Origin: Pontibacter sp. FD36
Lineage (GTDB): Bacteria; Bacteroidota; Bacteroidia; Cytophagales; Hymenobacteraceae
Direction: 5' to 3'
Assembly (NCBI RefSeq): GCF_015686655.1
Contig: NZ_JADPMP010000001.1
Location: 1 to 64,000, forward strand
Length of the DNA stretch: 64,000 bases
Shown here: in pieces, positions 1 to 64,000 of the stretch
Numbering within the stretch: position 1 is the first letter of the stretch
How the letters are laid out: every line of letters starts with the position of its first letter
The notes under the pieces: model-generated
Seen by the model: only the letters and a program-made list of their open reading frames with translations
Database searches by the model: none
Told to the model about the DNA's origin: nothing
Position numbers and translations under genes: made by a program

Positions 1-644
1 GCTACGAGCAAAATAAGCGACCTGCCTTTCTTGTTGAACGTCAGGTAGGCGACCCACTTCAGGTTGGTGCATAGAAACAAGGTATAGAGCGCGATCAGAC
101 CCAGCAGCGGCATGAAGATCAGGCTGCTGTAGTTGAAGTTGAGCAGTGTGAGAAGCAGCGTAGCAAAGAGCAGGATCTCGTACCAGTCCCAGGCGATCTG
201 GATAAACTTGTTCTTATGGTAGAGTATCAACTGTCGCCACACATAGAAAGCCTTTGCCAGGAACAGCACCAGTAAGCCAAAGTTTACCTGATACACCATG
301 TGCAGCAGCAGTGGCGACTGCACGTTGGAATAGTTGGTAACCATGCGGTACACCATATACAAGGCAACACTCAGGTAGGCGGCTATACCTCCTTTGGCAA
401 AGATGTTCCAGAGATAACCGATGAAGTCGATGCCTTTAAGATTGTCAGCACTCATGCGCTGGAAGCCAAAGACAGAAACGATGAAAACGACGATCAGGAA
501 GTTGTTGACAAAAGGCAGATCCAGGCCATTGGAGCTTTCCTGCCGCAAGCTCTCTGCCGCCAACAGCACATTAGCCAGCAGGAGCGACCAGCTGACCAGA
601 GCCGAAGTAATAAATAGAGATTTCGCGTTGGTTCTATAAAGCAT
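1..644 (-). CDS. Polytopic membrane protein, N-terminal part (runs off the left edge)
   Basis: An open frame on the minus strand starts at ATG 644-642 and stays open to base 1, so about 214 N-terminal residues are visible and the C-terminus lies outside the window. The translation begins MLYRTNAKSLFITSALVSW and is strongly hydrophobic, with about six likely membrane segments separated by short loops (for example near residues 8-30, 82-100, 113-135 and 153-195). I cannot name the family. Such N-terminal membrane blocks in Bacteroidota often precede a cytoplasmic signalling domain (phosphatase, kinase or cyclase), but that part is missing, so this is only a possibility. The gene stands alone, downstream of guaB and separated from it by a terminator hairpin. 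Confidence 0.75.
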   Translation of the reverse strand, partial: MLYRTNAKSLFITSALVSWSLLLANVLLAAESLRQESSNGLDLPFVNNFLIVVFIVSVFGFQRMSADNLKGIDFIGYLWNIFAKGGIAAYLSVALYMVYRMVTNYSNVQSPLLLHMVYQVNFGLLVLFLAKAFYVWRQLILYHKNKFIQIAWDWYEILLFATLLLTLLNFNYSSLIFMPLLGLIALYTLFLCTNLKWVAYLTFNKKGRSLILLV

Positions 645-787
645 AAAACGGAAAACCGTGCTTAGTTTTATCGGCGACAGAAAATGGCTTGCCCGAGACT
701 TTATCAGTTTGTAAGGTAAGAAAAATTTTTGCTCTTTGGCCAAGTTGTCGAGGTGAGTTTTTAAAGAACAACTTGCATAACGTAAAA

Positions 788-828
788 AAGAAGAAGTAGG
801 TTAGCAAAAGGCCAACCTACTTCTTTTA
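788..828 (-). terminator. Terminator after guaB, probably bidirectional
   Basis: AAGAAGTAGGTT and its near-perfect complement AACCTACTTCTT form a long stem around a short loop at 791-825. T-runs follow on both strands. It lies 20 bases beyond the guaB stop and ahead of the membrane-protein gene on the same strand, so it separates the two units. Confidence 0.8.
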
Positions 829-847
829 TTGTTGTGTTATGAAATGA

Positions 848-2377
<1,530 letters not shown>

Positions 2378-2529
2378 TTAGCAAGAGCTGCGAGAAAATT
2401 ATTCAAAACCTGCTATACGGCTCCCATCAGAAATATTTTAAATCGTTAATAATTGTTCAGAACTGCTTGCGGGGAAATGCTACAGAAGAAGAAAGAGAAC
2501 GCCTGACTTCAGCAGGTATAGCGCTATAC

Positions 2530-2847
2530 TTAGTACACGCGCATGGTGGGATCTACCTGTGTAGCCCAGGCATGAATGCCGCCTTTTAGATTAAGCAGAT
2601 TGTCGTAGCCGAGGCGCTGGGTGAGGTAGTTGATGGCCTGTGCGCTGCGGAAGCCATGATGGCAAACCATGACCACCGGTATGTCGCGCCGGACGCGGTT
2701 CACCTGCTTGGGCAAGTCCCCTAAAGGGATGAGTTCTCCACCCAGGTTGCATATCTCAAACTCCACAGGCTCACGCACATCTACAATCTGCAGTTCGGCG
2801 CTGCGGCTTAGTCTCTCTTTCAGTTCCTGTGCTGTGATCTCATCCAT
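2530..2847 (-). CDS. Single-domain rhodanese-like protein
   Basis: This is a 105-residue protein consisting of one rhodanese domain. The family transfers sulfane sulfur through a catalytic cysteine. Visible hallmarks are IVDVREPVEFE (residues 21-31) and the active-site loop CHHGFRS beginning at Cys62. The length matches stand-alone GlpE-like proteins. There is no signal peptide, so it is cytoplasmic. It is divergent from the pnuC-type gene with a 106-base gap, and a TAAGTTTG box lies upstream. The physiological sulfur donor and acceptor cannot be told from the sequence. Confidence 0.92.
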   Translation of the reverse strand: MDEITAQELKERLSRSAELQIVDVREPVEFEICNLGGELIPLGDLPKQVNRVRRDIPVVMVCHHGFRSAQAINYLTQRLGYDNLLNLKGGIHAWATQVDPTMRVY

Positions 2848-2905
2848 AATAATAAGGCTCCTGTCTTTGCTATACCTTTAGCTTTGGCGTTTTGGTTTCG
2901 ATTTA

Positions 2906-2913
2906 CAAACTTA
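2906..2913 (-). promoter_or_regulatory. Bacteroidota -7 element for the rhodanese gene
   Basis: Read on the minus strand this is TAAGTTTG, a perfect match to TAnnTTTG, 59 bases upstream of the rhodanese start. A convincing -33 box was not identified. Confidence 0.5.
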
Positions 2914-2953
2914 GCAACAAATTAGCCTAAAACATGGGCTTACACAGGTATAG

Positions 2954-3577
2954 ATGACAGATTTTTACAATAGCATTCTGGAAGGATTACAGGGCATGAG
3001 CCTGATCGAAGTGGTAGGCGTGATCACAGGTATAGCCGGGGTGTGGCTGGCCGCCAAACAGAGTATCTGGACCTGGCCCATCAGTGTGGTGAGTGTGACA
3101 GCTTACGTGTTCATTTTCTACGATGCCCGCCTCTACGCCGACATGGGGCTAAACGCCTTTTACATCATCACGAGTTTTTATGGCTGGTACGAATGGCTTT
3201 ACGGCGGCAAAGGGCATACCGAGCGCAAAGTCACCAACGTTAGGCAACAAGAGTTGTGGGTGTTAATTGCGCTGGTGGTAGCTTTCACAGGCGGCCTGGG
3301 TTATTTTCTTGACAACTATACCGACGCCGATTTGTCCTATACCGACTCGGCCACTACAGCTGTGAGTCTAATGGCCTACTGGCTGATGGCCAAAAAGCGC
3401 CTGGAGAACTGGTTGGTGTGGCTGGCGGTGGATGTGGTGTATGTGGGAGTTTATGCTTATAAGGAGCTATACTTGACAGCTTTTCTGTATTTTATTTTCC
3501 TGATCCTGGCCACAATAGGCTACCTGGACTGGAAACGGGACATGGAAAAGGAAGCTGTAGCTCATGTTACAAAGTGA
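2954..3577 (+). CDS. pnuC: PnuC-family vitamin transporter (nicotinamide riboside or thiamine)
   Basis: A 207-residue integral membrane protein of the PnuC facilitator family, with about seven hydrophobic segments. The signature region SFYGWYEWLYGG (about residues 75-86) carries the WxxW-type aromatic motif of the family, and TWPISVVSVTAYVF is also typical. PnuC imports nicotinamide riboside; the related PnuT proteins, common in Bacteroidota, import thiamine. Both readings fit the context: a NadR-like kinase lies 1 kb downstream, and a TPP-riboswitch-controlled TonB-dependent receptor lies 3.5 kb downstream on the same strand. The family call is strong but the substrate is unresolved. Confidence 0.88.
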   Translation: MTDFYNSILEGLQGMSLIEVVGVITGIAGVWLAAKQSIWTWPISVVSVTAYVFIFYDARLYADMGLNAFYIITSFYGWYEWLYGGKGHTERKVTNVRQQELWVLIALVVAFTGGLGYFLDNYTDADLSYTDSATTAVSLMAYWLMAKKRLENWLVWLAVDVVYVGVYAYKELYLTAFLYFIFLILATIGYLDWKRDMEKEAVAHVTK

Positions 3578-3684
3578 TTGTTAGAAATGTCCTGTTTTAT
3601 GTTTCTATCTTATGCAGTCATGGCATGGTATGTGCCGTACATGAGTGTAGCTGAGGCAATCGTTGAATTTTAGTGCGCCAAAGT

Positions 3685-3900
3685 ATGCGAGTACCTATGT
3701 TCCACGCTACAACGACACTATGTATGAAGAACCACAAGATTGAATTGCCGGACGAACTCAAGTATGAGAACCGTATGAAATGGGGCTACGAGTCTCCAGA
3801 CGAAAGCCCCAAGCGCCTGCTGCTATGCCAGCACGGCGATAGGCACCCCAAAGAGGTGGAGGTGTATAATTTCTATGATTATAGCTTCACTGAGAATTAA
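3685..3900 (+). CDS. Small uncharacterised protein
   Basis: An open frame of 71 codons from ATG 3685, or 58 residues if ATG 3724 is used. The part after MKNHKIELPDELKYEN is hydrophilic and protein-like, with balanced charge and several aromatics (VYNFYDYSF at the C-terminus). I recognise no family. It sits between the pnuC-type gene and a good rho-independent terminator 35 bases past its stop, which supports a real transcript. The exact start is uncertain. Confidence 0.5.
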   Translation: MRVPMFHATTTLCMKNHKIELPDELKYENRMKWGYESPDESPKRLLLCQHGDRHPKEVEVYNFYDYSFTEN

Positions 3901-3935
3901 GTATTTGCCTGTATTAACTGTCCAGGCTGTAGTAT

Positions 3936-3970
3936 AAAAAAAGGATACATAATCTATGTATCCTTTTTTT
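3936..3970 (+). terminator. Rho-independent terminator after the small gene
   Basis: AAAAAAAGGATACAT and ATGTATCCTTTTTTT form a perfect stem around a five-base loop and end in a T-run. The sequence is symmetric and could stop transcription from either side. Confidence 0.85.
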
Positions 3971-4455
3971 ATACTTTGATTGCATCAGATCGTTCTATGG
4001 ATTTGGTTTGTATCGTTGCTTACCCTCCGCATATATCCGCCTACCTACTATGATATGTAGTAAACTATAAATAGCAAAAATCCATCTATTTTTTAAGATC
4101 TAATAGTGTATTAGGTTGAGGTTTAGCTAGTTGGCGGCTAGTTAAAGGGGTGCCGTCTGCAAACTAATATAAAACTGCTCCTACCTCTTCTTGCTTATCC
4201 TATAAGCTATTGGTGAATGCGCTCGTATCGCCAGAATCTGATCTCAAATTAATGAATGCTCAAAATTGTTTAAACCAACCAACTATGTAAAACGCACACT
4301 ACCTGTAATGTTGATTTGTAATTGAGATGGAGAGGTGGATAGTGATAGATTTTAATATAGTCGGTGCATACAAGCTTAATCAGTAAATCAGACAAAACAA
4401 CGGTAATAGTTAAACTACTTAAAAAGGAATAGCAGTAGGAGGCTGTTGAATAAGG
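3971..4455. other. 485-base AT-rich gap with no protein gene
   Basis: I see no convincing ORF, tRNA or known riboswitch here. It lies between two hairpin terminators (3936-3970 and 4456-4497) and is richer in AT than the genes around it. Because the second terminator has no gene in front of it, this gap may hold an untranslated RNA. No structure inside it was recognised. Confidence 0.4.
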
Positions 4456-4497
4456 CTGCCGCCAGTGGGTACTGTACCTGCTGGCGGCAGTTTTTTT
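4456..4497 (+). terminator. Orphan rho-independent terminator
   Basis: CTGCCGCCAG (4456-4465) pairs perfectly with CTGGCGGCAG (4481-4490) and is followed by seven T residues. No coding gene ends within about 550 bases upstream on this strand. It therefore either ends an unannotated RNA or acts ahead of the kinase gene that starts at 4550. Confidence 0.8.
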
Positions 4498-4506
4498 ATG
4501 GCAGGT

Positions 4507-4572
4507 CCTGTGATGGCGACTTTCATCATAATTGCCCTACCTTTGCGGTATGCTGAAAGTCGCCATCACAGG
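4507..4572. repeat. Perfect 19-bp inverted repeat flanking the kinase start codon
   Basis: CCTGTGATGGCGACTTTCA at 4507-4525 is the exact reverse complement of bases 4554-4572. The right arm is coding (codons 2-8 of the kinase), while the left arm is non-coding. The 28-base loop contains the TACCTTTG promoter box and the ATG at 4550. A perfect match this long is not chance. Confidence 0.9.
4538..4545 (+). promoter_or_regulatory. Bacteroidota -7 element at the kinase start
   Basis: TACCTTTG matches TAnnTTTG and ends five bases before ATG 4550, implying a nearly leaderless transcript. No clear -33 box is seen, because the upstream position is occupied by the left arm of the inverted repeat. Confidence 0.5.
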
Positions 4573-5071
4573 GCCTGAGTCTACGGGTAAATCTACGCTG
4601 TCGCAGCAGTTGGCCGCGCACTACAACACAGTGTGGGTGCCGGAGTATGCACGCACCTATATCGAAGATTTGGCTAGGCCCTATACCTTGCAAGACCTTG
4701 AGGAGATCGCCAAAGGGCAATTGGCTTTGGAGGCACAGGTGCAGCAGGAGGCAGGCCGCATTTTGTTCTCTGATACCGACCTGCTGGTGATCAAAATCTG
4801 GAGTGAGCATGCCTTTGGGCAGTGCCCTGACTGGGTGCTTCAAAAACTAAAAGAGCAGGATTATAACCTTTACCTGCTGATGGGCGTTGATTTGCCGTGG
4901 GAGCCTGATCCGCAGCGAGAGCATCCGCATTTGCGCCAGTACTTTTATGATTGGTACAAACGAGAGTTGGAGGCGCTGCAAGTGCCCTATCTGGAGATCA
5001 GCGGACAGCACGAAGACCGGCTCGAAAAGGCAATCGGGCGTGTCGATGCATTGCTCCGGCAACATACCTAA
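4550..5071 (+). CDS. NadR-like P-loop kinase (AAA_28 family)
   Basis: A 173-residue P-loop protein resembling the C-terminal ribosylnicotinamide kinase domain of NadR. The Walker A motif is GPESTGKST at residues 8-16, followed by WVPEYARTYIEDL and FSDTDLLVIKIW, which match the kinase region of NadR. There is no DNA-binding or adenylyltransferase domain. I chose ATG 4550 over an upstream TTG because it starts directly before the P-loop strand and just after a promoter box. The next gene starts 14 bases downstream, so the two form an operon. It probably phosphorylates the vitamin brought in by the PnuC-type carrier, either nicotinamide riboside or thiamine; the choice is inference. Confidence 0.85.
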   Translation: MLKVAITGPESTGKSTLSQQLAAHYNTVWVPEYARTYIEDLARPYTLQDLEEIAKGQLALEAQVQQEAGRILFSDTDLLVIKIWSEHAFGQCPDWVLQKLKEQDYNLYLLMGVDLPWEPDPQREHPHLRQYFYDWYKRELEALQVPYLEISGQHEDRLEKAIGRVDALLRQHT

Positions 5072-5085
5072 ACCTATACCTGACC

Positions 5086-5961
5086 ATGCTATACTATTTG
5101 CAGAATTATAACTTTAAAGTGGGCGTCGAAAGCAAAGGCGCCGAGTTGCAGCATTTCATCAAGTTGGATGAGCAGCTGGAATTTATCTGGCAGGCTGATC
5201 CGGCAATCTGGGGTAGTCACGCACCTAACCTTTTCCCGATTGTGGGGGAACTGCCCGAAGGTACCTATACCTACGAAGATGAGATTTTCGCATTGAAGCG
5301 CCATGGCTTTGCGCGCCACAAGGAGTTTAAACTGATAGAGCAGGAAGATGACAAGTTGGTGTTCGAACTTGATGACGATGAAGAAACCTACCAGGTATAC
5401 CCCTTTAAGTTCAGGCTCCTGATCGCTTATAAGCTGGAGAATAACAAGCTGTCGGTAACATACCAAGTTTTTAACCGCGACAGCAAGGGCATGTACTTTT
5501 CCATTGGCGGCCATCCGGGTTTCAATGTGCCGCTTTACGGTGGGGAACGCTACGAAGACTACTTTATCGAATTTGAGAAAGAGGAAACGCTGCACCGCTA
5601 CCTGCTGACCGATGATGGCCTGCAGAGTGGCGACACAGAAAAGGTATTGGAGCATGATCGGGTATTGCCTCTCAAGCACAGCTATTTTGACAAAGATGCC
5701 CTGGTGTTCAAAAACCTGAATTCTGATAAGCTTTCATTGGGAAGCCGCACCAACCAGCGGCGCATCGAGATGACGTTCGAAGGTTTTCCATACTTGGGCA
5801 TTTGGGCGAAGCCGGGACCATCGCCTTATGTGTGCATCGAGCCCTGGTGCGGTATTGCGGGCCGAGACGGGGAGTCCGGGGAAATCGATAAAAAGGAGGG
5901 CATCAATCTACTTAGTCCCAAGCATGTATTTGAGCGTACTTTTACTTTGGAAGTCTTATAA
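5086..5961 (+). CDS. Aldose 1-epimerase (LacX/GalM-like) family protein
   Basis: A 291-residue protein of the aldose epimerase superfamily, which interconverts sugar anomers. Supporting segments are APNLFPIVGELPEGTYTYE, the RHGFAR motif containing a typical active-site histidine, GGHPGFNVPL, and a late CIEPWCG segment carrying the expected catalytic glutamate. The frame is open further upstream, but ATG 5086 is the first start after the kinase stop (14-base gap) and gives the usual N-terminus LQNYNFKVGVESKGAEL. No signal peptide is seen. The family members closest in look to this are LacX-like and their substrates are poorly defined. Confidence 0.88.
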   Translation: MLYYLQNYNFKVGVESKGAELQHFIKLDEQLEFIWQADPAIWGSHAPNLFPIVGELPEGTYTYEDEIFALKRHGFARHKEFKLIEQEDDKLVFELDDDEETYQVYPFKFRLLIAYKLENNKLSVTYQVFNRDSKGMYFSIGGHPGFNVPLYGGERYEDYFIEFEKEETLHRYLLTDDGLQSGDTEKVLEHDRVLPLKHSYFDKDALVFKNLNSDKLSLGSRTNQRRIEMTFEGFPYLGIWAKPGPSPYVCIEPWCGIAGRDGESGEIDKKEGINLLSPKHVFERTFTLEVL

Positions 5962-5983
5962 TCAAATTGAAAGAACTTCAATC

Positions 5984-6025
5984 AAAAAGTCCCCTGCTGT
6001 ATTTTTCGAGCAGGGGACTTTTTGT
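5984..6025. terminator. Bidirectional terminator between convergent genes
   Basis: AAAAAGTCCCCTGCT (5984-5998) pairs perfectly with AGCAGGGGACTTTTT (6009-6023). The A/T ends provide a T-run on both strands. It serves the epimerase gene on the plus strand and the small minus-strand gene ending at 6028. Confidence 0.9.
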
Positions 6026-6027
6026 TT

Positions 6028-6279
6028 TCATTGCAGGGAAGGTTCCGGAAACTTGGGAACCTTGATGCGTCTCAGGTCATATTGCGGTTCATAATCATTG
6101 ATGGGCAATGATATGCCGGGTGGCAGGTCCAGATCTGGCAGATCGTCGCCTAGTGGCTCGCCTCCATCGTCATCATTATCAGTAGAGGAAGACCCTCTGA
6201 ATTTTTTGCGTGGAGCGAAAGCGTAATATGCCAGTATCGTTAGCAGTGCTAAAGTATACAGTAAGCTGATCATCATCAC
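6028..6279 (-). CDS. Small single-pass membrane protein, unknown
   Basis: An 83-residue frame with one N-terminal hydrophobic segment (residues 3-22, ISLLYTLALLTILAYYAFA), a basic cluster RKKFR that should stay in the cytoplasm, then an acidic Asp/Glu-rich stretch and a proline-rich tail. I recognise no family. Three consecutive ATG codons (6279, 6276, 6273) make the exact start ambiguous. It ends against a bidirectional terminator and is divergent from the TPP-riboswitch gene, an arrangement consistent with a real gene. Confidence 0.6.
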   Translation of the reverse strand: MMMISLLYTLALLTILAYYAFAPRKKFRGSSSTDNDDDGGEPLGDDLPDLDLPPGISLPINDYEPQYDLRRIKVPKFPEPSLQ

Positions 6280-6477
6280 ATTTCTTCTTAAACTCTAAAA
6301 TTGGTTCAGCCGGCCTATTTTCCTGGCAATTCCTACTTGGTATGAGCGGGTGCTTGAAAATGTGCCTTGTATTGTTTTCAACGTAGTTTGCCCGCATGTG
6401 GTTATCGGCTTTTGTTAAAATAAAATTGCACTTAACTACTTGATACAGTGGGTTAGCCATAAATTGCCCTGGTCCGT

Positions 6478-6509
6478 TTTGTTTTCACAGAAAATCAGCC
6501 ATACCTTTA
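6478..6509 (+). promoter_or_regulatory. Promoter of the thiamine receptor gene
   Basis: TTTG at 6478-6481, a 20-base spacer and TACCTTTA at 6502-6509 match the Bacteroidota -33/-7 promoter (TTTG, TAnnTTTG) closely. Transcription would begin about 6515, right where the TPP aptamer starts. Confidence 0.65.
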
Positions 6510-6514
6510 CAGCA

Positions 6515-6595
6515 GTTTAGGGGTGCCTTATAACAACGGGCTGAGATCATACCCATTGAACCTGATCCGGATAATGCCGGCGAAGGGAAAAACGC
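6515..6595 (+). promoter_or_regulatory. TPP riboswitch (THI element)
   Basis: The conserved THI-box blocks are present in order: GGGGTGCC (about 6520-6527), GGGCTGAGA (6538-6546), ACCC, TGAACCTGATCCGGATAAT (6557-6575) and GCCGGCGAAGGGAA (6576-6589). This RNA binds thiamine pyrophosphate and switches off the downstream gene. Between the aptamer and ATG 6669 a short CTGCC/GGCAG hairpin (about 6615-6631) has no T-run, so control of translation looks more likely than termination. Confidence 0.95.
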
Positions 6596-6668
6596 GGGGA
6601 AACAATGTAGCAGGCTGCCGGCCCCAGGCAGGTCTGTATGTTTCAACTTATTCTTTTCTTACACACCA

Positions 6669-9143
6669 ATGAAAAAATTACTGATTGTGATGGCAGTCGT
6701 ACTGTTGCCGTTGCAGTTGCTTGCTCAGTACCAACTGAGCGGCTACGTAACCGATGCTGTCAAAAACGAAGCGCTGGCGGGAGCCACCGTTGTACTGGCT
6801 GGCAGCAACCAAGTCACCGTATCTGGCCAGGATGGCCGTTATCAATTCCAAAACCTGCCCGAAGGCGAGTATACCCTGCAGGTTTCTTATCTGGGCTACA
6901 ACAAAGCCAGCAGACAAATCAGGCTGATCGTCGACACAAGCGTGAACATGGCGCTGCAACCGGCTAGTGTAAGCACTGGTGAAGTGCTCGTGTCGTCTAC
7001 CCGTGCCAACGAGCGAACAGGTACTACTTTCACGAACGTGACGCGCGAAGAGATAGCCGAACGCAACTTCGGTCAGGATCTGCCATACCTGTTGGAGCAA
7101 GTGCCCTCTGTCGTGGTAAACTCTGACGCCGGCGCCGGCGTGGGCTATACCGGTATACGCATTCGTGGCTCCGATATCACGCGCATCAACGTAACCGTGA
7201 ATGGTATACCTGTGAATGACTCCGAAAGCCACGGTACCTTCTTTGTGAATATGCCGGATTTTGCCTCTTCAGTGGAGGACATGCAGGTGCAACGCGGTGT
7301 GGGTACATCCACCAATGGTGCGGGTGCCTTCGGAGCGAGCATTAACATCCAAACCCAAAAGGTGCGCCGTGAGGCCTATGCCGAAACCGACAACAGCTAC
7401 GGTTCTTTTAACACCTGGAAGAACAATGTGCGCTTCGGAACGGGCCTGATCAATGGCAAATTCGCTTTCGATGGCCGTCTGTCACGCATCAAGTCGGATG
7501 GCTACATCGACCGAGCCTTCTCTGATCTGAAATCCATGTACTTCTCGGGTGGCTACTATGGCGATAAGACGACGGTGAAGTTTGTGACTTTCTCGGGCCA
7601 GGAGCAAACCTACCAGGCCTGGTATGGCACACCGGAAGCGTTGGTATACGGCAACGAGGCAGATCTGCAGGCCTATATCGATCGCAACGGCATTACAGGT
7701 AGTGACCTCGAGAATCTGCGCACTGCTGGTCGCCGGTATAACTACTATACCTACGACAACGAAACCGACAACTATCAGCAGGACCACTACCAGTTGCATC
7801 TGTCGCATGACTTCTCGCCGGAGCTGACTTTCTCCGGAGCGCTGCACTATACCTATGGCCGTGGCTACTACGAGCAGTTCCGAAACAACGACCGCCTCTC
7901 CAACTATGGCTTACCCAATGTGCAGATCGGAGATCAGACCATCAGCCGTACCGACCTGATCCGCCGTCGCTGGCTCGACAACCACTTCTTTGGTGCCACT
8001 TATGCCTTCCAGTATGATCCGTCAGCCAGGCTAAGCGCTACACTGGGCGGTGCCGTCAACAGGTACGATGGCGACCACTTCGGTGAGGTGATCTGGGCTC
8101 GCTATGCTTCTACCTCCAACATCCGTGACCGCTACTACGACAACAATGCGGTGAAGACGGATTTCAACATCTTCGGTAAACTCACTTATAGCCTGACGGA
8201 TCAGCTGAGTCTGTTTGGCGACATGCAGGTGCGCACAATCAACTATACCTTCGAGGGTATCGATAACAACTTCGAGAACCTGGAGCAGGAGGTGGATTAT
8301 ACCTTCTACAATCCGAAAGCAGGTATAAGCTACGAACTAAAGCCAGGACATCAACTATACGCCTCTTATGCCATAGGCAATCGCGAGCCGGTTCGCAAAG
8401 ACTTTACCGAGTCTACTGCCGATAGCCGTCCGAAGCACGAGACACTGCGCAACCTGGAAGCCGGCTACCGTGGTCAGCTTGGATTGGGCGAACTGGCAGG
8501 GCGTACATTAAGCGCCAACGTGGAGGTAAATTACTTCTTCATGGATTACAAAAACCAACTGGTGCTGACCGGTGAGATCAATGACGTAGGCGCCTATACC
8601 CGTACGAACATTGATCGCAGTTACCGCCAAGGTATAGAGTTGGCTGGAGCAATGTGCCTGGGTAGCTTTGCGAGTCTGAGCAGCAACCTAAGCTACAGCC
8701 AGAACAAGTTGCGCGACTTCGAAGAATACATCGATGATTACGATGAAGGCGGCCAGGTGATGAACAGGTATAGCCAGGCTTCTATTGCTTTCTCTCCGGA
8801 TTTTGTGTCGGCTACGCAACTGGAGGTAGAAGTGCTGAAAGGTTTGAAAGCTGCTTTTATCTATAAAACAGTAAGCAAGCAGTACCTGGACAATACCCAG
8901 AACGAAAGCCGCATCATACCTGCCTACCAGGTAGGGGATCTGCGTTTCCGCTACACTACTGGTTTCACAGGTGTCCTGAAAGGTCTTGAGCTTGGGCTAC
9001 TGGTGAACAACATCTTCAACGAACGCTATGCTGCCAATGGCTATACCTACAGCTACAAAGCAGGAGGGGAGCTAACAACCGAAAACTTCTATTACCCACA
9101 GGCCACACGCAATTTTCTGGCTTCTGTCGGCTTAAGATTTTAA
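6669..9143 (+). CDS. TonB-dependent outer membrane receptor, TPP-regulated (thiamine uptake)
   Basis: An 824-residue receptor that should carry a substrate across the outer membrane using TonB energy. It has a signal peptide (MKKLLIVMAVVLLPLQLLAQ), a carboxypeptidase-regulatory-like domain (about residues 22-100, ending near NMALQPASVSTGEV), a plug domain (about 115-235, with GVGYTGIRIRGSDITRINV) and a 22-strand-type barrel ending in SVGLRF with the terminal aromatic residue. The TPP riboswitch directly upstream points to thiamine or a derivative, as for the Omr1 receptors of Bacteroidota. It is transcribed alone: a terminator follows, and the pnuC-type gene is 3 kb upstream. Confidence 0.93.
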   Translation: MKKLLIVMAVVLLPLQLLAQYQLSGYVTDAVKNEALAGATVVLAGSNQVTVSGQDGRYQFQNLPEGEYTLQVSYLGYNKASRQIRLIVDTSVNMALQPASVSTGEVLVSSTRANERTGTTFTNVTREEIAERNFGQDLPYLLEQVPSVVVNSDAGAGVGYTGIRIRGSDITRINVTVNGIPVNDSESHGTFFVNMPDFASSVEDMQVQRGVGTSTNGAGAFGASINIQTQKVRREAYAETDNSYGSFNTWKNNVRFGTGLINGKFAFDGRLSRIKSDGYIDRAFSDLKSMYFSGGYYGDKTTVKFVTFSGQEQTYQAWYGTPEALVYGNEADLQAYIDRNGITGSDLENLRTAGRRYNYYTYDNETDNYQQDHYQLHLSHDFSPELTFSGALHYTYGRGYYEQFRNNDRLSNYGLPNVQIGDQTISRTDLIRRRWLDNHFFGATYAFQYDPSARLSATLGGAVNRYDGDHFGEVIWARYASTSNIRDRYYDNNAVKTDFNIFGKLTYSLTDQLSLFGDMQVRTINYTFEGIDNNFENLEQEVDYTFYNPKAGISYELKPGHQLYASYAIGNREPVRKDFTESTADSRPKHETLRNLEAGYRGQLGLGELAGRTLSANVEVNYFFMDYKNQLVLTGEINDVGAYTRTNIDRSYRQGIELAGAMCLGSFASLSSNLSYSQNKLRDFEEYIDDYDEGGQVMNRYSQASIAFSPDFVSATQLEVEVLKGLKAAFIYKTVSKQYLDNTQNESRIIPAYQVGDLRFRYTTGFTGVLKGLELGLLVNNIFNERYAANGYTYSYKAGGELTTENFYYPQATRNFLASVGLRF

Positions 9144-9163
9144 CATAGATTGAGATTTTTTGG

Positions 9164-9195
9164 AAAGGCCCCGCCATTAGGTGGGGCTTTTTTTT
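9164..9195 (+). terminator. Terminator of the receptor gene
   Basis: A hairpin of AAGGCCCCGCC and GGTGGGGCTT around ATTA (two G-T pairs) is followed by eight T residues, 20 bases after the stop codon. Confidence 0.88.
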
Positions 9196-9327
9196 GATCA
9201 GGATTTTAAATGATAGACAGGACTGCTATACCTAATGCGAGAGAACTCAATACGCTTGTTTTCTGCTTTATGGCATGCAACAATTGCATCGGGACGCTGT
9301 TAGCACTGAAGTAAATAGGTGCTCAAA

Positions 9328-9363
9328 AGACCTCACAGCGTCTCCAAAAACCTGTGAGTGTCT
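9328..9363 (+). repeat. REP-like palindromic element, copy 1
   Basis: A 36-base imperfect palindrome beginning AGACCTCACAG and ending CTGTGAGTGTCT. A diverged copy lies in inverted orientation at 9466-9500. Both are in a 440-base gap without a gene. Confidence 0.7.
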
Positions 9364-9465
9364 GTGCCGACGACGGTATTATAAACATACTGATTAAGTA
9401 TTATCTTTTTCGCCAATGACAGGTTTTAGTTATACCTCCATTATGCCTACGCCGCGTAGCCAGCA

Positions 9466-9500
9466 AGACACTCTAGGGCTTCGGAGACACTGTGAGGTCT
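9466..9500 (-). repeat. REP-like palindromic element, copy 2 (inverted)
   Basis: Its reverse complement begins AGACCTCACAGTGTCTCC and ends AGAGTGTCT, matching copy 1 at most positions, with 16 of 17 in the GACCTCACAG..GTCTCC half. The pair brackets about 100 bases of otherwise featureless sequence, like a BIME-type arrangement. Confidence 0.7.
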
Positions 9501-9595
9501 ACGCACTACCCTCCCTCAGCATTTCAATCCTGAAAATCCGTTGGGGAAGGGGCCCTCTATTTTTATTCCTATAAATCCTGATTCAGAAAACTTGT

Positions 9596-9603
9596 TATAT
9601 TTG
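9596..9603 (+). promoter_or_regulatory. Bacteroidota -7 element for gcdH
   Basis: TATATTTG is a perfect TAnnTTTG, 35 bases before the gcdH start. No clear -33 box is seen. Confidence 0.5.
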
Positions 9604-9638
9604 CGTATTACCCTTTCCTTAAAACAACGAAATAAGCT

Positions 9639-10817
9639 ATGGCCTACGAATCATCAGGAGCTCCTGACTACTATAACATTGACGATTTACTGACCGAGGA
9701 GCATCTCCTCATCCGCCATACCCTGCGTGACTTTGTGAAGAAAGAAATTTCTCCGAACATCGAGCAGTGGGCGCAGGATGCCCATTTCCCATCTGAGATT
9801 GTGAAGAAGTTTGGTGACGTGGGTGCTTTTGGCCCGACTATACCTGCCGAGTACGGTGGCGGCGGACTGGACTACATCAGTTACGGTATCATCATGCAGG
9901 AAATCGAGCGTGGCGACTCCGGTATGCGCTCTACCGCTTCGGTGCAGGGCTCGCTGGTGATGTACCCAATTTATGCCTACGGCTCAGAAGAGCAGCGCAA
10001 AAAGTACCTGCCTAAACTGGCGAGTGGTGAGTGGCTGGGTTGCTTCGGCCTGACCGAGCCTGACCATGGGTCCAACCCGGGCGGTATGACCACCAACATC
10101 AAAGACATGGGCGACCATTACCTGCTCAACGGTGCCAAGATGTGGATATCCAACTCACCGGAGAGCCAAGTGGCAGTAGTATGGGCCAAAAACGAAGAAG
10201 GTCGCATCAAAGGCCTGATCGTGGAGCGAGGTATGGAAGGTTTTTCTACCCCAGAGATTCACAATAAGTGGAGCCTGCGGGCCAGTTGCACCGGCGAACT
10301 GGTATTTGACAACGTGAAAGTCCCGAAAGAGAACCTCTTGCCAAATGTAGAGGGTTTGCGAGGTCCGTTGGGTTGCCTTGACTCTGCCCGTTACGGCATC
10401 GCTTGGGGTGCTATTGGAGTCGCCATTGACTGCTACGAGTCGGCCCGTAAGTATGCGATGGAGCGTATTCAGTTTGACAAACCAATTGGCGCATTCCAGC
10501 TCACACAGAAGAAACTGGCTGAAATGTTGACTGAGATCACGAAGGCTCAGTTGCTGGCCTGGAGGCTCGGTACTCTGAAGAATGAAGGTAAAGCGACCAC
10601 ACAGCAGATCTCGATGGCCAAGCGTAACAATGTGGACATGGCTTTGCAAATCGCACGCGAAGCACGCCAGATCCACGGGGGTATGGGCATTACGGGCGAG
10701 TACCCGATCATGCGCCACATGATGAACCTGGAGTCGGTGATCACTTACGAAGGTACACATGACATTCACCTGCTTATCACAGGGGCGGATATCACAGGTA
10801 TACCGGCATTTAAGTAA
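9639..10817 (+). CDS. gcdH: Acyl-CoA dehydrogenase, glutaryl-CoA dehydrogenase type
   Basis: A 392-residue FAD-dependent acyl-CoA dehydrogenase. Its closest visible subgroup is glutaryl-CoA dehydrogenase, which converts glutaryl-CoA to crotonyl-CoA and CO2 in lysine and tryptophan breakdown. Features include RSTASVQGSLVMYPI, the flavin-binding CFGLTEPDHGSNPG loop, the KMWISNSP motif, ARYGIAWGAIG, and the catalytic glutamate in TYEGTHDIH (about Glu371). An arginine ahead of the SVQ motif (RSTASVQ) is typical of the glutaryl subgroup. It is monocistronic with its own promoter box and terminator. The superfamily is certain; the substrate call is likely. Confidence 0.93.
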   Translation: MAYESSGAPDYYNIDDLLTEEHLLIRHTLRDFVKKEISPNIEQWAQDAHFPSEIVKKFGDVGAFGPTIPAEYGGGGLDYISYGIIMQEIERGDSGMRSTASVQGSLVMYPIYAYGSEEQRKKYLPKLASGEWLGCFGLTEPDHGSNPGGMTTNIKDMGDHYLLNGAKMWISNSPESQVAVVWAKNEEGRIKGLIVERGMEGFSTPEIHNKWSLRASCTGELVFDNVKVPKENLLPNVEGLRGPLGCLDSARYGIAWGAIGVAIDCYESARKYAMERIQFDKPIGAFQLTQKKLAEMLTEITKAQLLAWRLGTLKNEGKATTQQISMAKRNNVDMALQIAREARQIHGGMGITGEYPIMRHMMNLESVITYEGTHDIHLLITGADITGIPAFK

Positions 10818-10859
10818 GCTTATCCTTTTACTCAAAGCGAGGAGATTTATAAGTATAAG

Positions 10860-10893
10860 AAGGCAGCTGCGAAAGTGGCTGCCTTTACTTTTG
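10860..10893 (+). terminator. Terminator of gcdH
   Basis: AAGGCAGC (10860-10867) pairs with GCTGCCTT (10878-10885), followed by a T-rich stretch. Confidence 0.75.
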
Positions 10894-11034
10894 CTAATAT
10901 GGTTAGATATTTAATGATTTTCTATAAAATAATTAGCAAAATTCGTTAAATTCGTCGGCAGAAATGGAGCGAAAGCAAAGCTGAAACTGTTACCTTTAGG
11001 TATAGCTTTTAGCTACAATAATACAGTTTATTCT

Positions 11035-12078
11035 ATGAGAGAAGATTATCTCACCGGTAGCAATGACTACATGTCGCCGGTTGAAAAAGACATTGATAAG
11101 GCGCTTCGTCCGCTGAGCTTTGCCGATTTTACGGGGCAGGCGAAGGTGGTGGAGAACCTCAAAATTTTTGTGCTGGCGGCCAAAAACCGTGGCGAGGCTT
11201 TGGACCACGTGCTTTTGCACGGACCTCCTGGCTTGGGTAAAACTACGCTGTCGCATATCATCGCTTCTGAGCTGGATGCAGGTATAAAAATGACCTCTGG
11301 CCCAGTACTGGATAAGCCGAGCGATCTGGCTGGTTTGCTGACCAACCTCGATGCCAACGATGTATTGTTCATCGACGAGATACACCGCCTCAACCCGATT
11401 GTGGAAGAGTACCTGTACTCAGCGATGGAAGACTACAAGATCGACATCATGCTCGACTCGGGACCTAACGCCCGTTCTGTGCAAATCAGTCTGAACCCCT
11501 TTACGCTGATAGGCGCTACGACGCGTTCAGGTTTGCTCACCTCACCGCTCCGTGCGCGTTTCAGTATCAACTCCCGCTTGGAGTATTATGATGCGGAATT
11601 GCTGACTTCTATTGTGAAGCGTTCTTCAGCCCTGTTGGGAGCGCCTATCCATGATGATGCCGCTTTTGAGATTGCCCGTCGTAGCCGTGGTACACCACGT
11701 ATCGCTAATAACCTGCTGCGCCGTACCCGCGACTTCGCCCAGGTAAAAGGCAACGGTACCATTACCGTAGAGATCGCCAAGTTTGCCCTGAATGCGCTCG
11801 ACGTAGACCACAACGGCCTGGATGATATGGACAACCGTATCCTGAGCACTATTATCGACAAGTTTAAGGGTGGTCCGGTCGGTTTGTCGACCATCGCGAC
11901 GGCTTGTGGCGAAGAGTCTGAAACGATTGAAGAGGTATACGAGCCATTCCTAATCCAGGAAGGTTATATCAAGCGTACCTCACGCGGACGTGAAGCCACA
12001 GAAGCTGCTTACCGCCATCTGGGTAAGATTCCGCCGCAGCAGGTGGTAGCTGGCGGCTTGTTTGATCAAGCTGAATAA
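11035..12078 (+). CDS. ruvB: Holliday junction branch migration ATPase RuvB
   Basis: A 347-residue hexameric motor that, with RuvA and RuvC, drives branch migration of Holliday junctions during recombination and repair. Motifs are Walker [10 protein letters not shown] (residues 63-71), Walker [10 protein letters not shown], sensor region [11 protein letters not shown], and the winged-helix C-terminus with the [11 protein letters not shown] signature. Length and domain order are standard. ruvA and ruvC are not nearby. A TACCTTTA box lies about 10991-10998, and a strong terminator follows. Confidence 0.98.
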
Positions 12079-12098
12079 AAACTGTTTGTGATATATTT

Positions 12099-12131
12099 AA
12101 AACGGCAGGCCTTAGGTCTGCCGTTTTTATT
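12099..12131 (+). terminator. Terminator of ruvB
   Basis: AAAACGGCAGGCC and GTCTGCCGTTTT form a stem around TTAG, with a T-rich tail on the plus strand. Confidence 0.88.
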
Positions 12132-12176
12132 TTGCAGGTATAGGAAGGGCTGAAAGTCTACTTTTGTTTAACAGCT

Positions 12177-13334
12177 TTATTTTATCCGCGTCCCGTTTTT
12201 CCAAATTCCCCAGACGTTGCTCAGGGATCCAATATCGCTTGTTAGATCACCTTCAACGAGTAAAAAATTAGCCTTGCTATTCTCCTTGATAAGTTGGTTC
12301 TCCAAAAACCTGAAGGCTATGGCTGGGTTGATAGTCGCCGTTTTTAACACCTCCAAATCACTTAGACCACAGGCCTTGAGCAATCTCAACTCTTCCAGTA
12401 GGGCATCATGGTAGTTTATACCCAGGTTAGGTGCATCTGTTCCTGCCAATAAGAGAATCTGGCTTTGATGTAGTCGATGTACTTCAGTCTGTATTTTCTC
12501 AAAAGGCAGGTGGTGCAAATTAAGTCCCTGTTGGTCGGCGTACTGCAGAAGTTTTTTTGTGGCGAATAAAGTTGGGATCACGAAAGGTTCTTGGGCAGTC
12601 AGTTGAGCCAATTGTTCTTCATCCATTGCACTGTCAAACCAGAGGTGAGCAAATCCATTGATCCTCAAATCGCTGATGGAAAGCGCATCGGCCAAGGTGG
12701 AAACATGCGCGATGGCTAACTTGTCATATTGATGGGAGGCCTTAATAAGTGCCCTGATGGTTTCAAAGTCTAAGGTAGATCGTAAGGGCTCCCGGATTAT
12801 CTTGATATAATCAACGCTTTCATCGGCCCTATCACGAACAAAACGCTTTGCCTCGCCAATGTGGGAGACTGTGGGCACGGGATAACCTAGCTGCGTTCCA
12901 TGGCCACCGGGAACTGTGGCGCCGGGCCCTGAGGTATAGTAAGTAGCGTAAGGTATAGAATCGTTAAATACCCGAAGTTGCTTCGCTTTTTCATTGGCTG
13001 TGTATAGGTCGAGCACTGTGCCTATACCTTGAGCCAGACTCTCTTTTAGATGCTGCGGTTCGTACACATGGGCATGCGCATTCACCAATAGCGGTATAAT
13101 CGTCTTGCCTTTCCCATCCACCACAATTGCCGCTTCACCTGCTTCATGCTCTCCAATAGAGATAATAACACCATCCGAAATCAGTACATCGACCTGCTCC
13201 CGAACTGTTGAGCCGTCAAACAACCTAACCTGTTTTATTAACACAAGCTGGCTGTTGTTTCCACATCCAGAAAGTAAGACGCAGCACAAAAGGACCGCTA
13301 TTATAAGGGCTTGCGTGAGAGCTCGGGAAAGCAT
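12177..13334 (-). CDS. Amidohydrolase-family lipoprotein
   Basis: A 385-residue metal-dependent hydrolase of the imidazolonepropionase/amidohydrolase type. The metal-binding HxH motif is in NAHAHVYE, a later histidine lies in IAHVSTLADAL, and LLAGTDAPN carries the expected metal-ligand Asp. The N-terminus is a lipoprotein signal with the lipobox LLSGC. I chose ATG 13334 over ATG 13355: the TACATTTG promoter box at 13358-13365 would place the transcription start at or downstream of the upstream ATG. The substrate is unknown. It is convergent with ruvB and reads away from the RidA-like gene on the same strand. Confidence 0.88.
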   Translation of the reverse strand: MLSRALTQALIIAVLLCCVLLSGCGNNSQLVLIKQVRLFDGSTVREQVDVLISDGVIISIGEHEAGEAAIVVDGKGKTIIPLLVNAHAHVYEPQHLKESLAQGIGTVLDLYTANEKAKQLRVFNDSIPYATYYTSGPGATVPGGHGTQLGYPVPTVSHIGEAKRFVRDRADESVDYIKIIREPLRSTLDFETIRALIKASHQYDKLAIAHVSTLADALSISDLRINGFAHLWFDSAMDEEQLAQLTAQEPFVIPTLFATKKLLQYADQQGLNLHHLPFEKIQTEVHRLHQSQILLLAGTDAPNLGINYHDALLEELRLLKACGLSDLEVLKTATINPAIAFRFLENQLIKENSKANFLLVEGDLTSDIGSLSNVWGIWKNGTRIK

Positions 13335-13357
13335 GGCATTTTGTTGATAGAACAAGG

Positions 13358-13365
13358 CAAATGTA
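13358..13365 (-). promoter_or_regulatory. -7 element that decides the amidohydrolase start
   Basis: Read on the minus strand, TACATTTG is a perfect TAnnTTTG. It ends only three bases before the upstream candidate ATG, which favours the internal start at 13334. Confidence 0.55.
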
Positions 13366-13395
13366 TGCTATTCCGGTAATAAGTACATACTAGTG

Positions 13396-13842
13396 TTACT
13401 CTGTCTTCCTGATCTCCGCAATAACCTCTATTTCCAACACGGTATCTTCCTCAAACAGCCTCGATACCTGCACCCAGGTAGCGGCAGGGGTATGGGTTCC
13501 GTAGTATTTCCTGCGGATGGGCTGGCTTTTCTTGGCTGCCTCGATGTCTGTTGCATACAGGTTTTCCTTCACCACGTGGGTCAGGTCAAGTCCGTACTGC
13601 TTCAAGGTTAGTTCGATTGTCTGGTAAACACGCTCCATCGCTTTGTTCATATCGCCTTTCCCGACGGTGCCTGATAGGTATAGCATGTTGCCGCTGCGGT
13701 AAGCCTGGGCATAATTCCATTCCTGTTCGCCCTTGGGGTGCAAATGAAAGACTTTTCCATCCTGTAATTTCTGGCCCTGTGCCTGCACGGTATAAGCCAA
13801 GCCAATCAGAAAGGCGATCAGTAAGAGGAGATTCTTTTTCAT
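13396..13842 (-). CDS. Exported RidA-like (YjgF/YER057c/UK114) protein
   Basis: A 148-residue protein with a cleavable signal peptide (MKKNLLLLIAFLIGLAYTVQAQ) and a single Rid-family domain. Typical segments are MLYLSGTVGKGD, VVKENLYATD and VLEIEVIAEI. True RidA enzymes, which deaminate reactive enamines and imines, need the arginine in a PARSxVEV-type motif (Arg105 of E. coli RidA). Here the aligned stretch reads PAATWVQVSRL, so that Arg is Ala. Loss of this residue and export to the periplasm both argue against imine deaminase activity. The function is unknown. Confidence 0.88.
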   Translation of the reverse strand: MKKNLLLLIAFLIGLAYTVQAQGQKLQDGKVFHLHPKGEQEWNYAQAYRSGNMLYLSGTVGKGDMNKAMERVYQTIELTLKQYGLDLTHVVKENLYATDIEAAKKSQPIRRKYYGTHTPAATWVQVSRLFEEDTVLEIEVIAEIRKTE

Positions 13843-14061
13843 AGTTGTGAAGCTTTTATAGGTTTCTTCTCCTATACCTAAGATTATGCCAACTCAGGAA
13901 TTGTGCTCAGGAGAGCCACAAGCGTAATTTGAGTGTCAGCACGTCTGCTCAGTATGTTCAAAATAGTACAGCACTGTCCAAAAGCGGGCGATTAGGGCAG
14001 CATAAAAGCAAAAGGCATAGTGAGCTCGGCAAAATAGAAGGGAATCGGATTTATTTCTCCG

Positions 14062-14069
14062 TAAATTTG
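14062..14069 (+). promoter_or_regulatory. Bacteroidota -7 element for queG
   Basis: TAAATTTG matches TAnnTTTG perfectly. Transcription would start about 14075, immediately next to the 18-bp palindrome and roughly 36 bases before the TTG start. Confidence 0.55.
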
Positions 14070-14077
14070 TTCTTCTC

Positions 14078-14095
14078 CAGGTATAGCTATACCTG
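14078..14095. repeat. Perfect 18-bp palindrome CAGGTATAGCTATACCTG
   Basis: Two head-to-head copies of the dispersed octamer AGGTATAG. It sits 9 bases after the -7 box of queG and 15 bases before its start codon, so it covers the predicted transcription start. It could serve as an operator or a 5' hairpin. Confidence 0.85.
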
Positions 14096-14110
14096 AGCGA
14101 CACGCATATT

Positions 14111-15058
14111 TTGAACAAAGCACAATACACATACCTCATCAAGCAGAAAGCACAGGAACTGGGCTTTATGTACTGCGGCGTTTCCAAGGCTGATTTTCTG
14201 GAAGAGGAGGCTCCACGGTTGGAGAACTGGCTGAAGCAGAACATGCACGGGCAGATGCACTACATGGAGAACCACTTCGATAAGCGATTGGACCCGCGCT
14301 TGTTGGTAGAGGGAGCCAAATCGGTGGTGTCGCTACTGCTTAACTACTACCCGGAGAAAGAAAATCAGCAGTCTGAGGAAGATACTTATAAAGTATCAAA
14401 GTACGCCTACGGCACTGATTACCACTTTGTGATCAAAGACAAGCTGAAGACGCTGCTAAACTATATCAACGAGGAGGTAGGAGAGGTAGGCGGTCGTTGC
14501 TTCGTAGACTCGGCCCCGGTGCTCGATAAGGCCTGGGCTAAGAAAAGCGGACTGGGTTGGGTTGGCAAGAACTCGAACCTGATCACACCACAGGTGGGCA
14601 GTTTCTACTTCATCGCCGAATTGATCATCGATCTGGAATTGGAATACGACGGTCCCATCAAAGACTATTGCGGTTCCTGCACCCGCTGCCTGGATGCCTG
14701 CCCGACTGATGCGATCGTGGCGCCTTATGTGGTAGACGGGAGTAAGTGCATCTCTTACTTCACCATTGAACTGAAAGACCAATTGCCACAGGAGATGAAC
14801 GGGAAGTTTGGAAACTGGATATTTGGATGCGACATCTGCCAGGACGTTTGTCCCTGGAACCGGTTTAGCAAGCCACACCAGGAGCCTGCCTTTGAGCCGC
14901 ACCCGCAGCTCAAGGAAATGAAAAAGTCGGACTGGGAGGAAATCACGCAGGAAGTCTTTGCGCAGCTGTTCAAGAAATCAGCTGTGAAACGAACAGGTTA
15001 CAATGGCCTATTGCGCAATATCCGCTTTGTGGAGCAAGGCCCCGGTTCTCAGACCTGA
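14111..15058 (+). CDS. queG: Epoxyqueuosine reductase
   Basis: A 315-residue cobalamin and 4Fe-4S enzyme that makes the last step of queuosine biosynthesis, reducing epoxyqueuosine in tRNA. The two cluster motifs are [12 protein letters not shown] (Cys187, 190, 193, 197) and [11 protein letters not shown] (Cys240, 243, 247). [13 protein letters not shown] carries the catalytic Asp (about 133). The start is TTG 14111; the first in-frame ATG (14168) would remove the conserved first helix. Its 3' end overlaps a convergent small gene by 10 bases. Confidence 0.95.
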
Positions 15059-15240
15059 GCTCTGGAGAAAACCTTGTTCAACACAAAGAGATACATCTCC
15101 GAAAACTTTTCATAGCACCATTGTTTCAGCTGTTTTAGCTCCTCTGGGATCAAAACCTTGAAGGCTTTTCTCAGTTCTTTTTCAAACAGCTTTCTGTCAA
15201 AGCTTACCTTCAACAAGATCGTTTTAACGTACTCCAGCAT
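15049..15240 (-). CDS. Small conserved-looking protein, unknown
   Basis: A 63-residue protein ([19 protein letters not shown]...) that is strongly basic and amphipathic, predicted all-helical, without a signal peptide. Codon use is like its neighbours and the sequence is protein-like throughout. I recall similar short proteins in Cytophagales but cannot name a family. The 3' end overlaps queG by 10 bases in convergent orientation. Confidence 0.6.
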
Positions 15241-15506
15241 TTTTGTATATGGTAATTCGGTATTCTAATCTGATATACGAAATTAGTCTAAAAAGTTGAT
15301 TCAGTTTTGATTAATTTGTAGAATTTTTAGTTAATCAGCTGATCTTGAATGATAATGCACTGACGATTTCTATCACTTAGCTACTAATAGAACGTTCATA
15401 AAAGGCTCGTATTTCACAGAAATGGGGAATCAGGGAAAGGTGCAAAAAATTGGAGGGGCGCTAAGAATTGGACAATAATATTCCGGTGGATAGCGACAAG
15501 AATTTG

Positions 15507-15514
15507 TAAATTTG
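15507..15514 (+). promoter_or_regulatory. -7 element for the batD-aroC operon
   Basis: TAAATTTG is a perfect TAnnTTTG, 16 bases before the batD-like ATG, giving a very short leader. The rest of the 290-base gap upstream (15241-15530) shows no other feature. Confidence 0.5.
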
Positions 15515-15530
15515 CTATTATACCTGAATT

Positions 15531-16970
15531 ATGCGCCTTACTTTCCTACTTGTGCTGTTATACCTGTCGGTATTGGTGCCTGCCTTTGCGCAGCAGGCCC
15601 GTATTGAGTTGGGGAAAAGTCCACTGCCGATCAACACCTACTTCACGGTTTCCATCAGACTGCAGGATCAGCAACTAAAAGACTACTCGCCTTTTCCGGA
15701 GATCGAAGGATTCAAAAAAAGTAATCGCTTCTCGTCCACCAAAACGGTCATAGCAGGAGGTAAAACCACCACCGTGCTCACCATTACCCAGAACTACGCA
15801 GCCCTGGCCGAAGGCGACTACGAACTAAAGCCGTTTCACATGACCGTGAATGGACAAGCTTTGCAATCTCCCGGCATGAAGATCAAAGTGGGGCCAATGG
15901 CTGCTGTCAGTCCGCAGGGGCCTGACCTGGTGATTCCACAGCAGCCGGAGCAGGGAGAAGAGCAGCCCCAGGAGTATGTAGATCAGGAGGACAATGCCTT
16001 TCTCACGCTTTATACCGACAAGAAAGAGGTATACGTGGGCGAGGGCCTGAACATAGTGCTCTACTTCTACCTGGCAGAGGAAGATCAACGGCTGCTTGAT
16101 TTCCATGATTTTGGCAACCAGATAACGGGTATACTTCGCCAACTGAAACAGCCCAATGCCTGGGAGGAGGTGTTTGAAATAGACGAGGTGACTCCTGAGC
16201 AGGTGATCGTGCAGGGAAAGCCATACCTACGCTTCAGGCTATACGAAGCCGTGCTATACCCGCTCACAACTGAGCCGCTGCATTTCCCGAAGCTTTCATT
16301 GCGCATGCTCAAATACAAAGTGGCCGTCAATCCTACCCTGCTGGAAGATCGCCTTGAAGGGTACAAGACCTTCTTTGCCCGTGAGCGCATCATACCTGTC
16401 AAAGAACTGCCGCCGCACCCGCTGCGCGATGTAGTACCTGTGGGAGAATATACGTTGCGCGAAGGGCTGTCAAGCAAGTCAGTGCCGCTGAACAAAAGCT
16501 TTAGGTACATGTTTGAGCTGGAAGGGGAAGGCAATCTGGCTGCGATCATGCCTCCAAGCCCTACTACCACAGGGACGTTAGACTTCTATCCGCCCGATCT
16601 GCAGCAGGATATTACGTTGCGTGCCGGACGTGTGCAGGGTATGAAGCGTTTTAGCTATTCGGTGCTGGGTCGTGTGCCTGGCACTTATAATCTGGCCGGC
16701 GACTTTCAGTGGATTTACTTCAATCCGGTGACTGCTACCTACGATACACTGCGATCTGAGCTGAGTGTGACGGTAACAGGTATAGCCGATGCTGGTACCA
16801 TGGTGCTGGCCCGCGACCTGGGGCCTTTTTACAAGATCATCGAAAACGAAGACCATACACTGGTTAGCATTTACCAGGATGAGGCCATTAAGCGCTATAC
16901 CAACATCATTCTGCTGGTGCTTTTGGCTGTGTCAGGGTTTATCTTCTTAAAATACCGCAAAACCAAATGA
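15531..16970 (+). CDS. batD: BatD-like membrane-anchored periplasmic protein
   Basis: A 479-residue protein with a signal peptide ([22 protein letters not shown]), extended beta-rich Ig-like modules as in BatD (for example [11 protein letters not shown] and the later [18 protein letters not shown]) and one C-terminal membrane helix (about residues 455-473, [18 protein letters not shown]) with a short basic tail. BatD proteins belong to the Bat (Bacteroides aerotolerance) set, usually with the VWA-domain proteins BatA and BatB. Here no bat partners are present; instead its stop overlaps the aroC start (ATGA). The family call rests on architecture and local segments. Confidence 0.8.
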
Positions 16971-18046
16971 GCAACACATACGGCAAGATTTTCAGAATAA
17001 CCACCTTCGGGGAGTCCCACGGCCCAGCAGTGGGCGTGATCGTGGACGGCTGTCCGGCAGGTCTGGAGATAACCACAGACGAGATACAGGCTGCCCTTGA
17101 CCGCCGTCGGCCAGGCCAGTCAGACATCACCACACCCCGCAAAGAAGAAGATAAGGTAACTATACTTTCAGGCGTGTTTGGAGGTCGTACCACAGGCACG
17201 CCTATTGCGATGGTGGTAGGCAACAAGGACCAGGCAAGCCACGATTACTCGCATGTGGCGCAGGCATTCCGGCCATCACATGCCGACTATACCTATACTG
17301 CCAAGTATGGCCTGCGCGACCACCGGGGCGGTGGCCGCAGCTCTGCCCGTGAAACCGTGGCACGTGTGGCGGCCGGTGCTTTGGCCGCTAAACTCCTGCA
17401 GCATTATGGCATCACGGTGCGCTCCTATGTGTCGCAGGTGGGCCATGTAAAGCTCCGCAAGCACTATACAAAGCTGGATTTGTCGCAGATCGACAGCAAT
17501 AAGGTGCGCTGCCCTGATGGGAAAATTGCAGCCCGCATGATTGGCCTGATAGAAGATGCACGCGATAATCTGGATACCATTGGCGGCGTAGTGAGCTGCG
17601 TGGTACAGAGTGTGCCATCAGGCTTAGGAGAGCCAGTATTCGATAAGTTGCACGCCGAATTGGGCAAGGCCATGCTGAGCATCAATGCTGTAAAAGGCTT
17701 TGAGTACGGCAGTGGCTTTGAAGGTGTGAAGCTGCGCGGCTCGGAACACAACGACCAGTTCTATACCGACGAAGAAGGCAATGTGCGTACCCGTACCAAC
17801 CACTCAGGAGGTATACAGGGGGGCATCAGCAATGGACAGGATATCTATTTCAATGTAGCCTTCAAACCAGTGGCAACCATCCTGAAGCCGCAGCAAACCA
17901 TTAACGATGCCGGTGAGGAGATCACCCTGCAAGGCAAAGGCCGTCATGACCCCTGCGTGCTGCCACGGGCCGTGCCGATCGTAGATGCAATGGCTGCGCT
18001 CGTGCTGGCTGATTTTCTGTTGAGGCAGCGGGTGAATAAGTTGTAG
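16967..18046 (+). CDS. aroC: Chorismate synthase
   Basis: A 359-residue FMN-dependent enzyme that converts EPSP to chorismate, the end of the shikimate pathway. Hallmarks are the N-terminal [42 protein letters not shown] and [16 protein letters not shown]. The length is standard. The start codon overlaps the stop of the batD-like gene (ATGA), so the two are translationally coupled. No other aro gene is nearby. Confidence 0.98.
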
Positions 18047-18076
18047 CGTTCTTTTATACTCGTCACTGAAATTAAA

Positions 18077-18111
18077 AAGAGCCGCTCCCTTCATAAAGGA
18101 GCGGCTCTTCT
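18077..18111. terminator. Bidirectional terminator between aroC and the antiporter gene
   Basis: AAGAGCCGCTCC pairs with GGAGCGGCTCTT around an eight-base loop. The T-rich side is on both strands, strongest on the minus strand. Confidence 0.88.
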
Positions 18112-18132
18112 ATTATAGCTATACCTCTCGGT

Positions 18133-19524
18133 TTAGAACAGTCTCAGGTGCACCACCAGGAACCAAACCAGCAGGAAGATTGGAAGCAGGAATGGAATAG
18201 AGTAACGCAGGATGTAAGCGAAGAATGATGGCATTTTCACACCGGCACTTTCCGCAATCGCTTTTACCATGAAGTTAGGTCCGTTACCAATGTAAGTGAA
18301 GGCACCGAAAAGTACGGCTGCTAACGAGATGGCTTCGAGCTGAATCAATGTTTCCATACCTGCGGCAGAAGTACCGGCGGCAAACTGCCTAACATCCTCT
18401 ACGTTGTTCTGAGCCAGGTCAAACTTGGCCATAGCCAGTGAAAGGAAGTTGGCATAAGTTGGGGCATTATCCAGGAAGCCAGATAGTGAGCCCGTTGCCC
18501 AGTACAAGAAGTTTGGAGTGATGAAGTTAGCGTAAGCAGGCGACGAGGCAATCTCGGCTGAAAGCTGCAGAGCTGGCATCATAGTAAAGAAGATACCGAA
18601 GAACAGGAACACTACTTCCAGAATAGGATGGAAGTTGAACTGGTTACCTGCCAGGGCTTCTTTGCTTGAGAAACGGAAGCACATGAAGGCAGCTGATAGC
18701 TGGATTATCTCACGGATGTAAGAGAACTTGTTGCCGTCGTAGTAGATGTGTGGCAGAGCATCGATCACGTTCGGGTCCAGGAATACGGCACCGATAATGA
18801 TAGCCAGCCAGAACAGGTTACGACGACCTGTGAAGCTGAATTCTGTTTTGCCTGTGCTTGGCTCTGGTGTGTCGAGGTGAGCTACGATTTCATCTCCTTT
18901 GTTGCGGCTATCCACAAAATAGAACAGTGTGCAAAGCAGGATAATAGAGATTACCCACGGAATAAACAGGTGCTGTAGTGTCCAGAAGAACGGTACGCCT
19001 TTGATGAAGCCAATGAACAGCGGCGGATCACCAAGCGGCGTCAACAGACCACCCGCGTTACTCACAATAAAGATAAAGAATACGATCTGGTAAGGCTTGA
19101 GTCGGTGCGCGTTGAGGCGCATGAACGGACGAATCAGAAGTAGGGAAGCTCCTGTGGTACCAATGAAGTTGGCTAAAACAGCACCTACGGCTACCAGCGC
19201 CACGTTTATGAGTGGCGTTGCTTTGGCATTCACATTCAGGTATATACCGCCAGCCGCAATGTAAAGGGAGCTAAGCAGTACAGCGAATGTAAAATATTCG
19301 GCCAGGGTATGGGCAGGCATGTGTACATCGCCTAGCACAAACAGGTAGTAAGCCAACACGGTCAGACCAAGTGTAACGGCTATTTTCTTATAGTTGTGTT
19401 CCCAAAAGTGCCCGAAAAAGATAGGACCACTTGCAATAAGTCCGATCAGGAGCAGGAAAGGGATAATCAGAAAACCAGGAACGGCATGCTGCGCTTGCGC
19501 CAGCAGAATGTAGTTGTAAAGCAT
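18133..19524 (-). CDS. nhaD: Na+/H+ antiporter, NhaD/ArsB-type permease
   Basis: A 463-residue inner-membrane protein with about 12 hydrophobic segments, belonging to the ion transporter superfamily that includes NhaD and ArsB. Conserved-looking segments are FIGTTGASLLLIRPFMRLN, NAGGLLTPLGDPPLFIGFIKG, LDNAPTYANFLSLA and FTYIGNGPNFMVKAIAE; these paired re-entrant GTT/NAPT-type segments are typical of NhaD. It would exchange Na+ or Li+ for protons. The gene stands alone, convergent with aroC and divergent from the nfu gene with a 263-base gap. Confidence 0.9.
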   Translation of the reverse strand: MLYNYILLAQAQHAVPGFLIIPFLLLIGLIASGPIFFGHFWEHNYKKIAVTLGLTVLAYYLFVLGDVHMPAHTLAEYFTFAVLLSSLYIAAGGIYLNVNAKATPLINVALVAVGAVLANFIGTTGASLLLIRPFMRLNAHRLKPYQIVFFIFIVSNAGGLLTPLGDPPLFIGFIKGVPFFWTLQHLFIPWVISIILLCTLFYFVDSRNKGDEIVAHLDTPEPSTGKTEFSFTGRRNLFWLAIIIGAVFLDPNVIDALPHIYYDGNKFSYIREIIQLSAAFMCFRFSSKEALAGNQFNFHPILEVVFLFFGIFFTMMPALQLSAEIASSPAYANFITPNFLYWATGSLSGFLDNAPTYANFLSLAMAKFDLAQNNVEDVRQFAAGTSAAGMETLIQLEAISLAAVLFGAFTYIGNGPNFMVKAIAESAGVKMPSFFAYILRYSIPFLLPIFLLVWFLVVHLRLF

Positions 19525-19787
19525 GTTAAACGTGCTGTGTGTTTAGTCGGGACAAAAATTTAACTGCGTCACAAAGTTACATTTTCTGGGCTAAATAGCT
19601 AACCAAATTGTTGTATAGACATCGCTAATGCGGCACGATACCTGCTCTATAGACAAGAAATGTACAAGTGTCTTGTTGTTTTGTGAGCTGTGCGCCTTTG
19701 CGAGGCACTATCACTTGTCAGAATAATTGAGTAATTTTGGAAACTTTAAGGCGCAGGCCTAAGTTTTAACATAAAACGCTGATATCC

Positions 19788-20402
19788 ATGTTAGATAATA
19801 AAGAAAAGACAGTTTCGGTATATGCCGAAGCTAACCCGAACCCCGAGTCCATGAAGTTTGTGATGAACGTAGGCCTTCTGCCAGACGGCCAGAGCGTGGA
19901 CTATCCTAATTTAGAGAGCGCTGCTGATTCACCTTTGGCACAAGAGCTCTTCAATTTTGATTATGTGTCTCGTGTGTTCATCGCCAGCAACTTCGTGACA
20001 GTAACCAAAGCCGCTAACATCGAGTGGGTGAAGCTTATACCTGAGCTGCGCACCTTCCTGAAGTCGTATGTAGAGGCAGGTGGCCCGATCTTCGTTGAAG
20101 GTTTCCAGGCAAACAAGCCAGCCACAAGCACTGAATCAAACGGAGAGGTGTCTGATGACGATGCTGCAATCGCGAAGAAAGTAACTGACCTGCTGGAAAA
20201 CTATGTGCGTCCGGCTGTAGAGCAGGATGGTGGTAACATCTCCTTCAAGTCCTACAAAGACGGTGTGGTAACTGTACACCTGCAAGGTTCTTGCAGCGGT
20301 TGTCCATCTGCCACTGTTACACTGAAGGCTGGTATTGAGAACCTGCTGAAGCGCATGGTTCCTGAAGTACAGGAAGTAGTGGCTGACGGTGTGACGATCT
20401 AA
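19788..20402 (+). CDS. Nfu-type Fe-S scaffold/carrier protein (NifU family)
   Basis: A 204-residue protein with an N-terminal Nfu_N domain (about residues 8-100, PNPESMKFVMN) and a C-terminal NifU domain (about 127-204) with the cluster-binding CxxC in GSCSGCPSATVTLK (Cys169 and Cys172). The two parts are joined by a polar linker (NKPATSTESNGEVSDDD). Such proteins carry 4Fe-4S clusters to client enzymes. It is monocistronic with a strong terminator. The absence of a NifU IscU-like domain or NifS nearby excludes a nitrogen fixation role. Confidence 0.95.
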   Translation: MLDNKEKTVSVYAEANPNPESMKFVMNVGLLPDGQSVDYPNLESAADSPLAQELFNFDYVSRVFIASNFVTVTKAANIEWVKLIPELRTFLKSYVEAGGPIFVEGFQANKPATSTESNGEVSDDDAAIAKKVTDLLENYVRPAVEQDGGNISFKSYKDGVVTVHLQGSCSGCPSATVTLKAGIENLLKRMVPEVQEVVADGVTI

Positions 20403-20420
20403 GCAAGCCCTGCACTATAA

Positions 20421-20466
20421 AATATAAAGGCCGGCTCTCTGTTAAGGGAGCCGGCCTTTATATTTT
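20421..20466 (+). terminator. Terminator of the nfu gene
   Basis: A perfect 17-bp stem, AATATAAAGGCCGGCTC (20421-20437) against 20448-20464, with a T-rich end. Its symmetry allows it to work on the minus strand too. Confidence 0.9.
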
Positions 20467-20553
20467 GTGATCGTATCATAACGCATATAGCATGATTAGT
20501 TCTGCTGCTTCATCTTTACAGGCAGTCGGGTGCTCGTTTCTAAGTATAACGCA

Positions 20554-20955
20554 TCATTTTGTGTGCTTTAATTCGTCTTTGATTTTGGAAAGGTATTTAA
20601 CTGCTTTTTGTCGATAGGACCACGGTTTCACGTGTGCTGGCAGCCTGCTCAGCCAATGTGAGTTAGGCCCCATGTGGCCAGGCCTTTTCTCGCTTAATGC
20701 TGTAGTGGTAGGCAACAATTTCATCGAAAGGATATCGATGCAATGGTCAAGCTGCTCGACCGATGAAAACACAAAAGTAAACCCATCAACTTCTATGTGA
20801 TAGATTTTGTACATACCGTTTGCGTTTTTCTGGGGCGCTGGCGGATCGAAAGCTTGAGCAGCATACCAAGGCATGCCGTCCTGCTCTATATGCACCCAAT
20901 ATGCCATAGGAAAAGACCGCCAATTGTCGCTGTAGCTTATACTAAAATGCTTCAT
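20554..20955 (-). CDS. Uncharacterised protein
   Basis: A 133-residue cytoplasmic protein (MKHFSISYSDNWRSFPMAYWV...) with no signal peptide. The first 80 residues look like a small alpha/beta fold rich in aromatics. The C-terminal part (LSEKRPGHMGPNSHWLSRLP followed by a basic helix) looks like a conserved segment. I do not recognise the family. It lies convergent to the nfu gene and downstream of the secDF terminator, so it has its own promoter region of about 30 bases or reads from within that gap. Confidence 0.65.
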   Translation of the reverse strand: MKHFSISYSDNWRSFPMAYWVHIEQDGMPWYAAQAFDPPAPQKNANGMYKIYHIEVDGFTFVFSSVEQLDHCIDILSMKLLPTTTALSEKRPGHMGPNSHWLSRLPAHVKPWSYRQKAVKYLSKIKDELKHTK

Positions 20956-20984
20956 GGTGTTAAATTAACCAGAACGCCAGAACA

Positions 20985-21021
20985 AAAAAACTCCCACCCC
21001 TTTGCAGAGGCGGGAGTTTTC
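20985..21021 (-). terminator. Terminator of secDF
   Basis: Read on the minus strand, AAAACTCCCGCC and GGTGGGAGTTTTTTT form a hairpin (one G-T pair) ending in a T-run, 22 bases after the secDF stop. Confidence 0.88.
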
Positions 21022-21042
21022 TGTTTATAGGCTAAGCTTGGC

Positions 21043-24000
21043 TTATGCTACTTTAGCAGATACAGCTGGCGTTACTTTCTCTTTCACCGTATCCACCACG
21101 ATTGGCGTCGCGATGAACAGGGAAGAGTAGGTACCAGCCAGTACGCCGATGATCATGGCGAACGAGAAGCCTCTCAGTACTTCACCACCGAAGATGAACA
21201 GGATCACCACCACTACAAACAGGGTAAGTGAGGTAATGATCGTACGGCTGAATGTGCTGATCAGGGCTGGGTTCACGATGTCACGCAGCGGCTTGTTCGG
21301 GTTGTCGTGCATGTACTCACGCACACGGTCAAAGATTACCACGGTATCATTAATAGAGAAACCGATGATCGTCAGTACCGCTGCAATGAACACCTGGTCC
21401 ATTTCGTAAGATACGCCAAATAGGTCGAAGATAGAGAACACGGCGATGATCATCAGGGCGTCGTGCAGCAAGGCAACCACACCACCCAGTGAGAACTGCC
21501 ACTTGCTGAAACGCAGCATCACGTAGATAAAGATACCTACAAGCGCCAGCAATACGGCCACAAGAGCTGTTTTCTGGATGTCGTCAGCCATAGTAGCACC
21601 TACCTTAGATGAGCTCAGGATTTCCGGATTCTGGTTGCTGTATTGCTCCAGACCCTGCATCAGAGCAGCTTTCACACGCTCGTCAGCCTGAATGCTTTCA
21701 TCATCTGCCAACCAGCTGGTTGTGATCTTCACACGGTTAGAAGCACCGAATGTCTTCACTTCTGTACCAGCAGACTCAAAGTCATCCAACAGGGCTGAAC
21801 GAACATCCGGAGCTGCAATAGCTTGGTCGAAGTTTACAACATAAGAACGACCACCTTTGAAGTCAACACCCAGGTTAGGGCCACCATTGATGTACATGGC
21901 CACGAAGCCAAACACGATCACAGCAAGTGAGAAAGCATAAGCTGGCTTTCTGAACTTCATCACATCGAACTTCACGTTGCGGAACATGTTAGCTGAAAGG
22001 GCAGTACCGAATGACAGTTTACCGCTCTTCTTGAACACACGCTCTACCAGGATTCTTGAAATGAATACAGAAGTAAAGAAGGAAGTTACGATACCGATCA
22101 TCAGGGTGATCGCAAAGCCTTTCACAGGACCAGAACCGAAGAAGTATAGGATAAAGCCTACAATGAAGGTTGTTACGTTCGCATCCAAGATAGTCGAGAA
22201 AGCTTTGTCATAACCTTTGTTGATCACTTCACGCATGCTGAGACCTTTGAGTGACTCTTCACGCATACGCTCAAATATCAGTACGTTCGCATCCACGGCC
22301 ATACCCAGTGTCAGTACGATACCGGCGATACCAGGCAATGTAAGTGCTGCACCAAACTGAGCAAGCACACCCAGGATGAAGAATACGTTGAACAACAGGG
22401 CAAGGTCAGCAATGAAACCGCCACGGCTGTAGTAAGCGATCATGAAGATAACTACCATGATCAGACCAGCGATTGTAGAGATCAGACCTTGGTTGATAGC
22501 TTCCTGACCCAGTGAAGGACCTACGATGGCTTCTTCCACGATACGGGTAGGAGCTGGCATCTTACCGGCCTTCAGGATGTTGGCAAGGTCTTTTGCTTCT
22601 TCAATCGTAAAGTTACCAGTGATAGAAGAGTTACCACCTGTAATCTCGCCCTGCACTACTGGCGCAGAGTATACATAGTTATCAAGTACGATCGCCACTT
22701 GACGGCCTACGTTGTCGCCTGTCAGCTTAGCCCAACGCTTGCTACCAGCAGGTGTCATGGTCATGTTGATCTCCGGACGACCGTTCTGGTCGAAGTCCTG
22801 ACGGGCATCGTTCACGGCATCACCTGTCATAGGTGCTTTGCCATCACGGCCTTTCTTCACAGCGTAGAACTCTACGAATTCCTGACGGTTGTCACCCACA
22901 AGTGGCTTCACACCCCACAGGAACTTCATGTTAGGAGGGAAGATAGAACGAACATCAGGTCTGTTGAAGATTTCGTTGATTTTGGCAGTGTCGCGCACAT
23001 TAGCACCGATACCACCTGGCATCATCGTGAACAGACGGCCCATTACACCCATTTGCTCTTCCTGAAGTGACTGAAGTGCATCAGCAGAGTCAGTCTGTGC
23101 GGCAGAAGCAAGGGCTGTTGTGTCGGTAGAAGCAGCAGCGGCAGTGTCGTTAGAGGTAGCGGCAGCTTGTGCCAGTACATCGTCAGCAGCAGCATCCTGT
23201 ACGGTAGCTGGCGTAGTAGCTGAAGACTGTGTGCGGGCTGTTGAAGAACGGCCGATGTTCAGACGACCAGCTTTCTCTTCAGCGTTCAGGTGTTCACTCA
23301 GCTGTGTGAAGTAAGGAGAAACTTCTTCAGGCGTCCATACTTCCCAGAACTCCAGGTTGGCCATACCCTGCAGGAGCTTGCGCACACGATCCGGGTTGTC
23401 GATACCTGGCAATTCGATCTGGATACGACCGCTGTTGCCAAGGCGCTGGATGTTTGGCTGGCTCACACCGAATTTATCCACACGCGTACGCAGGATGTTG
23501 AATGAACGCTCAATGGCATCTTCAACTTCCGTATCAATCGCGTTGATTACATCAGCGTTGCTGGACTCGTAGCTGATCTTGCCACGGTTGGCTGTGTTAG
23601 AGAAGATGCGGCTCAGACGACCGTCTGGCTCAATTTCTCTGAAGGCTTCAGCGAACAGGGAAGTGAATTTCTCCTGGCTGTTGCGCTGCATTTCCTGCGC
23701 ACGGGCAAGGGCTTTGAGGAAGTTAGGGTCTTTGCTGTTGCCAGACATAGACTTGATGATCTCGATAGGAGACACTTCCAAAACCACGTGCATACCGCCA
23801 CGAAGGTCAAGGCCAAGGCCCAGTTCGTTTTCTTTTACCTCCTGATAGGTATACTCAGCACCAAGGAAGTTGTAAACAGGCTCTCTCCACACCGAATCAA
23901 GGTATGACTGCTGTTGGGCGTGGTCTACGTTGCCTTGTGCGTCTGTGGCGTAGGCCTCAGCGTCTTTCTGCACACTGCGGGCAACGAACGAGAATGACAG

Positions 24001-24063
24001 GTAGTACAGGCAAAGCGCCGATACTATCAAGGTCATAACGATAATAAAATTCTTATTCCGCAT
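21043..24063 (-). CDS. secDF: Fused protein translocase subunit SecDF
   Basis: A 1006-residue SecD-SecF fusion that uses the proton gradient to help preproteins through SecYEG. The SecD half shows GLDLRGGMHVVLEV (about residue 83) and, in the membrane part, LTLGMAVDANVLIFERMREE. The SecF half shows GGPNLGVDFKGGRSYVV and IIGFSINDTVVIFDRVREYM. A low-complexity Ala/Ser/Thr/Asp stretch (about residues 272-335) interrupts the periplasmic P1 domain and is not part of the core fold. Fusion of the two subunits is usual in Bacteroidota. There are no yajC or other sec genes beside it. Confidence 0.97.
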   Translation of the reverse strand: MRNKNFIIVMTLIVSALCLYYLSFSFVARSVQKDAEAYATDAQGNVDHAQQQSYLDSVWREPVYNFLGAEYTYQEVKENELGLGLDLRGGMHVVLEVSPIEIIKSMSGNSKDPNFLKALARAQEMQRNSQEKFTSLFAEAFREIEPDGRLSRIFSNTANRGKISYESSNADVINAIDTEVEDAIERSFNILRTRVDKFGVSQPNIQRLGNSGRIQIELPGIDNPDRVRKLLQGMANLEFWEVWTPEEVSPYFTQLSEHLNAEEKAGRLNIGRSSTARTQSSATTPATVQDAAADDVLAQAAATSNDTAAAASTDTTALASAAQTDSADALQSLQEEQMGVMGRLFTMMPGGIGANVRDTAKINEIFNRPDVRSIFPPNMKFLWGVKPLVGDNRQEFVEFYAVKKGRDGKAPMTGDAVNDARQDFDQNGRPEINMTMTPAGSKRWAKLTGDNVGRQVAIVLDNYVYSAPVVQGEITGGNSSITGNFTIEEAKDLANILKAGKMPAPTRIVEEAIVGPSLGQEAINQGLISTIAGLIMVVIFMIAYYSRGGFIADLALLFNVFFILGVLAQFGAALTLPGIAGIVLTLGMAVDANVLIFERMREESLKGLSMREVINKGYDKAFSTILDANVTTFIVGFILYFFGSGPVKGFAITLMIGIVTSFFTSVFISRILVERVFKKSGKLSFGTALSANMFRNVKFDVMKFRKPAYAFSLAVIVFGFVAMYINGGPNLGVDFKGGRSYVVNFDQAIAAPDVRSALLDDFESAGTEVKTFGASNRVKITTSWLADDESIQADERVKAALMQGLEQYSNQNPEILSSSKVGATMADDIQKTALVAVLLALVGIFIYVMLRFSKWQFSLGGVVALLHDALMIIAVFSIFDLFGVSYEMDQVFIAAVLTIIGFSINDTVVIFDRVREYMHDNPNKPLRDIVNPALISTFSRTIITSLTLFVVVVILFIFGGEVLRGFSFAMIIGVLAGTYSSLFIATPIVVDTVKEKVTPAVSAKVA

Positions 24064-24233
24064 GGGTTGGTTGATAAATAAAGTATAGTTGAAATAATGA
24101 TAATGCTCTGATAATCACAGCGGTGCTATCTTCTAATAACCAATAAATGCTGTGATGCTGTTCCGCTATACCTGAGAAAAAGGTATGCGCAACGGGACAG
24201 GACCATGGGAGGGCCTGTGGGGAAAGGGTTCGC

Positions 24234-24605
24234 TTAGGGAGCGTTGGGTTGAATGGAAATAGGGAGGAAGCGGGCTACAAAGCCAACTCCAGGCGCTCTG
24301 GCTGCATAAGCAGGCAGCGCTTCATCAGTAGGTATAGCAAAGGCTGGTACAGGAGTGGGCTTCAGCGCATCCTGCTCCAGATTGAGCACTACGAAGGAAG
24401 TTGTAGCCTCCAGCGTAACCTTTTGCTTGATAACCGTTTTTTCCTGCGGAGCCGTGGCCAGTTGGGAGGCCGACTTAACAGGAGTGCCTTGCGCCGTGTA
24501 GGTATACGCCACCACTTCCTGGCCATTGAGCATAAGCGCCCAAAGCAGGGTTACGGTCATCAAAAGATGACGGAAGTGAGGAAGTATAGCGTTTGCGTTT
24601 GGCAT
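24234..24605 (-). CDS. Small exported protein, unknown
   Basis: A 123-residue frame with a likely signal peptide (hydrophobic stretch HLLMTVTLLWALMLNGQEVVA, residues 13-33) and a short mature part rich in Thr, Pro and Ala, ending in FLPISIQPNAP. No conserved family is recognised. It sits between the TrkA-type gene (43 bases) and secDF (170 bases) on the same strand. Codon use resembles its neighbours. The existence of the gene is plausible but not certain. Confidence 0.55.
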   Translation of the reverse strand: MPNANAILPHFRHLLMTVTLLWALMLNGQEVVAYTYTAQGTPVKSASQLATAPQEKTVIKQKVTLEATTSFVVLNLEQDALKPTPVPAFAIPTDEALPAYAARAPGVGFVARFLPISIQPNAP

Positions 24606-24648
24606 ATAGAAAGCAAATGTAAAAGCTTTCGTTGAAAAATAAAACCTG

Positions 24649-25341
24649 TTAGCGGTTTATATCAATAAATCGTTTGATATCGTGCTTCTTTCCGATAAGA
24701 ATCAGAATGTCAGAAGGATAGATAATGGTGTCGGCCTTCGGAACACCGATGATGTGCTCCACCTGCGTCGGTTTACCGTCCTGGATCTCCTCAAAGAAGC
24801 GCTTAATCGTGATCATGTTGAGGTTGTACTTCTCACGTAGCGATATCTTCGCCAGGCTCTTGTTGGCAATGCCACGCGGGGTATTGATCTCCACAATTTC
24901 GTAGTTGTCAGGCAGCGGCAGGAAGGTGCGGATGTTTGGCTGCAACAGTCGCTCGGCCACGGTTTTACCAACCTCGCCTTCCGGCGAAAGGATCTCCTGC
25001 ACGCCCATTTTCTCCAGAATACGACGCTGCTGCTTGTTCGAAGCACGTGTGATCACACGCTTGATGTTCAGCTCCTGCAAGTTAGCTGTAGTAATCAGCA
25101 GGGCCTCGAAGTCCTCGCCGATAGCCACGATGGCCGCATCCATGTCCTGCACGTTCTGTGCTTCGAGGGCACGGATGTCAGTGGCGTCAAGGGCAACGGC
25201 GTAAGCCACTTCGTCCTTAATGGCTTCCACGTGGTCTTCGTCATTATCGATGGCGAGCACTTCTGCGCCGCGTTCAGCGAGTGTGCGGGCAATGGAGTTG
25301 CCGAAGATACCGAGGCCGATTACTACGAACTTGTGTCGCAT
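24649..25341 (-). CDS. TrkA/KtrA-type K+ channel regulatory protein
   Basis: A 230-residue cytoplasmic protein with a Rossmann RCK_N domain (VIGLGIFGNSIARTLAERGAEVLAID, then a conserved acidic residue at the end of beta-2) and an RCK_C domain (about residues 150-228, ending SDILILIGKKHDIKRF). Single-RCK proteins of this size gate TrkH/KtrB-type K+ transporters by binding NAD(H) or ATP; no membrane subunit is present here. Its ATG overlaps the udk stop by one base (TAATG), so it is translationally coupled to udk. Confidence 0.93.
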   Translation of the reverse strand: MRHKFVVIGLGIFGNSIARTLAERGAEVLAIDNDEDHVEAIKDEVAYAVALDATDIRALEAQNVQDMDAAIVAIGEDFEALLITTANLQELNIKRVITRASNKQQRRILEKMGVQEILSPEGEVGKTVAERLLQPNIRTFLPLPDNYEIVEINTPRGIANKSLAKISLREKYNLNMITIKRFFEEIQDGKPTQVEHIIGVPKADTIIYPSDILILIGKKHDIKRFIDINR

Positions 25342-25958
25342 TATTTTATCTTGGAGTTAAGGTATGTGGTCAGCACATCCAGCCCGCGGTCGAAATTCTC
25401 GTTGTTCGGGATGATGATGTCTGCGTCGTTCTTGTAAGGCTTGATGTACTTCTCGTAAGTAGGCGCCACATGGTGGGTATAGCGGTACAGCACATCGTCC
25501 AGGTCATAGCCGCGCTCCACTTTGTCGCGCACGATGCGACGCTGCAGCTTGATGTACTCTTTGGCGTCGATGTATACCTTTAGGTCGAGCAGTTTGGCGA
25601 TCTCCTCAAAATAGAAAACAAAAATACCCTCTACCACCACGATCGACGCTGGTTTGAACTCCAGCTGCTTCGGTACCACATTGGGGTTGTTGAAGGTATA
25701 TTCTTTGCGGAAAACGCTTTCGCCACGGCTCAGCTGCAGGATGTCCTGTGCATAAGCGTCGTCGTCGATGCAGGAAGGGAGGTCGAAGTTGACAACCCCG
25801 TTGAGGTCGCGGGTCTGGTGCTCGCGGTCTTTGTAATAGTTATCCTGAGAGATCAGACAAATATTCTCAGGCGAGAAAGAAGCAAGTAGTCTATTCAAAA
25901 AAGTGGTTTTCCCTGAAGCACTACCTCCTGTAATTCCGACGATGAATGGCTTTTGCAT
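25341..25958 (-). CDS. udk: Uridine kinase
   Basis: A 205-residue P-loop nucleoside kinase that phosphorylates uridine or cytidine in pyrimidine salvage. Motifs are GITGGSASGKTTF (Walker A, residues 8-20), SQDNYYKD, NFDLPSCIDDD, and the lid region RRIVRDKVERGYDLDDV. The length matches the family. It heads a two-gene operon with the TrkA-type gene and has a promoter box 22 bases upstream. Confidence 0.96.
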   Translation of the reverse strand: MQKPFIVGITGGSASGKTTFLNRLLASFSPENICLISQDNYYKDREHQTRDLNGVVNFDLPSCIDDDAYAQDILQLSRGESVFRKEYTFNNPNVVPKQLEFKPASIVVVEGIFVFYFEEIAKLLDLKVYIDAKEYIKLQRRIVRDKVERGYDLDDVLYRYTHHVAPTYEKYIKPYKNDADIIIPNNENFDRGLDVLTTYLNSKIK

Positions 25959-25980
25959 TGGAAGTTATGGTATCAGGCTA

Positions 25981-25988
25981 CAAAATTA
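25981..25988 (-). promoter_or_regulatory. -7 element for udk and the TrkA-type gene
   Basis: Read on the minus strand, TAATTTTG is a perfect TAnnTTTG, 22 bases before the udk start. No clear -33 box. Confidence 0.5.
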
Positions 25989-26043
25989 GTCTTTTAAGGC
26001 CAATGTGGCTACAGCCTGTGCTAATTATTTTACCTCCCCAACG

Positions 26044-26622
26044 CTATTGTGCTTTCAAAAATTCCACCAGCTTCCGGATGGCCTCGCCACGATGACTGAT
26101 GGCGTTTTTCTCCTCTGGTGTCATCTCTGCGAAAGTACGGTCATAACCCTCCGGTACAAACACCGGGTCGTAGCCAAAACCCTTATTCCCTTTCCATTCG
26201 GTGGTAATCTGACCGTTCACGGTGCCTTCGAACTGATGCTCCTGCCCATCCAGGTATAGCGTGATGGAAGTGCGGAAGCGGGCACGGCGGACGTCGTGGC
26301 CCTCCAGGTTCTTGAGCAGGTGGCGGATATTGTCGACGTCGTTGCGCTGCGGACCGGCATAGCGGGCAGAGTATACGCCTGGCTCGCCGCAGATAGCGTC
26401 TACTTCTAATCCGGTGTCGTCAGCGAAGCAGTTCACTTTATACTTCTCCCATACGTATTGTGCCTTCTGGCGGGAGTTGCCTTCCAGCGTATCCTGGTCC
26501 TCGGCCAGCTCCTCGTGGCAGCCAATGTCCTCGAGCGTGAGCAGTTTGTACTTGCCTTCGAGCATTTGGCTCACCTCGGCTACTTTGTTTTTATTGTTGG
26601 TGGCGAAGCAAAGTTCTTTCAT
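26044..26622 (-). CDS. rdgB: Non-canonical purine NTP pyrophosphatase (XTP/dITP diphosphatase)
   Basis: A 192-residue house-cleaning enzyme that hydrolyses XTP and dITP to monophosphates so they do not enter DNA or RNA. Family motifs are CFATNNKNKVAEV at the N-terminus, FADDTGLEVDAICGEPGVYSARYAG (given here in part: metal-binding DDTGLEV), KGFGYDPVFVP and SHRGEA near the C-terminus. Length and order are standard. It lies 85 bases downstream of a short gap from the next gene and is co-oriented with udk. Confidence 0.97.
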   Translation of the reverse strand: MKELCFATNNKNKVAEVSQMLEGKYKLLTLEDIGCHEELAEDQDTLEGNSRQKAQYVWEKYKVNCFADDTGLEVDAICGEPGVYSARYAGPQRNDVDNIRHLLKNLEGHDVRRARFRTSITLYLDGQEHQFEGTVNGQITTEWKGNKGFGYDPVFVPEGYDRTFAEMTPEEKNAISHRGEAIRKLVEFLKAQ

Positions 26623-26730
26623 TGATCAGGATTCTCAGGATTTAAGGATTGGCAGGATTGCAATATGCATCTCCTTAGCCAAGTTGAGTATTACGTGCTG
26701 AGATATTGTAGGATTAGCTTTAGCCTAAAA

Positions 26731-27069
26731 TCAGTCTTTAGCGGAAGCAGTGACAGTTTGTGAGCGGCGTTCCATGTTTTTGAGCTGGTTATACCTTTTG
26801 GTATTGGCGTTCCAGTGGTAAGCATGTATGCCCAGACCGATCGTACTGTAGATCAAAAGTCTGATAAAGAAGTCAGAAGAGGTATAGGCTTCGGCAAGTG
26901 CTGCGGTGTCCCAGGCCTCTAGCGCATCCCATGCCTGGAAGAGTTTCGAAAAGATACCTACCAGCACTCCCCACAGCAAACCGCGTGTGATAATGTAGCG
27001 CCATTGACCGCCTTCTTTCACTTTGGCCCATTTGCCAATAAAGCCCACTTCTTCTTTGTTTAACTGCAT
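26731..27069 (-). CDS. Two-helix membrane protein, unknown
   Basis: A 112-residue protein with two likely membrane helices (about residues 28-45, ITRGLLWGVLVGIFSKLF, and 68-86, FFIRLLIYSTIGLGIHAYH), separated by an acidic loop, with a basic C-terminal tail. I recognise no family. It lies 51 bases downstream of the phosphoribosyltransferase gene on the same strand, so the two may be cotranscribed. Confidence 0.7.
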   Translation of the reverse strand: MQLNKEEVGFIGKWAKVKEGGQWRYIITRGLLWGVLVGIFSKLFQAWDALEAWDTAALAEAYTSSDFFIRLLIYSTIGLGIHAYHWNANTKRYNQLKNMERRSQTVTASAKD

Positions 27070-27120
27070 AGCTTCAGTTTAGAGTTTTCACCTTCTTTTG
27101 TAGAAGGCGCTGGAATATTT

Positions 27121-27630
27121 TTAATGTAGGTACGCTGCTATTTCATTTTCCTGGAGCACCACATCCACACGCTCCCGCAGGGTAGTGGCCAGCGAGTAAC
27201 CGGTATAGGTAGACGATACCGGGAATAGGGTATGGTGACGGTTCACCAGCGTCGCGATCTCCACTTTTTTGGGATTGTGCGGCAGCAGGGCGTTTAAGGT
27301 ATAGGCCAGTGTTTTGCCTGTGTTCAGCACATCATCCACAATAATCACGACGGCATTCTGGAGCGCAGTTCCCTCCGGGCTGATGGCAACCGGTGTTTGT
27401 AGCGGAGCTGTTTTGTCGAGTGTGACTTGCAGGAGCGTTACCTTGATAGGCGAAATCTTCTCCAGTTCCTGTGCCAGCATGCCTGCCAGGGTATAGCCGT
27501 TGCGGTGTATGCCTGCCAGCACAAGGGTCTGTTCCTCAAAGTTCTGCTCGTATACCTCATAAGCCATGCGGGTGATCTTTTGCTGGATCTGGCCCTGGTC
27601 GAGTATCAGGTTTTGCTGTGGGTGTGTCAT
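27121..27630 (-). CDS. Phosphoribosyltransferase (PyrR-like)
   Basis: A 169-residue type I phosphoribosyltransferase. The PRPP-binding loop is VVIIVDDVLNTGKTLAYTLNALL (key residues VDDVLNTGKT, about 96-105), and LVLAGIHRNGYTLA is a typical first strand-loop. The overall shape resembles PyrR or short PRTases of Bacteroidota. The base substrate cannot be fixed from the sequence, and there is no pyr operon here to support a PyrR role. Confidence 0.88.
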   Translation of the reverse strand: MTHPQQNLILDQGQIQQKITRMAYEVYEQNFEEQTLVLAGIHRNGYTLAGMLAQELEKISPIKVTLLQVTLDKTAPLQTPVAISPEGTALQNAVVIIVDDVLNTGKTLAYTLNALLPHNPKKVEIATLVNRHHTLFPVSSTYTGYSLATTLRERVDVVLQENEIAAYLH

Positions 27631-27758
27631 GTGGGTATCGGTGTAATGTATGGCGCTGTGCCTGAGACAAATTTATATAATTATCGATAGCAACTGCATA
27701 CCTGAGTAAATGAGTAAAATAATTTGGTTAGTAGCGTTTTAATTTCAAAAATACTTAT

Positions 27759-27766
27759 TAAATTTG
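27759..27766 (+). promoter_or_regulatory. -7 element for the L31 gene
   Basis: TAAATTTG is a perfect TAnnTTTG, 41 bases upstream of the start codon. A T-rich stretch (27737-27740) lies near the -33 position but is not a clear TTTG. Confidence 0.5.
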
Positions 27767-27807
27767 CAGTCCGATTCAGAAATTAAGGTTAATTAACGTT
27801 TATAATA

Positions 27808-28053
27808 ATGAAAAAAGGCATTCACCCAGAATACAGAGATGTGGTATTTCAGGATATGACGAGTGATTTCAAATTCATCACGCGTTCTACGATGAACTCT
27901 GACGAGAAAATCACGATGGAAGACGGCAAGGAGTATCCAGTGATCAAAGTGGAAGTTTCTTCTGCATCACATCCTTTCTACACTGGTAAAAACATCTTTG
28001 TGGATACTGCGGGTCGTGTGGAGCGTTTCAACACACGTTACAAGAAAAAATAA
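27808..28053 (+). CDS. rpmE: 50S ribosomal protein L31, type B
   Basis: An 81-residue ribosomal protein of the large subunit. [28 protein letters not shown] and the terminal RFNTRYKKK are diagnostic. It lacks the zinc-binding cysteines of type A L31, so it is the type B, zinc-independent form. It is transcribed alone from a good promoter and ends at a strong terminator. Confidence 0.98.
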
Positions 28054-28084
28054 GCAGGTATACCACCTGGTTAAAACGTTTCAG

Positions 28085-28120
28085 AAAAGTCTTCCTGAGA
28101 AATCGGGAAGACTTTTTTAT
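28085..28120 (+). terminator. Terminator of the L31 gene
   Basis: AAAAGTCTTCCTGA and TCGGGAAGACTTTT form an 11-14 bp stem closed by GAAA, followed by a T-run. It is nearly the same sequence as the hairpin at 28664-28700. Confidence 0.9.
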
Positions 28121-28199
28121 TTTTACCTTCAGTCGAGGCATTTGGCCCGGTTTCTGTTATAGCAAAAACTATATATAGATGCTTACTAAACCACTGACT

Positions 28200-28640
28200 A
28201 TGAAACTGAAAGCTACCCCTCTGTTTGCCATGCTGTCGCTCCTTGCCTTCGCCTCCTGCGACAAAACCGAAGAAGTTATACCTGAGCCCGAGCCTGTCGA
28301 TAAGACGGTGGTATTCCAGGTCTTTGGCAATCAGAATTTCTCTTACAGTCAGTATGCGGAGGAGGAGATCACGATTGAACTTTTGATTACCCGAACGAAC
28401 AGGGATGTAGCAGATGCGATTGAAACGGTGGTTTTCGACAGCACCTTTACGATGGCCTTGAAAGAGATACCTGTGCGGGCTAACAGAATCGTAATCAGGA
28501 AAACTGTGCCGGCGGTGCTGGATGCCGAAGAGGATGTGTTTATCGGAACAGGCTATACCTACAGGCAGAACTCCTTTGGCAAGAACCAAACCTTTCCTGC
28601 CGGCCAGCAAGAAAAGAATGTGGAACTGACGGTCTATTAA
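28200..28640 (+). CDS. Small lipoprotein, unknown
   Basis: A 146-residue protein with a lipoprotein signal (MKLKATPLFAMLSLLAFASC, lipobox ending at Cys20) and a beta-rich mature region. I chose ATG 28200 over ATG 28179 because it gives a standard signal peptide. The mature part shows alternating hydrophobic residues as in an Ig-like or sandwich fold. No family is recognised. It is flanked on both sides by near-identical hairpins. Confidence 0.75.
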   Translation: MKLKATPLFAMLSLLAFASCDKTEEVIPEPEPVDKTVVFQVFGNQNFSYSQYAEEEITIELLITRTNRDVADAIETVVFDSTFTMALKEIPVRANRIVIRKTVPAVLDAEEDVFIGTGYTYRQNSFGKNQTFPAGQQEKNVELTVY

Positions 28641-28663
28641 CGAAAAGATTATACCTAATTAAG

Positions 28664-28700
28664 CCAGTCTTCCTGAACTATTTCGGGAAGACTTTCTATT
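28664..28700 (+). terminator. Terminator after the lipoprotein gene
   Basis: AGTCTTCCTGAA pairs with TTCGGGAAGACT and is followed by a T-rich tract that also contains the promoter of the next gene. It shares the AGTCTTCCTGA/TCGGGAAGACT core with the hairpin at 28085-28120. Confidence 0.8.
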
Positions 28701-28704
28701 TTTG
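28697..28704 (+). promoter_or_regulatory. -7 element for the GlmU-like gene
   Basis: TATTTTTG fits TAnnTTTG and ends six bases before ATG 28710, implying a leaderless or nearly leaderless mRNA. The box overlaps the tail of the preceding terminator. Confidence 0.5.
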
Positions 28705-28709
28705 TAGCT

Positions 28710-29915
28710 ATGAATATCATTCTCTTCGATGAACCTGTTATCCGGCAGTCGCTATTGCCGCTGACTTTCACAAGGCCAGTGGCCGAGATCCGCGTTGGTA
28801 TTATGACCATTGCGGAGAAGTGGCAGACCTATGCGGGGGCAACCGTGTCGTATCTGACGCAAACATACCTGCAGCATAAGTTTCCGGCGATTTATGACAC
28901 GCACAATGTTTTTGTGAATGGTGCCGTATGTCCGGATGAAGAACTGATGGAGCAGGTGAAAACCCTGAAGGTAGGAGAGGGTCTGTATTGTGAAGGTTTG
29001 CTGGTTGCACTCAATGCCGATAACCTGGACCTGCACGATGCGGCAGACCTGGTCATGCATTCTTCTGCGAAAAAGATTGAATGTGTACCCAAGAGCATCA
29101 TTCGGGAGGTGTGGGAGATTTTCGTGCAGAACGGGGATCAGATCCGCAGCGACTTCAAAGTGTTGACGGAAGGTCGCATCAGCCAGCCTGTTGGTGACAA
29201 GTATACCATGGTGTATGGCGAGGAGAATATCTTCATCGAAGAGGGTGTGAAAATCCGTGCGGCCATACTCAATGCGGAAAACGGCCCTATTTACATCGGC
29301 AAGAATGCTCAGATACACGAAGGCGCAATCGTTAAAGGTCCGTTTGCGATCTGTGAAGGCAGCAACGTGAATGTTGGCGGTAAGATGCGAGGCGACGTAA
29401 CCATCGGGCCTTTCTCTAAAGTAGGCGGGGAAGTAGCCGCTTCGGTGATCTTTGGCTATACAAATAAAGGCCATGAAGGCTACCTGGGCAACTCGGTGTT
29501 AGGCGAATGGTGCAACCTGGGTGCCGATACAAATACATCAAACCTGAAAAACAACTACGCCGAGGTGAAGATCTGGAGCTACGCCAAAGGCGGCTTTAAA
29601 AGCACCGGTCAGCAGTTCTGTGGCCTGATCATGGGCGACCACAGTAAGTGCGGTATCAATACCATGTTCAATACAGGTACAGTAGTAGGTGTGAGTGCTA
29701 ACATCTTTGGGGCTGGCTATCCGCGCAACTTTATACCTTCCTTCGCCTGGGGAGGCGCCGCCGGCTTCGAAACCTTCCAGCTGCGCAAAGCAAACGAAGT
29801 AGCCGAGAAAGTAATGGAGCGCCGTAACCTGGCTTATGACAAAATAGAACAGGATATTATGGCGGATATCTTTGAACAAACCCGCGAATACCGGGTGTGG
29901 GATAGGAAAGTATAA
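28710..29915 (+). CDS. GlmU-like sugar-1-phosphate nucleotidyltransferase/acetyltransferase (Bacteroidota type)
   Basis: A 401-residue protein resembling the alternative GlmU family of Bacteroidota (TIGR03991 type). The N-terminal half is a diverged nucleotidyltransferase (MNIILFDEPVIRQSLLPLTF, TRPVAEIRVG). The C-terminal half (about residues 185-345) has a left-handed beta-helix of hexapeptide repeats, visible as I/V-x-x-G-x-x spacing around IYIGKNAQIHEGAIVKGP and NVGGKMRGDVTIGP. It would act in UDP-GlcNAc synthesis for peptidoglycan and LPS. The family is clear; the exact activities are inferred from the family. Confidence 0.9.
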   Translation: MNIILFDEPVIRQSLLPLTFTRPVAEIRVGIMTIAEKWQTYAGATVSYLTQTYLQHKFPAIYDTHNVFVNGAVCPDEELMEQVKTLKVGEGLYCEGLLVALNADNLDLHDAADLVMHSSAKKIECVPKSIIREVWEIFVQNGDQIRSDFKVLTEGRISQPVGDKYTMVYGEENIFIEEGVKIRAAILNAENGPIYIGKNAQIHEGAIVKGPFAICEGSNVNVGGKMRGDVTIGPFSKVGGEVAASVIFGYTNKGHEGYLGNSVLGEWCNLGADTNTSNLKNNYAEVKIWSYAKGGFKSTGQQFCGLIMGDHSKCGINTMFNTGTVVGVSANIFGAGYPRNFIPSFAWGGAAGFETFQLRKANEVAEKVMERRNLAYDKIEQDIMADIFEQTREYRVWDRKV

Positions 29916-30057
29916 TTGTTGGTTGTTAATTGCTAATTGTTGGTTTAAAAATGGGAATTGTCTCCAATTGATAAAGAGACTACTTCCATTATTTCCAACA
30001 ATCCGATTAGTATAGAGCAATTGACAATCATCAATCAATAATTAACAACCAACAATT
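29914..30057. repeat. Long-spaced 18-bp inverted repeat, AT-rich
   Basis: AATTGTTGGTTGTTAATT (29914-29931) is the exact reverse complement of 30040-30057. The 108 bases between contain further ATTGTTGG/AATTG-like fragments. It fills the gap between the GlmU-like gene and holB. Confidence 0.8.
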
Positions 30058-30063
30058 CAAAAA

Positions 30064-31191
30064 TTGCATTTCTCTCAAATAATAGGACATCAGGAAACGA
30101 AAACCTTGCTGGTTAATTCGGTGCGGCAAAACCATGTGGCGCATGCGCAGCTGTTTCTGGGGCAGGAGGGAAGTGCCAATCTGGCTATGGCGCTAGCCTA
30201 TGCCACCTACATCAACTGCGAGGACCGGCAAGCCGATGATTCATGTGGAACGTGCAATAGCTGCGTGAAAATGAACAAGCTGGTGCACCCCGATTTCAAC
30301 TTCGTGATGCCCGTGACCAGCACCAAGTCCGTGACCAAGGATGTACTGAGCCAGAAGTTCCTGACGGAGTGGCGGGAGTTTGTACTGGCCAACCCCTATC
30401 AGGGGCTGAATGAGTGGATGCAGCATATTGGTGCCGAGAACAAGCAAGGGAATATCTCCAAAGAGGAAAGCCGTCAGTTGGTGAAGCTGGTTTCACTGAA
30501 AGCCTTTGAAGGGGATTATAAGATCGTGCTGATCTGGCTACCGGAACTGATGCACCCATTCGCCGCCAATGCGCTGCTCAAATTACTGGAGGAACCACCC
30601 GCTAAAACACTTTTTCTGCTGGTGTCGCAATCAGCCGAGAAATTGCTGGCGACCATTACCTCCCGTACCCAGATTGTGCAGGTGCGGGCTTTCACTGAAG
30701 GTGAGGTCATCTCATACCTGCAGGAGAAGCACGGTCTTGACGACACAGCTGCTTACCAGGTAGCACAATTGGCTGAAGGTAGCCTGAACGCCGCTACCAA
30801 ACTCACCAGCGAGGTCAGCAGCGACTATTTCACCTTCTTCACCGACTGGATGCGAAACTGCTATAGCTACAAATTCGACAAGGTGGTGGACTTCAGTGAG
30901 GAGTTTCAGAAGCTGGGACGTGAGAACCAGAAGAACTTTCTGCTCTATGCGCTCAACCTCTTCCGCAAGGTGATGCTCTACGGTGTGGATCCTTCGCTGA
31001 TCGCTTATTTGCCCTCAAACGAGCTCGATTTCGTACAGAAGTTCTCGAAGCTGATAACACAAAACAATGCCGATAAACTGACGCAGGAACTCAATGAGGC
31101 ACATTATCACATAGAGCGAAATGCCAATCCGAAAATGGTTTTCGTGGACAGCTCTATCCAGATCGCCCAGTACCTGCGCAATGCTAACTAA
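30064..31191 (+). CDS. holB: DNA polymerase III subunit delta prime
   Basis: A 375-residue clamp-loader subunit. The N-terminus QIIGHQETKTLLVNSVRQ is typical, as are the zinc-binding cysteines of the CEDRQADDSCGTCNSC cluster and the LLKLLEEPPAKTLFLL segment with the SRC-like TSRTQ. The P-loop is degenerate (LGQEGSANLAMA), as expected for a non-ATPase delta prime. The start is TTG 30064; no in-frame ATG gives the conserved N-terminus. It is followed nine bases later by hemC, so the two are cotranscribed. Confidence 0.93.
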   Translation: MHFSQIIGHQETKTLLVNSVRQNHVAHAQLFLGQEGSANLAMALAYATYINCEDRQADDSCGTCNSCVKMNKLVHPDFNFVMPVTSTKSVTKDVLSQKFLTEWREFVLANPYQGLNEWMQHIGAENKQGNISKEESRQLVKLVSLKAFEGDYKIVLIWLPELMHPFAANALLKLLEEPPAKTLFLLVSQSAEKLLATITSRTQIVQVRAFTEGEVISYLQEKHGLDDTAAYQVAQLAEGSLNAATKLTSEVSSDYFTFFTDWMRNCYSYKFDKVVDFSEEFQKLGRENQKNFLLYALNLFRKVMLYGVDPSLIAYLPSNELDFVQKFSKLITQNNADKLTQELNEAHYHIERNANPKMVFVDSSIQIAQYLRNAN

Positions 31192-31200
31192 GAAGATATC

Positions 31201-32154
31201 ATGGAAAATAATACAGCGATAAAAACCATCAACATCGGAACACGCGGCAGTAAGCTGGCACTTTGGCAGGCGCACGCCGTAGCCGACAAACTACAGGCCG
31301 CAGGTTTGGATACTGAGATCGTGATCATCAGTACTAAAGGCGACCAGATATTAGACCGCTCCCTCGATAAGATCGGCTCGAAAGGCGTATTCACTGAAGA
31401 ACTGGAAGTAGGCCTGCGAGACGGCAGCATCGACATAGCCGTGCACAGTGCTAAAGATGTGCAGTCGTCTATACCTGAGGATCTGGAACTGGTAGCCTTT
31501 ATGGAGCGCGAGCAGGTGAACGATGTGATTCTGTCTTTTAACCCGGATTTCAAGCTGGAGCGCGACAGCAAGGTGGTAATTGGCACTTCGTCAACGCGCC
31601 GCAAGGCTTTGCTCAGAAAATACTACCCGAACGTGACCACCGCCGAGTCACGCGGCAACCTGCAGACGCGTTTGCAGAAACTCAAGGACGGACAGTTTGA
31701 TGCTCTGATGCTGGCTTACGCTGGTGTGTTCCGGATGGGTTATGACGACCTGATCGTGCATACCTTCCCGGAAGATGAGTTTATACCTGCCGCCGGTCAG
31801 GGCAGCGTGGCTGTAGAGTGCGCCCGCAACCTGGAGCCGGAGCTAAAGCAGCAACTAAAAGACGCGCTTGACCATGCAGAAACCCATGTTTGCCTGGTGG
31901 CAGAACGGGCTTTCCTGCGCACCATGGAAGGCGGCTGCAGTATACCTTCTTTCGCACTGGCTACCTTAACAGCTGAAGGCAAGGTGAGCATTCAGGGTGG
32001 ATTGGTAAGTCTGGATGGACAGCAGCACCTGTACGATAAGTTTGAGGGCGATCAGGCAGAAGCTGAGTCGCTGGGTGTGAAGCTGGCTGAAACGATTCTG
32101 GGTCGTGGTGGTGATCAGATATTGAAAGACATCAGAGCTGAAAGAGGCGAATAG
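31201..32154 (+). CDS. hemC: Hydroxymethylbilane synthase (porphobilinogen deaminase)
   Basis: A 317-residue enzyme that polymerises four porphobilinogens in haem synthesis. Motifs are IGTRGSKLALWQA, HSAKDVQSSIPEDL, GTSSTRRKALL, ESRGNLQTRLQKL and the cofactor-attachment loop MEGGCSIPSFA, where the Cys holds the dipyrromethane. The length is normal. It follows holB closely and ends at a hairpin terminator. No other hem gene is in the window. Confidence 0.98.
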   Translation: MENNTAIKTINIGTRGSKLALWQAHAVADKLQAAGLDTEIVIISTKGDQILDRSLDKIGSKGVFTEELEVGLRDGSIDIAVHSAKDVQSSIPEDLELVAFMEREQVNDVILSFNPDFKLERDSKVVIGTSSTRRKALLRKYYPNVTTAESRGNLQTRLQKLKDGQFDALMLAYAGVFRMGYDDLIVHTFPEDEFIPAAGQGSVAVECARNLEPELKQQLKDALDHAETHVCLVAERAFLRTMEGGCSIPSFALATLTAEGKVSIQGGLVSLDGQQHLYDKFEGDQAEAESLGVKLAETILGRGGDQILKDIRAERGE

Positions 32155-32182
32155 CCTGTCAGAAAACTATACCTCCGTAAAA

Positions 32183-32221
32183 TAAAAACGGGTCGCTTGC
32201 TTTTCGCAGGCGGCCCGTTTC
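32183..32221. terminator. Terminator between hemC and the symporter gene
   Basis: AAACGGGTCGCTTGC and GCAGGCGGCCCGTTT form a 15-bp stem (one or two G-T pairs) around TTTTC. A/T ends allow use on both strands. Confidence 0.85.
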
Positions 32222-32227
32222 TGTTGT

Positions 32228-32257
32228 AGGTATAAAGTATACCTGTTATCTATACCT
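32228..32257. repeat. Short palindrome plus extra octamer copy
   Basis: AGGTATA (32228-32234) and TATACCT (32238-32244) are inverted around AAG, and CTATACCT follows at 32250-32257. All three are copies or near-copies of the dispersed AGGTATAG octamer, between the hemC terminator and the stop of the symporter gene. Confidence 0.75.
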
Positions 32258-33821
32258 ATGCCTCAGCTTCAGCTTTTAAATGTGCCGCTTCAACCGCCGC
32301 CGGTGTGAACGGCTGTTTTTTACTGGAGCGTGCATAGGCTAGGAAAGCCTGCATCTCGTTTTTCACGACCGGGGCCAGGATGAACAAACCTATCAGGTTC
32401 GGAATACTCATCGCAAAAAGCATCGCATCAGAGAAGGCTACGACACTATTGAGTTGGATCGGTGCACCCAGTACCACGAAGGCGCAGAACAATACTTTAA
32501 AAGAGATATCAGCCGACTTAGTGTGGCCAAACAGATAGGTCCAGGACTTCAGACCGTAGTATGACCAGGTAATCATGGTAGAGAAAGCGAACAGGATAAC
32601 TGCAGCAGCAAGTATAAGCGGAAACCAGTCGATTACGGTGGCGAAAGCGGAAGAGGTAAGTGCAATGCCGTCGCCTGTGTCCTGGGTATAGGCACCCGTA
32701 ACAACTATTACGAGGGCCGTCATGGTACAGACAACTACTGTGTCAATGAAAGGCTCCAGTGAAGCGACGAAACCTTCCGTTACAGGCATGTTGGTTTTCA
32801 CGGCGGAGTGCGCAATGGAGGCCGAGCCTATACCTGCCTCGTTCGAGAAAATACCACGGCGCAAGCCTTGAATCATAACGCCAACCACACCGCCGCCAAT
32901 GGCCGTTGTAGTGAAGGCACCTTCAAAAATAGCCACAAAAGCTGCTGGGATTAAAGTAAAGTTGACCAGCAAAACTATAATAGCAGCCACAATGTAAACG
33001 CCGCACATCAACGGAACCACTTTCTCGGTTACCCGGGCTATGCTCTTCATACCTCCCAGAATCACCAAACCTACCAGCACAGCCATAATCAAACCGAACA
33101 TCCAGGAATTACCGCCTCCAAAGAAGGAAGCCTCTGCGCCGCCCGTTACGGATATAAACTGCTGCGTTGCCTGATTGATCTGGAACATGTTGCCTGCTCC
33201 CAGTGCACCGCCTATACACATCACTGCAAAAAAAGCAGCCAGGAATTTACCCAGGCCCGTCATGCCACGTTCCTGCAATCCCTTTTTTAAGTAGTGCATC
33301 GGTCCGCCTGATACGGTGCCGTCGGCATGCACATCGCGGTACTTCACACCCAGCGTACACGAAACAAACTTAGTGGACATACCGAAAAGGCCTGCCATGA
33401 TCATCCAGAAGGTAGCACCTGGTCCGCCGAGTGATATGGCGATGGCCACACCCGCAATATTGCCCAGGCCTACTGTGCCAGATACAGCAGCTGTCAGCGC
33501 CTGGAAGTGGGACACCTCTCCGGGGGCACCGGGCTGGTTGTACTTGCCGCGCACAATGTCCAGCGCATACTTAAACCCTCTGATGTTGACGAAGCCCAGG
33601 TATACAGTAAAGAATAGCGCGCCAGCCAGCAACCAGACCAGGATAAGTGGTATACCTGTGCCAGCCACTTGTACTTCATAGAAGATGATGTCAGAAATGA
33701 ACTGCGCAGTAGGAGCTACGGCTGCTTCAATTTTTTCGTCGATAGTGGTGGAGGGAGCCTGTGCCTGCGCACCGCCTGAAGCAGCAAGGCTAAGACCTGT
33801 TATGAGTAGTACTTTTTTCAT
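32256..33821 (-). CDS. Alanine/glycine:cation symporter (AGCS family)
   Basis: A 521-residue inner-membrane Na+ (or H+)-coupled amino acid symporter. AGCS hallmarks include the [26 protein letters not shown] region (key segment GLGNIAGVA), [29 protein letters not shown], and [16 protein letters not shown] near the C-terminus. I chose ATG 33821 over an upstream ATG because it yields a cleavable-looking signal segment ([21 protein letters not shown]) ahead of a short periplasmic tail. Substrates in the family are alanine and glycine. Confidence 0.93.
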
Positions 33822-34115
33822 TAAATAAGGGTAGGTAAGTTTAGTCAGCATGCATGAATATAACTTTATTTGACGGAAGTAGGAAATTAACATCTAATTT
33901 GCTTCCGCAGGTACAGCATAAAGTTCTTAAAGTGCAAGCTATACCCTGTATACGAAAGGGCTCTCTTCACATGATGCTGTGGGTGTGGATTTTATTCTGA
34001 AATAGAAGTATTCGTATGAGGGGGCAGAAAATGAGGTCAATGCGTGAAAAGGTGCCAAAAAGGCTTAAATTTGAAATTTAGACCTAATTTTAGACGATAA
34101 ACCTATACCACAAAC

Positions 34116-34757
34116 ATGAATCTGCTTAGAAAGATCGCTACTTTCATGATACTGCTGGCCTTGTTGCCTATGGCCGTACTGGCTCAGAAAGCTCCGAAAG
34201 GCAAAGACCAACTGGTAACCATCTCTACGCCGCATGGCGAAATGAAACTGCTGCTCTACGACGACACGCCTCTGCACAAAGACAACTTCCTGAAACTTAT
34301 CCGCGAGGGCTACTACGACGGCACTACCTTCCACAGGGTAATCGATGGCTTTATGATACAGGGGGGCGATCCGAACACCAAAGACGATGACCCGCGCAAC
34401 GACGGTATGGGTAATCCGGGCTATACCATTCCCGCTGAGATCAAGCCGAAGTACAAACATGTGCGGGGCGCTCTGGCCGCTGCCCGTATGGGTGACCAGG
34501 TGAATCCTAAAAAAGAGTCGAGCGGTTCGCAGTTCTACATCGTGGAAAACCACCAGGGCACGCCACAATTGGATGAAGCTTATACAGTGTTCGGGCAGGT
34601 GATCGACGGCCTGGATGTGATCGATAAAATAGCTGAACAAGCTGTAGACGGCCGTAACCGACCGCTTTCGGATGTGAAAATAACTGTGAAAGTGGAGGAC
34701 GTGAAAAAGAAGAAGATAGCCCGCAAGTACAACTATACCTATCCGCAGGCAAATTAA
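34116..34757 (+). CDS. Cyclophilin-type peptidyl-prolyl isomerase, exported
   Basis: A 213-residue protein with a signal peptide (MNLLRKIATFMILLALLPMAVLAQ) and one cyclophilin domain (about residues 30-205). Hallmarks are TTFHRVIDGFMIQGGDP, SGSQFYIVENH and YTVFGQVIDGLDVI, which include the catalytic Arg and Phe of the FHR..F..Q motif. It should help folding of envelope proteins in the periplasm. The C-terminus is basic (KKKKIARKYNY). Monocistronic. Confidence 0.96.
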   Translation: MNLLRKIATFMILLALLPMAVLAQKAPKGKDQLVTISTPHGEMKLLLYDDTPLHKDNFLKLIREGYYDGTTFHRVIDGFMIQGGDPNTKDDDPRNDGMGNPGYTIPAEIKPKYKHVRGALAAARMGDQVNPKKESSGSQFYIVENHQGTPQLDEAYTVFGQVIDGLDVIDKIAEQAVDGRNRPLSDVKITVKVEDVKKKKIARKYNYTYPQAN

Positions 34758-35079
34758 CTTTCGTTGGAGCTGACTGTCTGTTTTTCATTTAATAGAGAAA
34801 CGCACAGTAACTGTAGAATCTTAAGCCAAATGGCAGTTTCCTTTAGTGGGAGAGGGCTGATGCACTTGTTATCATGAACAGGGCTGTTTTATTATGAGAA
34901 AACAAGCTCCCTTCCCCCAGAGGTTAAGCCAATGCCATTTGCTACCAAGATCCTTTCAGGATGACAAAAGTAAAACGGAATGACCTCGCTCCCAAGTGGA
35001 CTTAGTTTGCAAGCTAATACCAAACCAAGCATAGAAGAACTCTACTGAGAATCTTCACCTAAACCAAGAAACAGAAAAC
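34758..35079. other. 322-base gap with nothing recognised
   Basis: Between the cyclophilin and RmlD-like genes I see no ORF, structured RNA, repeat or strong terminator. It presumably holds the promoter of the RmlD-like gene, but no TAnnTTTG box stands out. Confidence 0.4.
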
Positions 35080-35988
35080 ATGAAAAGAATACTGATTACA
35101 GGCTCCAACGGCCTGCTGGGCCAGAAACTGGTTACCCTGTTACTTCCTCGCACCGATGTAGAACTGCTGGCAACCAGCCGTGGCGATAATAAATTAGCTG
35201 AGATCTTCCCGACATTGGCTTTTGCCTCGATGGATGTGACCAACCCGATAGAAGTGGAGCAAGTGGTAGCAGACTTTAAACCAACGCATCTGATCCATAC
35301 CGCTGCCATGACGAACGTGGACCAGTGCGAGTCTGACCGTGAGGGTGCTCTCAGGCTCAACCGCGACGCAGTGGCCTTTGTAGTAGAGGCCTGCGAAAAG
35401 CACAATGTCCACCTGATCCACCTCTCCACCGACTTTATTTTTGATGGAGAGGATGGTCCTTATGACGAGGAAGCGGAGGGCAACCCGATCAGTTTTTATG
35501 GTGAAACCAAACTGATGGCCGAGGAGATCGTGAAAAAGGCGAAATGCAAGTGGACGATACTCCGCACCGTGCTGGTGTACGGCGTGGTGCACGACTACGG
35601 CCGCACGAACATTGTGCTGTGGGTGCGTGATAGCCTGCGGGCCGGCAAAGTGATCAAAGTAGTAACCGATCAGTTCCGTACCCCAACGCTGGCTGAGGAC
35701 CTGGCCATGGGCTGCTGGCTGGCCGTGCAGCACGACGCCGAAGGCATCTACAACATCTCAGGTAAGGAAATGTACACACCTTATGACATGGCAATGCTCG
35801 TAGCTGACTACTTCGACCTGGACAAATCACTCATCGATAAAGCTGATGGCAGCACCTTTTCGCAACCTGCCAAGCGTCCGCCGCGCACTGGTTTTATCAT
35901 CACCAAAGCCGAGCGTGAACTAGGGTACAAGCCCCATACCTTTGAAGAGGGTATAGCCATGGTCGCAGAACAGGCTGATATGTATTAA
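35080..35988 (+). CDS. RmlD-like NAD-dependent sugar reductase/SDR
   Basis: A 302-residue extended short-chain dehydrogenase of the dTDP-4-dehydrorhamnose reductase (RmlD) type. It shows the Rossmann motif GSNGLLGQ (residues 7-14), THLIHTAAMTNVDQCE, STDFIFDGEDGPYDEE, the catalytic YGETK motif, and RTVLVYG. There is no rml operon nearby. Many such stand-alone proteins have unknown substrates, so the dTDP-rhamnose role is not assured. Confidence 0.88.
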   Translation: MKRILITGSNGLLGQKLVTLLLPRTDVELLATSRGDNKLAEIFPTLAFASMDVTNPIEVEQVVADFKPTHLIHTAAMTNVDQCESDREGALRLNRDAVAFVVEACEKHNVHLIHLSTDFIFDGEDGPYDEEAEGNPISFYGETKLMAEEIVKKAKCKWTILRTVLVYGVVHDYGRTNIVLWVRDSLRAGKVIKVVTDQFRTPTLAEDLAMGCWLAVQHDAEGIYNISGKEMYTPYDMAMLVADYFDLDKSLIDKADGSTFSQPAKRPPRTGFIITKAERELGYKPHTFEEGIAMVAEQADMY

Positions 35989-36110
35989 AAATATTGAATT
36001 TAATATGGTTCAATCAGAACCATTGTTTAAATTGTAAGCTTTAAATCCCTATTATCCGTGCCTTTACACTAAACCAACTAATCTAAACTAACCAACCTTT
36101 ACCTCTTTTT

Positions 36111-37766
36111 ATGAGTGCTAACAAAGAATCATGGGGCTCCCGGGTGGGTCTCATTCTGGCCATGGCCGGCAACGCAGTGGGTCTGGGAAACTTCCTCCGT
36201 TTCCCAGTGCAGGCGGTGCAGAACGGCGGTGGAGCTTTCATCATACCCTATCTGATCTGCTTTCTGGTAATGGGTATTCCGCTCCTCTGGATTGAGTGGT
36301 CCATGGGCCGCTTCGGTGGTAAGTTCGGTCACCACTCCACACCGTTTATTGTGGATACGATGCACCGCAACCGCCTCTGGAAGTACATCGGGGTATTTGG
36401 TATCTGGACCAACATCGCGGTAGCCTCATATTACTGCTACCTGGAGTCCTGGACGCTCTCTTACGTGTTCCACTCCATCGGCGGTACCTTCGCCGGGCTT
36501 GATCAGAACGGCGTGTCAGCTTTCTTCAACGAGTATGTAAGCCTGGGTGAATCTACCTTCGGTATACCTTACGAACCGATCGTTTTCTTTGTGATCTGCT
36601 TGCTGCTTAACACCTGGATCCTTTCTCAAGGCCTTGCCAAGGGTGTGGAGCGTGTTGCCAAGATCGGTATGCCCTTGCTGATTCTGTTCGGTATTTTTCT
36701 GGCTTACAAAGGCTTCACTATCACGGCAGGTGAGAATGGCGCAATCAACGATAGCTCTGTAGGTCTCAACTTCCTTTGGACACCGAACTTCGATGAGCTA
36801 TGGTCGCCAAGTGTATGGCTGGCAGCTGCCGGTCAGATCTTCTTTACCTTGTCGGTAGGTATGGGTACCATCCATTGCTACGCTTCTTATGTGCGCTCCA
36901 AAGACGATATCGCCCTTAATGCGATGTCTGCCGGTTGGATGAACGAGTTTGTGGAAGTGGTGCTAGGTGCTGCTATCCTGATCCCGATCTCTATTGGTTA
37001 CCTGGGTGTTGACGGTGTGACTGAACTGGTGAACAGCCAGGGTGGTCTTGGTCTTGGTTTCCGTACGCTGCCATACCTGTTCTACCAGTGGGGCGATGTG
37101 CTGGGTGCTGTAGCCGGTGTGATGTGGTTCGGCCTCCTGTTCTTTGCCGGTATTACTTCGTCACTTGCCATGGGTACGCCTTGGATCGGCTTCCTGCAGG
37201 ACGAGTTCAACTGGAGACGCAAGCCAGCCGCCTGGTCGTTTGGTCTGATCGTGTTGCTGCTAGGTATGCCAACGGTGCTGTTCTTTAAATATGGTGTATT
37301 CGACGAGTATGATTACTGGGCGGGAACCGTATCGTTGGTAGTGTTTGCGCTATTTGAATCTATTCTGTTTGCCTGGGTGTTTGGAATGAACAAGGGCTGG
37401 CGTGAAATCACCTCCGGTGCCGACATTCAAGTGCCTAATTTCTATAAGTTCATTATCAAGTTTGTGACGCCGCTACTCTTGCTTTGGGTATTTATAGGCT
37501 CGCTTATTACGCCAAAAGGCGGTGACTGGGCCGGAGCCTTTGCTAATGGCTGGGAACTGGACGATAGTTCGATCATCAATAAGATCAAGAACTCCAGCCT
37601 GAAACGACAGCTTGCCGAAGCGACTGATCCGGAAGTGATTCAGCAGTTGCAGGATACACTGTTCTTTGTGAACGCTTCGCGTACATTGTTAGTAGCTGTA
37701 TTCCTGAGCATTGCGCTGCTGGTATACATTGCCTACAAAAAAAGAGTTAGAGAAGGAAGAATTTAG
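36111..37766 (+). CDS. Sodium:neurotransmitter symporter (NSS/SNF) family transporter
   Basis: A 551-residue LeuT-fold Na+-coupled amino acid transporter. The first helix carries GSRVGLILAMAGNAVGLGNFLRFP (key motif AGNAVGLGNFLRFP) with the sodium- and substrate-binding unwound region, and the second conserved block is AGQIFFTLSVGMGTIHCYASY. Twelve membrane segments are apparent, with a longer cytoplasmic linker between helices 11 and 12. It is followed after six bases by a 53-residue one-helix protein, matching the large/small subunit pairing known for MetP/MetS-type transporters. Confidence 0.94.
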   Translation: MSANKESWGSRVGLILAMAGNAVGLGNFLRFPVQAVQNGGGAFIIPYLICFLVMGIPLLWIEWSMGRFGGKFGHHSTPFIVDTMHRNRLWKYIGVFGIWTNIAVASYYCYLESWTLSYVFHSIGGTFAGLDQNGVSAFFNEYVSLGESTFGIPYEPIVFFVICLLLNTWILSQGLAKGVERVAKIGMPLLILFGIFLAYKGFTITAGENGAINDSSVGLNFLWTPNFDELWSPSVWLAAAGQIFFTLSVGMGTIHCYASYVRSKDDIALNAMSAGWMNEFVEVVLGAAILIPISIGYLGVDGVTELVNSQGGLGLGFRTLPYLFYQWGDVLGAVAGVMWFGLLFFAGITSSLAMGTPWIGFLQDEFNWRRKPAAWSFGLIVLLLGMPTVLFFKYGVFDEYDYWAGTVSLVVFALFESILFAWVFGMNKGWREITSGADIQVPNFYKFIIKFVTPLLLLWVFIGSLITPKGGDWAGAFANGWELDDSSIINKIKNSSLKRQLAEATDPEVIQQLQDTLFFVNASRTLLVAVFLSIALLVYIAYKKRVREGRI

Positions 37767-37772
37767 GAAACT

Positions 37773-37934
37773 ATGAATACATCTGCACTTGTTGTCATGC
37801 TCAGTACCATATTGCTGGTAACTGGCTTAATGTCATACTTCTTTTACCGGGTGCTGAATGCACCTCCAAAGCCGGAGCCCGATTCGTATCTCGACAATGA
37901 TGACGAGATAGAGCGGCAGGCTCCACGGGCATAA
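37773..37934 (+). CDS. MetS-like small subunit of the NSS transporter
   Basis: A 53-residue single-pass membrane protein read from ATG 37773 (MNTSALVVMLSTILLVTGLM...), with one helix at about residues 5-25 and an acidic, proline-containing C-terminal tail. It starts six bases after the stop of the NSS transporter and ends seven bases before the next start. Small one-helix partners encoded directly after NSS transporters are known (MetS with MetP, a methionine uptake pair). The helix-plus-position evidence supports the call; partner function is inferred. Confidence 0.75.
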   Translation: MNTSALVVMLSTILLVTGLMSYFFYRVLNAPPKPEPDSYLDNDDEIERQAPRA

Positions 37935-37941
37935 ATTAGAA

Positions 37942-38901
37942 ATGAGAAAACTCAAGTACTGGATTCGACGCAACTTTGGCTTCTCGCAAGGTGAGGTAAA
38001 CGGGTTTCTGGTACTGATAGGGGCAATGGTGCTGCTAACGGCAGCACCATTGCTATTTAAATGGGTTACAAAGTCTGATCCCACCTCTACTGATAGTAGC
38101 CCATCCGACAAGCAGCTGCTTGATAGCCTGGTGGCTCAACTCGAAGCCAAACAGCCAGAGCCGACAGGTAGGGGACAGGTATACCAGTTGCCTGTAACAC
38201 TGCAGCCTTTCAATCCTAATAATCTGACGGAAGCGCAATGGCAGGAACTGGGCATGCCAAAATACATGGTGAAACGCATCCTCAACTTCCGTAACAAAGT
38301 AGGCGACTTCACTTACAAGGCACAGCTCGGGACCATCTACGGCCTACCTGATTCGGTTTTCCAAAAGCTGTACCCTTATATCCAACTCCCCGAAACCAAA
38401 CCTGATAGGTATAGCCGCAACCAAGGTATAGCCGGTAGTCCACGGACTGCGCCCAATCCCAATTGGACCAGTAACCCACGCCCAAGAGAGCGGTTTATCC
38501 TGGCGCCTTTCAACATCAACTCCGCTGATACCACGGCGCTAAAACAGATAAGAGGCATAGGCAGCAAACTGTCGGCAAGGATCGTGAAGTACAGGGATGG
38601 TTTGGGTGGTTTCCACAGTATGGCGCAGGTGCAGGAAGTTTTCGGGCTGCCACCGGCCGTAGTAGACAGCCTGCAGAAGTATACCTTTGTGCCAAAAGCT
38701 TACACCTTGCAGCAGCTGTCACTTAATCAAGCCAATGCAGATCAGTTGAAGGCACATCCTTATATCAGTTCTAATGTGGCGCGAGCGATTGTGGCTTACC
38801 GCGAGCAGCATGGTGCTTTTACATCAGTTGAAGATATTAAAAGAATTAAGATAATAGATCAGGAAATATACCAAAAGGTTAAACCTTATTTAATACTTTA
38901 A
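37942..38901 (+). CDS. ComEA-like helix-hairpin-helix DNA-binding protein, membrane anchored
   Basis: A 319-residue protein with an N-terminal membrane helix (about residues 19-36, VNGFLVLIGAMVLLTAAP) and repeated HhH motifs: MPKYMVKRILNFRNKVGDF, the ComEA-like NINSADTTALKQIRGIGSKL (about residues 193-212) and NVARAIVAYREQHGAF. Such proteins bind double-stranded DNA, in competence or related processes. The last 27 codons or so switch from about 50 percent GC to about 25 percent GC, and a native-looking copy of the same tail lies at 39498-39566. The 3' end therefore appears replaced by incoming DNA. Confidence 0.88.
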   Translation: MRKLKYWIRRNFGFSQGEVNGFLVLIGAMVLLTAAPLLFKWVTKSDPTSTDSSPSDKQLLDSLVAQLEAKQPEPTGRGQVYQLPVTLQPFNPNNLTEAQWQELGMPKYMVKRILNFRNKVGDFTYKAQLGTIYGLPDSVFQKLYPYIQLPETKPDRYSRNQGIAGSPRTAPNPNWTSNPRPRERFILAPFNINSADTTALKQIRGIGSKLSARIVKYRDGLGGFHSMAQVQEVFGLPPAVVDSLQKYTFVPKAYTLQQLSLNQANADQLKAHPYISSNVARAIVAYREQHGAFTSVEDIKRIKIIDQEIYQKVKPYLIL

Positions 38902-38943
38902 TACTATATATTTACCATCAGTAAATATATATAGAGCTGAGAG

Positions 38944-38981
38944 AAAAAGAGCCCAGACATATTCATATCTGGGCTCTTTTA
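38944..38981. terminator. Terminator between convergent genes
   Basis: AAAAGAGCCCAGA (38945-38957) pairs perfectly with TCTGGGCTCTTTT (38968-38980). It serves the HhH gene and the minus-strand lipoprotein gene. Confidence 0.88.
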
Positions 38982-39002
38982 ATTATTCTAAACTAGTGAC
39001 TT

Positions 39003-39386
39003 CTACTGTTTCTGCGTAGTTGGTTTAGCATCAAGCTCCATATTATAAACTTTAGGCTCGTATTTCATAACGGCACCTGTCAGTGCATCTATGCCCCAAG
39101 CAAGTGGAGATAAGAAGTTTAATACGCTAACAACATTAAATGCTTTTTGTAGCTCGAAAGTTTTAGTCTCATAGCCATCAGCTTTTAGTGTTACAACCTT
39201 GTCATTTAAGCTTCTTTTTACGCGAATAGATTCACCAGTATGACCCACTTGGATGCCATCAATCTCTATTTTAGCTTTCTGATCTGAATTGATAACAATT
39301 GTGTCTTTTGTACCAGTAAAGAGGGTTGCACAACTCTGTGTGAGAATCATTGCGACAAGAATTAAGCTTGTAGATAATTTTTTCAT
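39003..39386 (-). CDS. Small PEGA-like lipoprotein, AT-rich
   Basis: A 127-residue lipoprotein with the signal MKKLSTSLILVAMILTQSC and a short beta-rich module resembling a PEGA domain (TIVINSDQKAKIEIDGIQVG, then VTLKADGYETKTFEL). I chose ATG 39386 over the upstream ATG at 39449 because it gives the lipoprotein signal. GC is about 37 percent against 50 percent in neighbouring genes, and the segment carries no copy of the dispersed octamer. It lies inside the segment that replaced the HhH gene tail, so it is likely acquired. Confidence 0.8.
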   Translation of the reverse strand: MKKLSTSLILVAMILTQSCATLFTGTKDTIVINSDQKAKIEIDGIQVGHTGESIRVKRSLNDKVVTLKADGYETKTFELQKAFNVVSVLNFLSPLAWGIDALTGAVMKYEPKVYNMELDAKPTTQKQ

Positions 39387-39497
39387 AAGATGAAGTATAA
39401 AATTATTTGATAGTAGACACAAATGTAGAATTAATATTACATAATTCATATATAATAATTACTATATATTACTTGTCCTATTAACATTATGAATGGA

Positions 39498-39566
39498 AAC
39501 GTGCGGCAGATCAAGATCGTGACGCAGGAGCTGTTTGAGAAGATCAGCCCTTACCTGGTGTTGTAG
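39498..39566 (+). pseudogene. Vestigial native 3' end of the HhH gene
   Basis: The 22 codons and stop read NVRQIKIVTQELFEKISPYL followed by two residues. They align without gaps with the last 22 residues of the HhH protein ending at 38901 (10 identities, most of the rest conservative), and both end at the stop. This copy has about 53 percent GC and host-like codons, whereas the in-frame tail of the intact gene is about 25 percent GC. It is best read as the displaced original tail. Confidence 0.75.
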
Positions 39567-39654
39567 GGTGTTCAAATCTAAGCTGTGCGAAAATAAGAGA
39601 GTCGATTGTGTGAAAATTGCACAGCATCTCACCTTTCTCAATACAGATATAAAC

Positions 39655-39662
39655 TATATTTG
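39655..39662 (+). promoter_or_regulatory. -7 element for the exported protein gene
   Basis: TATATTTG is a perfect TAnnTTTG, 73 bases upstream of ATG 39736. This supports the shorter start rather than the long upstream open frame. Confidence 0.5.
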
Positions 39663-39735
39663 CTGTCAGCCAAAATCATTTGAAAGACAAACAACAGCCT
39701 ACCTGGCAGAAAACTGCCGACAATCATTCTACCTT

Positions 39736-40566
39736 ATGAAACAGCTTCTACTTTCACTTCTGTTGCTCATCACAACTCAGTACAGCTATGCCCAAGCTGA
39801 TACACTCTTCACGACCAGCGCAACCATACCTTGCATCGTAAAAGAAATAACTCCGGAAATGGTGAAATACTCTCATGTAGGGGAGGAGTTAGTCAACTCA
39901 GTGTATAGAAATGCTGTGCAGAAAATTGTGTTCCACAATGGACGTGTGCAGACGTTTACGGAAGCGGCTGCATTTAAAAAAGTAAGCAATAGAAAGGACT
40001 TTGACAACGTGACCGTAACACAACTCGAAGGAGATGTGAAAGGCTTATTTAAAATTGGAGAAATCAGCTCGGCAGCTCAGGGGGCAACGCTATTTTCTGA
40101 TATGGGAGCGGTAAAAGAACGGGCATTCCGGAAGATCAAAATTATGGCAGCAATGATGGGTGCAAACGTCGTATACCTGACGCAGAACCAAACGGTAGCG
40201 AATAGTTTCAATATTCATAATAACAGCACAAGCGCAACCGCCGGCACATTTCTTTCAGGTGCAGTCTATACCACGCAATTATTAAACGCTGAAGAGTTCA
40301 AAGCAAGACTAGCTGGCAAAACTGAATTTAATGTGGTCGAAAAAGCAAGCTTCAAGAGTGGCTCAAACGACATGACAGTATATCCTTCCAAATATAAATT
40401 CAAACTACGGGAGGTAAAGGATGACAATGGCCTGATTATACTGGATGGTGATCTGCAGGGGGCAAGCAAGTATAACAAGTTCAGGATAGCGTCTTTTGAC
40501 GAAGACTTCTTTTACATTTTCTACGAAGAAAAAGGCGTCTACTATAATGTAAAGCTTGTGATATAG
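39736..40566 (+). CDS. Exported protein, unknown
   Basis: A 276-residue protein with a signal peptide (MKQLLLSLLLLITTQYSYAQ) and no lipobox. The open frame extends 200 bases upstream, but ATG 39736 gives the signal and lies below a promoter box. The N-terminal part has a short beta module (PCIVKEITPEMVKYSHVGEE, then KIVFHNGRVQTFTE) seen in various Bacteroidota exported proteins. The rest is alpha/beta with no recognised motif. GC is near 40 percent, lower than most of the window, so it may belong to the same accessory patch as the lipoprotein. Confidence 0.75.
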   Translation: MKQLLLSLLLLITTQYSYAQADTLFTTSATIPCIVKEITPEMVKYSHVGEELVNSVYRNAVQKIVFHNGRVQTFTEAAAFKKVSNRKDFDNVTVTQLEGDVKGLFKIGEISSAAQGATLFSDMGAVKERAFRKIKIMAAMMGANVVYLTQNQTVANSFNIHNNSTSATAGTFLSGAVYTTQLLNAEEFKARLAGKTEFNVVEKASFKSGSNDMTVYPSKYKFKLREVKDDNGLIILDGDLQGASKYNKFRIASFDEDFFYIFYEEKGVYYNVKLVI

Positions 40567-40627
40567 GCTGTACGAAAAGTCGTTATGATCAATTATTTGT
40601 GGGTAGGTGACTGGCCAGAAGCGAAAT

Positions 40628-41110
40628 CTATTTCTCTGTTTTATGGATCAGTTGCTCCGCCTTTTCCAGCGCCTGCCGTTCGCTTTTGAAAGACAGCAGT
40701 TCTTTGGCCGCTTGCAAGTCTACCCAACGGGCTTCGTTCACTTCCCAGTCGTGCTGTCCGATATCGCCTGTCTTGTAAGCCAGCAGAAAGAAATGCACAA
40801 ACTTGTGAAATCGAACTCGCTGTCCGGCCTTGTTTCCCACATACCAGTACTCAATCGTATCGATCTTCTCAACCAGCGTGGCTGTTACGCCTGTTTCTTC
40901 CTGCACTTCACGTACGGCAGTCGTTTCAGGTGTCTCGCCGGGGTCCACGATGCCTTTAGGTAATTGCCAGCGGGCGGGCTTGCCAACCGAGATCAGGGCC
41001 ACTTCTATACCTGACAGTCCGTGCTGAAACACGACTCCTCCAGATGACACCTGCTCTAGCGTAGGCAGGCCAGGTTTAGCTTGTTCTTCTTTTTTTGAAG
41101 CGTCAGACAT
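40628..41110 (-). CDS. Nudix hydrolase
   Basis: A 160-residue pyrophosphohydrolase. The Nudix box is complete: GIVDPGETPETTAVREVQEETGV fits GX5EX7REUXEEXGU with all catalytic glutamates (about residues 55-77). The preceding WQLPKG is typical. The family cleaves nucleoside diphosphates linked to another group; the substrate is not readable here. It has a Lys/Glu-rich N-terminal extension (MSDASKKEEQAKPG). It ends 24 bases downstream of the hydrolase gene, on the same strand. Confidence 0.94.
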   Translation of the reverse strand: MSDASKKEEQAKPGLPTLEQVSSGGVVFQHGLSGIEVALISVGKPARWQLPKGIVDPGETPETTAVREVQEETGVTATLVEKIDTIEYWYVGNKAGQRVRFHKFVHFFLLAYKTGDIGQHDWEVNEARWVDLQAAKELLSFKSERQALEKAEQLIHKTEK

Positions 41111-41134
41111 TGGCTCGATCTATCCACATAATGA

Positions 41135-42226
41135 TCACTGACCAGCCACAGGCTCGGCCGGAGGGGCTGGCATCTTCTTCTGCTGTTCATTCAGCCAAAG
41201 CAGACCGGGGTTATAGGCCATGTCGTGCACACCCTCAAACAGGGTTAGCCTGACATTAGCTGACTCCCGCACAAACACAATTTTGGGGTCTTTCGCTCCG
41301 AAATATTTGTCGCGGGTGGTAGCCCCTTCCATCCCTTCGGGCAGGGCCTGCTCTTCCAGGATATAGTCAATTTCCTTTTGGGAGATGGTATCGGCAGGAT
41401 TGGCCAGTATGTTAAAGGCCCTGATGGAATGGTCAGGTGGTACGAGAACATCGACTGTGCCATGTGCCAGGAAGATCGGCACCTCTTTGGCATTGTGGAT
41501 GTAAGTGCTCGGGCTGCGGCGCTTGCATTCTTCGGCGGCGGGCGTGCCAGGTATAGGCTCTCCGCCACAAGCTGTCACCACGTGCCGGTTGTAGTCGCGG
41601 TGCGGGTAATTCTGGCTGAAAGCATACCAGTCAACCAGGTCGAACACGGGCACCCAGGCCACTACACCTGCCCAGATTTCGGGGTGTCGTCCGGCTGCCA
41701 CCAAAGCAGTCATAGCGCCGCCCGATGAACCCAGGATGTAAATGCGCGACTCATCTATTTCAGCGTTTGCTTTGGCGTAATTCACTGCGTCTACCAGGTC
41801 CTGAATGGCCAGGTCAGAAGCCATGGCTTCCGGTTTGTTGAACTTGCCACGGTAGTTAGGGTGTATAAAGGCCCAGTCATACTCCTTGGACCAAAGCGCG
41901 AAGGGAATGCTCACTTCCTGCAGATACTCGCTGCTCCAGCTGTGCAGCATCACCAACAAGGGGCGAGGGCCAGTTGTTTCGGAGGTATAGAACAGCGCCG
42001 GCTGCTCGTTCCCGTCGAGCGTGGACTTGATCTTGATTTCCTTTATTTCAGGCACCTGCTCTTTCCACTTTTGGATACTCTCGTCCGCAAACTTGGAAGG
42101 GTATTTTTTGGAGGTAGTGTACTCGTCCATACGAGCTACTTCTTTCTCCATCCGCTCTTTGCGGCAGGCAGACAGCAGCGTGAGGACCAGCCCGAGCAAC
42201 AGGAGCAGATTTATGGGTTTTCTCAT
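41135..42226 (-). CDS. S9-type alpha/beta hydrolase lipoprotein
   Basis: A 363-residue protein with a lipoprotein signal (LLLLGLVLTLLSACRK) and a prolyl-oligopeptidase-like alpha/beta hydrolase domain. The nucleophile elbow is GSSGGAM (about residue 168), the oxyanion segment is MLHSWSSEYLQ, and FLAHGTVDVLVPPDHS carries the catalytic Asp region. A late histidine occurs in EGVHDMAY. It is likely an esterase or peptidase at the cell envelope. The Nudix gene follows 24 bases downstream on the same strand. Confidence 0.88.
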   Translation of the reverse strand: MRKPINLLLLLGLVLTLLSACRKERMEKEVARMDEYTTSKKYPSKFADESIQKWKEQVPEIKEIKIKSTLDGNEQPALFYTSETTGPRPLLVMLHSWSSEYLQEVSIPFALWSKEYDWAFIHPNYRGKFNKPEAMASDLAIQDLVDAVNYAKANAEIDESRIYILGSSGGAMTALVAAGRHPEIWAGVVAWVPVFDLVDWYAFSQNYPHRDYNRHVVTACGGEPIPGTPAAEECKRRSPSTYIHNAKEVPIFLAHGTVDVLVPPDHSIRAFNILANPADTISQKEIDYILEEQALPEGMEGATTRDKYFGAKDPKIVFVRESANVRLTLFEGVHDMAYNPGLLWLNEQQKKMPAPPAEPVAGQ

Positions 42227-42643
42227 AGTAAATATTGGTGCAAATCGGATGCAAGCTACAGCTTGTGCGTGATACTACAACTGCTGTTCAGGTGAAAATG
42301 TTATAAGGAAAGCAGATCACAGAAGCGCAAAATAGCTTAACCGGAATTTTTATTCCATACGGTTAAATATGCACTATAGGTTAAGCGGCGGCGGGTTTAT
42401 GCAGTTTACAGGTTAGGAGATGCCTAGGCTATGATCCAAGTGATAGTCTGTCGCTTTGTGTGGCAACAGGAAGGCCAGAAAATAAAAAACACTCCTGTAT
42501 ACAGCATACGCGCTGCCGGAGTGATGACGATCTTATCGCTTCCAAGTCCACTAAATTCATGCTAACTTGCCGTAATGCTGCCAAGTTGCCGTATAGCTAC
42601 AGACTATTCTGCAATTCCATCCGTTTTCGGAGCAATACACTTT
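42227..42643. other. 417-base gap upstream of the helicase gene
   Basis: The only structure noted is an imperfect nested inverted repeat at 42337-42366 (TTAACC..GGTTAA enclosing GGAAT..ATTCC). Short open frames here lack supporting features. It must contain promoters for the divergent hydrolase and helicase genes, but I see no clear TAnnTTTG box. Confidence 0.4.
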
Positions 42644-45600
42644 ATGAAATCCATCCTCAAATGCTATCGCCATCGCCTGCTCAACCTGAGCGCCGGCAAC
42701 AGAGCCCTGCTGCTGTTGCGGCTTTCGCGTGAGCTGCATCTCGATGTTAGCGAGCTGGATTTCATCAACAACAAACCCGCTTTCCATGTGCTGGAGAAGG
42801 TACTCAGTGGCAAAAATGCCGTGCTGGCCCCCTTTGCTGACAGTCGCTACGCTCCTGTGACGCCAGTGAGCCAACGCTTGCGCTACATTCGCCGCAAGGC
42901 TGACATGATCGAAGAAGAGCGTGGAAGCCGGGAGCTATACCTTGGCTGGCCTTTTGTGCATGGCAAGTTTGCCGATGGTACCACCGTGCGCTGCCCGCTG
43001 CTGTTTTTTCCGGTACGGTTGCAGATCAATGGCAAGCAGGAATGGGAGCTTATACCTGATCCGTCGCAGCCGGCACAGTTCAACCAAAGTTTTGTGCTGG
43101 CATACGCGCATTACATGGGTACCCCGTTGGCCGAGCCCTTACTGGAGCTTGATCTGGGCACACTGCCCACGCACCCGCTGGAGTTTCGCACGCAGGTATA
43201 CGAACTACTGAAAGAGAACCAGCTGACAGTGCATGCAGGCCGTGATTTTTTTACTGATAAACTCAAGCCATTCCACGATTTCCGGAAGGCCGACTATGAA
43301 GCTGATCTGAAACCCGGTCAGCTATACCTGGAGCAGGAAGCTGTGCTGGGGCTATACCCGCAGGCTGCCTCTTATCTGCTAAGCGACTACGATGAACTGC
43401 TGCAGCGTGATGGTCTGCAGGAGATGGAAGACCTGTTTGCGGTACCCGATGCAGGTATAGGCCAGTCAGCCACACAAGCGCAGCATACCTTTACCGCTTT
43501 TGCCATGGATGCCTCGCAGGAGGCCGCCTTGCAGCAAGTGAAGTTGGGGCGCTCGCTGGTGGTGCAGGGACCTCCGGGTACGGGCAAGTCGCAACTGATT
43601 TGTAACCTCGTCTCAGACTTCACGGCCCGGGGCAAACGGGTACTGGTGGTGAGCCAGAAACGTGCCGCCCTCGATGTGGTGCACCAACGTTTATCGTCTG
43701 CCGGTCTGGGTCCGTTTGCAGCACTGGTGCACGATATCAACGCCGACCGCAAAAACATCTACCAGCAACTGCTGCTGCAGATAGACCAGCTGGAAGAATA
43801 CAAGAAGCAAAACCACGCCCTCAACAGCATCTATACCGACCGTACTTTCCTGGAAGTGAGTCGTGGCATCAACCAATGCCTGCAAAAGCTGGAGGCTTTC
43901 CGTACAGCCCTGTTCGACAGTAGCCGCTGCGGCTGGTCACCCAAGGAGCTATACCTGCGCAGCAGCCTGCAGCAGCCTCATGTGCAGCTTCCGGAGGTGT
44001 TCAGGCAGTTTACAGCTGATACCATCCATGATTTTTTGCCTCGTCTGCGGGCTTGCCTGCAGCAGGGCATTGTGCTGGAGCAGCCTGGCTTCATCTGGAA
44101 AGAGCGCCACAGTATGCAGGGCTTTGGCTGGCCGCAGCGGCAGGAACTGGAGCGTACCATCGAGGCACTGTCTGAGCAGTACCGTGCCCTGCGGCAAGGT
44201 ATAAGCCAACTCAGCGGTTCTGACTTTGAACTGAGCAACCTGGAGCGCTACCGAAGCGCCTACGACACCTTAGACGAACTGCAGCACATGCTCGAGCAAG
44301 AAGGTGTGCCCGAAGTGCTGCAACCCCTGCTGCGCAAACAGGCCAAAGCATCAGAATTGAAAAAACTGGTTCGTCAGCTCAAAGGGCTATACCTGGTGTG
44401 CCCCGCTCCGGACGCAGCCATACCGGTCGAGCAGCTGACGCTGGTGAAATCGGCCATCTCAGCTTATGAGGCGCAGCAGAAAGATTTCCTGAAAGGTATA
44501 GGCTGGTTTTTCTCACAGGATAAAAAAGTGCTGCAGCAGGCATTAGGCAAATACAAGTTTGACCTGACCCCTAAGGGGGTAGGCGAACTGCAGCGGCGCA
44601 TCGAACTGCGGGAGCAGGCTCAGGAGCTGATCAAAGCCATCAACAAGAGCATTGGCTATACCCTGCGACTGGAAGACAACCCGACACCGATGCTGCAAAA
44701 ACTGGAGGTAGCGGAGCAGGCTCTGGAGGCGCACCAGTTGCTCAGGCAGCTGCATCGGGAGCGTGTGCTGCACGAAAAGATGTGGCTGGAGACAAACCTG
44801 TCAGGGCACTTGCAAGCCCTGGCACAGGCACTGCAGGTGTTTGAACAGCGCTACGGGCAGTGGGAGCAGTGGCTCCCTAAAACACAGATAGAGAAGCTGA
44901 CAGAACAGGAAGGTTACAGCAAGCTGATGCTGGACGCTCTGCAACAGTATTTCGATCAAATAGTAGCTTACGACGAGCTGAATAGTACACTGACTTTAGC
45001 CCAACGGGAGGTATGCCACCAGGTGCTGCACGAAGGTATAGCCACTGCACAAGATGGAGAAGTACTGTTCCTGAACAGTCTGTACCTGGCCTGGCTGCAC
45101 GAGCTCGAAAGCCAGAAGCCTGAACTTCGCATGCCTGACAGTGGCGAGCTAGACCGTGTAGAAACAGAACTGCAAAGCCTCCTGCAGCAAAAGCAGGACC
45201 TGAGTCAGGAAATCGTATTGTCGCGACTACGCGAGCAGACCTACCGGCACATGGAGTATAACCGGCTGGGTAATGCCGTGACCTATCGCCGCCTACATGC
45301 CCAGGTCAGCAAAAAACGCAGCCTGTATCCGATCCGCAAACTGTTCGAACTGTTCAGTGAGGAGATCCTGAACCTGGCACCATGCTGGCTGGCATCGCCC
45401 GAAACAGTATCGGCTGTTTTTCCGCTGGAGCGCTGCTTTGACCTGGTGATCTTTGACGAGGCCAGCCAATGCTTTGCTGAGACAGGTATACCGGCCATGC
45501 TGCGTGGGCAGCAGGTGGTAGTGGCCGGCGATGAGCAGCAGTTGCGACCATCAGACCTGTACCGCTCACGCTGGGGCGGCAATGGTGACGAAGAACCGGA

Positions 45601-46609
45601 AGAGCTTACGGCGGAGTCGCTTTTGCAGCTTTGTGGGCTATACCTGCCGCAGACCATGCTCACACAGCACTACCGCAGCCGCTTCCCCGAGCTGATCGAT
45701 TTTTCTAACCGCCACTTCTACCGCAACCGCCTGGAACTTATACCTGAGTTACAGGATGTGAATGCCCGTCAGCCTGCTATCCAGTTTGTAAAAGTACAGG
45801 GCCTGTGGCAGCAAAACAGCAACCTGCCAGAAGCGGAGAAAGTGGTAGAGCAGGTACTTCAGCTGCTACAGAACGGTGCACAGGATATAGGTGTGATCAC
45901 TTTCAACTACAATCAGCAGATGCTAGTGCAGGACCTGCTGGAGCAAAAGACCCAGTTGCAAGGTATAGCCTTGCCACTAACCGTGACGGTTAAGAACATC
46001 GAGAACATGCAGGGGGATGAGAAGGAGGTCGTGATCTTGTCGGTAGGGTATGCGCCGGATGCCAAAGGCCGTATGGTAATGCAATTTGGTAGCCTGAACC
46101 AGGCTGGCGGCGAAAACCGGCTGAATGTGGCGATCACCCGTGCCCGGCAAATGGTGATCGTGGTGAGCAGTATCCGGAGTGAGCAGTTGCTGGTAGAAAA
46201 CGCGCAGCACGCCGGCCCTAAGCTGCTTCGCGATTACCTGCATTATGCCCAGCAAGTCAGCCGTCGCTACTTCAAGTACGAACCACAGGTACTACCTATG
46301 CCGGCACAGGTACCGATGCTAAAAGAGCAGCTGGCGCAACTGGTGCCTGCTTTGCAAGCCGCCATGCCTTTTGCTGACCTGACCACCGTGGAGGACGGCA
46401 ACTATAGCAGCGTGGTACTGACCGATGACGACCTGTATTTTAACAACCTCTCGGTTCGCCACGCCCACGCCGACATCCCCAAACTACTACAGCAAAGGCA
46501 CTGGCCCTTCCAGCGCGTGTATAGTCGCCAATTCTGGGCTAATCGCAAAGCCTTACTGGATAAGTTCAGGAGTCTGGAAAGTTTGGAAGGTAGAAAGTTG
46601 AAAAGTTAG
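42644..46609 (+). CDS. Large Upf1-like superfamily 1 helicase with long internal insertion
   Basis: A 1321-residue SF1B-type helicase. Motif I is VVQGPPGTGKSQL (about residues 305-317); motif II is VIFDEASQCF (about 934-943); GDEQQLRPSDL is motif III; LTQHYRSRFPEL is motif IV; and LNVAITRARQMVIVV is motif VI. About 600 residues, largely Gln/Glu/Leu-rich and coiled-coil-like, separate motifs I and II. The first 250 residues form an unassigned domain. The C-terminus (RHWPFQRVYSRQFWANRKAL) resembles the end of MTES_1575-type nuclease domains, but clear catalytic residues are not visible. I chose ATG 42644 over an upstream ATG. No partner genes identify a known defence system. Confidence 0.85.
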   Translation: MKSILKCYRHRLLNLSAGNRALLLLRLSRELHLDVSELDFINNKPAFHVLEKVLSGKNAVLAPFADSRYAPVTPVSQRLRYIRRKADMIEEERGSRELYLGWPFVHGKFADGTTVRCPLLFFPVRLQINGKQEWELIPDPSQPAQFNQSFVLAYAHYMGTPLAEPLLELDLGTLPTHPLEFRTQVYELLKENQLTVHAGRDFFTDKLKPFHDFRKADYEADLKPGQLYLEQEAVLGLYPQAASYLLSDYDELLQRDGLQEMEDLFAVPDAGIGQSATQAQHTFTAFAMDASQEAALQQVKLGRSLVVQGPPGTGKSQLICNLVSDFTARGKRVLVVSQKRAALDVVHQRLSSAGLGPFAALVHDINADRKNIYQQLLLQIDQLEEYKKQNHALNSIYTDRTFLEVSRGINQCLQKLEAFRTALFDSSRCGWSPKELYLRSSLQQPHVQLPEVFRQFTADTIHDFLPRLRACLQQGIVLEQPGFIWKERHSMQGFGWPQRQELERTIEALSEQYRALRQGISQLSGSDFELSNLERYRSAYDTLDELQHMLEQEGVPEVLQPLLRKQAKASELKKLVRQLKGLYLVCPAPDAAIPVEQLTLVKSAISAYEAQQKDFLKGIGWFFSQDKKVLQQALGKYKFDLTPKGVGELQRRIELREQAQELIKAINKSIGYTLRLEDNPTPMLQKLEVAEQALEAHQLLRQLHRERVLHEKMWLETNLSGHLQALAQALQVFEQRYGQWEQWLPKTQIEKLTEQEGYSKLMLDALQQYFDQIVAYDELNSTLTLAQREVCHQVLHEGIATAQDGEVLFLNSLYLAWLHELESQKPELRMPDSGELDRVETELQSLLQQKQDLSQEIVLSRLREQTYRHMEYNRLGNAVTYRRLHAQVSKKRSLYPIRKLFELFSEEILNLAPCWLASPETVSAVFPLERCFDLVIFDEASQCFAETGIPAMLRGQQVVVAGDEQQLRPSDLYRSRWGGNGDEEPEELTAESLLQLCGLYLPQTMLTQHYRSRFPELIDFSNRHFYRNRLELIPELQDVNARQPAIQFVKVQGLWQQNSNLPEAEKVVEQVLQLLQNGAQDIGVITFNYNQQMLVQDLLEQKTQLQGIALPLTVTVKNIENMQGDEKEVVILSVGYAPDAKGRMVMQFGSLNQAGGENRLNVAITRARQMVIVVSSIRSEQLLVENAQHAGPKLLRDYLHYAQQVSRRYFKYEPQVLPMPAQVPMLKEQLAQLVPALQAAMPFADLTTVEDGNYSSVVLTDDDLYFNNLSVRHAHADIPKLLQQRHWPFQRVYSRQFWANRKALLDKFRSLESLEGRKLKS

Positions 46610-46718
46610 AGAATAGACGAACTACAGCGTCAGACCGCGACCTGTCACCAATCGTGCATCAAACCATTCAATAGCTGATAAATCATCAATTAACAGTTAA
46701 AAATCACCCACCAAATAA

Positions 46719-47576
46719 ATGCTCATCAAACTTTTCACCCTGTATGTATACCTGCAAACTGCTTTGTGCGGCTGCGGAGCGGACAGGCGCAACAGCGACT
46801 TTGAGCGATTGCGGAAAGATTATAAGGTGAAGGTGCAGCGAATTGGTCGTTTAGATAGCCGCATGAAAGAGAGCTCAGGGCTTGCACATGCATCGGACAG
46901 TACCTTCTGGACGCACCCTGACAGTGGTGCTCCGGCTGAGCTATACTTGTTTAACCTGAAAGGGGAGCTGCTGCGAACAGTACCATTGCCGCTGCCCAAC
47001 CGGGACTGGGAGGAGCTGGCGGAGGACCGAAAGGGGAACTTGTATATCGGTGACTTTGGCAACAATGCCAATGCCCGCCGCGATCTGCGAGTGTTCAAGG
47101 TGCAGCAGGAGGGTATGACCGTGCAGGACACTATCAATTTCAGCTTTGCTGATCAGCAGGAGTTTCCCCCACCCACACGGCAGCGCCACTTCGATCTGGA
47201 GGCCTTTTTTTATCGTACTGACAGTTTGCATCTTTTCACCAAAAGCCGCGCCCGCAAAGGCATCACCCATCGCTATACCCTGCCCGCTTTAGGCGGCACC
47301 TATACCCTGGAGCCACAGGAAAAACTTCGTGTCAGTTCTGCGATCACTGCTGCTGACAGCGCCCCGAACGGAAAAGATTTTGCCTTGCTCGGGTATGGGC
47401 GGCTATACCTGTTTGAGCCCGAAGATGAGCAGGTACAATTTGCGGGCAAGCGCTACTGCCTGCCACTGGCCCGCACAGGTCAGGCCGAGGCGATGCTATA
47501 CCTGTCGCCTAGCGAGTTGCTCATTAGCAACGAAAATGGAAAGCTATACCTGGTCAGCTTTGAGCCGAAGCGCTGA
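46719..47576 (+). CDS. Envelope beta-propeller-like protein, unknown
   Basis: A 285-residue protein with a short N-terminal signal that may be a lipoprotein signal (LQTALCGCG). The mature part has repeated strand patterns around ESSGLAHASDSTFWTHPDSG, NRDWEELAEDRKGNLYIGD, HFDLEAFFYRTDSLHLFTKS and ELLISNENGKLYLVSF, as in propeller or phytase-like folds. No catalytic motif is recognised. It follows the helicase gene after about 110 bases of AT-rich sequence and carries several octamer copies. Confidence 0.75.
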   Translation: MLIKLFTLYVYLQTALCGCGADRRNSDFERLRKDYKVKVQRIGRLDSRMKESSGLAHASDSTFWTHPDSGAPAELYLFNLKGELLRTVPLPLPNRDWEELAEDRKGNLYIGDFGNNANARRDLRVFKVQQEGMTVQDTINFSFADQQEFPPPTRQRHFDLEAFFYRTDSLHLFTKSRARKGITHRYTLPALGGTYTLEPQEKLRVSSAITAADSAPNGKDFALLGYGRLYLFEPEDEQVQFAGKRYCLPLARTGQAEAMLYLSPSELLISNENGKLYLVSFEPKR

Positions 47577-47693
47577 TTTTCTTCATCCCCTTCAACCTAT
47601 CACTAACATGATCAGTTTATAAGTAAAGCTGTACAATGACACGGCAGAAGGCCTTGGCACGTATAGCTAACATACCCCTTAACAGATAAGACT

Positions 47694-48560
47694 ATGCGAC
47701 AAACGATATTGGTAACTGGCGCTACAGGTACAGTAGGCCGTGAAGTTATAAAACAACTGGCCATGCAGGATGTGAATGTGCGGGCAGGCGTGCACTCCGT
47801 TATAAAAGGCGAAAATCTAAAGCGATTGCCCGGTGTGGAGATTGTGGAGACCGACTTCCGGGACCCTAACTCCCTGCACGCAGCTTTCACGCATGTAGAT
47901 GGGCTCGTGCTCATCACGCCACTTTCTGAAGACCAGTTGGAGATGGCTCGTAACCTGGTAGAAGAGGCCAAGCGGCAGGATGTAAAGCATATCGTAAAAC
48001 TTTCAGCACTGGGAGCCGGAGCTGAGCCGGGTATACAGCTCGGCCGCTGGCACCGTGAGATGGAAACTTATGTTGAAGAGAGCGGCATCCCCTATACTAT
48101 CCTTCGGCCGGCTGGCTTTATGCAAAACCTGGTGAACTACAGTGCTGATTCAATAAAAGGTGAAGGCAAATTTTACATGCCAGTAGGGGAGGGAAAGGTC
48201 AGCTACATCGATACCCGCGATATAGCGGCAGTGGTTGTAGAAGTGCTGCTGTCAGAAGAACACATGGGAAAGGTATATGAACTCACCGGACCAGAGGCCC
48301 TTTCGCATCATGAAATGGCTACCTTGCTGGGCGAGGCAACAAGTAAGAAGGTAGACTTTGTGGATGTGCCGGAAGAAGCAGCCCGCGAAGCCATTAAGTC
48401 GCATCGTACACCTGCCTCAATTACCGATGCTTTGCTGGAGCTATACGCAGCGTACAAGGCGGGTAAATCAGCTAAGGTAAGCAACACAGTGCAGGAAATC
48501 ACAGGCCGGCCTCCTCACAGCTTCCGTCAGTTCGCACAGGACTATCAGGAGTGCTTTTGA
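47694..48560 (+). CDS. NmrA-type NAD(P)-binding oxidoreductase
   Basis: A 288-residue Rossmann protein of the NmrA/atypical SDR group. The nucleotide motif is VTGATGTVGREV (residues 6-17). Other typical segments are VKLSALGAGAE, YTILRPAGFMQN and YIDTRDIAAVVVEVL. The lack of a YxxxK catalytic pair near the usual position is normal for this group. Some members reduce quinones or azo dyes; others are redox sensors. Monocistronic with a terminator. Confidence 0.9.
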   Translation: MRQTILVTGATGTVGREVIKQLAMQDVNVRAGVHSVIKGENLKRLPGVEIVETDFRDPNSLHAAFTHVDGLVLITPLSEDQLEMARNLVEEAKRQDVKHIVKLSALGAGAEPGIQLGRWHREMETYVEESGIPYTILRPAGFMQNLVNYSADSIKGEGKFYMPVGEGKVSYIDTRDIAAVVVEVLLSEEHMGKVYELTGPEALSHHEMATLLGEATSKKVDFVDVPEEAAREAIKSHRTPASITDALLELYAAYKAGKSAKVSNTVQEITGRPPHSFRQFAQDYQECF

Positions 48561-48619
48561 TGGATCAGGTATAAAGTGGTCTGCATAATCCAGCATGTGT
48601 AAAGTTGGAGAACGACAAA

Positions 48620-48658
48620 AAAAGAGCGCCTTCCCTGATTCAGGGAAGGCGCTCTTGC
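48620..48658. terminator. Bidirectional terminator
   Basis: AAGAGCGCCTTCCCTG (48622-48637) and CAGGGAAGGCGCTCTT (48641-48656) form a 16-bp perfect stem. The T-run is strongest on the minus strand, for the low-complexity protein gene. Confidence 0.9.
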
Positions 48659-48674
48659 TTTAGCTTATTGCTGG

Positions 48675-50798
48675 TTAGTCCAGGTCACGGTAGCGGTCGC
48701 TTCTTCTTGTTTCGAAGCCGCTGTCGTCGCCGTAGCTGGAACGTCCGCGCTGTGAGTAATCCTGGTCACCCATGCCGCTGCGATAGTTTTCGCGGGAAGA
48801 TGAACCTTGGTTATCGCTGTAGTAAGACGTGCCGCTGTCCATAGAACCGTAACGGCTCTGATCGCCGCCGCGTCCGCCCTGGCCATAACCACCTTCACGG
48901 TAACCGCTCTGGCCATAGCCACTCATGCCGCCGCCTCTGGAAGAGCCGCCCATAGAGCCACCACCGCCAGACGAACTGCCGTAGCCGCCACTGCTCATAC
49001 CTGAGCCCATGCCGCTTCGTGAGCTACCATAGCCGCCCTGCGAAGAAGAACCATAGCCGCCTTGTGAGCTGCCGCGTCCGCTCATAGAGCCATAATCGGC
49101 ACCTTGTGAACCATAGCGGGAAGAGCCGCCGTAACCGCCCTGCGAACCAGAGTTGTCATCATAAGAACGGCCGCTTCTGCCGCGGTCCTGAGATGAACGA
49201 TACTCGTCATTATAGGAGCCGCCACGAGATCCGTAGCCGCCTTGTGAGCCATAACCACCCTGCATGGAGCTTTGGGAGTCGTACCCTCTTTGCGAACCAT
49301 AGTCATCTCTATCATACTCGCTCATACCTCTGGAAGAGCCATAGCCCATAGAACCATGTCGGTCGCGATCACCGTAGCCGCCGCCCTGGGAGCCACCCAT
49401 AGAGCCACCGCCTCTGGACGAGCCGCCATAGCCGCCGCTCATGCCTGAGCCCATGCTGCCGCTAGAGCCGTAACCTCCTTGTGAGCTGCCGTAACCTCCC
49501 TGAGAGCCACCGCGGCTACTCATAGAACCGTAATCTCCTTGAGATGAAGAACTGTAGCCGCTGCTGTCGCCGTAGCCGCGTTGCATGCCGCTACCCTGAG
49601 ACGAACCATAGTTGCCCTGTGAGCCACGCTGACCATAGTCACCCTGACCGTAACCTTGTTGGTAACTGCCCTGGCTGCCATAGCCGCCGTGCATATTTGT
49701 TCTGGATGATCCGGAGCCAGTCATGCTGGAGCCGTAGCCTTCCTGGCCACTCATGCTACCACCATAGCCGCTCTGAGATGAGCCGCCGTAACCACCTTGA
49801 GATGAGCCACCATAGCTGCTGCCCTGGTTGCTGCTGCGATAGCCACCGCCTTGCTCATATCCACCTCGGCCGCTGTCGTAGCTGCCATAGCCACCCTGGT
49901 TAGAGCCGCTGCCCTGCATACCGAAGGAGCCTTGTGAACCACCGTAGCTCTGGCCACCGATGTTATCACCTTCTCTGTCCTGCATGCCACCTTGCATACC
50001 TCCTCTTGATGCACCAAAGTCCTGGTCCTGGTAGCGGGCGCGATTGCCTTCCATGCCACCCTGGTTGCCATAGTTGAAGCCACCCTGTGAACCCCAGTCA
50101 GACTGAGAGGAAGAGCCGTAGCCACCGCTCATGCCACCGCCGCCGGAGCCACCACGGTTCATAGAACCATAGCCGCTGCTGTCGCCGTAGCCGCGCTGCA
50201 TGCCACCGCCTTGCTGTGATGAGCCGTAGTCACCCTGATAACCGTAGCCACTCTGGCCGCCATAGCCGCCGCTGTGCTGCGAGCCATAGCCATAACCACC
50301 TTGTGAGCCATAGCCCTGCTGGTCGCTAGAGTTCTGGCCTCCCTGCTGCGAACCGTAGCCGCCCATGCCGCCTTGCTGACCACCCATGTTGCCTGAGCCC
50401 TGGTTGCTTTGCTGCGAACCACTCAGACTGCCATAGTTTTGGTCGCTGCTACCCATAGATGAGCTACTGCCCATTGAGCTGCTGCTACCTGAGTCGCTGC
50501 TCTTGCCGCTTTTAGAAGTAGAAGATTTAGATGTTTTAGAATCAGAAGACTTGGCAGAAGTTTTAGAGCCTGACTTGGCTTTGGTGCCCGATGCTGTCTT
50601 GCTTTCAGAAGAAGACGACTTGCTGCTGCTGCTCTTGGAAGTAGGATTAGAGCCTGAAGAGGATGATGCGCTTGTGCCGGAACTTCCCTGGTTTGATGAT
50701 CCCATATTGGAGCCGCTTTGGCTGGAGCTACCCGATGACATGCCACTCGACATGCTTCCAGACTGGCTGGACGATTGGTTTTTTTCGTTTTCTTTCAT
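48675..50798 (-). CDS. 707-residue Gly/Ser/Tyr/Gln-rich low-complexity protein
   Basis: Almost the whole protein is low complexity. Residues 1-115 are Ser/Gly with Lys and Thr (KSSSSKSSSSESK-like runs). From about residue 120 to 640 it is a degenerate tandem array of QGGYGSS, GGYGSQ and MQRGYGDSSGYGSM units with regular tyrosines. The last 60 residues are charged, Arg/Asp-rich (FETRRSDRYRDLD). There is no signal peptide, membrane helix or sorting signal, so it is probably cytoplasmic. The composition recalls the SYGQ-rich domains of eukaryotic FUS-type proteins. A good Shine-Dalgarno, AGGAG nine bases before ATG, is unusual for Bacteroidota. It is divergent from a cold-shock gene. Confidence 0.8.
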   Translation of the reverse strand: MKENEKNQSSSQSGSMSSGMSSGSSSQSGSNMGSSNQGSSGTSASSSSGSNPTSKSSSSKSSSSESKTASGTKAKSGSKTSAKSSDSKTSKSSTSKSGKSSDSGSSSSMGSSSSMGSSDQNYGSLSGSQQSNQGSGNMGGQQGGMGGYGSQQGGQNSSDQQGYGSQGGYGYGSQHSGGYGGQSGYGYQGDYGSSQQGGGMQRGYGDSSGYGSMNRGGSGGGGMSGGYGSSSQSDWGSQGGFNYGNQGGMEGNRARYQDQDFGASRGGMQGGMQDREGDNIGGQSYGGSQGSFGMQGSGSNQGGYGSYDSGRGGYEQGGGYRSSNQGSSYGGSSQGGYGGSSQSGYGGSMSGQEGYGSSMTGSGSSRTNMHGGYGSQGSYQQGYGQGDYGQRGSQGNYGSSQGSGMQRGYGDSSGYSSSSQGDYGSMSSRGGSQGGYGSSQGGYGSSGSMGSGMSGGYGGSSRGGGSMGGSQGGGYGDRDRHGSMGYGSSRGMSEYDRDDYGSQRGYDSQSSMQGGYGSQGGYGSRGGSYNDEYRSSQDRGRSGRSYDDNSGSQGGYGGSSRYGSQGADYGSMSGRGSSQGGYGSSSQGGYGSSRSGMGSGMSSGGYGSSSGGGGSMGGSSRGGGMSGYGQSGYREGGYGQGGRGGDQSRYGSMDSGTSYYSDNQGSSSRENYRSGMGDQDYSQRGRSSYGDDSGFETRRSDRYRDLD

Positions 50799-51184
50799 AG
50801 TTCTGATCTCCTCAGTTTATAGTTATAGATTAATTTGGAATGGTAAAAACCCATTAGTACATCTCATTGCCACAGCCCGACACCAGGTGTCAGGGAAGTG
50901 GCAAATCCCTTGTTCAGTCGGAAGCAAAAAAATGGTAATTATACCTTTTTACTTAGTGTAACTGAACGTTTTAGCTATACGAACCTCGTGTGGGAGGGTT
51001 ATTAGGCATGATAGCAGAGAGCACCCGAAAAGACTCACCGCATGCACATGCGCCGATGGGGCATGAGGGAGCAGGAAGATCAGCTATGTTTCTGATTCAG
51101 ATTGGCTTATTATATTTTTCTGAATTTGGTTATTTATAAGAACTTATTTTTTACCTTTGCTTCCATTATTAACAATTATTTATC
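50799..51184. promoter_or_regulatory. 386-base divergent control region of the low-complexity and cold-shock genes
   Basis: It contains two short palindromes, GACACCAGGTGTC (50879-50891) and CGCATGCACATGCG (51039-51052), the cold-shock -7 box at 51152-51159, and the AGGAG ribosome site of the low-complexity gene at about 50808-50812. No ORF here is convincing. The palindromes are operator candidates only. Confidence 0.5.
51152..51159 (+). promoter_or_regulatory. -7 element for the cold-shock gene
   Basis: TACCTTTG is a perfect TAnnTTTG, 25 bases before the start. A TTTG at 51125-51128 lies 23 bases further upstream, slightly longer than the usual spacer. Confidence 0.55.
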
Positions 51185-51376
51185 ATGCAAACAGGTAAAG
51201 TAAAATTCTACAACGTATCGAAAGGCTTCGGATTCATCATTGCTGACGATACAAACCAAGACATCTTCGTTCACCAGACTGGTCTTGTTCACGAAATCCG
51301 TGAGAATGACCGTGTTTCTTTCGAAGTGAAAGATGGCAAAAAAGGATTGAATGCAATTAACGTAGAGCGTATCTAA
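51185..51376 (+). CDS. cspA: Cold-shock domain protein
   Basis: A 63-residue single cold-shock domain that binds single-stranded RNA and DNA and can act as an RNA chaperone. RNP1 is KGFGFI (residues 13-18) and RNP2 is DIFVHQ (27-32). The family is usually 65-70 residues, so this is a short but complete version. It has its own promoter and terminator and faces away from the low-complexity protein gene, with which it shares a control region. Confidence 0.97.
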   Translation: MQTGKVKFYNVSKGFGFIIADDTNQDIFVHQTGLVHEIRENDRVSFEVKDGKKGLNAINVERI

Positions 51377-51421
51377 GTTAAAGATCATATAGCCCTTTAG
51401 GCAGGGCATTCATCTATTTTG

Positions 51422-51450
51422 ACCCGCTCAGTTTACTGAGCGGGTTTTTT
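51422..51450 (+). terminator. Terminator of the cold-shock gene
   Basis: ACCCGCTCAGT and ACTGAGCGGGT form an 11-bp perfect stem around TT, followed by six T residues. The end overlaps the stop codon of the convergent EEP gene. Confidence 0.92.
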
Positions 51451-52549
51451 ATTTTACCCCATTTTCGGCTTCTTTTTCTTCGCTGCGCTCCTCACCTTTT
51501 TCCAGGCCTTCCTGTATCAATTCGTTCGCCTCTTCATGGTCTTCGGCATCTGCTTTGGGAGGCTGCTGTTCCTCCTCATGTTTCGGTTCATAGTTTAGCG
51601 TGATCAGAATGGGGAAGTGATCGGAGCCGAACTTTGGCAGGCGCTCCATATGTACAAGCCGGAACGAAGGATCATAAAAGACATGGTCCAGGGGGTAGCG
51701 GAATAGTGGTACGTAAGCATTGTACGTGTTATAAAAGCCACGGCCAACCCTGGGGTCCAGCATGCCGCTGATCTGCTTGAACAGCTTGGTGGTGCTTGAC
51801 CAGGCCACATCGTTCAGATCACCGGCTACAATAGAAGGGTGCGGTGAATTCTTGACAGCCTTGGCAGCAATCAGGAGTTCTGCTTCCCGGGTCTCGGTGT
51901 TCTGCATAAGTCGCGGCGGCTGAGGATGTACTGTGTACAAGTCGAACTTCAGACCGCTCGGCAGCTCCACGACTGTATAAAAAGAAGGGATGTCGTCTTC
52001 CACCATAAAGCGGATCTCACTATCCAGCAGCTTGAATTTGCTGTAGAGCAGCATGCCGTAGGTATTCTCCAGCGGCTTTTTGATTGCATAAGGGAACCGC
52101 TTGTCTAACTCAGGCTGAAGGTGTTCATGCCAGGCATGGTTAGGTTCGTTGATCAGCACAATGTCAGGGTCGGTACGCAGTACGAGCTGCAAGAACTGCT
52201 CATACTTTTTATTGGTCATGCGCACATTCGAAATCATCAGGCTAATAGTGTTGGCGGGCTGTTGCACTTCCGTGCGCAATGCTTCTCTGGGAGCAAGAGG
52301 CGTAAAGTAATAGACAAAGCGCATCTCGTTGATAATAGCCAGACCCCACAGCACGAGCATAGCAGTCTCGCCGGTGCTACCTGTCACACCATATAGTGCG
52401 ATGTATGCCACTAGCACACCTGTCAGCAGTATGGCCACGTGAAAGCGCGGAAAATCAAGCACTCTGATCCACCACAATGGGGACTTAATGAGTGGCAGAA
52501 AAGAAAATAGCGTCAGGACGAATCCGGCTATTTGGAGGGTGAGCTTCAT
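51449..52549 (-). CDS. Endonuclease/exonuclease/phosphatase-family membrane protein
   Basis: A 366-residue protein with two or three N-terminal membrane segments (residues 1-85) and a C-terminal EEP (DNase I-like) domain. Motifs are NEPNHAW (metal-binding Glu), DLYTVHPQPP (catalytic His region), VAGDLNDVAWS (GDxN) and GSDHFPILITL (terminal SDH). The tail is strongly acidic (Glu-rich, about 45 residues). Members act as nucleases or phosphodiesterases; this type in Bacteroidota is uncharacterised to my knowledge. Confidence 0.9.
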   Translation of the reverse strand: MKLTLQIAGFVLTLFSFLPLIKSPLWWIRVLDFPRFHVAILLTGVLVAYIALYGVTGSTGETAMLVLWGLAIINEMRFVYYFTPLAPREALRTEVQQPANTISLMISNVRMTNKKYEQFLQLVLRTDPDIVLINEPNHAWHEHLQPELDKRFPYAIKKPLENTYGMLLYSKFKLLDSEIRFMVEDDIPSFYTVVELPSGLKFDLYTVHPQPPRLMQNTETREAELLIAAKAVKNSPHPSIVAGDLNDVAWSSTTKLFKQISGMLDPRVGRGFYNTYNAYVPLFRYPLDHVFYDPSFRLVHMERLPKFGSDHFPILITLNYEPKHEEEQQPPKADAEDHEEANELIQEGLEKGEERSEEKEAENGVK

Positions 52550-52689
52550 ATAAGTGCAAGCTAATAGGGATGGTACAGTAAGATATACTGCATACTTTCA
52601 ACTGTAATTTTTTGTTGTAAGTACCTTCGGTTTCTTGCCAGGGTATAAAGTAATCGCTATAAAGTATAGGGAGCTAACCGGTGCAAAAG

Positions 52690-52730
52690 AAAAAGGGCCG
52701 AAGCTATACATTAGCTTCGGCCCTTTTACG
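52690..52730 (-). terminator. Terminator of the ricT-gldH operon
   Basis: AAAAGGGCCGAAGCTA (52691-52706) pairs perfectly with 52712-52727. On the minus strand it is followed by a T-rich run, 17 bases after the gldH stop. Confidence 0.9.
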
Positions 52731-52746
52731 GTAACTGTACCTGTTT

Positions 52747-53223
52747 CTAATTGGTAACTTCTTCTACACGCACGCCCACTGCCAAAATATTAGGAAGCGG
52801 ATCACGACGCATGTATTGCGTCAGCTGCAGGCGGTAGGTACCTACTTGTGGGAAGGCAACCTCCTTTAGCACAAGTGACTGCATATCGTAGATGTCGCTC
52901 GAACCTTTTCCTTCAGGTTTGCCTGTTTTGGCATCCATCAGATGCAGCTCATGCAGCGCTGCCGATACCTCACTGCTATCAGGAGCCGTCAGGCGGTGCT
53001 GCAGGTATAGGTTATAGTAGTCATAAGCCAGTGAATAGCGCACATTGAAGTACACGTTATACCTTTTGGTCGTGTCATCAATGGCAAACTCAAAAACCGG
53101 CGCATTGTCCACTGTCCAGTTTTTATCAGGCAGTTCTATATTCTGCTCATATACCCGCGAGGGGTCACAAGCTGTCAGTAGAAAGGTGCATGCTACTGAC
53201 AGCATTAGCATCATGTTACGCAT
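52747..53223 (-). CDS. gldH: Gliding motility lipoprotein GldH
   Basis: A 158-residue lipoprotein (signal MRNMMLMLSVACTFLLTAC, lipobox LLTAC) of the GldH family, required for gliding in Flavobacterium and also present in non-gliding Bacteroidota. Segments are YEQNIELPDKNWTVDNAPVF, LYLQHRLTAPD and TYRLQLTQYMRRDPLPNIL. The open frame continues far upstream in the frame of ricT's antisense-like composition, but that part is highly basic and non-native; ATG 53223 gives the lipoprotein signal. Its start overlaps the ricT stop by eight bases, so translation is coupled. Confidence 0.93.
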   Translation of the reverse strand: MRNMMLMLSVACTFLLTACDPSRVYEQNIELPDKNWTVDNAPVFEFAIDDTTKRYNVYFNVRYSLAYDYYNLYLQHRLTAPDSSEVSAALHELHLMDAKTGKPEGKGSSDIYDMQSLVLKEVAFPQVGTYRLQLTQYMRRDPLPNILAVGVRVEEVTN

Positions 53224-54853
53224 CAGACGAAGGTGTTTTTGGTTGGTTTGGTTTTGGACCACGGTTCGGTCTGCGTGACTTCTGACGTCTGGGCTGCTGG
53301 GATGCGCCATCGCCCTGAGGCTGCTGGCCATCCGGTCTGCCTTCGCCGCGCGGTTGTCTGGGCTCTCCACCTTCCCGAGCGGCTCTGGGCTCACGAGGCT
53401 GCTTCTGGTCTCCTCTTGGTTGTCTTTCCTCCCTGTTTTCACGTCCTTCGCGATTGCCACGGTTGCGTGGCGGGCGCTGCTTTTTAGGTCGCTGTCCCTG
53501 TTCAGATGGCTGTGCTTCGGTGACTCCTGATTGAGGAGCTGTAGTAGCTTTAGCCTGCTGGTCAGCCGCCTTGGCCTCACGTGGACCTCTGTCACGGCCA
53601 CGGCCATCACGAGGGCCTTTGCCTTCCCGCTGTCCTCTGTCCTCACGTGGGGCACGCTGCTCTTTAGGCTCACGTGCGTCACCCTGATTACGTGGCTGGC
53701 CTTGTTTGACCTCTGCACCTTCAGCGGCAGGTTTTTTCTTCTTTTTCTTCTTTTTCTTATTCTTAAACTTATCGTCGAGTCGCTCAAGGCTGCCTTCTAC
53801 CTGGGCCACAAACTCATTCTGCTTCGGCTCGTTTACAGGCTCCTCTACCAGCATTTCAGGCACTACACCCTGGCTGTTCATCTTCAGGATTTCCTGCACG
53901 CGCTCCACCGGCACCGGGTACCAGTTGTTGTCGCCTCTGTAGCCAAACCACATCATCTTTTTGAAGATATCGGTTTTCTGCAGCATGGCGTCTCCCTGCT
54001 TGGTCTGCAACGGACGCGACACAGTAGGTATATCCTTAAGCGCCGCCATGTAAGTTTCCAGCTCGTAGTTGAGGCAGCACTTCAGGCGCCCGCACTGTCC
54101 AGAAAGCTTACTTGGATTAAGAGAAAGGTTTTGGTAACGGGCCGCCGTGGTAGACACGCTCTTGAAATCGGTGAGCCACGTAGAGCAGCACAGTTCGCGT
54201 CCGCATGAGCCTATACCTCCAAGGCGGCCGGCCTCGTGACGCAGACTGATCTGGCGCATCTCGATGCGTACCTTAAATTCCTCAGCCAGCTTCTTGATCA
54301 GGTCACGGAAGTCAACGCGGTCGTCGGCAGAGTAGTAGAACGTCGCCTTGGAACGGTCGGCCTGGTACTCCACATCCGAGAGCTTCATTTTGAGGCCCGT
54401 CTGCTGGATGATCTCGCGAGACCGGTACATGGTGGCAGCTTCCTGCTCTTGCACTTCGCGCAGTTTTTCCAGATCACGTTCATTGGCGATGCGGTAGATG
54501 GTGCGGATCTCCTCGTTATTATCTACCTTCTTTTTGAGCATCTGCAGGCGCACGAGTTCACCTTTCAGCGACACAGTGCCGATGTGATGTCCGTTGGGTA
54601 CGTCTACTACTACCGGGTCACCGGTTGTCAGGTCGAGTCTGTTTATGTTGCGGAAGAAATCTTTGCGTCCTCCCTTGAATCTTATTTCTACGATGTCGAA
54701 CTCCTCAAACGCGGTTGGTATTTCCATATCGCTGAGCCAGTCGAACACATTTAAACGGTTGCAGCCTCCAGTGCTACAACCGCCGTTGCTTTTGCAGCCA
54801 CCCGGTTTTTCGCTGGTGCCGCATCCGCCACTAGAACATGAACTACATCCCAC
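53216..54853 (-). CDS. ricT: RicT/PSP1-domain protein with Cys-rich head and long disordered tail
   Basis: A 545-residue protein. A PSP1 (RicT/YaaT) core occupies about residues 40-300 with the signature GSCGRELCCSTW and GQCGRLKCCLNYE cysteines, which in Bacillus RicT take part in Fe-S cluster binding in the RicAFT complex acting on RNA processing. The N-terminus adds six cysteines (positions 3, 6, 11, 20, 26, 31). After about residue 375 follows a lysine run and 165 disordered residues rich in Arg, Glu, Pro, Gln and Gly (RNRGNREGRENREERQPRG-like). It is overlapped by gldH. Confidence 0.93.
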   Translation of the reverse strand: MGCSSCSSGGCGTSEKPGGCKSNGGCSTGGCNRLNVFDWLSDMEIPTAFEEFDIVEIRFKGGRKDFFRNINRLDLTTGDPVVVDVPNGHHIGTVSLKGELVRLQMLKKKVDNNEEIRTIYRIANERDLEKLREVQEQEAATMYRSREIIQQTGLKMKLSDVEYQADRSKATFYYSADDRVDFRDLIKKLAEEFKVRIEMRQISLRHEAGRLGGIGSCGRELCCSTWLTDFKSVSTTAARYQNLSLNPSKLSGQCGRLKCCLNYELETYMAALKDIPTVSRPLQTKQGDAMLQKTDIFKKMMWFGYRGDNNWYPVPVERVQEILKMNSQGVVPEMLVEEPVNEPKQNEFVAQVEGSLERLDDKFKNKKKKKKKKKPAAEGAEVKQGQPRNQGDAREPKEQRAPREDRGQREGKGPRDGRGRDRGPREAKAADQQAKATTAPQSGVTEAQPSEQGQRPKKQRPPRNRGNREGRENREERQPRGDQKQPREPRAAREGGEPRQPRGEGRPDGQQPQGDGASQQPRRQKSRRPNRGPKPNQPKTPSSDA

Positions 54854-55085
54854 TATTTATATCTCCTATATAGCCGTGAGGCTTCTTGTTTTCTTGTTGT
54901 CTGAATTAACAAATATACTAATTTTTTGAGCTTATGCTCAATTAGCGGCAATTGTACCTGCGCACTGAAACAGTGCAGAGCACAATTTAGTGCTTTTACC
55001 GCGAAATTTTAATCTGGAGTTGCCTATTTCTGAAAATGCGGATACGCATAGCGGCTGTGTACATTTTATACCCTATTTTTAGGGA

Positions 55086-56501
55086 ATGCTACGCAAACTC
55101 CTGTCACATGCTGCGATCTACGGTCTGTCTGCCCAACTGCCCCGATTGGCAGGCGTGCTGGCCCTGCCACTGATCACGCAGTACCTGACACCTACCGATT
55201 ATGGTGTAGCAGGGGTGATAACAGCTTACTACAGTGCTCTTCTGGTGATGATGTCACTGGGATTTACCGTGGTCATGGACAATAGCTTTGCGCGTCACCC
55301 CACTCGTTTTCAATGGATCTGGCGACAGCTTTATGGCTTTCTGACATATTGGTCACTCCTGTACGGGCTGCTGTGTATGGGGATAATCTACATGGCGGTG
55401 CCTGCCGATGCGCAGGATAACCGATTGCTTATCACCCTGCTCACAGGAGCACCTCTGCTCTTTTTTGTAGTCACCGATTTGTTTGGGGGCATGTATTGCC
55501 TTCACTTGCAGCGTCCGTTGCCTATTGCACTGCGCTCTTTTCTGATGGGAGGAGTGAACGTCATCCTGACCATTTACTTTATTGCAGGCCTGAAAATGGG
55601 CTACATGGGCTGGTTCTATGCTAGCCTGCTGTCATCTGCCGCCGGTTTTGTAGTGAGTGTTTACATTGTAGCAAAGCAGGGGCTTTGGCCTATTTTCAAC
55701 TTTAAGTGGTACCGGATCAGGCACAGTCTCAAGGTGTCACTGCCGGCCGTGCCCCATGGCTTTTCTTTTTTCATGCTCGATACATCTGACCGCCTGGTGC
55801 TGGATGTGTTGCATGTACCTGTCGGGCGGATTGGCCTTTACAACGTAGCCTCAAATTTCGGCATTTATTTCTCGTCGGCCAGTTTTGCAGTGGTGCAGGC
55901 AGCGACACCCCTGTACATGAAGCTCTATGCTCAGACGAAAAGTATAGAAGCCGCATTGCAGGCCCGCCACATGACCTATACCTTGCAGCTGATCTTTTTC
56001 GCAGCCACATTTGTCGGGAGCCTTTGGATGAAGGAAATCTTTGGTTTTTTGATCCGCAACGAAGAACTACAACAAGCTTATCCCTTGGCGATTGTGATCC
56101 TGATGGGGTATAACTTCCGGCCGATGTATATGGCGGCGATTAACCTGCTCACTTTTCACGAAAAAACGGCTAAACTCTGGCGCATTTCCACTGTGGCAGG
56201 TATAGGCAATATTCTGCTCAACCTGGTCCTGGTACCACTTTACGGATTTCAGATGGCAGCTTATACGACCTTTGCAGCGCTGATGTACATGGGCTACTCA
56301 GGGTATTACCTGAAAGCATACCGGGAACTGGCTTTAGTGAAGTTTTACCCAGTCTGGTGGCTGCTGGCTACCATTGTGCTGCTGGTGCTGGCCTATCAGC
56401 TCCGTGAAGTTGAAGTGCTGGAAAAAGTTGCTGTAACAGCTGTAGTGACAGTGACAGGTATAGTGGCAGCTTACAGGTATAAGAAACTGGCTCAGGTATA
56501 A
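55086..56501 (+). CDS. Polysaccharide flippase (MOP superfamily, Wzx-like)
   Basis: A 471-residue inner-membrane protein with 12-14 hydrophobic segments. The N-terminus IYGLSAQLPRLAGVLALPLI (about residues 12-31), followed by TQYLTPTDYGVAG, is typical of Wzx and RfbX-type flippases that move lipid-linked oligosaccharides across the membrane. No glycosyltransferase genes flank it, so the glycan is unknown. It is monocistronic, and convergent with the alcohol dehydrogenase gene. Confidence 0.9.
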   Translation: MLRKLLSHAAIYGLSAQLPRLAGVLALPLITQYLTPTDYGVAGVITAYYSALLVMMSLGFTVVMDNSFARHPTRFQWIWRQLYGFLTYWSLLYGLLCMGIIYMAVPADAQDNRLLITLLTGAPLLFFVVTDLFGGMYCLHLQRPLPIALRSFLMGGVNVILTIYFIAGLKMGYMGWFYASLLSSAAGFVVSVYIVAKQGLWPIFNFKWYRIRHSLKVSLPAVPHGFSFFMLDTSDRLVLDVLHVPVGRIGLYNVASNFGIYFSSASFAVVQAATPLYMKLYAQTKSIEAALQARHMTYTLQLIFFAATFVGSLWMKEIFGFLIRNEELQQAYPLAIVILMGYNFRPMYMAAINLLTFHEKTAKLWRISTVAGIGNILLNLVLVPLYGFQMAAYTTFAALMYMGYSGYYLKAYRELALVKFYPVWWLLATIVLLVLAYQLREVEVLEKVAVTAVVTVTGIVAAYRYKKLAQV

Positions 56502-56509
56502 GCTATAAA

Positions 56510-56546
56510 AAAACAGGAAGTCAGCATGACACTAACTTCCTGTTCC
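56510..56546. terminator. Bidirectional terminator
   Basis: AACAGGAAGT (56512-56521) pairs with ACTTCCTGTT (56535-56544). A run of seven T residues is on the minus strand, serving the alcohol dehydrogenase gene, with a weaker one on the plus strand. Confidence 0.82.
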
Positions 56547-56566
56547 TGCTTTTGTATTAGTCCCTT

Positions 56567-57730
56567 TTACGGCTTCAACACCACCTTCACACAGTTGTCT
56601 TCTTTTTTGTTGAAGATGTCGTACATGCGGGAGGCTTCTGCCAGCGGAACGGTATGTGTGATAATGTCGTCGAGCTTCACTTTGCCATCCTGTACTATTG
56701 AAATAAGGTTGTCAATGTAGCGGTGTACCCAGGCCTGACCGCCACGTAGAGTGAGGCCTTTGTCAAACCACTTGTAGAGCGGGAAGTTGTTGTAAGGCGA
56801 ACCGTATACACCAACTACCGTCACAGTACCGGCACGTCGCACAGAGTCCATGCAGTTTTCGAGCACCTTCATGGTGCCTTTCTCCATTTGTACTACGTTC
56901 ATGGCTTTTTCCAGCACGGTACGGTCGGCTTCCATACCTACGGCATCGACGCACACATCGGCACCATAGCCACCTGTCATCTCACGGATCACCTGCACCG
57001 CATCAACTTCCGAAGCGTTGATCACTTCTACATTAGCTGATTTGCGGGCCATTTCCAGGCGGTATGGCTGTATGTCGATGCCAATCACACGCTTGGCGCC
57101 TTGCAGCCAGGCCGATTTCATGGCCATGATACCAACTGGGCCACATCCCCATACGGCTACCGTTTCACCGCCTTTCAACTGAGCCCAGTCAATGGCAGCC
57201 CAGCCAGTCGGAAATATATCAGTCAGGAAAAGCACCTGCTCATCTGTGAGATTGTCCGGCACTTTGCGTGGTCCGTAGTCGGCATAAGGGACGCGCACGT
57301 ATTCTGCCTGTCCGCCATTATAGCCGCCGTAGATGTCGGTATACCCAAACAAAGCTGCACCGGCGCCTTTGGCCATCACAATTTCGCCTTCAGGGCCATA
57401 ATGATCTGGATTGGAGTTTTCGCAGTGCGTGGGCAGCTGCATGTTGCAGAAGTGGCAGGTACCGCATGAGATGGGAAATGGCACTACCACGCGATCACCT
57501 TTTTTGAGGTTCTTTACGCCTGTTCCGACTTCTTCTACAATGCCCATAAACTCATGCCCCATGACCATATCGCGGAGCTGAGGCACCATGCCGTTGTATA
57601 TGTGTAGGTCGGAGCCGCATATGGCTGTGGATGTTACACGAAGGATACAGTCGCGGGCATCTTCAAGTCGCGGATCGTCGATGGTCTCTACCTGTATGTC
57701 CTTCATTTTGTGGAATACTGCTGCTTTCAT
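56567..57730 (-). CDS. Zinc-dependent alcohol dehydrogenase (formaldehyde dehydrogenase-like)
   Basis: A 387-residue medium-chain dehydrogenase. The catalytic zinc site is CGSDLHIYNG with GHEFMGIVEEVG; the structural zinc Cys cluster is CGTCHFCNMQLPTHC; and the NAD site is VWGCGPVGIMAMK. The longer length and sequence around VCVDAVGMEAD resemble the glutathione-independent formaldehyde dehydrogenase-like subgroup. The actual substrate is unknown. Monocistronic, ending at a shared terminator. Confidence 0.92.
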   Translation of the reverse strand: MKAAVFHKMKDIQVETIDDPRLEDARDCILRVTSTAICGSDLHIYNGMVPQLRDMVMGHEFMGIVEEVGTGVKNLKKGDRVVVPFPISCGTCHFCNMQLPTHCENSNPDHYGPEGEIVMAKGAGAALFGYTDIYGGYNGGQAEYVRVPYADYGPRKVPDNLTDEQVLFLTDIFPTGWAAIDWAQLKGGETVAVWGCGPVGIMAMKSAWLQGAKRVIGIDIQPYRLEMARKSANVEVINASEVDAVQVIREMTGGYGADVCVDAVGMEADRTVLEKAMNVVQMEKGTMKVLENCMDSVRRAGTVTVVGVYGSPYNNFPLYKWFDKGLTLRGGQAWVHRYIDNLISIVQDGKVKLDDIITHTVPLAEASRMYDIFNKKEDNCVKVVLKP

Positions 57731-57893
57731 AGTTTATTTAGTAAATGTGTTACAAGTGTTGTGTAGCCGTTTGTACTTTACAGTACTCAAGTTTAACGGT
57801 TAGCTGTTGCAGTGGGTTTTTTCAGGTATGAGTCTGCTACCTATCTGATGCGTGTGCCGTATAGTCTTGCAAGTTGTATCTTGGGCCAAAAAA

Positions 57894-58769
57894 ATGGAGA
57901 TGTCTGATCGCTATACCTTCTCGTTTCTGCGTGAGCAGGATATTCCGGTACTGTACGACACGTTTGTGGCGGCCTTTGCCGATTATATTGTGCCGATCAA
58001 AATAACACGCAAGGAGTTTGTCATGAAGTTTAAGCGGGAAGGTATAGAAGCAACTTTCTGCGTAGGGGCTTTTTACGATGGGCAGCTGGTGGGCTTTATA
58101 CTAACGGGACTGGGAGAGTGGCAGGGCAAACCAACCGCCTATAATGCGGGCACTGGCGTTATACCTGCGCACCGGGGGCGTCAGTTAACAAAACAGCTGT
58201 ATGACTTTCTATTGCCCAAGCTGCGCGAAAGTGGCATAGAACAGTGCCTGCTGGAAGTGATTGACGGGAATGCGGCTGCTTTTAAGGTATACCAATCCAT
58301 CGGTTTTGATGTAACCCGTGCTCTGGACTGTTTTCGAAGCCCTGTAGGTGAGCTGTTGCTGTCAAGCGAAGAACCAATGCCTGCTGTTGAGATAAAACAG
58401 GCATCGAAGCCAAAATGGAGAGCCTATACTGCACTGTATGAAAGCAGGCCGAGCTGGCAAAATACCATGGAGGCTTTCCGCAGAAGTCCTGATGAAAAAC
58501 TGGTGATAGAAGCTTATTCAGAAGAACTGCTGGTAGGTTATGTGGCTTTCTTCCCCCGCACAGGTGCTATTGCCCAGCTGGCCGTGCAAAAGGGCTGCCG
58601 CGATCAAGGAATAGCGAAGGCTCTTGTGAGAGAAACAGTGAAGCGGACTATTGCGCCAGCGCTTTTGTTTCTATACGTAGACAAAACCTGCTCCTCCCTG
58701 ACTGCTTTTTTGGAGCGGATTCATCTCAAGCGCTTCCTTACACAGCACGAGATGCTGCTGCCTCTGTAA
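57894..58769 (+). CDS. Tandem GNAT N-acetyltransferase
   Basis: A 291-residue protein with two GNAT-like modules. The first (about residues 5-150) has NAGTGVIPAHRGRQLTKQLYDF, with the acetyl-CoA-binding R/QxxGxG/A-type loop. The second (about 165-285) has AQLAVQKGCRDQGIAKALVRET. I chose ATG 57894 (MEMSDRYTF) because the upstream extension is not conserved-looking. The substrate is unknown. It precedes the SugE-type gene by 87 bases on the same strand. Confidence 0.9.
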   Translation: MEMSDRYTFSFLREQDIPVLYDTFVAAFADYIVPIKITRKEFVMKFKREGIEATFCVGAFYDGQLVGFILTGLGEWQGKPTAYNAGTGVIPAHRGRQLTKQLYDFLLPKLRESGIEQCLLEVIDGNAAAFKVYQSIGFDVTRALDCFRSPVGELLLSSEEPMPAVEIKQASKPKWRAYTALYESRPSWQNTMEAFRRSPDEKLVIEAYSEELLVGYVAFFPRTGAIAQLAVQKGCRDQGIAKALVRETVKRTIAPALLFLYVDKTCSSLTAFLERIHLKRFLTQHEMLLPL

Positions 58770-58856
58770 TAAGTATGGCTATCCCCTTTAATCTGGCTAA
58801 TTTGCATCTGATTTTTCACTGATAGGGGTTTCAAAGCTCTTTCAAAACAAAACGAT

Positions 58857-59186
58857 ATGAGTACTGCTTGGTTTTACCTGATTCTGGCAGGTATCTGCGA
58901 AATTGGATGGGCCTTCGGGCTAAAGTATAGCGAGGGTTTTACAAAGCCTGTGGTGAGCGTTGTGACGGTCATCGTCATGATCCTTAGCTTTGTGCTGTTG
59001 GCGCAGGCCATGAAGACGCTGCCGCTCGGTACGGCTTACGCCATCTGGACAGGTATAGGAGCGGCAGGCACAGCCATTCTGGGGATGTTTTTCCTGAACG
59101 AGCCCAAAGACCTGATGCGGATACTTTGCCTGTTGATGATCGTGGCGGGTGTAGTCGGGCTAAAATACTTTGCCGAGAGCAACTAA
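58857..59186 (+). CDS. sugE: SMR-family transporter, SugE/Gdx type
   Basis: A 109-residue four-helix small multidrug resistance protein. GICEIGWAFGLKYSEGFTKP contains the family's essential membrane glutamate (Glu16 region) in the WA..LK.S.GF pattern typical of the Gdx (guanidinium/H+ exchanger) branch rather than EmrE. I looked for a guanidine riboswitch in the 87-base leader and did not recognise one. Its stop overlaps the convergent gene ending at 59183 by four bases. Confidence 0.92.
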   Translation: MSTAWFYLILAGICEIGWAFGLKYSEGFTKPVVSVVTVIVMILSFVLLAQAMKTLPLGTAYAIWTGIGAAGTAILGMFFLNEPKDLMRILCLLMIVAGVVGLKYFAESN

Positions 59187-60052
59187 CGGCTCATGCGGTA
59201 CACGTCGGCCTGCTCCTTGGTGAACAGGTATAGCGTATTGTCGCTGATCAGGGTAGAGAGATAGTTTTTGTCGGCTGGGAGTGGGAGCACACGCTCCTGC
59301 AGTTTGTAGAGGTCAAAGAAATGCAGGGTGTTGTCTTTCACGAAGTATAACTCGTTCCCCTTGAAGGCGATGTAGGAAACACCCGTAAAAGGCAGTTTCT
59401 TTTTGTAATTGCCCAGGTTATCGAACACATACACACCGCCGTTGTAGTCGAGCAGGTATACCATGTTTTGGTACTCGCGGATAAAGCGCACATCGAAACG
59501 TGCCTTGTCCAGAATCAGATCAAGCGGAGTTTCAATGATAGGCTTCTGGTAGCGCAGGTCCAGTTTGCTGAGCGTGAAGTCTGACTCATTGAACAACCAG
59601 AAGCTATCGTCGGAGGTGAGGGTGGCTGCCTGCACATTGCCCATATAGCCCAAGTCTGTCAGGCGGGTGTTGGCAATAGGACGCATAAAGCGGTCGAGCA
59701 GCATCAGTTCCTGTCTGTCTTCATAAAACAGAAAGACCTTCATCGGATTCCAGGCTTCGACGGCTGTGATGCGGCCCCGGCTAGGAGGTGAGAAAGTATT
59801 GAAAGGCTTACCGGTTGAGTCAAGCATAAACAGGCTACGACCCGTGTCCATCAGGTATACGCTGCCGTTCCGGTCAATTGACACCGTGGCAGGAGAGGAA
59901 ATAGGAAAACTATGGCTAAAGCTGAGCGTAACCGACAAGTCAGGTTGCTGCGCTGTGGCAGGTACAGCCAGGACTAGCAGCAGCAGGTATAAGGCTGCGC
60001 TCAGGTATAGCCTATTTTTCAAAATACTCCAGTTTAAGGTCCTTGCCGTCAT
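59183..60052 (-). CDS. Exported propeller-like protein, unknown
   Basis: A protein of up to 289 residues with a signal peptide (NRLYLSAALYLLLLVLAVPATAQQ). The mature part shows repeated blades such as SIDRNGSVYLMDTGRSLFML, YNGGVYVFDNLGNYKKKLPF and SDNTLYLFTKEQADVYRM, as in NHL or beta-propeller proteins. The start is uncertain: ATG 60052 lies inside the lpxH gene (41-base overlap), while TTG 60022, overlapping its stop, would suit the signal peptide better. It is the last gene of the rsfS-ftsH-LUD-lpxH run. No function is known. Confidence 0.8.
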   Translation of the reverse strand: MTARTLNWSILKNRLYLSAALYLLLLVLAVPATAQQPDLSVTLSFSHSFPISSPATVSIDRNGSVYLMDTGRSLFMLDSTGKPFNTFSPPSRGRITAVEAWNPMKVFLFYEDRQELMLLDRFMRPIANTRLTDLGYMGNVQAATLTSDDSFWLFNESDFTLSKLDLRYQKPIIETPLDLILDKARFDVRFIREYQNMVYLLDYNGGVYVFDNLGNYKKKLPFTGVSYIAFKGNELYFVKDNTLHFFDLYKLQERVLPLPADKNYLSTLISDNTLYLFTKEQADVYRMSR

Positions 60053-60782
60053 ATACGCCGTAAGAGCAAAAATTGACCCATTCTCCGAGGTTCACATACC
60101 TGCTGTCGCCGTTGATGGGCATATCGAGTGGCAGGTGGCGATGCCCAAACACGTAAAAATCGTGATGCTGCTTATTTTCGACTTCTTTGCAGTACTGCAC
60201 CAGCCATTCTTCTTCACCAAAAAACTTTTCATCACCCTTGGTATTGCTGATGCGGCTCCTACGCGACCACATGTTAGCGATGCCTATACCTGCGTTAGGG
60301 TGCAGGCGGGCAAACATCCACTGACAGGCTTTGTTATTGAACACCTTCTTGAGCACTTTGTAAGTATGATCGCCTGGCCCAAGACCGTCACCATGCCCGA
60401 TGTAGAATTTATGTCCACCTAAATTAGTTGAAATAGGCTCCCGGATGATGGGAATGTTGAGCTCTTCCGGAAAGTAGTCGAACATCCACATGTCATGGTT
60501 CCCCGTGAAAAAAAGCACCGGTATACCTGCATCGGTCAGTTCGGCTAGTTTGCCTTGTAGCCTGATGAAGCCTTTCGGTATGGCATGCCGATACTCGAAC
60601 CAAAAGTCGAATATATCGCCTAACAACAGGATAGCCGCCGCGTCATGCTTGACGGAATCGAGCCAGCGTACGATCTTTTTCTCACGCGCACGACTCTGCT
60701 CGGCATTGGGCACACCCAGGTGAAAATCAGAGGCGAAGTATACTTTCTGGCCGGGAGCCAGTTCGTCAATGCGGAAGGTCAT
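60012..60782 (-). CDS. lpxH: UDP-2,3-diacylglucosamine diphosphatase
   Basis: A 256-residue metallophosphoesterase that makes lipid X in lipid A synthesis. The calcineurin-like motifs are intact: FASDFHLG, LLGDIFDFWFEY, FFTGNHDMWMFDY, GHGDGLG and FGHRHLPLD. The length is in the usual range. It overlaps the upstream LUD gene by 17 bases and the downstream propeller gene at its 3' end, so it belongs to a translationally coupled run. Confidence 0.95.
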   Translation of the reverse strand: MTFRIDELAPGQKVYFASDFHLGVPNAEQSRAREKKIVRWLDSVKHDAAAILLLGDIFDFWFEYRHAIPKGFIRLQGKLAELTDAGIPVLFFTGNHDMWMFDYFPEELNIPIIREPISTNLGGHKFYIGHGDGLGPGDHTYKVLKKVFNNKACQWMFARLHPNAGIGIANMWSRRSRISNTKGDEKFFGEEEWLVQYCKEVENKQHHDFYVFGHRHLPLDMPINGDSRYVNLGEWVNFCSYGVYDGKDLKLEYFEK

Positions 60783-61416
60783 CTATCAGGAAAAGTACGA
60801 GCTGTTTTGGGCCGTGGGCGCCCATTACCAATGTTTTTTCGATATCGGCGGTGCGGCTCGGGCCACTTACCAGCGATACCATGGAGGGAAAGTTTTCCTT
60901 ATACTTATCGCGCACCCGCTGCAAACCATCTTTGATGTCAGGCACCAGTTGGCTGGCCTTAGCCACGACCATGTGCGTTTCAGGGTATATGCTCAGGCGT
61001 CTTCCACCGGCATTACCTGAACTCACCAGAATGCTGCCTGTGCGAGTAATCAATGCCTCGCAGGTGGTCAGGCTGGCCTGGGCTTTTTGTATAAAATCCT
61101 CTTCGGAAGAAGTAAAATCTATACCTGCCTGGTAAAGGATGTTCTGTAGATTAGGCTCCCATACGTGCAGGTACTCAATCTGCTGTTCTCTTTTCAAATT
61201 GAAAAGCTGATCGAAGAAGTCCTCCTCGTCTTCGCAATACACAAAAAGGCCACTATTAGCGATGAAAGCCTGCGCAAAGGCAATTGAATGGTCTTCTGCC
61301 AGTGGCTGGTGCAGCGGTGAGCTGAAGTCTGGGGTAGGAGGCAGAAAAGGCGCCGACTTAGCCAGCGCCTCTCTTACTCTTCTCAATACAATTTCTTTCG
61401 ATTTTGCTTCGTACAT
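60766..61416 (-). CDS. LUD-domain (LutC/YkgG-like) protein
   Basis: A 216-residue protein of the LUD (DUF162) family, related to LutC of the lactate oxidation system. Segments are GIDFTSSEEDFIQKAQASLT, LITRTGSILVSSGNAGGRRLS and VSGPSRTADIEKTLVMGAHG, the last typical of the family. I chose ATG 61416 (MYEAKSKEIVLRRV) over an upstream ATG inside ftsH. It is not accompanied by lutA or lutB, so a role in lactate use is not supported. It starts ten bases after ftsH and overlaps lpxH by 17 bases. Confidence 0.93.
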   Translation of the reverse strand: MYEAKSKEIVLRRVREALAKSAPFLPPTPDFSSPLHQPLAEDHSIAFAQAFIANSGLFVYCEDEEDFFDQLFNLKREQQIEYLHVWEPNLQNILYQAGIDFTSSEEDFIQKAQASLTTCEALITRTGSILVSSGNAGGRRLSIYPETHMVVAKASQLVPDIKDGLQRVRDKYKENFPSMVSLVSGPSRTADIEKTLVMGAHGPKQLVLFLIDDLPH

Positions 61417-61426
61417 GCCTGTGTTA

Positions 61427-63562
61427 TCAAGCTGTTCTGGAATTGATGTTGTCGTTCGGATCAGCAGAAGCATCGTTTTGGATCGGGGTTCCAGGCACAC
61501 TTCCCTGTCCGTTCTGTTCAGGGTGCTCTGTCTGTCCTACTTCGATCGGATGCTGCTCCTGGTTCACTTCGCTCTTCGTTTTGCTGCGGTCCGTACCGGC
61601 AGTGTGTGCCTGGTAGGTAGTCAGCGCATCAAAAGGACGCTTACCAACCAAACGTTCCAAGTCGCTCTGGAACAGGATCTCTTTCTGCAATAGCTCCTGT
61701 GCTACTATTTCCAGTTCTCTTGCCTTATCCGTCAGCAGTTGCTTGGTGCGGATATAAGCTGACTCGATGATGTTGCGCACTTCGTTGTCAATTGTTTCGG
61801 CAGTTGCCTCAGAGTATGGTTTGTTGAAAGCCATATCTGTCTGCTTCGAATCGTAGAACGACACGTTGCCTATCTTCGAGTTCATGCCATACATCGTCAC
61901 GATGCTGTAGGCCATCTTGGTGATACGCTCCAGGTCACTCAGGGCGCCTGTCGAGATCTTGCCAAATACCAGCTCTTCAGCGGCACGTCCACCCAGGGCC
62001 ATGCACATCTCGTCGATCAACTGTTCAGTGGTATACAGGAACTGCTCTTTTGGCAAGTACTGTGCATATCCCAATGCGGCTACACCACGTGGAACAATAC
62101 TCACTTTCACCAACGGATCGGCGTGCTCCAGGAACCAGCCTGCAATTGCGTGACCGGCTTCGTGGTAAGCAACAATCTTCTTCTCTTCAGGAGAGATGAT
62201 TTTGTTCTTCTTCTCCAAACCACCGATCACGCGGTCGATGGCATCGTTGAAGTCTGCCTGGTCAACTGCTTTTTTGTTGCGACGGGCGGCAATCAAAGCA
62301 GCCTCGTTACACACGTTGGCAATTTCGGCACCGGCAAAACCAGGTGTCTGGGCTGCCAGCTTACGGGCATCTACATCAGCAGACAGGGTAAGCGGCTTCA
62401 AGTGTACATCAAAGATCTCGGTACGGCCGTTGATATCCGGCTTGTCAATGCTGATCTGACGGTCAAAACGTCCCGGACGAAGCAGGGCCGAGTCCAGAGT
62501 GTCTGGGCGGTTGGTCGCTGCCAGGATAATTACACCTGAGTCAGTCGCAAAACCATCCATCTCAACCAGCAGGGAGTTCAGCGTATTCTCACGTTCGTCG
62601 TTGCCACCTGGTGTAGCGCCACGGCTACGGTGACGGCCAATGGCGTCAATCTCGTCAATGAAGATGATACATGGTGCTTTGGCTTTGGCCTGCTTGAACA
62701 GGTCACGCACACGGGCTGCACCCACACCTACGAACATTTCCACAAAGTCAGAACCTGACAGCGAGAAGAACGGCACGTCGGCTTCACCAGCCACCGCCTT
62801 CGCAAGCAATGTTTTACCTGTACCAGGAGGGCCTACCAATAGGGCACCTTTCGGGATCTTACCACCCAGGATCGTGAATTTGCTTGGATTCTTAAGGAAC
62901 TCCACGATCTCTTGAATCTCTTCTTTCGCCTCTTCCAGGCCTGCCACGTCCTTAAACGTGATCTTTACCTTGTTTTCAGCGTCAAACAGCGCGGCTTTGG
63001 ACTTGCCGATGTTGAAGATCTGACCACCTGCGCCACCCGCTGTTACACGGCGCATCAGGAACCAGAAACCGAACAGCAACAGGATCAGGAAGCCCCATTG
63101 GAAGAAGAAGTCGGCAAAGCCGGTACGTGTCTCAATGGTATAAGGCACACGGTTCTCGCGCGGGATGTTAGCCTGCAGCTTTTCGTAATCTTCCTTGAAA
63201 GACTCTGCTGTGATGATAGTGAAGTGGTAATGCGGACCCTGGTCCATGCTGCCCAAAGTGCCACGACTGGACAGCTCACGGCTGTACTTTTCGTTCTGCA
63301 GGGCATCTTCCTTCAGGTATACCTCTACGACTTTGCCGTTCACGATGGTCAGTTTATTCACATCGTTGCTCAGCAGCATCTCCTCAAAGTTCTGCTGGGT
63401 GGTTTCTACAGAGGCGTTGCTCTTGTTGAGCCAGGTGAGTCCGAAAATAAGCAGGATTAGTACCGCCAGCATCCACAGCTGCATTGTAGGCCGTGGAGGG
63501 GTTGGAGGTATCATCGGCTTCTTCTTCTTATTGTTATTTCCTTTATTATTCTTTTCAGCCAT
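61427..63562 (-). CDS. ftsH: Membrane-bound ATP-dependent zinc protease FtsH
   Basis: A 711-residue AAA+ protease that degrades membrane and unstable cytoplasmic proteins. Two N-terminal membrane helices (about residues 28-45 and 151-170) flank a periplasmic domain. Walker A is [12 protein letters not shown] (residues 244-255), Walker B is [11 protein letters not shown], the second region of homology is [20 protein letters not shown], and the zinc motif is HEAGH. The C-terminal tail is polar and disordered. It lies 71 bases after rsfS on the same strand. Identification is certain. Confidence 0.98.
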
Positions 63563-63633
63563 GAATATGTTGTTTCAGGATACATGAAATACAGAGAGCT
63601 GCCCGGTTTTGTTTTAGGGAGCCCCTGCTAAGC

Positions 63634-64000
63634 TTAGGCATCTTCAATACGGCGGATGCCTGCGTCGCCCCACAGCTCTTCTAAAGCGTAAAACTCACGT
63701 TTGTCTTTCAGAAATACATGCACTACCACGTCCACGTAATCAAGCAGGACCCACTCTTTGTTGGTGCGTCCCTCACTTTGCCACGGGTTCTGGCGTGTTG
63801 CTTTGTATATTTCTTCTTCGATAGACGATGCAATAGCGTCCAGCTGTGTGTCTGATGAAGCAGATGCGATTACAAAGTAATCAGATACGGCATTTTTGAG
63901 TGACTTCAGGTTAAGAACGACGATATCGCTCGCTTTCTTTTCCTGCATGCCTTTTACTACAAGCTCTGCCAATATGTCTGAATTGGCCTCAGCCTTGGTT
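63634..64000 (-). CDS. rsfS: Ribosomal silencing factor RsfS (Iojap), N-terminus cut by the window
   Basis: About 121 residues are visible. The frame stays open through base 64000 (TKAEANSDILAELVV... before the conserved core), so the start codon lies just beyond the right edge; a TTG at 63972 would be too late. RsfS binds L14 and blocks subunit joining when nutrients run low. Hallmarks are DYFVIASASSDTQLDAI, WVLLDYVDVVVHVF and REFYALEELWGDA. It heads the visible run rsfS-ftsH-LUD-lpxH. Confidence 0.95.
   Translation of the reverse strand, partial: TKAEANSDILAELVVKGMQEKKASDIVVLNLKSLKNAVSDYFVIASASSDTQLDAIASSIEEEIYKATRQNPWQSEGRTNKEWVLLDYVDVVVHVFLKDKREFYALEELWGDAGIRRIEDA

Follow-up and report, generated by a model that had tools for sequence, protein, structure and literature searches.

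A dispersed octamer with lineage dialects in Pontibacter, possibly an uptake-like DNA signal

The octamer AGGTATAG is iterated thousands of times in the genome of Pontibacter sp. FD36, in an excess that is not a codon effect, and other branches of the genus carry other words whose distribution tracks the phylogeny. We propose that AGGTATAG may be the local spelling of a genus-wide signal resembling DNA uptake sequences and spread by transformation drive, a reading that in our judgement is evenly poised between right and wrong and whose function we infer from the pattern of the sites; membership in the DNA uptake sequences is not claimed.

Results

The window, that is, the whole stretch of 64,000 nucleotides that was analysed, contains 72 exact copies of AGGTATAG (Table 1), as opposed to a mean of 1.57 and a maximum of 6 in 100 dinucleotide shuffles, in good agreement with an earlier note on this DNA, which had counted about 70 copies by eye and given about two as the chance figure. 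Markov models of order 2 and order 3 predict 2.6 and 6.8 copies; the order-6 expectation (63.8) is uninformative because the sub-words are themselves enriched by AGGTATAG. Genome-wide (4.84 Mb) there are 4064 copies, 2021 forward and 2043 reverse, as opposed to 117 (67 and 50) of the reversed word used as control, and the absence of an obvious strand bias that had been reported for the window is thus seen in the genome as well. The copies are not regularly spaced, since counts per 5 kb are over-dispersed (mean 4.4, variance 8.8). In the same genome, a single 20-kb stretch that looks mobile, with MerT, ArdC, resolvase and NikA-like genes, has 1 copy versus 0.56 expected.

It had also been claimed that codon usage does not account for the word, and this is borne out. 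In a sample of 226 called genes (284 kb) of the Pontibacter sp. FD36 genome, 190 genic copies were observed versus 8.75 after synonymous-codon shuffling (sd 2.7, maximum 17, 60 shuffles), so that the excess stays under a codon-preserving model, the sort of test that the earlier note had named as able to refute the observation, here applied to a sample. The four readings offered as examples agree with their coordinates (Gly-Ile at 3028, Leu-Tyr at 43949, Tyr-Thr at 7745 and Ile-Pro at 9838). However, the statement that all frames occur has to be corrected, as copies that would put an in-frame TAG into the coding strand are almost lacking, with 2 of the 340 genic copies in the sampled DNA of the 12 Pontibacter genomes rich in AGGTATAG (dialect I, see below). 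In the same samples hardly any change is tolerated at positions 4-5, C is favoured on either side of the word, and the last letter is variable, AGGTATAA being found 185 times versus 23 expected and AGGTATAC 214 times versus 29.

Table 1. Coordinates of the features discussed in the text (positions in the window).
Feature	Position	Strand	Remarks
AGGTATAG / CTATACCT, 72 dispersed copies	1..64000	33 +, 39 -	genic and intergenic, about 1 per 0.9 kb
AGGTATAG copy in NMN-transporter gene (2954-3577)	3028..3035	+	read Gly-Ile
ruvB	11035..12078	+	anchor to retrieve the matching region from 49 other Pontibacter genomes
Head-to-head pair AGGTATAG CTATACCT, 16-bp perfect palindrome	14079..14094	.	between divergent ORFs
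ComEA-like protein, 319 aa, three HHH_3 stretches, N-terminal membrane segment (by eye), two word copies	37942..38901	+	candidate part of a DNA-uptake pathway
Two word copies, starts 17 bp apart	38407..38431	+	within the ComEA-like gene

The comparison with related genomes that the earlier note had called for shows that the word is shared by part of the genus, with other words in other branches. Whole-genome counts of AGGTATAG split the 50 Pontibacter genomes sharply, with 2823-5222 copies in 12 of them and 173-833 in the remaining 38, and AAGTATAA, also counted in whole genomes, reaches 2125-7030 copies in 23 of the 50 and at most 1201 in all others. To assign dialects, 20-40 kb of each genome was used, at least half of it from the ruvB region (284 kb for G000), and AACTATAG is known from these samples. 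In them, AAGTATAA ranks first among the octamers of 20 genomes and AACTATAG among those of four, and both words are found in three more; the spellings AGGTATAG, AAGTATAA and AACTATAG are here referred to as dialects I, II and III. Nine genomes are wordless, none of their four highest-ranking octamers being a word of this kind, and two are atypical, G036 being weakly AGGTATAG-like and G069 having TATA-rich words.

These dialects track the phylogeny of Pontibacter. On a tree built from five proteins, all dialect labels together need 9 changes versus 26.6 in shuffles. Dialect I is a single clade (support 100/100) and the AACTATAG genomes form with the mixed ones a clade of seven (100/99); the AAGTATAA genomes fall on either side of the midpoint; for the wordless label, four changes are needed. 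Some wordless genomes have a residual surplus of AAGTATAA, for example 1201 copies in G006 versus 252 of the reversed word, as would be expected if an older dialect was lost. The nine wordless genomes are also larger (mean 5.8 Mb versus 4.6 Mb in the 39 with a clear word; p 1.4e-5, uncorrected for kinship).

Conservation of the copies, another check that had been suggested, is higher than that of ordinary octamers. Taking the copies in positions 1-22500 of the window as reference, the 11 other dialect-I genomes keep AGGTATAG at 44-83% of the aligned sites versus 16-56% for ordinary octamers, these and the following comparisons being between genome pairs that share history and so are not independent. 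G063 keeps 15 of 18 sites (control 0.29), G008 13 of 18 (0.28) and the nearest genome, G067, 13 of 19 (0.56). Dialect-II words are kept at 31-64% versus 17-30% in 12 dialect-II genomes. Retention of AGGTATAG is not above control in genomes of other dialects, and in eight wordless genomes (G006 left out) 11 of 100 aligned sites are kept, about the control level of 0.09-0.12. Similarly, retention of dialect-II words is at or below control in seven of the nine wordless genomes and slightly above it in the other two, G006 (14/75 versus 0.106) and G027 (12/71 versus 0.132).

Sites of one dialect often carry the word of another. With expectations taken from a substitution matrix, dialect-I sites show the II word in 158 of 742 cases versus 15.5 expected (five I and 13 II genomes) and the III word in 12 of 205 versus 0.5, while dialect-II sites show the III word in 54 of 321 versus 4.3 and the I word in 22 of 328 versus 1.1. 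Therefore, many sites seem to have stayed in place under a single reading rule whose spelling changed. In ten dialect-free genomes (the nine wordless and G069), the II word is found at 16 of 507 dialect-I sites versus 13.2 expected, III words at 0 of 462 versus 5.2, and the I word at 6 of 462 dialect-II sites versus 1.3.

The word is denser between genes than within them, which also upholds the earlier remark that copies are found in intergenic DNA. Densities between and within called genes are 1.77 and 0.83 copies per kb in the 12 dialect-I samples, 2.98 and 0.76 in dialect II, and 4.36 and 0.95 in dialect III taken with two mixed genomes, genes having been called by a simple ORF picker, so that genes it overlooked may contribute to the intergenic excess. 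Convergent gaps are richest in dialects I (3.99 per kb) and III (8.63 per kb), and tandem gaps in dialect II (3.84 per kb). Genic copies of dialect I lie more often opposite to the gene (217) than along it (123), and deciles along genes gave no clear preference for gene ends. Head-to-head pairs are in excess, with 10 +/- pairs at distance 8 among 512 sites in dialect I and, in dialect III with the two mixed genomes, 50 pairs at distance 2, which make AACTATAGTT.

Genes for comEC and dprA are present in all 50 Pontibacter genomes, and the tandem-HHH ComEA-like protein (about 304-346 aa) is likewise found in 50 of 50 among the matches listed. As all three genes are open in the nine wordless genomes as well, they cannot alone explain where the word occurs. 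Stops interrupt comEC and dprA in both G021 and G008, and the ComEA-like gene in G021 also, a pattern that would fit the joint decay of one pathway; among seven other genes checked, seven are stop-free in G021 and six in G008. Word loss is not faster in G021, whose retention ratio (2.21) lies within the range of 1.53-2.53 over 12 genomes. A search of the 50 genomes for the type IV pilus motor (PF00437) gave short, weak and partial matches, barely over the cut-off in three of them.

No reader protein was found among the candidates examined. The ComEA-like protein showed no pattern linked to dialect; of 21 sequences extracted, 19 were compared, the group means excluding G026 and G069, the latter obtained in a wrong frame. 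DUF5689 proteins, considered on account of the Riemerella gene RA0C_RS04920, occur in 22 of 50 genomes; 12 of these, each of them with a word, have a type of 413-450 aa and 10 have one of 1099-1299 aa. At the four loci inspected, the neighbours of the shorter type are similar in size to SusC and SusD, so that it looks like part of nutrient-uptake operons, and it was rejected. The neighbourhood of comEC, compared in nine genomes starting from the Pontibacter sp. FD36 ORFs only, showed no conserved outer-membrane partner.

Discussion

If AGGTATAG is an uptake-like signal, Pontibacter cells would be naturally transformable and would favour the uptake of fragments with the local word, and favoured uptake followed by recombination would raise its copy number in the core genome. 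A shift in the preference of the receptor would lead to the rewriting of old sites, and loss of the preference to their decay. Passage of the outer membrane would probably follow a Bacteroidota-type route with a pilus-independent receptor, not a type IV pilus, after which DNA could be handed to a ComEA-like HHH protein, such as the one encoded in the window, and then to ComEC and DprA.

The dialects, their common inner letters, the conservation of copies, the respelling in place and the repeated absence of the word are a closer match to DNA uptake sequences than to methylation words of the HIP type, to Chi sites or to a nucleoid site. We favour uptake-like drive over the other options because of the dialects, the in-place respelling, the wordless lineages and the near-absence of the word from mobile-looking DNA, the last point resting on one 20-kb stretch. 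The comparison with uptake sequences and HIP1 in the earlier note was therefore apt, and its uptake half is the one that dialects and respelling favour; however, these features do not prove function, and a cause linked to methylation or to a binding protein would be a less probable alternative. Several results also go against uptake: a reader protein was not found, the competence genes are equally present in wordless genomes, the pilus motor that usually accompanies known systems gave no sign, the strain with three broken competence genes loses words no faster, and the ComEA-like protein does not vary with dialect. Moreover, the small surpluses of II words in G006 and G027, and of the I word at II sites of dialect-free genomes, weigh against it.

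The main rival is a cause of the HIP type, in which a DNA methyltransferase, or repair guided by its mark, would recognise the core, copies would be maintained through repair or selection, and dialects would follow changes of methyltransferase; we regard it as rather unlikely. HIP1 words are likewise dense, lineage-specific and linked to methyltransferases, according to Elhai (2015; PMC4390886), and some words of the present set are palindromes or extend to them: ACCTAGGT is a palindrome, AACTATAG often extends to AACTATAGTT in the head-to-head pairs described above, and AGGTACCT belongs to the same group. However, the main words AGGTATAG, AAGTATAA and ACCTAGGG are non-palindromic, and respelling in place over three dialects with common inner letters suggests one gradually changing reader and not a succession of unrelated enzymes. 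If the word were bound by an abundant protein of the nucleoid or of chromosome organisation, selection at each site would account for the conservation of copies and for their higher density between genes, with its peak in convergent gaps in dialects I and III. Such selection would nevertheless have to respell thousands of sites per dialect and permit their loss in several lineages, and the over-dispersed 5-kb counts are not those of a regular array, so that we consider this explanation improbable.

A recombination hotspot of the Chi type, read by AddAB/RecBCD, would also be an octamer in genome-wide excess, and Chi sites vary between taxa. They are expected to be strongly and consistently oriented, and dialects II (447/759, p 1e-6) and III (122/201, p 0.003) do lean to the G-rich strand, strand class being inferred solely from the local GC skew of 20-kb segments, although this lean may reflect just the purine-rich letters of the words. 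On the other hand, AGGTATAG has no replication-strand bias in Pontibacter sp. FD36 (chi2 9.4, df 14, p 0.80). Dialect I leans slightly the opposite way from II and III, to the C-rich strand (277/509, with 232/509 on the G-rich one; p 0.05). A bias that is weak and differs in sign among three dialects is not the strong orientation along replication that Chi requires, and this explanation is disfavoured as very improbable. Least credible of all is a pure mutational bias toward the word with no reader, which would fit the enrichment of near-miss words such as AGGTATAA and AGGTATAC; its context would have to span 8 bp and be lineage-specific, and the mobile-looking stretch has not gained the word while residing in the same genome.

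Returning to the uptake reading, a comparison with known systems shows both likeness and difference. The Neisseriaceae DUS dialects have a CTG core common to all (Frye et al. 2013; PMC3630211), which the T-A at positions 4-5 of the Pontibacter words recalls, and thousands of copies, dialects that follow phylogeny, common inner letters and wordless relatives are features of both; in contrast, the Pontibacter word is an octamer, is found in Bacteroidota, has other common letters, and no pilus motor was found with it. As in the uptake signal sequences of Pasteurellaceae (PMC2346458), words are both genic and intergenic and one genic orientation is commoner, but a clear bias to gene ends is lacking in Pontibacter. 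HIP1 and its variants in cyanobacteria are similar in being highly iterated octamers with lineage variants and scarce in some close relatives, and differ in being palindromes tied to methyltransferases (PMC4390886). In Riemerella anatipestifer, transformation requires ComEC, DprA and an HHH protein, all of which have counterparts in Pontibacter, along with unfamiliar envelope proteins (PMC8459023); a counterpart of the Riemerella outer-membrane pair was not identified in Pontibacter. Riemerella columbina favours its own DNA, so selective uptake exists in the phylum, and iterated words have been examined in Riemerella and Flavobacterium, their role being left open (PMC7965970).

The earlier note knew of no description of the word in Bacteroidota, and we likewise found none of AGGTATAG, or of any uptake word in Hymenobacteraceae, among the hits listed in searches of open-licence PMC papers. 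To our knowledge, uptake-sequence systems are known only from two proteobacterial families, Neisseriaceae and Pasteurellaceae, where they are tied to type IV pili. If the uptake reading is true, Pontibacter would provide a third independent case, complete with dialects, wordless relatives and natural competence knock-outs (G021 and G008). This would allow a comparative test of why and how such words spread, offer a clue to how Bacteroidota choose DNA, and predict species barriers to gene exchange.

A broader version of the proposal, put forward more tentatively and with somewhat less than even confidence, is that pilus-independent recognition of self DNA in Bacteroidota uses a frame A-N-S-T-A, with at least five dialects spread over Pontibacter, two further genera of the family and perhaps beyond it (Rhabdobacter). 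This would be the first uptake-sequence system outside Neisseriaceae and Pasteurellaceae, with a class of reader that is not known from them. All strong words fit A-N-S-T-A, and in each the T-A at positions 4-5 belongs to the letters that tolerate change least; the common frame is suggestive only, the alignment having been chosen by the analyst. AGGTATAG itself stays at 41-212 copies in 45 listed genomes of other family genera, never exceeding the reversed-word control by more than a factor of about 2.6. When 20 other genomes of the family were sampled at 20 kb each, ACCTAGGG turned up in G074 (16 copies) and G083 (17 copies), and six further 10-kb family samples had no comparable word. ACCTAGGK, which stands for ACCTAGGG and its variant ending in T, reaches counts of 3256-7420 (the palindromic form being counted on both strands) in eight of 150 family genomes outside Pontibacter, three of genus code g25 and five of g26; a ninth has 389 and the others have 3-198. 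In 77 named non-Pontibacter records from a RuvB scan, the 21 kb from Hymenobacter cavernae contain ACCTAGGT at 17 sites, and Rhabdobacter roseus has AAGTACCT at 21 sites together with AGGTACCT. Among the other 75 records, the top word exceeds z 12 in L075 alone, where it is a local tandem repeat, and moderate dispersed words outside the A-N-S-T-A frame occur in Larkinella rosea (AAACCGCC, 18 versus 3.1) and in L080 (TTCTAAAA, 19 versus 3.4).

Competence genes and further iterated words

Among the candidate DNA-uptake genes, comEC and dprA both carry stops in the same two of the 50 Pontibacter genomes, G021 and G008, and in G021 the ComEA-like gene is interrupted by stops as well. It is likely that competence has been lost naturally in these two genomes.

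In another Pontibacter genome, G069, words of the TATATATA and GCTATATA type are in excess (stretches L017 and L143), with TATATATA reaching 46 counts per 40 kb when both strands are summed. These words may constitute a further dialect, or else be simple repeats. G019, a genome of the AAGTATAA dialect, contains a regularly spaced AGGTATAG run that has the appearance of a CRISPR array with AGGTATAG as part of its repeat.

Coordinates of the features discussed
Genome or stretch	Contig	Position	Content
G019	C1	~1944098-1946633	~40 AGGTATAG copies in one run, 64-69-bp spacing
L155 (FD36, G000)	C6	1-20000	Mobile-looking DNA (mercury transport, ArdC antirestriction, resolvase, mobilisation and methylase genes); 1 copy of the FD36 octamer
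L170 and L181		8633-9862	DUF5689 gene, then SusC-size and SusD-size genes

Outside Pontibacter, different iterated words were observed in Hymenobacter cavernae (L027, ACCTAGGT), in L243 and L252 (ACCTAGGG) and in Rhabdobacter roseus (L041, AGGTACCT/AAGTACCT). A moderate, dispersed excess was seen for AAACCGCC in Larkinella rosea (L031; 18 per 21 kb) and for TTCTAAAA in L080 (19 per 21 kb).
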